Shown here: positions 1 to 26,173 of the stretch, piece by piece | Numbering within the stretch: position 1 is the first letter of the stretch | How the letters are laid out: every line of letters starts with the position of its first letter | Source of the DNA: a virus | Strand: one strand, 5' to 3' | Length of the DNA: 26,173 nt | IMG/VR virus record: IMGVR_UViG_3300049008_000010 | Span: 1 to 26,173 of that record | Program-made: the position numbers and the translations under genes | The notes under the pieces: model-generated | The model's database searches: none | What the model saw: only the letters and a program-made list of their open reading frames with translations | What the model was told of the DNA's origin: nothing

Positions 1-114
1 ACATAAGAGAGCTTAATACACTATATAGTTAGCTACCCCTAGGCTATACCTTAGTAACTACCTTAGAGTCACTAGCGGGGGCCTCCCTATTCTTTAAGTG
101 TGAGGGATTGTACC
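1..114. other. Non-coding AT-rich tract after the tail operon
   Basis: No gene is visible between the GNAT-like gene stop (115) and the window edge. The tract holds two copies of a TACCTTAG motif (47-54 and 59-66) that recurs in the non-coding right end of the window, and the downstream half of the conserved 44-bp element (90-133). A G/C-rich patch at 76-87 does not form a convincing hairpin and no T-run follows it, so I see no intrinsic terminator on either strand. The most likely role is the leader of the next minus-strand unit, which lies outside the window. Confidence 0.6.
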
Positions 115-133
115 TTAACTCGGTATCTTCCGA
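90..133 (-). promoter_or_regulatory. Conserved 44-bp element, copy 1 (putative phage promoter)
   Basis: It matches 25940-25983 at 42 of 44 positions, in the same orientation; the differences are at 119 and 121. Read on the minus strand it contains GGTACAATCCC, where TACAAT (112-107) resembles a sigma70 -10 box, but there is no conserved TTGACA-like box at the right distance. The invariant upstream block GGAAGATACC may replace it as an activator or phage-polymerase contact. This copy overlaps the last five codons and the stop of the GNAT-like gene and would drive a unit beyond the window edge. The promoter role is inferred from conservation and from copy 2 lying just upstream of the first head gene. 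Confidence 0.55.
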
Positions 134-609
134 GTTCTATTTAAACCTACTTCAAAACTTACTTCTTTAAGAAGCATATTTCCATAATCTGTCCAGCCTT
201 CCTTTTCAAGTATCTTGTTAAAACACTTAGGCGTGTGAGGACACGGTGTTGTTATTGCAAGAGATACACCTCTTTGTTGAGAAGCTGCTTTGGTCAGACT
301 TTCATGAGCTACCCTTAAAGCTGTCACTGCTGCATAACCTTCTAGCTTGCAATGGTAGAAGTCTAACTGTAATGCAGTCTTCTTACTATAGTAAGCAGGA
401 CGTGTTATGTTGGCAGAAATCCAGCCTACTATCTCACCATTGTGTTCTAGGACTCTAAAGAATGTGCCACTGGCTAACTTACCTAAAGACACTGCTACAG
501 TTTTCCAATCAACACCGAACTCTGGAACAATAAAGTCAAGGCTTGTACTTGTGGATATATCTAAGCAAGTCTTTAACTCTGCACTAGATTTTAATCTACG
601 GGCTATCAT
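115..609 (-). CDS. GNAT-like acetyltransferase at the end of the tail operon
   Basis: 164 aa. The pattern fits a GNAT fold: a strand pair around residues 49-70 (FFRVLEHNGEIVGWISANI), a helix near 87-108 (EGYAAVTALRVAHESL) where the acetyl-CoA-binding segment would sit, and a C-terminal FNKILEKEGWTDYGNMLLKEV block, the usual 'position in family' signature of GNAT C-termini. The canonical Q/R-x-x-G-x-G/A loop is not clear, so cofactor binding is not certain. The ATG overlaps the stop of the tip-protein gene (ATGA), so it is co-transcribed and probably translationally coupled to it. The substrate cannot be read from sequence; modification of a virion or host protein is possible. The last codons fall within the conserved 44-bp element. 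Confidence 0.6.
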   Translation of the reverse strand: MIARRLKSSAELKTCLDISTSTSLDFIVPEFGVDWKTVAVSLGKLASGTFFRVLEHNGEIVGWISANITRPAYYSKKTALQLDFYHCKLEGYAAVTALRVAHESLTKAASQQRGVSLAITTPCPHTPKCFNKILEKEGWTDYGNMLLKEVSFEVGLNRTRKIPS

Positions 610-3158
610 TGTATCACCAAGCCTAATACAAATGCGTACTCACCTGCAACAGAGCTACGGAGTTTAAGTGAAACTACTGTATCTGTTGTTAGTGTTATTG
701 AAGGTATGTTCACACCGACTGGAACACCTAATTGTGTTACTGTTGCAAGAATGGCCCCAGATGACTCTAATGTAAGTATGGCTGATACATCTACTTCCGC
801 ACAACCTAGTACAGCAGATATATTAGAATAGACCCCCGCTGGAAGTTCAAACATAGTAATCACATAGGGTGTTGTACCTAGAGCGTGAGCGTTTACAGGT
901 ACAATGATAGGATTGGCAAGATAGTTTGAGAGTGTGGCTGTGATAGTAGCTTCCACAGGCAAACTTAACCTATTAAGGGAATCTACTGACCGCACTTTTA
1001 TAAGGACAGATGAAGGCTTTGTTCCAAAATCTTCCAGAAGCTGTGCATCTGTATAGGTCACAGTAACCCTGCTAGTTACCAATGTTCTTACCACCAAACC
1101 TAGCTTTATAATATCAATTGAATACTTGATTGCCCCTATTGCAGCAACCCAGCTTATAGTTGAACCTAAACTTCCTGTAACGCTGGTAGGTGGAAGTAGT
1201 GGTGTGTTACTTGCCCCTGTCTCTGGTGAGTAAGAGCTTATTATTGTACCTGTAGATGCAACTGAAAGGTCAGTAGTAGTTAACACAGAACCATCAAGTA
1301 GGTAGGTGTAGAGAATACCTGTTGTCCACACAGCAGAAGAAGCTGGATGTGATGTGGTACCTTCCGCAGAGAGTGTAGTAAATGAATCCCAGCTTACAGT
1401 AGAACCAACAACTGTTGTCGTAAAGTTAACAGCAATAGGCGGATAGGTTGCTAAAGGTTGTATCACAGGAGGTGCTTCGGAATACTTAGTAGACCACGCT
1501 AACATAGACGGGTCAAATCTCTCAGCGTCAATCTGAATATCACCTACAGGGGACATCTTGGCTGTACTTACCTTGAACACCATATCGGTAACACCTAAGG
1601 CTTCACTTGTTAAGACGAAGTAGTCGGCAGGCTCTAGGATGAACTCTCTTGGAGCGTATGTCAGTGTGAGGTGCACAGTAGACCTGCTGGTTCTCACAGC
1701 TTCTTCTGCAATAGCCAAAGCATGGTACCTATCCACTGTACCGTCTGCTGAAATCTCAGATTCTAATTGAAGGCCTCCGTCCTCAGCTAAGTATGTGTTA
1801 TACAAAGCAGTCTGGTCAAACTTGTCTGGCCATGATACACTGTTCTCTTTAAAGTCAAGGTCTTCGTCCATAAACTTAACTGTACAGAAGTTAAGTCTTT
1901 CACTGCTTGTAGGCCAGGCTAAGCTCAAAGGTTCGCCTAAGATTATATCATCGTCTGTAATAATTGTAGAAGTAACAGGACCTGGAAGGTTAACTGGATA
2001 TTGGAGCTTAAGTTTGTAAATACCACCTGACCACACAAGCCTTGCATCCCCCATAGTACCTAAGATTGTCTCTATGTTATCTCTGATAGGTCTACTTGTG
2101 TCAATTACAAGATTACATTCATATAGAGGCAAGTCACGGGTGTATCTTGTTATTGCACCAGGAGAGAAAGGGTCTAATGGTTGGTTCATTCTACCTTTTA
2201 TAGTAACACCTGTCTGTACAATAGTGTCACATATCAAGGCGGTTTCTTCAAATGAAATCAAGTTTATATCTTCTGGATGTACGCCTCTTCCAGATTCATT
2301 ATCTAATAAGTAATCTAGGAGGCACCATGCAGGGTTGTTTGTGTAGACCTTGGCTGTTTGTAACACACCATCCACTACCTTGGATACAAGTCTCCCCTCT
2401 ACAAAGAACTGTAAACTAGGAGTACCAGAGAATTGTACTGCATCAGATAATCTAAAGCAAGCAGCTGCATAAGCCATGCCATCAAATGTTGCACTAGAGC
2501 CGCCTGTATTTATGTCTGGAAAGTTAAGTTCAAAAGGCCAAGCTGTACCGTAGCCATAGTAGACATCCACCATTAGTGCAGCGTTAGGTTCAAATCTTCC
2601 AAACGTGTCTAACTCGTCTTTGATAGTACCGTACTTAGCCTCTCTTGGACTGCCTCCATCATCAACAGACATATCAGCTACCCTGTGAATAGGGCCTACA
2701 CAAAGAGCCTGTTGCATAAATAGGAATGTGTAAAACTTAAGGTCTAGCCAGTTGTCTAGCATAAGTCCTCCATAAGGGTAACCCCATGAGATACTTCTAG
2801 GTGCTAGCACACCTTCTGCATTATATTCAGAGACTGTATAAGAGCCTCCTTGGGTTGTGTGCATCACTGAATGAAAGGACTTACTTGCATTTACAGTGTA
2901 AAGCGAAGCGGGAACTCCAACACCCGCTCTCATCATATCAGATACATGGGTTCTTACTCGGATACCTCCGATAAGAGCTCTACCATACACAATAGGAAGG
3001 TACGCAGACTGGCCGTCTGTGACTACCTTATAGCCTTCTGTGCTTTGTGTTTGTGATGACGCTCCTTTTCTTTTGGGCTTCATCATGATAGATACAACTG
3101 TCATAGCAACTGAGACAACTGCAAGTATTAATGGAATAAACGGTATTACTGGTGGCAT
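606..3158 (-). CDS. J-like tail tip / host-specificity protein
   Basis: 850 aa. Residues 1-26 are strongly hydrophobic and are followed by a basic KPKRK stretch, as in many proteobacterial phage tip proteins. Next come a block with LPIVYGRALIGGIRVRTHVSD (about 52-75) and a long Phage-tail_3-like region, about 330-555, including DADARLVWSGG-type and LEPADYFVL segments. The C-terminal third is Ser/Thr-rich beta structure; residues about 565-640 and 650-743 look like fibronectin type III modules, and a final beta-sandwich of about 100 residues could carry receptor binding. By family role it closes the tail tip and contacts the cell surface. It starts 1 nt after the upstream stop. It is shorter than lambda J (1,132 aa) because it has fewer C-terminal modules. 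Confidence 0.8.
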   Translation of the reverse strand: MPPVIPFIPLILAVVSVAMTVVSIMMKPKRKGASSQTQSTEGYKVVTDGQSAYLPIVYGRALIGGIRVRTHVSDMMRAGVGVPASLYTVNASKSFHSVMHTTQGGSYTVSEYNAEGVLAPRSISWGYPYGGLMLDNWLDLKFYTFLFMQQALCVGPIHRVADMSVDDGGSPREAKYGTIKDELDTFGRFEPNAALMVDVYYGYGTAWPFELNFPDINTGGSSATFDGMAYAAACFRLSDAVQFSGTPSLQFFVEGRLVSKVVDGVLQTAKVYTNNPAWCLLDYLLDNESGRGVHPEDINLISFEETALICDTIVQTGVTIKGRMNQPLDPFSPGAITRYTRDLPLYECNLVIDTSRPIRDNIETILGTMGDARLVWSGGIYKLKLQYPVNLPGPVTSTIITDDDIILGEPLSLAWPTSSERLNFCTVKFMDEDLDFKENSVSWPDKFDQTALYNTYLAEDGGLQLESEISADGTVDRYHALAIAEEAVRTSRSTVHLTLTYAPREFILEPADYFVLTSEALGVTDMVFKVSTAKMSPVGDIQIDAERFDPSMLAWSTKYSEAPPVIQPLATYPPIAVNFTTTVVGSTVSWDSFTTLSAEGTTSHPASSAVWTTGILYTYLLDGSVLTTTDLSVASTGTIISSYSPETGASNTPLLPPTSVTGSLGSTISWVAAIGAIKYSIDIIKLGLVVRTLVTSRVTVTYTDAQLLEDFGTKPSSVLIKVRSVDSLNRLSLPVEATITATLSNYLANPIIVPVNAHALGTTPYVITMFELPAGVYSNISAVLGCAEVDVSAILTLESSGAILATVTQLGVPVGVNIPSITLTTDTVVSLKLRSSVAGEYAFVLGLVIQ

Positions 3159-3159
3159 C

Positions 3160-3750
3160 TTATACTACCCCTTCGTCAGGTTTTGATTTACCCCAGTTAA
3201 GGGATGCTTGTACAGAACCTCTTGTTATAACATCACAGGAGGAGTCATTTGGGTTTCTTTTTCTAACTATATCTTTTGTTAGATATATAAACTTCTTCAT
3301 TCCTAAGTCATTCACAGGGCTGGCTGCACCTATTACAAGAGCCTCTGCCTCTTCGGATATATCAAATCCGACACTATCTATAAGACCTTTATAGGCAACA
3401 ATACTATAGCTTATAGGCAAGTCTGACGAAGGGTCTATAAACCACAATCTAACTTCTAACAACTTACCTACCAATCCTGTAGAGGATAAGTCTCCAGACA
3501 ACAAGTTAGTGTTACCTACTGTGATTGAGAATAGTGACCTATCTACACTGCTGACTAACTGCACGTTATCAATCTTAAGTATAGGTAACTCATCGCTATA
3601 TGCTACACCATCCAAGTTAATGGAGGAGTGATAAGTTGTACCTGCCCATATGTTAGTAGAGCTTCCTCTGTGCCATATTCTGGCTGTGTAAAAAGTCTCA
3701 TCGGCACCTGCTGCTAGGATTGCCTTTAGTTCTTCTGGTAATGTTATCAT
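3160..3750 (-). CDS. DUF2163-like tail hub / distal tail protein
   Basis: 196 aa. The N-terminal pattern (LPEELKAILAAGADETFYTARIWHRG), a central beta-rich part and the ending KDIVRKRNPNDSSCD...LNWGK resemble the DUF2163/BR0599-type proteins encoded between the tape measure and the J-like tip in many siphophages and gene transfer agents. Such proteins form part of the baseplate hub. A good GGAGG ribosome binding site precedes the ATG, which overlaps the previous stop by 4 nt (ATGA). The family call is from memory of sequence patterns; the tail-tip location is secure from context. Confidence 0.6.
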   Translation of the reverse strand: MITLPEELKAILAAGADETFYTARIWHRGSSTNIWAGTTYHSSINLDGVAYSDELPILKIDNVQLVSSVDRSLFSITVGNTNLLSGDLSSTGLVGKLLEVRLWFIDPSSDLPISYSIVAYKGLIDSVGFDISEEAEALVIGAASPVNDLGMKKFIYLTKDIVRKRNPNDSSCDVITRGSVQASLNWGKSKPDEGVV

Positions 3751-4334
3751 ATCGCCTCCACTAGTTTTATTGTCCCAACATCCATCAAGATACCATCTAG
3801 GTAAGACATCCCTGTTACTGTTCCTACATCCAAGAAGCAGCTCATGTGAACATCATTCTCAAAGTACATTAGTTCAGCTTGAGGTACATCTGCCCTTATT
3901 GGAGGAAACACTTGAATACTTCCAGGTTCTGTTGATGTCACAATATAGACTTTACCATGAGTAGTGAACATTATGTAACACCCTAAAGGTATGTTGCCAG
4001 GAACGGCTACAGTAGTTGCACCTGCAAGGGCAGCTAAGGTTAGTCCTTGAGGTCCTTGATTAGAAGGTACATTTCTGTACGGTTGAGGCATTCTTATACT
4101 CAAGGGTGTATGAAACCCACTGGTGATAAGATAAGCAGCTAATTCAGATGCACTTTCGATAAGAGGTTCTAAGTTAGTATCTATCTCCCAGCGGTGTGCA
4201 GACGCTCTTCTTATGTTTCTTACAAGACTCAATGTGTCTGATATAAATACAGGCACATTACTTCTTATTGTGATAGGGGTTACAAAGCTAGCTATAATAT
4301 CCCCTGCGTTGTTTAGAATCCCATGTTTGTTCAT
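3747..4334 (-). CDS. Distal tail protein, short paralogue of the upstream gene
   Basis: 195 aa, not recognised as a named family. It is homologous over its whole length to residues 1 to about 194 of the protein encoded at 4353-5870. The first 58 residues align without gaps with 37 identities, including RSNVPV, RWEID and NLEPL, and the ends correspond (DGILMDVGTIKLVE against DGILMNTGTVKLVE). The pair therefore arose by duplication. Context between the tape measure and hub genes implies a tail-tip structural role. No clear Shine-Dalgarno is visible upstream of the ATG, so expression may depend on coupling to the gene 18 nt upstream. Confidence 0.65.
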   Translation of the reverse strand: MNKHGILNNAGDIIASFVTPITIRSNVPVFISDTLSLVRNIRRASAHRWEIDTNLEPLIESASELAAYLITSGFHTPLSIRMPQPYRNVPSNQGPQGLTLAALAGATTVAVPGNIPLGCYIMFTTHGKVYIVTSTEPGSIQVFPPIRADVPQAELMYFENDVHMSCFLDVGTVTGMSYLDGILMDVGTIKLVEAI

Positions 4335-4352
4335 AATGTATTTTAGGTTGAG

Positions 4353-5870
4353 TTAATTAAATAGTATAACGTAATTACCCGATACATCCAGCGCGTAATA
4401 AACACCATTACGCTTCCATCCGTAACCAACGGCGAAATGGTTAATCGAGTCATCAACCATAACTGCCTCGCGGGTAAATGTCTCTGTAGCTGTATCAAAA
4501 AACCACAGCCCTTCCGTATATAGCCCATAAGAAGAGCTAATAATTAAAAGACTGCCATCTATGCCTGCCGCACGAAAATGAGTAGTCACGCCCGATGATA
4601 CTGGTATAGCAAAAAAAGTAATCATATCCGTAACCACATTGACGCGATAAAATCCGCCCCCACCATTTAGATAAATGTTATCGCCGATTATACCAATAAT
4701 GCCGAATACGCTTTCTGGCATTATGAGATAACCAATTTGCACTAGATTTGCATCTAATTTTAGTAGCGATATACCTTGAGTTGCATAAGCCCAATAATGA
4801 ACTCCATGCCCTATGATTTCGCCCTGAATATCGTAACGATAAAAGATGCCACCTGTTTGCGCCGCTATTTGTGTACCCGATAAATCTAGCTTATAGACTT
4901 TGCCATCACTCCCACCAACACCCGCCGTTCCCATTAATAAATAATCACCTACCCGTGACATTGTGCGTACTTGGTAAGCTAGGTGTATACTCTCTAACAC
5001 CCGTCCAGCAGGGGTAATTTTTGTAAGGTAACTGTTGTAATAATCAACGCCTACCGCGAACCATAAGTTGTCACCATCCGCAGCCCCCAGAACAGCAAAA
5101 TCATAAAGACCGTAGCGCGGCGTTATATATTCAAGTGTTGCTAGAGTTGTTAAGTTGACAATAGTAATAACTCTGCCTCTATTGTTATTGGCAATGTAAG
5201 CATAGTTAGTGGTCTCAGTTGCTTTGACAGGAGAATCTACATAAAACCTATCTAAAGTTGGTATAATGCGTGCCTTTGCAACATAACTAATACGTTCAAC
5301 CAGTTTTACTGTACCAGTGTTCATCAGTATACCGTCTGTATACGAAGAGCCAGTTACTGTACCTGTGTCATAAAGGCAAGACATAACTACATCATCTTCA
5401 AAGTAAATAGAGCCTGACACATCTTTTAGCAGTGCAGGAAATACAGTAAGACCTCCACCTGGAAGATTACCTACAACCATGTAAACTTTACTATGATTGC
5501 TAAACTTAACAAAGCAACTAGCAGGGATAACACCTTCTGTATATACAGTGTAAGAACCTTTAAGGTATATACCTAGTAAAGCTTTAGGTCCTTGTATTGC
5601 AGAAGGTTGCCTGTAAGGTTGTGGCACTATTATCGATAGAGGTTTATACAAACCGTGCGTAACTAGGTGTACACCTAGATTTACTGCATCTTGCGTAAGA
5701 GGTTCTAGGTTAGCGTCTATCTCCCACCTCTGGGAGTTTAACTTCCGTACCTTCCTTTTGAGGCTTAAAGCATCTGACACTAACACAGGAACATTACTTC
5801 TTACTGAGAGAGGTGTTACAAATCTTGCTATAACTTCCCCTGCGTCATTTAAAATACCATACTTCTTCAC
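4353..5870 (-). CDS. Distal tail protein with appended beta-propeller (receptor-binding candidate)
   Basis: 505 aa from a GTG start at 5870. A TTG six bases upstream (5876) is in frame but abuts the AAGGAG ribosome binding site (5882-5877), whereas GTG lies 6 nt from it. The GTG start gives MKKYGILND, which aligns with MNKHGILNN of the paralogue. Residues 1 to about 194 are the shared tail-tip domain. Residues about 210-505 hold six or seven repeats of about 40 residues, each with a short strand after a GD/DN/NG turn (DNLWFAV, GDYLLMG, GDNIYLN, GSLLIIS, NGVYYAL), the pattern of a beta-propeller. Propellers on tail proteins usually bind surface glycans or proteins, so this is the best receptor-binding candidate besides the J-like protein. 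The propeller DNA is much richer in CpG than its surroundings. Confidence 0.7.
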   Translation of the reverse strand: MKKYGILNDAGEVIARFVTPLSVRSNVPVLVSDALSLKRKVRKLNSQRWEIDANLEPLTQDAVNLGVHLVTHGLYKPLSIIVPQPYRQPSAIQGPKALLGIYLKGSYTVYTEGVIPASCFVKFSNHSKVYMVVGNLPGGGLTVFPALLKDVSGSIYFEDDVVMSCLYDTGTVTGSSYTDGILMNTGTVKLVERISYVAKARIIPTLDRFYVDSPVKATETTNYAYIANNNRGRVITIVNLTTLATLEYITPRYGLYDFAVLGAADGDNLWFAVGVDYYNSYLTKITPAGRVLESIHLAYQVRTMSRVGDYLLMGTAGVGGSDGKVYKLDLSGTQIAAQTGGIFYRYDIQGEIIGHGVHYWAYATQGISLLKLDANLVQIGYLIMPESVFGIIGIIGDNIYLNGGGGFYRVNVVTDMITFFAIPVSSGVTTHFRAAGIDGSLLIISSSYGLYTEGLWFFDTATETFTREAVMVDDSINHFAVGYGWKRNGVYYALDVSGNYVILFN

Positions 5871-5882
5871 TTGCAACTCCTT

Positions 5883-5904
5883 GGTGGCCTAGAGATAGGC
5901 CACC
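5883..5904 (-). other. Hairpin between tape measure gene and next gene
   Basis: A perfect 8-bp stem, GGTGGCCT / AGGCCACC, with a 6-nt loop lies 10 nt after the tape measure stop. On the minus strand it is followed at once by AAGGAG, the ribosome binding site of the next gene, not by a U-tract, so it is not a standard intrinsic terminator. Stabilising the 3' end, RNA processing, or keeping ribosomes of the two genes apart are possible roles. Confidence 0.6.
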
Positions 5905-5914
5905 TTGTTGATTA

Positions 5915-8900
5915 TTAACCGAAACCTTTCTCTCTATTATGTATGTTAACACCAGAAGCTATTATAGGCATCATCTTAAATATCTCTGACTTGGTCTGTC
6001 TTGATACATCTCCCACTACTTTCAAGTTGATTGTCTGTGAGTTGCTTATAGGAGAGTTACTTGCCGACTTACTTGATACAGCCTCTCTATAAGAAGACTG
6101 CACACCTGTTTTAGTGATTTGACCTCCTGTTGCTAAATGGTGTGTTCTACCGCTGTTGATAGCGTGGAGTAAACCTTGGTTTTCCATAGCATCTTTAGCA
6201 TTTACTACGAACTCTCCAGTTGATAACATAGCTGGGACTGAGTCAGAGGTTCCTGTACCTGGACCTACTATTGGACCGCCTGCGGCCTTCTTTAATGCAC
6301 CGTCTGCGAAGCTGCCTAGTGTATCTCCTGCCATCTTACCTAATTGTGGACTACCGAAGTAAGTACCTACGGCTGTTCCTACAAGACTGAGGCCAGTCTT
6401 TACTGCACCTCCTGTCTTACTACTTTTTCCACCTCCTGCTGAGTTGCCTATCAAGGTGTTAGTCTGCTGTATCAGGTTTGCTATTGTAGTGAGCATTTGT
6501 AATACAGAACTCCCTTGAGGTATAGCCGCAGGACCTGCTGAACCTCCTTTAGCAAACAGACTGCCTAGGCTTCCAGCAAGGCCTGATATCCCATTAATAG
6601 CTCCACTGCTAAGAGCCTCATTCGCTGTCATATCACCTATGTAGCTAGAACTTCCTGCACCTCCAGGTTTTAACACAGAATTTGTACCTGCTTGCAACCC
6701 TAGCATTTCATTATCTGTGCCAGTGTTTCCAGCATAATCCTTTAACAGTGTTGTTGAAGATAAAGCAGCAATACCTGCACTGGCTAAACCACCTAACATA
6801 CCTCCTGTAGGATTCGTAGAGGAGACTGTACTTGGTCCACTGGCGCCTAATAGAGTGTTAGTCTGTTGCAACAACTTAGCTATCGACGCAAGAATACCTT
6901 CAACACTGCTTGTGTCTATCTCAATAGGTGCATTGGTATCTACACCTAAAGCCTTGTCACCCATGCCTCCGATACCTGAACCTAGTGCAACACCAGCCTC
7001 AGAGCTACCGAACCATCCACCTACTACACTTCCGATGGAACCAAAGATGTTACTAAAGACACCTGTAGAGGGACTGCCTTCACTGGATAAACCAAGGCCA
7101 CCTTTACCAGATGTAATCGAACCAAGACCTTGCAAGGCAGTCTCTATTACAGAACCTTTGCCTGCAATAGTATTCATTAGACCATCTAACACATGGCTAA
7201 AGAATGTTGTCTTCATCTTATTGAGACCTTCTGTAGCAACCTCTTTAAACGATTTATCAGTAGTTGCGTAGTCCTGCAATGAAGAAGAGAACGTACCTAG
7301 GATGTTGCTGGAGAATGACTTACCTGCCGCTCTAGCTTCTGCCTCAGGGTCTTTACCTTCTGTGTCTAAGGTATTCTTAAGGTCTTCTTGCTTCTTTGTA
7401 AGCTGTATCTGTAAAGCTCTCTTCACCTTAGGGTCATTTGTGAGGTTCATCTTGTCTTTCAACTGACCAATACTCTTAACAAGACCTTCTGCGAATACAC
7501 GTTCAGTTTCACTAAGAAGATTAATAGCCACAGAATCTGCTGACTCACCTATTCTGGCAAGACCTTCACCAAGTTTATCAACACCTAAACTTGCAACTAA
7601 GCCGTCTGTGAAGGCATCTACTTGAGCCTTGCCTGCTTCGGCTGTTATTGCCTTGATGTCAACTTGGTTCTGCACATCTTTTATTTGTGCTGCTACACCT
7701 GCTGCTGCTTCAAGAGACTTTGTACTAAGAGTCTTTAGGGATTCTTTATACATATCTAAGGAAGGTACCATTGCTGTTATATCTGCAATGAGAGTTGAGA
7801 TTGAAGCACCTTTTATTGAAGCTAGTGTAATCTCAGCCTGTGTTCTGCTATCAGCTACCTTGTCTGTTGCAACCACAGCTTCTTGAGCCTTCGGTGGAAC
7901 AACTTGGAGTGAAGGTTTGTATGTATCATCATTAGCCTGTGCTGGAATGACAGTATGAACTTTAGGCAACATCTCTTCCACTTGTTGTTTAACACTTGTA
8001 AAAGGTTCCTTTACTATTCTTGAAGCAAGTTCACCTCTGTTGTCCATTGCTTCACTTACAGCAAGCGGCCTTTCATAGTACTTAGACAAGACACGGCCAG
8101 CTCCTTTTGCTGAATCAGTTCTTCTTAGCCTATCACCAGCAGATTTCTCTGTGTTGTTCAGCTCCCAGTTTACAAACTGTAATTGCTTTATTAAAGAAGA
8201 ACCTAATAAATCTTCACCAAACACCCTCTTAAAGTCTCTTTGCCTAGGCGGTTGCCATTGCCCTGCACCTATAGATGCTCCGCTATCACCTTTCTTTATG
8301 CCTGATATAATACTGTCTTTCAGTCCGCTTTCAGCTATAAGATTGGCAGTTATTCCAGCAGATTGGTTCTTAGTCCAACCCATCTCCATGAACTTAGTCA
8401 TCACAGAGGATGTTCTTGAATCCGTAGAAGGGAGTGAGTCCTGAACCTTAACACCATTTACTGCTGCATTGGTTTCTACTGTTGCAGAATCTATACTTGT
8501 TGGAACCATCACCTTTGTGTTAGCATCTATACTCTTGAGTATTTCATTGGTGTCTGCCAGTGCAGTTTTGAACAAGCTATCTGGTACAGCTAAGTTAGGG
8601 ATTTCACCAGTATTGCTAACATAACTGTCATTAGCTTCGACTTGATTATTCTTAGCTAAAGCTTTCTGGTAGAACCCTTCAAACTGCTCAGGTTTCATAC
8701 CTATAGCAGAGTCAACTGTAAGGTTCGTACTAAAAGCTTTGTTGATTGCTTCAACCTTACCTGAATTAGTTGCGAAGTTGTCTTTGATATTCTTAGCTAT
8801 CTTCTCAGACTTAGCCAACCAACCGTATATCTCTTGGAACCTTGAAGCATTGTCAGGGTCTTTTAGAGCCTCCTGTAAACGCTTGATGTTAGAATCAACC

Positions 8901-11900
8901 TTTAGCAGGCTATCAACTGCACCTTGCGACAACGAAGCCATCACACTAGAGGATGTTACACCAAACTCAGCTAAGGCTTTGCTTATCTTCTCTGGAGTAT
9001 TGTGTATCGCTTGCATCATCACTTCAAACGCTATCTTCACATTGTCATCCTTACGCTTCATTAGTGTGTCAAATGTAGACTGTGATGCACTAGCATCTAG
9101 CTCACTCAGTTGTTTATCCACAAACATTGTTGACTGGCCTAGCGACATAAGTGTCTTGAACGAACTTGCGCTTATTCCTCGCAAGTCTTCCATTGCAACA
9201 CCTGTAGCTGATAAAGTCTCCTGCAATGTCTTAGCTTTCTCGCTCACAGTGTTTAAGGCTCTTTCCATAGCACCTAACTGTTGATAGCCTCTAACAGTTG
9301 GTGCAGATTCAAGCTCTAGTTTCTTAGTTAGCATAGCTTTCTGCAAGCTATTATGTTTCTCTAATCCACCTGCTTTTGATAAAGCTTCGTTAGACGCTGG
9401 ACTTACATCTAGCGTCAAGCTTCTTTGGTATTGTTCCGCAGCAGTTCCACCAGTGTAGGCTTGAAGTTTACCTTGTGTATCACTTACACGGTTTATAGAG
9501 CTTACTTCACCTTCTTTCGATACTATTTTAGCTCTTATGCCCTGAGCTTCTTTACCTGTTGCAGTTTCCAGACTAAGTTTCAGCTTAGCAAGGTCTTCAC
9601 CCAACACCTTCATTCTTTTAAAGGCCTGAGGAGTTGCACCTAGTAAACTAGCAAGGCTTCCTCCAAACAAGTCCTTTAATCTCTTAGAAGGTTCCTCTAA
9701 TCCTGCCAAGTGTTCCTTTAGAGAAGTTAGCGAACTAAACAACTCCACCTTCTTGCTGTCAGGTAACCCAATGTCTTTCAGTGATGTATTTATAGCAGTG
9801 ATTTGTGTCAATGTCTTCACAGCGTCTGCCAGCTTAGCGGGGTTGTTCATCAAACTGTCTGAACCTGTTCCTCCAGTAAGTGCGTTGTAGGCTGTATATT
9901 TAGTTAAATCACTTCCAGTGCTCAAAGCTGTAGTCTGGCTTTGGTTTGTTCCAGCTTTATTTATAGCACCTAACTTTACATTGACATCCTTTTCAGATTC
10001 AACAGCCACCGCTACTGTCTTCAAACCTTCTGGTGTATTGTACTTAGAAAGGTTCTCTAACACCTGCCTGTTGGACTCTTTCTGTGTATAGAGGCCAACT
10101 AACTCCTTACGTTGTTCATCATTAAGACTCGGAAACAACTTAAGGCTTTCACCTAACAGCTCTTTAGTTGTCTTCGCTGCAACATTGAACGCATCTAAGT
10201 TAGCTTTAGCATTAGCTAATTCAAGAGTAACCTTCGCGTACTTATCTGAATCAATATCATTGAGTGGTACACTACTCATCTCTACAACAGCAGATGTCGC
10301 TTTAACTGCATCGCTTACTTGACTCTCTAACACCTTACTAAAGTCAGTGTCCAGTGACGCTAAGTCTTTCTTTACATTAAATATATCCCCTTTAACAAGC
10401 TCAGAAGCTAGAGTGCTTCCGATATCAATAGGAGCTTTGTCTAATGAAGGGATATCTATAAGACTTTTTGAATAATCTTTCATCTTATAGTAAGGGTCCA
10501 TCGTAGGAGACCTTTCTCCACCGTTATTAAATGTGCCTACTACACTGTCCATAAGAGCAGGTTTAACACGTCTGTCAATACCGTTGTTTAGCTGAGCTCC
10601 TTGTGATAAGGGGGCGAATTTACCTGTACGCTCTGCAAACGTAAGAGGGTGTTCAGGTTTTAACGCTGCTGCTATAGAGTCTCCAGTCTCTTTTGCACTA
10701 GCTATAAATGAATCTAACATAAGACCTGCCTTGGCAGTATCAAACTTAGATAAAGAATTGCTAACAACTTCAACAAGATTGCTGTTTGGACGCTCTCTTG
10801 TCTTATCCCTGGAAGCCTCAGTGTAATCATTTGGGACAGCGTTTAATATATCTCTATAGGACTCTCTTGAGGCTTCCATTACGGCAAACCCCCTAGCGAC
10901 TATCTTATCGTAGTTGCCTTTGGGAGAGTTATAAAAAAGACTTCCTTTATCTCTAGTTGCTTCTTTAAACTGAGCCTTAAAGTCGAACAGAGATGTGTAC
11001 AGTGTTTCACTCTTAGCAATATCACCTAAAGTACCTTGGACAGGAGTAGTTTTAAATTCACCTCTTGAATCTAGTGGATTGTAGTTAGTAGCATACTTTG
11101 GTTTGATGTTGACAAAGTCTAGTACACTATCAGGTATCTTACTCAGTCCAAACGTAACAGGGTTGATATACTTGCTCAGTAGTTTATCTGAACCAGTTCT
11201 CAAGTCTGATAAGGACTTAGAAAGACCTCTGTAACCTTTCTGTGCTTCACCTCTTGCATCTGCGTCTGCAACTTCACGCTTAGTTGTAAGGTCAAGGTCG
11301 GACGCTCCACTTGCTGTTGTGACACTCTTTATCTTCTCAGATAGTGTACTGTTGTCTGTAGCGTTCTCTTTCATCGCTTGAGAGAAAGCATCAATCAACT
11401 CATTCTTAGGGAACAAGCTTTTAGCTGAAACTGTGAAAGACTCCACTAAAGCAGTAGGTCGTGACTCTAAAGTCTGGTCAGCAACTTTTGCAGCGTCAGT
11501 GTTCTTAAACACATCAGATGTTCTTCCAACATTAGACTTTAAGTCAGCAAGTGCACTCTGCAACCTTAAGACTTCTTGAGCTAATGGAATAAACCCTGCA
11601 TAATCAGTTGTGTTCAACTCTACCTTTAAATCAGCAGCTAATCTTATAGATTGTCCAGCCAGTGAACCTTTATCCTCCTTAGCTCTTTCTAATGCAGCCT
11701 TAGCGAGAAGTGCAGCACTCTTAGCTAGTTCTTTATTGTAAGCCTCTACACTAAGTTTCATGTTGTTAAAGTAGTCAGGTTCTCCTAGCTTGTTCTTCAT
11801 TGCACCTATTGTTGCAAAACTTGACCTAACTTTATCAAGTTGTACACTATATTCAACTAAACCTTTCTCATTGAAGCTGTCAAACTGAGAAGCTGTGATA

Positions 11901-14900
11901 GCCTCCATATTAACTGCCGCACCTTTGGCATTTATATCTTCAAACTGAGGAAGTGTAGGTGAGGCAATTACAGCATTATACGCAGCTCTATCTACCTTGT
12001 CTTGACCAAGCTTACGTTCAGCCCTTGGAGCATTAGGGGATATTGCATTGTAATCAATTTTAGCTTGCGACAAAGTATCTACACTAGCTGTCAACTCAAT
12101 GGACTTTGCTTCACTGTAAGACTTTAACAGTCTCAAGTAATCCTCTGTAGCTCCAACGGACGGAGGTAAGATAGTTATCTGAAATGCAAGTAAGGAAGAT
12201 TCACTAATCTTTGCTTTAATCTCAGCAACCTTAGCTGTTGCGCCTTCAAGAGAGGCATTCATATCTTGTGCCGCAGTGACTCTCTCGGATGTAGTGCGTA
12301 ATACACGTCCTTTTATTTCATCAGCTTTAGCTAAGAGTACATCCAACTGTTTAATGTCCGCAGTAGATGCTGGGAACATATTAACTTTAGACTCATCTAC
12401 AAGGTCTATCTTGAATGAATCTTTAAGCTTACCTAGTGTGTCCTTGAACCCTTTATCAAATACTGAGATGTTCTTTAAATCCTCAGCCTTTCTGTTAAGT
12501 TCATTAAGAAGTGGAAGGTTCTCTTCTAAAGCTTTTAAGTAGGCAACCTGAGCTTCATAGCCACCAGCGTCAGAGCGATGCTCATTAGCATAGGCTTTAG
12601 CGTCATAAATGCCAGCAACTAGCGTCTCTCTTTTAGTCTGGTCTTCAGGTCTAAGATAACTAGCGTTAGAGTTAGATAACTTAGCAATAGTTGACACTAA
12701 TTGTGCACTTCCTAATTGACCTTTGCTAAGCTCTTTGTAACCCCATTCTCCAGCCGCTACAGTAAACTTGTCACTCCACACCTTTACTATGTGGTCTCCA
12801 GTCTTCTCCATGAAGCCTTTGCTATTATCAACCTTTATCTGCTCTATCTGTTTCTCGTTAAACCTCTTAGATGTGATAGGACCTATAGAACTGTCTTGCC
12901 CAAGCATACGTTGAAGAGCCGTCCAAGTATTGTTATTCACACTTGTCAGCTTGTCTCTACCATTGTCAGCAATATCAGCAATCGACATCCCTGCTGTGTT
13001 TGAGTTACGAGATAGTAAGTCTTCCACCATCTTAGTAGTCTTGGCTAACTCTGTTTCTTGCTCTGCTGTTAAAGAGCCTTGTTTCATTGCTAGTTTAACA
13101 AGAGAATCTAAGCTTCCTCTATGCTCTTTAGCTACATCTTCAAATGAGTTGAATTTCTCTTGACTCATTTTACCGAAGTCTATCTTCCTTAACTGTGCAG
13201 AGAAATCAACCCTTGTGTTGCCTACGTTCATCGGGCTTAGATTGTCACGCATTACACTCATACGACCACCTACTGTGGTTGCTTTCATATCCAGTATGCT
13301 ACGAAGTCCATCCCAAACTTTGCCTATATTCATTGCGATTCCGTCTGAATCACCTTTCATAGACTGGTACACTACAGCTAGAACAGCCACACCTGCACCT
13401 ATCATACCCCACTTAGCAACACCTTTTACAAAGGTCTGCACACCTGCTTGGAAAGCTCCCATAGGTGCTACTAAAGGTGTCGTATTAAGCACTGCCTTTC
13501 CTGCAGCATCTACAGCTAACCCTTTCATTCCAGCAGCTCCTGTAGCTGCCATCTTGGCTTTAGATGCCGCAGAGTATGGGTTTACATAGCTATTTACTTT
13601 ACCTGCTAACCATAATGGAGACTTAGCTGCTATCCATGCAAGCTTTATAAACTCACCTAACAGTTTAGTGAGACTGCTAAAGAATCCAAGACCGTTTGTA
13701 GGAGCTCTCAACGCAAGATACATAACGCCGATAGCGGCAGTTACACCAGCTAAGATACCTATCAGTGTTGTAGCCGAAGATGACAATTCTCTGATAGATT
13801 CTCTCACTGTATCTGTAGAAGATATCTTAACTGCTAAGAAGATAGCCCCTATAGCAAGAGAAGCTCTGAACATTGTTACTTGTTTAAGAAGGTTCGCCCA
13901 GAAAGGTACTGTGAACATCCCTTTAGCAAATGAAGCTATTGAAACCTTCGCTGCACTCCCTAGACCAAGCATAGACTCACGCATGGCTCTTACACCTGCG
14001 TTGAAAGTTCCTGGCTGACTAGCTATATCTCTGGCTAACTGTGCATTTATTGATGCTACCTGCGCGATGTTTGATACACTTAACGGTCTTGCCACTAAAG
14101 CTTCTAACTTAGATCTAGCTTTTGTTAAAGACTCAATAGACCTTTGCTGTTTCTGGAACTCTGTAAATGAACTGAAGGGAGCAGCTCTCAGTGTACTTAG
14201 CTTTGAATTAACTCCAGCTAATGCAGAAGAGGCTCTAGGTTGGATATTTCCAGGAAGTACAGAGATAGCCCTTGCTGCCTCGTCTTTCAGCCTTTGAGTA
14301 TTAGCTCTGAGGATAGTAGGTGTTACTCTTGTATTTTGAGCTTTCCATAAATCATACTGAGCTTTCAACAGAGCAACTCTGTCAACCTTAATAGGAGGCA
14401 CTACGCTACGCACATCGTAATAAGACCTCCCATACCTTTCATACAATGCAGCTCTTTTATCCCTTATAGCTTGTCTCTGTTCTTTAGGTAATACTCTGTA
14501 GCCAGCTATGGGGGGGAGCGACGGTATTGATGTGTTAAGATTACCTTGGGCTATATCTTTTAAAGTTCTTAATACCTGTTTAGTAGGTGACGCTCTTGTC
14601 AGTAGACGCGCAGACATACCAGGGTAAATGGTTGCAGGAACATTAGCTATCATTTGTTTACCAAAGGATATATATTGCAGTCTCTCAGCAGCAAGTAAAG
14701 CTGGACTCTTGCCTAACAGTCCTTTCGATAGCCCAAGCTTATTATTGAGGATATTACCTTTTTGAGTATTGATAATAGATTGTGCAGATGAAGCCTTGGC
14801 AACATCTGTAAACACCATACCTTTTGAGTAAGCAGTTATAGCTTTAAATATAGAAGGTATTGCTAACATTGCAACACCTAACGCTACAAAACCTGATGTC

Positions 14901-17900
14901 AGTCCTTCTACCTCTGTCTTAGTCTCTCTGAGGTTATTATGCTTATCCCAGAATGACTCTTTTACAGCAGAAGCTCCCATCAAACCTAAAGATAGTATCA
15001 GACCTACAAAGCCAACCTTCAGTAAAGCCATCTTAGAAGCAAGCATAGACCATGTAGCACCTAGTTTTAAAGAAGATAAGTTCATGCTCATTAATCCAGC
15101 AGCTGCACTGTGGAAGAATTTAGTTCCTTTTTCTGCGGCTTCTCCTTTAAAGAAGTTAAAGTCGAACCCTGGTAATCCTTTTAGTAAAGTTCTCCCAGTC
15201 TTACTACCCATCTCTCTTGTACCTAACCTTTGACTAACATGCACTGCATCTGCACCAACCGAATTAAACTCTTGTAACAAAGCTTGGCGTATCTTGGCTG
15301 TACGCGCTAGGCGTTCAGGTGCATAATCTTTAAGTGCAGAACGCCTTGTTGCAAACGAGCTTCCCGGCACATAGGCGTTACCTACTCTCTGTTGGTCTCT
15401 TAAAAACTCTTTAGCATAGTCGTAGTTCTTGCCTATAGAATCTCTTATATTCATACTTCTGTTAGACCTTAGAGCATTCCCCCACCATACAGAGCTCCGT
15501 AAGAAAGCTGTTCCAGGTAACTTGCTGTTAGATATAATGGAAGGCAACCTCAACCTGTCAGCGTGCATAGGTGTTACTCTGGCAAGTACCTCACCTATAC
15601 CTAGAGCCAGTCTATCCTTTACACCAGTCGCTCCTGCTCTTCCATCAATCCTTGCCAGTTTAAACATAAGTGACGGTGTTGTTAGCTGGTGCTTCACTAG
15701 TCCAGAATAAGCCAGCTTAGCAACACCTATAGCTGTAGCAAAACCTAACATACCTATAGTAAGCCCTGACAACCCGTCACTCATCGAAGTTGACTTTGTC
15801 GAAAGTAACTCGTTTGTACCTGCCTTTGCATCTTTTATAGACAAAGCTAGCATCCCTATAGCCACTATAGCACCAAGTATCCACTTAGTCCACTGAGGTC
15901 CTAAGAACGCTACAGCACTCTTGATTGGACTCGCTAACAAATCTATAAACCGCACATACTCTAAAGCTATCCTACCAAGATGTCTACCTATGGATAGCGC
16001 AACAATTTGAAACACAGATACCAATCCATGAACACCTTTAGGAACTCCACTTCCAATAGACTGTAAGGCTACATTAAACATACCTACTTTGCGTTGAAGC
16101 CAAGTAAGTGGCACACCTATCGCAGATATAGCGGCAGAGAATCCAGGACCTAATCCTCTAATAGAAGCCACCATTCCGTTAAATGCAGTAGATATAACAA
16201 GGCCTGATGCACCTAGAGAGGCCCCTGCTTTATCCAATGGAGCTGCTTTAAGTGAAGCTATGGCTTCATTTAAGACAGGACGTATTGGGAGTATTGTACC
16301 ATTAGCGTTAGTTTGTAGTGCTTGTTTGGCTGTCATTGTGCTCCCTACAGCACCAAACTGACCACCATTACTTACAGAGTTTCTTACAAAGTTCTTATAG
16401 CCTGACATTGCTGTAGACTGCAACGCCAATCGACTTGCATGAAGCCTTGCTATAGCGGCTTGATAGGCAGGTGAGGTTGGTAAACTGGAGCCTAAACCCG
16501 TTGATGTAAGTAGTGCGCTCGCGGACATACCTAGAGGGGTTGCCATAACAAGCGGGCGTGCTATAGAGAAGACACTGTTAAAGGCTCCTGCCAACCCCAA
16601 GGCTGCTACCTTTATTGCATGAAGTCCACCGTCCTTTCCGAGGATAGCGAAAAGAAGCAAAGGTGCTGCAACAAATGAAGCCTCAAAGATAGATATAGAA
16701 TCCATCATTGCAGTAGACATAGCAGCAGCAGCGGCTACAGCTAATAATTTATTATTGAAGAAAACTCTTGCACCCATACCTGTTCCCATAGCAGGTGCTG
16801 GGATTGTGGCTAATGAGCTAAACAGTTTCTTTACAGTCTTAAATCCCTTCTTAGCAAATGCAACATATCCTAGTAAACCGATTGCAAGTGCATTTATCAA
16901 GTTATTGCTGACAAGTAATCCAACAGCTGAGGACTGAGCTGCACCAAATGTACTTCCGATAATACCTTCAATTACACCTTTTAGCAGGGCAGGGGTAAGT
17001 GTAACTAGACCATTGATACCTAAGACTACAGCTCTAGTTACAATCTCTGCAACTTTCTCCGCAACCTTACCAACTTCTGTCATCAGTGTGTCAAAGTATT
17101 TAGACAGTCCGCTGTTACCTACATTCTTTAACACAATACCTGTGATTGTAAGATACGCTATAAAAGGATAAGCTCCACCGACAGCAATTGCTATAGCTGT
17201 GGCTATCGTACTTCTTATTACCTCTGCAAGGCCACCTTTATTACTGCCTTTTATAGTTTCAGCGATAGACTCTAGGATAACACTTTTACCTAGAAGAGAA
17301 GAGAGTCCGTACAACCCATCTACAACACCTTGTCTAAGTCTTTCAAATAAACCTTTAATAGATGAAGAGTCTATACCGTCAATAACTTTATCTATAACAT
17401 CTGAGACAGAGTCACCTATAACATAAAGTGAGTTAGCTAATGAGTTTACTGCTAGAACAACAAGGGCTTGAAATGCTAATAGAGGTGACATCAAAGCAGT
17501 AATTGCTACGGTGATACCAGCTACTACTTTTCTTAAATCCAGGCCTTTTGGATGTGATGTGTTAAGAGTTTCGTCAATGTCTTTAGCAACAGCTTTTAAT
17601 GAAGACATCTTAGGCATCTTTATACTAAAGTCTATACCTTTTCTGTCGAACATAAAAAAGCCTTTAACTTTCTCTGTTAGCTCCTTAACTGAATCAACTG
17701 TTTCTCTTACAAGCTTTATAAACTTATAAGTCTTTGCGTAAGGAACATCTATACCTACTGAAATCGCATAGTCGATTGTCTTTACTGTAGCTCTTGCAGC
17801 TAAGTCTCTAGGCAAGTTCTTGAGTCCACTGTACTTAAACTCACCTGCACCATCATAGATAAACTTAACACGTTCCATAAGTTGCTCACGATTCTTGTAA

Positions 17901-20794
17901 GCTTTTGCAATTAGGTCTATACTCTCACCTAGCTTATCAAGTGTTTCATGAGGGATGCCGAGGTCATCTAACAAACCTTTAGTCTTAGAACCTAAGCTCA
18001 GTTTCTTAAAAATACCACCAATAGCTTCTGAGAGTTTATCCCACGAAGGTAGTTGAAACATACTCACTACATTTCCGATACTATCAGCCAGTTCATTAAA
18101 ACCACCTGCCAATGGAGACATATCAAACACATCAGCTAGAGCAACTAACACATTATTAATAGAATCAAGATTAGGTAATCTGAACTTACTTAGCTCTGAC
18201 TTAAGTTCATCGGCCCATGACATATCAATGCTGAACATATCTGACACAATTGTTGTCTCAGAGAGCTTAGAAATAGATGCGATAAAACCTTTTACTGCTG
18301 CAATATAATCAGCGTAATCAGGTGTTTTAAGGTTGGAGCCTATCTCAACCAAACTTTCTTTAAATGCTTGGAGTCTTGCTGTATCTGGTAAAGTAAAGTC
18401 TTTGAACAAACCTGTAAGACTCTTAATGAAACGCTGAACTACATCAATATCAGGAAGACTTATGTTAGGGATAAACCCCTTCAAAGTTTCAGATACAATA
18501 TTGAAAGAATCTTGAAGCACAACAATAAACTTGTCTAAAGCTCCATGTGGAATCTCTAGTGTATCAAGTATAGATAAAGCCCAGCCCATACTAATTTTTG
18601 GTAAAGGTATTCTCTTAAGGTTAGTCCAAGCTGAATACAGAAGTGTTAGTGTACCATCTACCAACCCTTGCATATCAAACTGTGAAAAGAGTCCTTGAGT
18701 GAACCTTAACGCTGTATGATAAAGACCTCCTATGAACATCTTGATAGGGCCTTCTGCGGCCCGCTCATCTAGGTTATACACGAATTTAATAGCGACAGCA
18801 GGTAACTTGAAGATTGCATAAGATAAGGCAGTTCCTATGTAATAACCGACTCTGCTGTACAGAACTTGGAGTATGTTGCCAAAGGTAGCAGACAGCATAG
18901 ATTTTACTTCTGATAATGGTCTAGCTAATACACTATGTAGTACAGGGCCTATAACTTGTGTGTAAGCCATGCTTGCTGTTGATGTAAGTCTAGCTATATC
19001 CATATCTGCACCAGCTTGGTTAAAACTAGCTCCAGATAGGAGTTCAGTATCTCCTGTAAACTCACGCTTAGTTTGGTGAACTCTAGCAAGCAGCTTACCA
19101 AATGCCCAGCTAACTGCATTAACCTTTGGAGCTAACCCTGACCAATCACCTGTCCAGATAGCGTCACTAAGCTTATCCAGGTTAGCGATAGCCTCTGGCA
19201 TATCCTTCGAGGTTATTAAGTTAGTAAATCCACGTTGAAGAGTTGTATCTCTAACTTGCCACAGTGAAGCAGCTTCATTAAAAGAGTTAATAGACCTTGA
19301 GATACTGTATATCGACTGAGTGATAGAAGACGCTCTGTGTGCAAATCTAACCTCAAACTCTTTCTTTATAAATTCAGACCTAATACGAAGGGCCATTATA
19401 GGAAGCATAGACCTTAGCCTCTCGCCTGCTTCATCCTTGAATCTTTGATACACTTCTGGCCCTGATAGTTTATCATCTTTCAATGGTTCTTTACCATCCC
19501 TTTTACGGATAGTTGCTTGAGCGTCTCTGATTCCCTCTCTAGCCACTGCACTCTTATTTCTTCCTGGGCTTCTAAAGATGTGCATAAACTGTCTACGAAG
19601 CCTTTCACTAATAGCCAACTGGTCGCCGTACTCAGCGTTATCTCCTGCTGTAATAGATGCAGACTCTCTCTTCATCTCCTTGATAGCAGTCATCATGTTT
19701 GTTACTATTTTAAGCTTATCAGCAACAGCTTTGACTGACTCTACATCATTGTAAATTTGAAGGATGTCATACAAACTTAAATCCGACTTAAGTATAGCCT
19801 TAACGGTAAACACAATAGTTCTTGAAGATAACTTATCTACCAATAAGGAGTATTTCTTAATAGCAGTCTGTTCGACTTTATCTAGTATGTTATCCACTGC
19901 ATTGTTTATACCAGATGTCATAGCGTTGACTCTCTTTAACAATCCTTTTGTCAAGTTAAAGTCTTGCGATAACACACCTGCTCCGTATTTAAAAGCAGCA
20001 ACCATTCTAGTTACAGAAGCCTCTACAGTAAACGCAGATGAAGTGAAGTCTTTATTAGTCTTTTCAGCCATACCTTCTAAGCTTTTAACTAACATATCGT
20101 TATTGAATACACCTGCGGCACCCATCTTCTTAATTTCACCAGCAGTTTTACCTAGCTGCTCCTGGAACCCCTTTGATACATACTTTAAGTTCTCCTGCAC
20201 AGACTTTAACTCGTCACCTGCGAATAAATCAGAAGATACAGCTTGTGTTAGTTGTGTAAGACCTGCCTTAGCTTCTTGCGCACCAGTTCCTGAAAGAGCT
20301 GCACCTTGTTGTAAGGTCTTGACAATTCCAATAACTCTTGAATTACTTACTCCCTTCTTCTCGAGGGCTTGTGCAAAATCTACATAGAGGTTTGTACCTG
20401 AGCCTACATCTGAGTATGTCTCTTGTGACATCTTGTATAGTTTGTCTTGTGTAGATTTAACTTCTTGTGCAGTCTTACTAACAAGTTTCAACCTGTTCTG
20501 GATATTAATTAAGTCATCTGAAACAGCAACCACACTACTTCCAGCCTTAAGCCCTATAAACCCTGCGGCAACACCTACTAAAAGACCTTGCATCTTACTA
20601 AGTCCAGAGTTTACACTCTTTACATTAGAATCCATCCCTTTCATAGAAGCACTCCCTGCACCTCCTATGTTCCCTAGAGAGCGTCCAGCCCTATCCGAAG
20701 CTAACACTAAATTAGCTAAGCTTCTGTTTAACTGAGCGAGCCCATCCTGAGCACCTCTTGTATTCATACCTACATCAAGCGCAATGCCTGTCAT
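5915..20794 (-). CDS. Giant tape measure protein with lysozyme-like domain
   Basis: 4,959 aa from ATG 20794, with an AGGAGG ribosome binding site just upstream. Residues about 80-275 match the phage tape-measure N-terminal pattern (TIGR02675-like: DDLINIQNRLK, LQQGAALSGTGAQEAKAGLTQLTQAVSSDLFAGDEL). Residues about 1090-2480 contain many hydrophobic segments, candidates for the membrane channel formed at DNA ejection. From about 2480 to 4100 the chain is mostly helical and charged. Residues about 4120-4255 resemble a phage tail lysozyme domain (MTKFMEMGWTKNQSAGITAN, then IAESGL with E4155 as likely catalytic acid, and GAGQWQPPR). Residues about 4600-4840 are Gly/Ser-rich with internal repeats, and the C-terminus has the common GPGTGTSDSVPAMLSTGEFVV motif (about 4840-4865). 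The protein sets tail length: at about 0.15 nm per residue the tail would be near 740 nm. Lambda gpH has 853 residues. Confidence 0.95.
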   Translation of the reverse strand: MTGIALDVGMNTRGAQDGLAQLNRSLANLVLASDRAGRSLGNIGGAGSASMKGMDSNVKSVNSGLSKMQGLLVGVAAGFIGLKAGSSVVAVSDDLINIQNRLKLVSKTAQEVKSTQDKLYKMSQETYSDVGSGTNLYVDFAQALEKKGVSNSRVIGIVKTLQQGAALSGTGAQEAKAGLTQLTQAVSSDLFAGDELKSVQENLKYVSKGFQEQLGKTAGEIKKMGAAGVFNNDMLVKSLEGMAEKTNKDFTSSAFTVEASVTRMVAAFKYGAGVLSQDFNLTKGLLKRVNAMTSGINNAVDNILDKVEQTAIKKYSLLVDKLSSRTIVFTVKAILKSDLSLYDILQIYNDVESVKAVADKLKIVTNMMTAIKEMKRESASITAGDNAEYGDQLAISERLRRQFMHIFRSPGRNKSAVAREGIRDAQATIRKRDGKEPLKDDKLSGPEVYQRFKDEAGERLRSMLPIMALRIRSEFIKKEFEVRFAHRASSITQSIYSISRSINSFNEAASLWQVRDTTLQRGFTNLITSKDMPEAIANLDKLSDAIWTGDWSGLAPKVNAVSWAFGKLLARVHQTKREFTGDTELLSGASFNQAGADMDIARLTSTASMAYTQVIGPVLHSVLARPLSEVKSMLSATFGNILQVLYSRVGYYIGTALSYAIFKLPAVAIKFVYNLDERAAEGPIKMFIGGLYHTALRFTQGLFSQFDMQGLVDGTLTLLYSAWTNLKRIPLPKISMGWALSILDTLEIPHGALDKFIVVLQDSFNIVSETLKGFIPNISLPDIDVVQRFIKSLTGLFKDFTLPDTARLQAFKESLVEIGSNLKTPDYADYIAAVKGFIASISKLSETTIVSDMFSIDMSWADELKSELSKFRLPNLDSINNVLVALADVFDMSPLAGGFNELADSIGNVVSMFQLPSWDKLSEAIGGIFKKLSLGSKTKGLLDDLGIPHETLDKLGESIDLIAKAYKNREQLMERVKFIYDGAGEFKYSGLKNLPRDLAARATVKTIDYAISVGIDVPYAKTYKFIKLVRETVDSVKELTEKVKGFFMFDRKGIDFSIKMPKMSSLKAVAKDIDETLNTSHPKGLDLRKVVAGITVAITALMSPLLAFQALVVLAVNSLANSLYVIGDSVSDVIDKVIDGIDSSSIKGLFERLRQGVVDGLYGLSSLLGKSVILESIAETIKGSNKGGLAEVIRSTIATAIAIAVGGAYPFIAYLTITGIVLKNVGNSGLSKYFDTLMTEVGKVAEKVAEIVTRAVVLGINGLVTLTPALLKGVIEGIIGSTFGAAQSSAVGLLVSNNLINALAIGLLGYVAFAKKGFKTVKKLFSSLATIPAPAMGTGMGARVFFNNKLLAVAAAAAMSTAMMDSISIFEASFVAAPLLLFAILGKDGGLHAIKVAALGLAGAFNSVFSIARPLVMATPLGMSASALLTSTGLGSSLPTSPAYQAAIARLHASRLALQSTAMSGYKNFVRNSVSNGGQFGAVGSTMTAKQALQTNANGTILPIRPVLNEAIASLKAAPLDKAGASLGASGLVISTAFNGMVASIRGLGPGFSAAISAIGVPLTWLQRKVGMFNVALQSIGSGVPKGVHGLVSVFQIVALSIGRHLGRIALEYVRFIDLLASPIKSAVAFLGPQWTKWILGAIVAIGMLALSIKDAKAGTNELLSTKSTSMSDGLSGLTIGMLGFATAIGVAKLAYSGLVKHQLTTPSLMFKLARIDGRAGATGVKDRLALGIGEVLARVTPMHADRLRLPSIISNSKLPGTAFLRSSVWWGNALRSNRSMNIRDSIGKNYDYAKEFLRDQQRVGNAYVPGSSFATRRSALKDYAPERLARTAKIRQALLQEFNSVGADAVHVSQRLGTREMGSKTGRTLLKGLPGFDFNFFKGEAAEKGTKFFHSAAAGLMSMNLSSLKLGATWSMLASKMALLKVGFVGLILSLGLMGASAVKESFWDKHNNLRETKTEVEGLTSGFVALGVAMLAIPSIFKAITAYSKGMVFTDVAKASSAQSIINTQKGNILNNKLGLSKGLLGKSPALLAAERLQYISFGKQMIANVPATIYPGMSARLLTRASPTKQVLRTLKDIAQGNLNTSIPSLPPIAGYRVLPKEQRQAIRDKRAALYERYGRSYYDVRSVVPPIKVDRVALLKAQYDLWKAQNTRVTPTILRANTQRLKDEAARAISVLPGNIQPRASSALAGVNSKLSTLRAAPFSSFTEFQKQQRSIESLTKARSKLEALVARPLSVSNIAQVASINAQLARDIASQPGTFNAGVRAMRESMLGLGSAAKVSIASFAKGMFTVPFWANLLKQVTMFRASLAIGAIFLAVKISSTDTVRESIRELSSSATTLIGILAGVTAAIGVMYLALRAPTNGLGFFSSLTKLLGEFIKLAWIAAKSPLWLAGKVNSYVNPYSAASKAKMAATGAAGMKGLAVDAAGKAVLNTTPLVAPMGAFQAGVQTFVKGVAKWGMIGAGVAVLAVVYQSMKGDSDGIAMNIGKVWDGLRSILDMKATTVGGRMSVMRDNLSPMNVGNTRVDFSAQLRKIDFGKMSQEKFNSFEDVAKEHRGSLDSLVKLAMKQGSLTAEQETELAKTTKMVEDLLSRNSNTAGMSIADIADNGRDKLTSVNNNTWTALQRMLGQDSSIGPITSKRFNEKQIEQIKVDNSKGFMEKTGDHIVKVWSDKFTVAAGEWGYKELSKGQLGSAQLVSTIAKLSNSNASYLRPEDQTKRETLVAGIYDAKAYANEHRSDAGGYEAQVAYLKALEENLPLLNELNRKAEDLKNISVFDKGFKDTLGKLKDSFKIDLVDESKVNMFPASTADIKQLDVLLAKADEIKGRVLRTTSERVTAAQDMNASLEGATAKVAEIKAKISESSLLAFQITILPPSVGATEDYLRLLKSYSEAKSIELTASVDTLSQAKIDYNAISPNAPRAERKLGQDKVDRAAYNAVIASPTLPQFEDINAKGAAVNMEAITASQFDSFNEKGLVEYSVQLDKVRSSFATIGAMKNKLGEPDYFNNMKLSVEAYNKELAKSAALLAKAALERAKEDKGSLAGQSIRLAADLKVELNTTDYAGFIPLAQEVLRLQSALADLKSNVGRTSDVFKNTDAAKVADQTLESRPTALVESFTVSAKSLFPKNELIDAFSQAMKENATDNSTLSEKIKSVTTASGASDLDLTTKREVADADARGEAQKGYRGLSKSLSDLRTGSDKLLSKYINPVTFGLSKIPDSVLDFVNIKPKYATNYNPLDSRGEFKTTPVQGTLGDIAKSETLYTSLFDFKAQFKEATRDKGSLFYNSPKGNYDKIVARGFAVMEASRESYRDILNAVPNDYTEASRDKTRERPNSNLVEVVSNSLSKFDTAKAGLMLDSFIASAKETGDSIAAALKPEHPLTFAERTGKFAPLSQGAQLNNGIDRRVKPALMDSVVGTFNNGGERSPTMDPYYKMKDYSKSLIDIPSLDKAPIDIGSTLASELVKGDIFNVKKDLASLDTDFSKVLESQVSDAVKATSAVVEMSSVPLNDIDSDKYAKVTLELANAKANLDAFNVAAKTTKELLGESLKLFPSLNDEQRKELVGLYTQKESNRQVLENLSKYNTPEGLKTVAVAVESEKDVNVKLGAINKAGTNQSQTTALSTGSDLTKYTAYNALTGGTGSDSLMNNPAKLADAVKTLTQITAINTSLKDIGLPDSKKVELFSSLTSLKEHLAGLEEPSKRLKDLFGGSLASLLGATPQAFKRMKVLGEDLAKLKLSLETATGKEAQGIRAKIVSKEGEVSSINRVSDTQGKLQAYTGGTAAEQYQRSLTLDVSPASNEALSKAGGLEKHNSLQKAMLTKKLELESAPTVRGYQQLGAMERALNTVSEKAKTLQETLSATGVAMEDLRGISASSFKTLMSLGQSTMFVDKQLSELDASASQSTFDTLMKRKDDNVKIAFEVMMQAIHNTPEKISKALAEFGVTSSSVMASLSQGAVDSLLKVDSNIKRLQEALKDPDNASRFQEIYGWLAKSEKIAKNIKDNFATNSGKVEAINKAFSTNLTVDSAIGMKPEQFEGFYQKALAKNNQVEANDSYVSNTGEIPNLAVPDSLFKTALADTNEILKSIDANTKVMVPTSIDSATVETNAAVNGVKVQDSLPSTDSRTSSVMTKFMEMGWTKNQSAGITANLIAESGLKDSIISGIKKGDSGASIGAGQWQPPRQRDFKRVFGEDLLGSSLIKQLQFVNWELNNTEKSAGDRLRRTDSAKGAGRVLSKYYERPLAVSEAMDNRGELASRIVKEPFTSVKQQVEEMLPKVHTVIPAQANDDTYKPSLQVVPPKAQEAVVATDKVADSRTQAEITLASIKGASISTLIADITAMVPSLDMYKESLKTLSTKSLEAAAGVAAQIKDVQNQVDIKAITAEAGKAQVDAFTDGLVASLGVDKLGEGLARIGESADSVAINLLSETERVFAEGLVKSIGQLKDKMNLTNDPKVKRALQIQLTKKQEDLKNTLDTEGKDPEAEARAAGKSFSSNILGTFSSSLQDYATTDKSFKEVATEGLNKMKTTFFSHVLDGLMNTIAGKGSVIETALQGLGSITSGKGGLGLSSEGSPSTGVFSNIFGSIGSVVGGWFGSSEAGVALGSGIGGMGDKALGVDTNAPIEIDTSSVEGILASIAKLLQQTNTLLGASGPSTVSSTNPTGGMLGGLASAGIAALSSTTLLKDYAGNTGTDNEMLGLQAGTNSVLKPGGAGSSSYIGDMTANEALSSGAINGISGLAGSLGSLFAKGGSAGPAAIPQGSSVLQMLTTIANLIQQTNTLIGNSAGGGKSSKTGGAVKTGLSLVGTAVGTYFGSPQLGKMAGDTLGSFADGALKKAAGGPIVGPGTGTSDSVPAMLSTGEFVVNAKDAMENQGLLHAINSGRTHHLATGGQITKTGVQSSYREAVSSKSASNSPISNSQTINLKVVGDVSRQTKSEIFKMMPIIASGVNIHNREKGFG

Positions 20795-20813
20795 AAATCC
20801 TCCTAATCTAAAT

Positions 20814-20847
20814 AAACCCCCACCGAAATGAGTCAGTGAGGGAGTTT
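20814..20847 (-). other. Hairpin in the leader of the tape measure gene
   Basis: On the minus strand the arms AAACTCCCTCAC (20847-20836) and GTGGGGGTTT (20823-20814) pair with one bulge, one skipped base and one T-G pair around a 12-nt loop. It sits between the upstream stop codon and the tape measure ribosome binding site (20804-20799). The sequence after it, ATTTAGATTAGG, is only moderately T-rich, so termination would be weak at best. It may act as an attenuator or processing site with the stronger hairpin just upstream. Confidence 0.45.
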
Positions 20848-20848
20848 G

Positions 20849-21097
20849 TTACTTGTACTTAGCAAGCACCTTCTCAACAAAGTGAGAAGGTGCTTGCTTC
20901 GATGAACCTCTATTGAGTTCAGTAATGTACGGTACATCATTTACTACTGTGACACCCTCTTGGTGCCAACCGTCTCTAGCGCGTCCAGTATCTACTGGTG
21001 TTGCAGCCTTAAGACTATCTACAATTGAACTCGTAAGTAATAACTGAGAGAGCTTAAGATGTGCAACTACTTTGTTTACGCCAGTTACCTTAATCAT
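20849..21097 (-). CDS. HK97 gp10-like connector / tail completion protein
   Basis: 82 aa. The segment ATPVDTGRARDGWHQEG (about 32-48), then VNDVPYITELNRGSSKQAPSHFVEKVL (about 52-78), is the hallmark of the HK97-gp10 family: the PVDTGR motif followed by a Y-x-x-x-L-N-x-G-S-S-x-Q-A-P block. Family members sit at the head-tail interface and help complete the tail. It is short for the family, lacking part of the N-terminal region. The ATG overlaps the previous stop by 4 nt. Its position directly before the tape measure gene is unusual; it is normally among the connector genes. A perfect 16-bp inverted repeat lies inside the last codons. Confidence 0.7.
   Translation of the reverse strand: MIKVTGVNKVVAHLKLSQLLLTSSIVDSLKAATPVDTGRARDGWHQEGVTVVNDVPYITELNRGSSKQAPSHFVEKVLAKYK
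20861..20898 (-). repeat. Perfect 16-bp inverted repeat (RNA hairpin) upstream of the tape measure gene
   Basis: The arms 20861-20876 and 20883-20898 are exact reverse complements (AGCAAGCACCTTCTCA and its complement) around a 6-nt loop. The whole dyad is coding, spanning roughly codons 67-79 of the gp10-like gene, and ends three codons before its stop. As RNA it gives a 16-bp stem with no U-tract after it, so it is not an intrinsic terminator. A double-stranded stem of this length could be an RNase III site or a barrier that limits read-through or decay between the upstream tail genes and the tape measure message. Confidence 0.75.
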
Positions 21098-21312
21098 ATC
21101 CCGCAGAAGATTCTATAGTCATTAGAACGACTCCAGAGTGGACCTTCTTGTGGAAAACTTAGAAACTCTTTAGCAGCAGCTTCGTAGTTACCTAAGTTAA
21201 GTTGTGCAAATAGCTCTGAGCTTTCAAACACTTCAACACCTATTGCACTGATAAGTGAATTAAGTGCTACCTCTTGGTTGTCAGTTAGTGGAACTTCAAC
21301 ATTATTTATCAT
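21094..21312 (-). CDS. Small protein resembling the C-terminal half of GH24 lysozymes
   Basis: 72 aa. VPLTDNQEVALNSLISAIGV, EVFESSELFAQLNLGNYEAA and AKEFLSF follow closely the pattern of phage GH24 endolysins after the active site (LTQ-NQFDALVSF-x-FNVG, then SSTLL-x-KLN-x-GDY-x-GAA-x-EFL). The N-terminal catalytic part (E, D and T of the T4-lysozyme-like triad) is absent and the usual RRxxE ending is degraded. It is probably a non-catalytic domain reused in tail assembly. It begins inside the end of the T reading frame and overlaps the next gene by 4 nt, so it belongs to the operon. The family assignment is by eye and needs a profile search. Confidence 0.5.
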   Translation of the reverse strand: MINNVEVPLTDNQEVALNSLISAIGVEVFESSELFAQLNLGNYEAAAKEFLSFPQEGPLWSRSNDYRIFCGI

Positions 21313-22011
21313 ATACTAATTTATCCCCACCAGTTGAGTTGCTGGATAACATAGCAAGGAATCCCGAAGCGACTAAATCAGAACGGTTTTCCTTCTCGTT
21401 TTCGTGCATTATGGCAGCACTTGAGAAGAACTCCCAAGGCTTGCCTTTTACACCTTGTGCCAGAAGAAGTTTATAGGCTCTATCATCCTCCCGCCAACCA
21501 ACGGGCCGCATAGACAGGTAAGAGAACCAGCCAATTAACTCGTCATAGGACATATCGCGCTTTATATCTGCGACAGTCATCTTCAAGTTAAAGGCCAGTT
21601 CATACAATGCTAGTTCTTCTTCTGAGAGTGTTACTTTCCCTTTGAAGCTGCTTCTGCACCAAGACCCACATACTTCATAACTTCATTCGACAACCTGGAC
21701 AGCTCGTCAATAGGAAGGTCTTCGATTTCAGCGTCAGTAAGGTCTTTAGCACCTTCAACACCCAGTCGCAAGATTAGCTTTAACACACCGAAATCAGAAG
21801 ACTCTGCATCAGGGTTTACTGTACCTGCTTCTTCATGCTCTTTAGCTACTGCTTGCATAGCCGCAGCAACTGCCTGGATTTCTTGCACTTCATGTACGGA
21901 CATCTTTGTAATGTTTACATCTTCGCCCATAAACTTGACTGATTTAGTCATACGTTTACCAACAAAATTACCTAGACCTGTACGTGGAGTTGCTTTAGTA
22001 ATGTCGTTCAT
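21302..22011 (-). CDS. Tail assembly chaperone GT (-1 frameshift product)
   Basis: Joining the 126-residue G frame to the T frame by a -1 shift at 21634 gives about 236 aa. After the shift the chain reads VTLSEEELALYELAFNLKMTVADIKRDMSYDEL, then the gpT-like pattern of a helical domain with SYDELIGWFSYLSMRP (Pfam Phage_tail_T-like). The T frame has no plausible start of its own: its first candidate is a TTG at 21607 with no good Shine-Dalgarno, and the frame stays open upstream through the slippery site. In lambda the G and GT proteins, in a fixed ratio, coat the tape measure and recruit tube protein. That role is especially demanding here because the tape measure is almost 5,000 residues. Confidence 0.8.
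21631..22011 (-). CDS. Tail assembly chaperone G
   Basis: 126 aa. A basic N-terminus (GLGNFVGKRMTKSVKFMGEDVNITKMSVHEV) leads into helical, acidic sequence (VLKLILRLGVEGAKDLTDAEIEDLPIDELSRLSNEVMKYVGLG), the pattern of gpG-like chaperones encoded between tail tube and tape measure. The stop TAA (21633-21631) follows the slippery heptamer directly, so most ribosomes should end here and a minority continue as GT. The ATG overlaps the preceding stop by 4 nt. Confidence 0.75.
   Translation of the reverse strand: MNDITKATPRTGLGNFVGKRMTKSVKFMGEDVNITKMSVHEVQEIQAVAAAMQAVAKEHEEAGTVNPDAESSDFGVLKLILRLGVEGAKDLTDAEIEDLPIDELSRLSNEVMKYVGLGAEAASKGK
21634..21640 (-). other. Programmed -1 ribosomal frameshift site (GGGAAAG)
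   Basis: The minus strand reads GGGAAAG in the phase G GGA AAG relative to the G frame, followed by TAA. This is the same heptamer, in the same phase, as the lambda G/T site. A -1 slip re-reads it as GGG AAA and enters the T frame, which is open through the junction. The stop codon immediately downstream should enhance pausing. Confidence 0.85.
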
Positions 22012-22220
22012 TGTTTATCACCTATAGTGACAGCTTCAACAGCCATCTTGATTGTATTAAGGGTTTCTAACAGAGAGTCTATCTCTGCTAACTTGGTTGA
22101 GTCTTCTATAAACTCAGCACGTCTTGTTGTTGCATTTAGAATGCTTTTATCACAAGACTTAAGCAATTGCTTTCTTGTGACAGCTAAGACGTACTCTGCT
22201 GTAAAAGGCTTAGTGTTCAT
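22008..22220 (-). CDS. Small helical protein between tail tube and chaperone genes
   Basis: 70 aa, not recognised. It is predicted to be mainly alpha-helical, with basic residues in the first half (VLAVTRKQLLKSC) and a heptad-like second half (STKLAEIDSLLETLNTIKMAVEAV). Its ATG overlaps the tube-protein stop by 1 nt and its stop overlaps the G start by 4 nt, so translation is coupled to both. Lambda has no gene in this position. A role in tail assembly is inferred only from location. Confidence 0.6.
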   Translation of the reverse strand: MNTKPFTAEYVLAVTRKQLLKSCDKSILNATTRRAEFIEDSTKLAEIDSLLETLNTIKMAVEAVTIGDKQ

Positions 22221-22801
22221 TAGATTGTGTATGCGCCGAAGAACTGTGTTTGCATAGTCAAAGTAACTTTGCTAGTGTTAGCATCAGACAATGAAGTAGC
22301 AACAGTACGAGCGTCAATACGACCAACCCAGTACCAGTAAGAGTTCGCCGTAGTACCTAAGCCGCCTACAGCAGAAGCTTGAGTCGCAGGTTTAGAACTT
22401 AATGTAGCGAAACGCATAACAACTTGCTGGCCAGTACCCACTAAACCGCCTAGGTAAGCTGTTGCTTTATCCCAGTCAGCTTCGACATGGTTAACTGTGA
22501 ACTCAAGGGTAGGCGCGTCAGCTTGCGCGTTCACTTGGAACGACATAGGTTGACCGTATACAGGAACCTTTACAATGTTCGCAGGGATACCCATTTCAGG
22601 AAACTCTTTAATGTTATTCATCATAACAAATGCACCAAGTGCACGAGTACCACCTACGTTAGCGATTTCAGTAGCGAAATGTGTATCAAATTCAGCTTGC
22701 GTATCTAACGCATCTAATGCAGCTTTAGTGAAGTGTGTAGCAGGTGCAGAGACCGCAATGCTTGAGAACATTGCAGATGAAATAGCGGTATTGTGAGCCA
22801 T
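22220..22801 (-). CDS. Major tail tube protein
   Basis: 193 aa, beta-rich and of low charge, with a pattern typical of siphophage tube proteins: an N-terminal arm, NNIKEFPEMGIPANIVKVPVYGQPMSFQVNAQADAPTLEFTVNHV (about 61-106) and a C-terminal strand-rich part ending in LTMQTQFFGAYTI. Its position between terminator and chaperones is that of lambda V. It would polymerise into hexameric rings around the tape measure; with a tail near 740 nm many rings would be needed, so high expression is expected. Its codons look slightly richer in strong choices than neighbours, but I did not measure this. The ATG overlaps the upstream stop by 1 nt. Confidence 0.8.
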   Translation of the reverse strand: MAHNTAISSAMFSSIAVSAPATHFTKAALDALDTQAEFDTHFATEIANVGGTRALGAFVMMNNIKEFPEMGIPANIVKVPVYGQPMSFQVNAQADAPTLEFTVNHVEADWDKATAYLGGLVGTGQQVVMRFATLSSKPATQASAVGGLGTTANSYWYWVGRIDARTVATSLSDANTSKVTLTMQTQFFGAYTI

Positions 22802-23202
22802 CAGGTATTACTCCATGAATAGTTAATTGTGTACTCCGAAAGATGGAGTCCAGGGTTTGCCTTATCAACACCATAGTGAGACAAGGTACTGTTTGTAAAT
22901 ATAAGTGTACCTAAGGAGCCTTTTACAGATTTACCCATTAGGTGTTTGTCAAGAATGTCAGAGATTACACTAGTCCGTCTTACACCTATCCCAGCTTTTA
23001 TAAATATCTGGGCTATGAGAAAACCTCTGGAAGACCTTGCACTGTATGAAGGACTTCCAGTTGCAATATCAAGTCTAATAAACTCTTCTGTTATAACACT
23101 TACGAAGTTGTTAGGTAACACCTTTAGGTTTTCTGCAAGAAACGCAGGAGTCCTCAGCAAGGAGTAAATAGAGTCTTCCAACTCAGTGAATTTACCCGAC
23201 AT
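22801..23202 (-). CDS. Tail terminator-like protein
   Basis: 133 aa. The order of elements, an N-terminal helix (KFTELEDSIYSLLRTPAFL), a strand FLIAQIFIKAGIGVRR, a helix SVISDILDKHLMG, then GTLIFTNSTLSHYGVDKANPGLHLSEYTINYSW, matches DUF4128/gpU-like tail terminators that cap the tube and dock to the head. It lies directly before the tube gene as expected. Its ATG lies 11 nt inside the end of the preceding gene. Confidence 0.65.
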   Translation of the reverse strand: MSGKFTELEDSIYSLLRTPAFLAENLKVLPNNFVSVITEEFIRLDIATGSPSYSARSSRGFLIAQIFIKAGIGVRRTSVISDILDKHLMGKSVKGSLGTLIFTNSTLSHYGVDKANPGLHLSEYTINYSWSNT

Positions 23203-23539
23203 TAGATACCTCCGAGATAGAAAGTAAAGAGATTGAATCAGCTACAAAATCTAACGCTGACACTTTCCACTTGGAAGTTCCAATAGTAAGCTCTGTGCCT
23301 ATTGAGTGTGTCACACCTTTAAGTAATAGCTTTGCTGACACATTACCTGACATATCTGTAGTACGCTTTGTTATTAAACCTTTAGCTGACACAGGTACAG
23401 ATAATGAATCAACAGCTAGTCCCGATGTAAAGTCAAAAGAAGCTGACGTACCTTCTACGCTGGTAACATCTGACGTTAAATCACCAGCTATCGAGAAAGC
23501 TTTGTTTAAGTTAGTCTCAATGATAGATTTTAATTTCAT
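23192..23539 (-). CDS. Head closure (stopper)-like protein
   Basis: 115 aa, beta-rich, with a stretch GNVSAKLLLKGVTHSIGTELTIGTSKWKVSALDFVADSISLLSI that resembles the beta-barrel end of head-tail joining proteins (lambda FII / HK97 gp9-like). Position between adaptor and tail terminator supports a stopper role: closing the connector after DNA packaging. Sequence similarity is weak, so the call leans on gene order. The start overlaps the adaptor stop by 1 nt. Confidence 0.5.
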   Translation of the reverse strand: MKLKSIIETNLNKAFSIAGDLTSDVTSVEGTSASFDFTSGLAVDSLSVPVSAKGLITKRTTDMSGNVSAKLLLKGVTHSIGTELTIGTSKWKVSALDFVADSISLLSISEVSNVG

Positions 23540-24012
23540 CAGTTAGCCACCCACACCAAAGTACCTGTACTGGTCTTTAACATAGACTTAGCAAGGTTAG
23601 TTATAGCAACAGGGATTCTCGAAGGAGGCCTTATAACGTCTAAGGAGACACCTCCTATGTTTAAATCTCTGACACTACCTGCATCTGCTAACACATCTGA
23701 GGAACTAAGTAAGTGCAATGCTAGTTCGCAACACATAACTCTTATCTCAGAAGGGGTAGGTGACATAGGTTTTAAGTATCCCTGCCTTATGTTAAAGTAC
23801 ATTTCTGTGCGAGGGAACGCTAAAGGTTGGTCAGCTATTACTGACCGACCTTTCCAGTGAAGCTCATCTAACATTCTTGTTGCAGTACATAACGCTGCTT
23901 CTTTATCTGAGGTACTGGCTGCAACCCAAGCAGTTGATGCAAGTCTTGTAGCAAAGTAAACCTCAGCTCCTGCAACATCCTGATAAGAATTTACATCTAG
24001 TACCAGAGACAT
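23539..24012 (-). CDS. Head-tail adaptor with DnaT_2-like domain
   Basis: 157 aa. The N-terminal region (DVNSYQDVAGAEVYFATRLASTAWVAASTSDKEAALCTATRMLDEL, then WKGRS and QPLAFPRTEMYF) is the DnaT-like ssDNA-binding pattern (DnaT_2) found in many phage head modules right after the capsid gene. In phages it is thought to be a head completion/adaptor protein of the HK97 gp6 type, not a replication protein. The C-terminal half is helical (EIRVMCCELALHLLSSSDVL). The ATG lies 1 nt after the capsid stop. Confidence 0.7.
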   Translation of the reverse strand: MSLVLDVNSYQDVAGAEVYFATRLASTAWVAASTSDKEAALCTATRMLDELHWKGRSVIADQPLAFPRTEMYFNIRQGYLKPMSPTPSEIRVMCCELALHLLSSSDVLADAGSVRDLNIGGVSLDVIRPPSRIPVAITNLAKSMLKTSTGTLVWVAN

Positions 24013-24013
24013 A

Positions 24014-25186
24014 TTAAGCGTGGAACACAGGTAAGATACCTAACGTAAGCACAGATGTTGCTTTACGGACCCACACACCAGTTGCTGTGTCAGCCTGGTT
24101 GGTGGTTAGTGTATCTAAGTTTACAGGAGTGCCACCACGAACCACTTGCTTGAAGTGTGTATCAGAGGGGAACACAGTTTGTGAACCACCCCAGCTATAT
24201 CCAGCAGGCGCAAGTACATAACCCCAACGGCTCCAGATACTAGAGATACCACCACCTTGATAGGCATTACCGTTACGGGTAATCTCAACAGGTACGGGCA
24301 TAACTAACGCCTCAGATTCAATAGAGCCTGGTAGGATAATGAAGCTTGTTTTAGTACCAACAATGTTTACGCCACCACCACCATTTAAGGCAGTAAGTTC
24401 AGCCGTAGACATATTCATGTTTGTACGAGTAACAAACAGTCTGAACTTACCTTGGAAGATAGTATCAAATGTAATGTTACCGTCAACCACACCAATATCA
24501 TCAACTAAGTTAGCTGAACGTAATGATGAGAACACCTCAGGTGTAATGGCTAAGTATGCGAACGCTGGCTCATAGTCTTTGAATGCAGCAGTAAGTGCAT
24601 TCAAGAAGTTAGTTGCGCGAGCTGCACCTTGAACTGCGACAGAGGCAGCTACAACAGGCGTTTCAGCACCTAAGTCAACATAGAAACCATTGACTGCACT
24701 TTGAGGGTCGTTACTAAAGGTTTGTCCACCTAAGCCGCCAGCTTGAGTACCAATTAAGGCCTCTGAGATGGCAATACCTTTAAGTAAGGATGTGATAGCA
24801 CCATTCTCATCTTGGACTTGTGCCTCAGCGAAACCATTACTGATACGCTCTATGCTGTCCATTTGTGTGATTAACTCAGCGGTGTTAATAGCTTCTGCAC
24901 CAGTTGAGCGGGCAGTCTTGATGTAAGTCAAGAAATCTTGAGCACCGTTAGTAACAACGCCAGCCGTTGGGTCTGTTAGTGTTAACACATTGATATTGTG
25001 GTTCAATGGTTTATTCCACTTTAACTGCCCAACGAAGGTTTCAGTCTTAGTATCTATAGTAGGGTTTCCACCTACCATTAAAGTTCCAAGGAAAGTCTTA
25101 GCCTTTGTGTAGGCTTCGTCTCTCATGAACTGTAAAGAGTTCTGTAGGACAACTGTTTGGTTGTCTACAACTTGAGTTGCGGTCAT
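24014..25186 (-). CDS. Major capsid protein (HK97 fold)
   Basis: 390 aa, single chain. The C-terminal half carries patterns common in HK97-fold capsid proteins: FAYLAITPEVFSSLRSANLVDD and FDTIFQGKFRLFVTRTNM (about 205-260), and GISSIWSRWGYVLAPAGYSW (about 312-333). The N-terminal region is helical and has no obvious protease-processed delta domain, which fits a separate scaffold protein encoded just upstream. Translation starts at ATG 25186 after an AAGG ribosome binding site, 9 nt past the scaffold stop. Confidence 0.85.
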   Translation of the reverse strand: MTATQVVDNQTVVLQNSLQFMRDEAYTKAKTFLGTLMVGGNPTIDTKTETFVGQLKWNKPLNHNINVLTLTDPTAGVVTNGAQDFLTYIKTARSTGAEAINTAELITQMDSIERISNGFAEAQVQDENGAITSLLKGIAISEALIGTQAGGLGGQTFSNDPQSAVNGFYVDLGAETPVVAASVAVQGAARATNFLNALTAAFKDYEPAFAYLAITPEVFSSLRSANLVDDIGVVDGNITFDTIFQGKFRLFVTRTNMNMSTAELTALNGGGGVNIVGTKTSFIILPGSIESEALVMPVPVEITRNGNAYQGGGISSIWSRWGYVLAPAGYSWGGSQTVFPSDTHFKQVVRGGTPVNLDTLTTNQADTATGVWVRKATSVLTLGILPVFHA

Positions 25187-25195
25187 AAGTTTACC

Positions 25196-25876
25196 TTATC
25201 GTCTAAGCGGAAGCTTCCCTTTTCGTGCGAGTTCGAGGATAGCTGCCGTAGTTAATGTTCCTGGTGCACCTGGGGATGACTTTGTTCTGTCTGTTCCAGA
25301 CCCACTGGAGTTTGTTTGTTTAAGCAAGAAAGCATTATCTTCACTATCTAAGAAAGCCTTTACAGACTCGGCTAATGTTGAACCTGACTTGTGAAACCAT
25401 ACGTTGTCAGTGAACACCATATCTCTTGCTAGTTGGGATACAGCTATTGCTGCTGCTGTGTCATTAGCAAAGACTACACCTTTTAGATGTACACCTATAG
25501 AGTTATCTCTTGCTAGTTCACTGTTTTGTTTAGATAACTCAGCAACTTTAGTTGAAGCCTCTGAGGCTGCCTGTGTTGCTGCTCTTAAAGCTTCCTCAGC
25601 TTTAGTTAATTTTGTTGCAGTTGCGGCAACCTCTAACGCATGAAGGGCTTTAAAGTCTCCCTCAGCTTTAGCTTTTTCTTCTAGTGCCTTGTCGTGAGCT
25701 TCTTTGTCAGCGGCAATCTTGGCATTTGCTTCGTCTAGTGCAGCCTGTGTGCTGGCTTTGAGAGCATCTCGCTCAAGTCTTGCGGCATCACGTTCAGCGT
25801 AGCTTGCATCTAAACTAGCTTTGATTGGTTTTAAAGCCTCCGCTATTGCGGCTGCTATCTTCTCTTCTTCGGTCAT
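25196..25876 (-). CDS. Capsid scaffold-like protein
   Basis: 226 aa. Residues 1 to about 120 are Ala/Glu/Lys-rich and form a long predicted coiled coil (ALDEANAKIAADKEAHDKAL, LTKAEEALRAATQ). Residues about 125-195 form a compact domain (HLKGVVFANDTAAAIAVSQL, WFHKSGSTLAESVKAFLDSE) like that of scaffold proteins in related head modules (DUF6651-like). The tail is Ser/Gly-rich and ends basic (RKGKLPLRR), typical of capsid-binding scaffold C-termini. It is the first gene of the operon: GGAG lies 9 nt before ATG 25876, and the conserved 44-bp element is about 65 nt upstream. No protease motif is visible. Confidence 0.75.
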   Translation of the reverse strand: MTEEEKIAAAIAEALKPIKASLDASYAERDAARLERDALKASTQAALDEANAKIAADKEAHDKALEEKAKAEGDFKALHALEVAATATKLTKAEEALRAATQAASEASTKVAELSKQNSELARDNSIGVHLKGVVFANDTAAAIAVSQLARDMVFTDNVWFHKSGSTLAESVKAFLDSEDNAFLLKQTNSSGSGTDRTKSSPGAPGTLTTAAILELARKGKLPLRR

Positions 25877-25896
25877 TGAGCACAGCTCCGTTAATC

Positions 25897-25915
25897 ACCT
25901 AAGCACAGCCTAGGT
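25897..25915 (-). other. Small hairpin in the leader of the scaffold gene
   Basis: On the minus strand ACCTAGGC and GCTTAGGT pair over 8 positions (one G-U) around a 3-nt loop. It lies between the putative promoter and the ribosome binding site of the first head gene, so it would be in the 5' end of the late transcript. It may stabilise the message; no terminator features follow. Confidence 0.35.
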
Positions 25916-25939
25916 TTAAGTTTTAAAAGATTACTTCGG

Positions 25940-25983
25940 TTCTTTAAGTGTGAGGGATTGTACCTTAAATGGGTATCTTCCGA
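25940..25983 (-). promoter_or_regulatory. Conserved 44-bp element, copy 2 (putative late promoter of the head-tail operon)
   Basis: It matches 90-133 at 42 of 44 positions. It lies 64 nt upstream of the first structural gene and points towards it. TACAAT (25962-25957, minus strand) could be the -10 box, giving a leader of about 75 nt. Flanking bases differ at once outside the 44 bp, which argues for selection on the element itself. A 13-bp palindrome sits immediately upstream (25986-25998). The promoter role is inferred from position; a recombination site or RNA signal remains possible. Confidence 0.6.
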
Positions 25984-25985
25984 AC

Positions 25986-25998
25986 ACCTCTTAGAGGT
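25986..25998. promoter_or_regulatory. 13-bp palindrome next to the 44-bp element
   Basis: ACCTCT-T-AGAGGT is a perfect dyad around one central base and ends 2 bp from the conserved element. Its place just upstream of the presumed promoter suits an activator or repressor site. It is absent next to copy 1, so it would be specific to this operon if functional. Confidence 0.35.
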
Positions 25999-26036
25999 AT
26001 CTAAGTTAGACACCTAGGTATTACAGCAGATAGCAG

Positions 26037-26171
26037 CTACCTTAGTATATATATATCTATTTAAGATAACACTTAGGATATACTCAGCTATTACTTAACA
26101 GCTTAGTGTCTGCTATACTCTCTGCCTTAACATATAGCTATATGCTACATAGTCAACTACCTTAGTATATA
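26037..26171. repeat. 15-bp direct repeat with TACCTTAG core
   Basis: CTACCTTAGTATATA occurs at 26037-26051 and 26157-26171. Shorter forms with the TACCTTAG core lie at 47-54 and 59-66. I did not find the 8-base core inside any gene of the window. On the minus strand the core reads CTAAGGTA, close to the TTAAGGTA found in both 44-bp elements, so they may share a binding factor. Confidence 0.45.
26131..26144. promoter_or_regulatory. Perfect 14-bp palindrome
   Basis: CATATAGCTATATG is its own reverse complement. It is in non-coding DNA between the two copies of the 15-bp repeat. It is a candidate operator, but AT-rich palindromes of this size can arise by chance. Confidence 0.3.
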
Positions 26172-26173
26172 CC

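Follow-up and report, generated by a model that had tools for sequence, protein, structure and literature searches.

The DNA analysed here (the window; 26,173 bp, an entire virus record) has lost nearly every copy of several unrelated restriction palindromes. GATC and CCGG are each present once, and similar losses of CTGCAG and RCATGY are seen across the window and two further contigs that very probably belong to the same phage genome. Long selection by several Type II restriction–modification (R–M) systems of the hosts is, with good confidence, the explanation that we favor. Site loss is a known escape route from restriction, and the present case is a strong and unusually complete new example of it.

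We counted all 256 tetramers of the window against Markov models, and GATC proved to be the most depleted of them. The single observed copy compares with an expectation that ranges over the models from 45 to 96: base composition gives 95.5, first- and second-order Markov models 57 and 76, Karlin's tau* 45 (ratio 0.022) and 500 synonymous codon shuffles within genes 60 (sd 6.3, minimum 41). A sequence-only reading of the window had reported one GATC, in the tape measure gene, and had expected about 90. The exact count bears out the site, and the expectation matches the base-composition figure, the other models giving 45–76. The same reading had called GTAC, AGCT and CTAG common, as the tetramer count also shows, and tens of GATC sites were not seen. 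Its claim that the loss is specific to GATC was wrong: its set of common palindromes left out CCGG, which is equally purged, with one copy against 17–25 expected (19 by tau*, ratio 0.053), and the purge extends to CTGCAG, RCATGY and, probably, ATGCAT. The avoidance of GATC itself is confirmed as a genuine and very strong signal. AATT, TTTT and AAAA are also low in the window, at 0.37–0.52 of the synonymous-shuffle level, but their joint lowness looks like a trait of composition rather than a purge. CpG is far below expectation in the window (rho 0.46) and lower than in any of the relatives compared.

Both GATC and CCGG are eliminated from the window as Rusinov et al. 2018 use the term (15 or more expected sites and a tau* under 0.1; PMC6286503). 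In that survey, elimination (ratio below 0.1) was found in 7.5% of phage–site pairs, mainly at orthodox Type II sites and in non-temperate dsDNA phages (PMC6286503).

The avoidance of GATC is made by synonymous codon choice. Aspartate before a codon beginning with C is encoded by GAC in 28 of 28 cases in the window and never by GAT (0/28), which is used at 271 of 415 other positions. Isoleucine ATC is likewise absent after codons ending in G (0/76, versus 111/426 elsewhere), and serine following xGA is encoded by AGY in 25 of 26 cases. With the two further contigs pooled in, GAT before C stands at 0/94 versus 710/1101 at other places, and ATC after G at 0/244 versus 274/1016. The surviving GATC is formed by an AGA–TCT codon pair that could be changed silently, and it is therefore not forced by the protein.

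Table 1. Coordinates of sites, genes and repeats in the window.
Feature	Position	Strand	Basis and remarks
Region purged of GATC and CCGG	1–26173	.	GATC 1, CCGG 1; whole window
Sole GATC	14112–14115	.	AGATCT context; within tape measure gene
Sole CCGG	15364–15367	.	within tape measure gene
Tape measure protein gene (putative)	5915–20794	-	ORF of 4959 aa carrying both surviving sites; function from position, length and order
Tail tip / central fibre protein (J-like), predicted	606–3158	-	phrog_31, E 1e-28
Major capsid protein, query for relatives	24014–25186	-	36% identity to DSS3_VP1 coat protein; metagenomic relatives up to 57–58%
Scaffold protein, predicted	25196–25876	-	phrog_206
Head–tail adaptor, predicted	23539–24012	-	phrog_477
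Half of dispersed intergenic repeat	1–133	.	common to two other contigs, 96–97% identity
Other half of dispersed intergenic repeat	26008–26173	.	99% over 117 bp to start of 3300049008_000044; 94% over 159 bp to end of 3300049008_000021

The window encodes only head and tail functions. Two further IMG/VR contigs, 3300049008_000044 (21,508 bp) and 3300049008_000021 (24,297 bp), both from metagenome 3300049008, contain its first 30 bases; its last 30 bases gave no match. The start of _000044 aligns to the right end of the window and then to its left end (96%, 134 bp), and all three contigs start and finish in halves of one intergenic repeat of roughly 300 bp. This repeat, parts of which lie at 1–133 and 25940–26173 of the window, at L089 1–316, at L091 1–187 and at the end of L092, apparently sits at the module borders of one phage genome; assemblies break at repeats of this kind. 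The first partner, _000044, encodes a large terminase (assigned by position and order, with no Pfam match), a portal, a head morphogenesis protein, ThyX and an M15 peptidase. The other, _000021, encodes a single-subunit RNA polymerase, a family A DNA polymerase, a primase–helicase, a DNA ligase, RNase H, a gp2.5-like SSB and a 5'–3' exonuclease. Because the end repeats are shared, the gene sets are complementary, the named genes of all three contigs lie on one strand and the summed length of ∼72 kb resembles that of the DSS3 phages described below, we take the three contigs to be, very probably, one phage genome.

The same loss extends over the partner contigs. On the three together, GATC occurs once, against 125 (tau*), 168 (first-order) or 217 (second-order) expected and 160 in synonymous shuffles (minimum 135), and CCGG occurs twice, against 51–55 expected and 54.5 in shuffles (minimum 37). 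Scanning 586 further palindromic patterns added CTGCAG (1 versus 23 expected, nominal p 2e-9) and RCATGY (1 versus 17, nominal p 1e-6), and its follow-up found no ATGCAT where 11–14 were expected; ATGCAT is probably among the purged sites. All three counts lie below those of all 200 synonymous shuffles of the three contigs, which gave 23 (minimum 13) for CTGCAG and 35 (minimum 24) for RCATGY, although the expected numbers behind these three losses are small and the scan covered 586 sites. The weaker deficits of GATATC, CAGCTG, TCTAGA and YACGTR may stem from a milder avoidance of palindromes in general, and avoidance of this kind at 6-base palindromes may also add to the CTGCAG, RCATGY and ATGCAT losses.

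We compared these counts with those of relatives, which the capsid protein finds by the hundreds in viral contigs. Among 37 relatives with 9 kb of sequence or more (36 from viral contigs, plus EBPR siphovirus 1), not one had a 4-base palindrome at less than half of its expected count at p < 1e-3. In 84 relatives pooled (0.95 Mb), GATC stands at 0.90, CCGG at 0.91, CTGCAG at 0.97, RCATGY at 0.95 and ATGCAT at 0.88 of expectation. EBPR siphovirus 1 resembles the window in its capsid (51% identity) and a tail tube-like protein (45%) but shows no avoidance (GATC 202/204 expected, CCGG 143/165), and the closest outside relative of the terminase, L097 (49%), has 19 GATC in 11 kb. The nearest classified phages are DSS3_VP1 and DSS3_PM1 (Naomviridae, Noahvirus), with genomes of 75 and 70 kb and like modules. 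Their capsid, RNA polymerase (32% identity) and DNA polymerase (31–32%) are homologous to those of the three contigs, and on these genes and the like set of modules the phage is probably akin to Naomviridae. In DSS3_PM1, by contrast, GATC (361/348) and CCGG (105/116) are not avoided. Since the relatives keep their sites, the purge is a trait of the window's lineage and not of the family. In the capsid tree the branch of the window is long and no sister is supported, and searches of viral contigs with its tail tip, tape measure and tail tube proteins returned no relatives. As one form of protection by DNA modification in the kin, we searched 20 relatives for adenine/amino methylases (PF02086, PF01555) and QueC and found none.

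The best explanation of these results is that a virulent, siphophage-like phage has long been resident on hosts with several Type II R–M systems, which would include at least one enzyme for GATC (DpnII/Sau3AI/MboI-like), one for CCGG (HpaII/MspI-like) and, probably, enzymes against CTGCAG and RCATGY. Each site would be a risk of cutting at entry, and site-free mutants, arising nearly always through synonymous codon changes, would have been selected until almost none of the sites remained. The phage may be virulent: no integrase was seen among the proteins scanned, and a capsid profile matched nothing in the bacterial genome set, as expected of a virulent phage; the pattern search behind this result reaches only part of the kin. 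With no prophage kin in that set, prophages provide no host name. No plasmid match for the window was found.

Staphylococcus phage K, a virulent phage that is likewise depleted at more than one site, provides a yardstick for this mechanism. In its first 40 kb, GATC (0/56 expected) and GGCC (0/10) are both absent, and its GATC loss has been documented as an escape from Sau3A and is put down to Type II restriction in the host (PMC6532042). Phage K is nevertheless unrelated to the phage described here, most likely has an unrelated host, and differs in its second lost site, GGCC rather than CCGG; the present phage has lost 6-base sites too. T7 is the second yardstick. Like phage K it was used as a single case for mechanism and not as a survey, and the sequence-only reading had already named it. 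T7 is virulent, has a single-subunit RNA polymerase and is low in GATC (6/108 expected), so that the likeness holds for this site. It fails for the others, because T7 keeps CCGG (58/70) and the present phage has lost CCGG and more.

The GATC deficit of T7 speaks for a different explanation, Dam-linked selection of the kind put forward for T7 and other enterobacteriophages, in which MutH nicks unmethylated GATC or loss of GATC evades mismatch repair. The T7-like replication and RNA polymerase genes of the present phage favor this explanation, as does phiX174, which lacks GATC and for which a passage of PMC5014478 cites the MutH proposal of Deschavanne and Radman 1991. As the sole cause we nonetheless consider it unlikely. 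Selection through Dam and MutH acts on GATC only, whereas CCGG, CTGCAG and RCATGY are purged here as well, and the joint purge of several unrelated palindromes points to host Type II R–M rather than to Dam/MutH alone. Dam-linked selection could still have been responsible for the GATC loss while other systems acted at the remaining sites, with MutH at GATC and restriction elsewhere as one example. Methyl-dependent restriction of the DpnI type, in some hosts, following Dam methylation in others, would likewise select against GATC, but it requires two kinds of host and leaves CCGG and the 6-base sites unexplained; its probability is very low. The sequence-only reading had suggested a GATC-cleaving host system of either the methyl-sensitive or the methyl-dependent kind. 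A cleaving host system stands as the best explanation, although not one for GATC alone, and the multi-site pattern favors methyl-sensitive Type II enzymes over the DpnI type.

Hardly more probable than the DpnI-type explanation is self-avoidance, in which phage nucleases would attack host DNA at GATC and CCGG and the phage would have purged its own sites. The contigs do carry HNH- and GIY-YIG-like endonuclease genes and many unknown genes, but these endonuclease families are of the homing type with long targets, and several enzymes would be required for several distinct sites. Nor did a methylase, a Type II enzyme or MutH turn up among the ∼46 proteins scanned; these came from ∼79 ORFs with 70 aa or more, and the remainder are mostly short. 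Bias in composition or mutation, or chance arising from codon use or the assembly, has next to no probability as a cause. Low CpG reduces the expectation for CCGG, but in Markov, tau* and synonymous-shuffle controls that keep composition and codon use the observed counts are still 0.5–2% of expectation for GATC and 4–6% for CCGG, and relatives of like composition show no purge. For GATC these controls refute the explanation outright.

Under host Type II restriction, the purged sites can be read as a fossil record of the enzymes that the virus had to survive, and the combination of GATC, CCGG, CTGCAG and RCATGY as a fingerprint for matching an uncultured phage to the restriction repertoires of hosts. 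The sharp contrast with the relatives also allows one to ask why some lineages escape by site loss and others do not. One lineage, with a genome of ∼72 kb, has purged four to five Type II sites and its sampled kin none; tentatively, this might reflect either an exceptional number of Type II systems in its hosts or its lack of a general anti-restriction device possessed by the kin.

Several other features of the three contigs were observed. The tape measure gene, at 14.9 kb, accounts for over half of the window and is about three times as long as that of DSS3_PM1 (4968 bp). The adjacent genes at 3747–4334 and 4353–5876 of the window are 70% identical over their first 290 bp and, by this alignment, represent a tandem duplication, the longer copy having ∼300 additional residues. 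To the right of the scaffold gene lies a stretch that folds better than its shuffles (z -2.8). No tRNA genes were found in the phage contigs scanned. Short intergenic repeats occur at L089 783–850, 1095–1190, 4157–4250 and 5860–5900 and at L091 1899–1991 and 4721–4765. They consist of a core, ACCTTATATAGAAAGA, followed by a stem–loop-like AAGGAGCCTCTTAGC...GTGTTCCTTAG, and stand directly before start codons; they are candidate promoters for the phage-encoded RNA polymerase. The head morphogenesis protein of 1678 aa encoded at L089 5896–10932 matches the RNA polymerase profiles phrog_414 and phrog_2051 in its later part, and this virion protein may carry a second polymerase-related domain. A gene at L089 5457–5840 encodes a NADAR domain (E 6e-15), a family tied to NAD/ADP-ribose metabolism.
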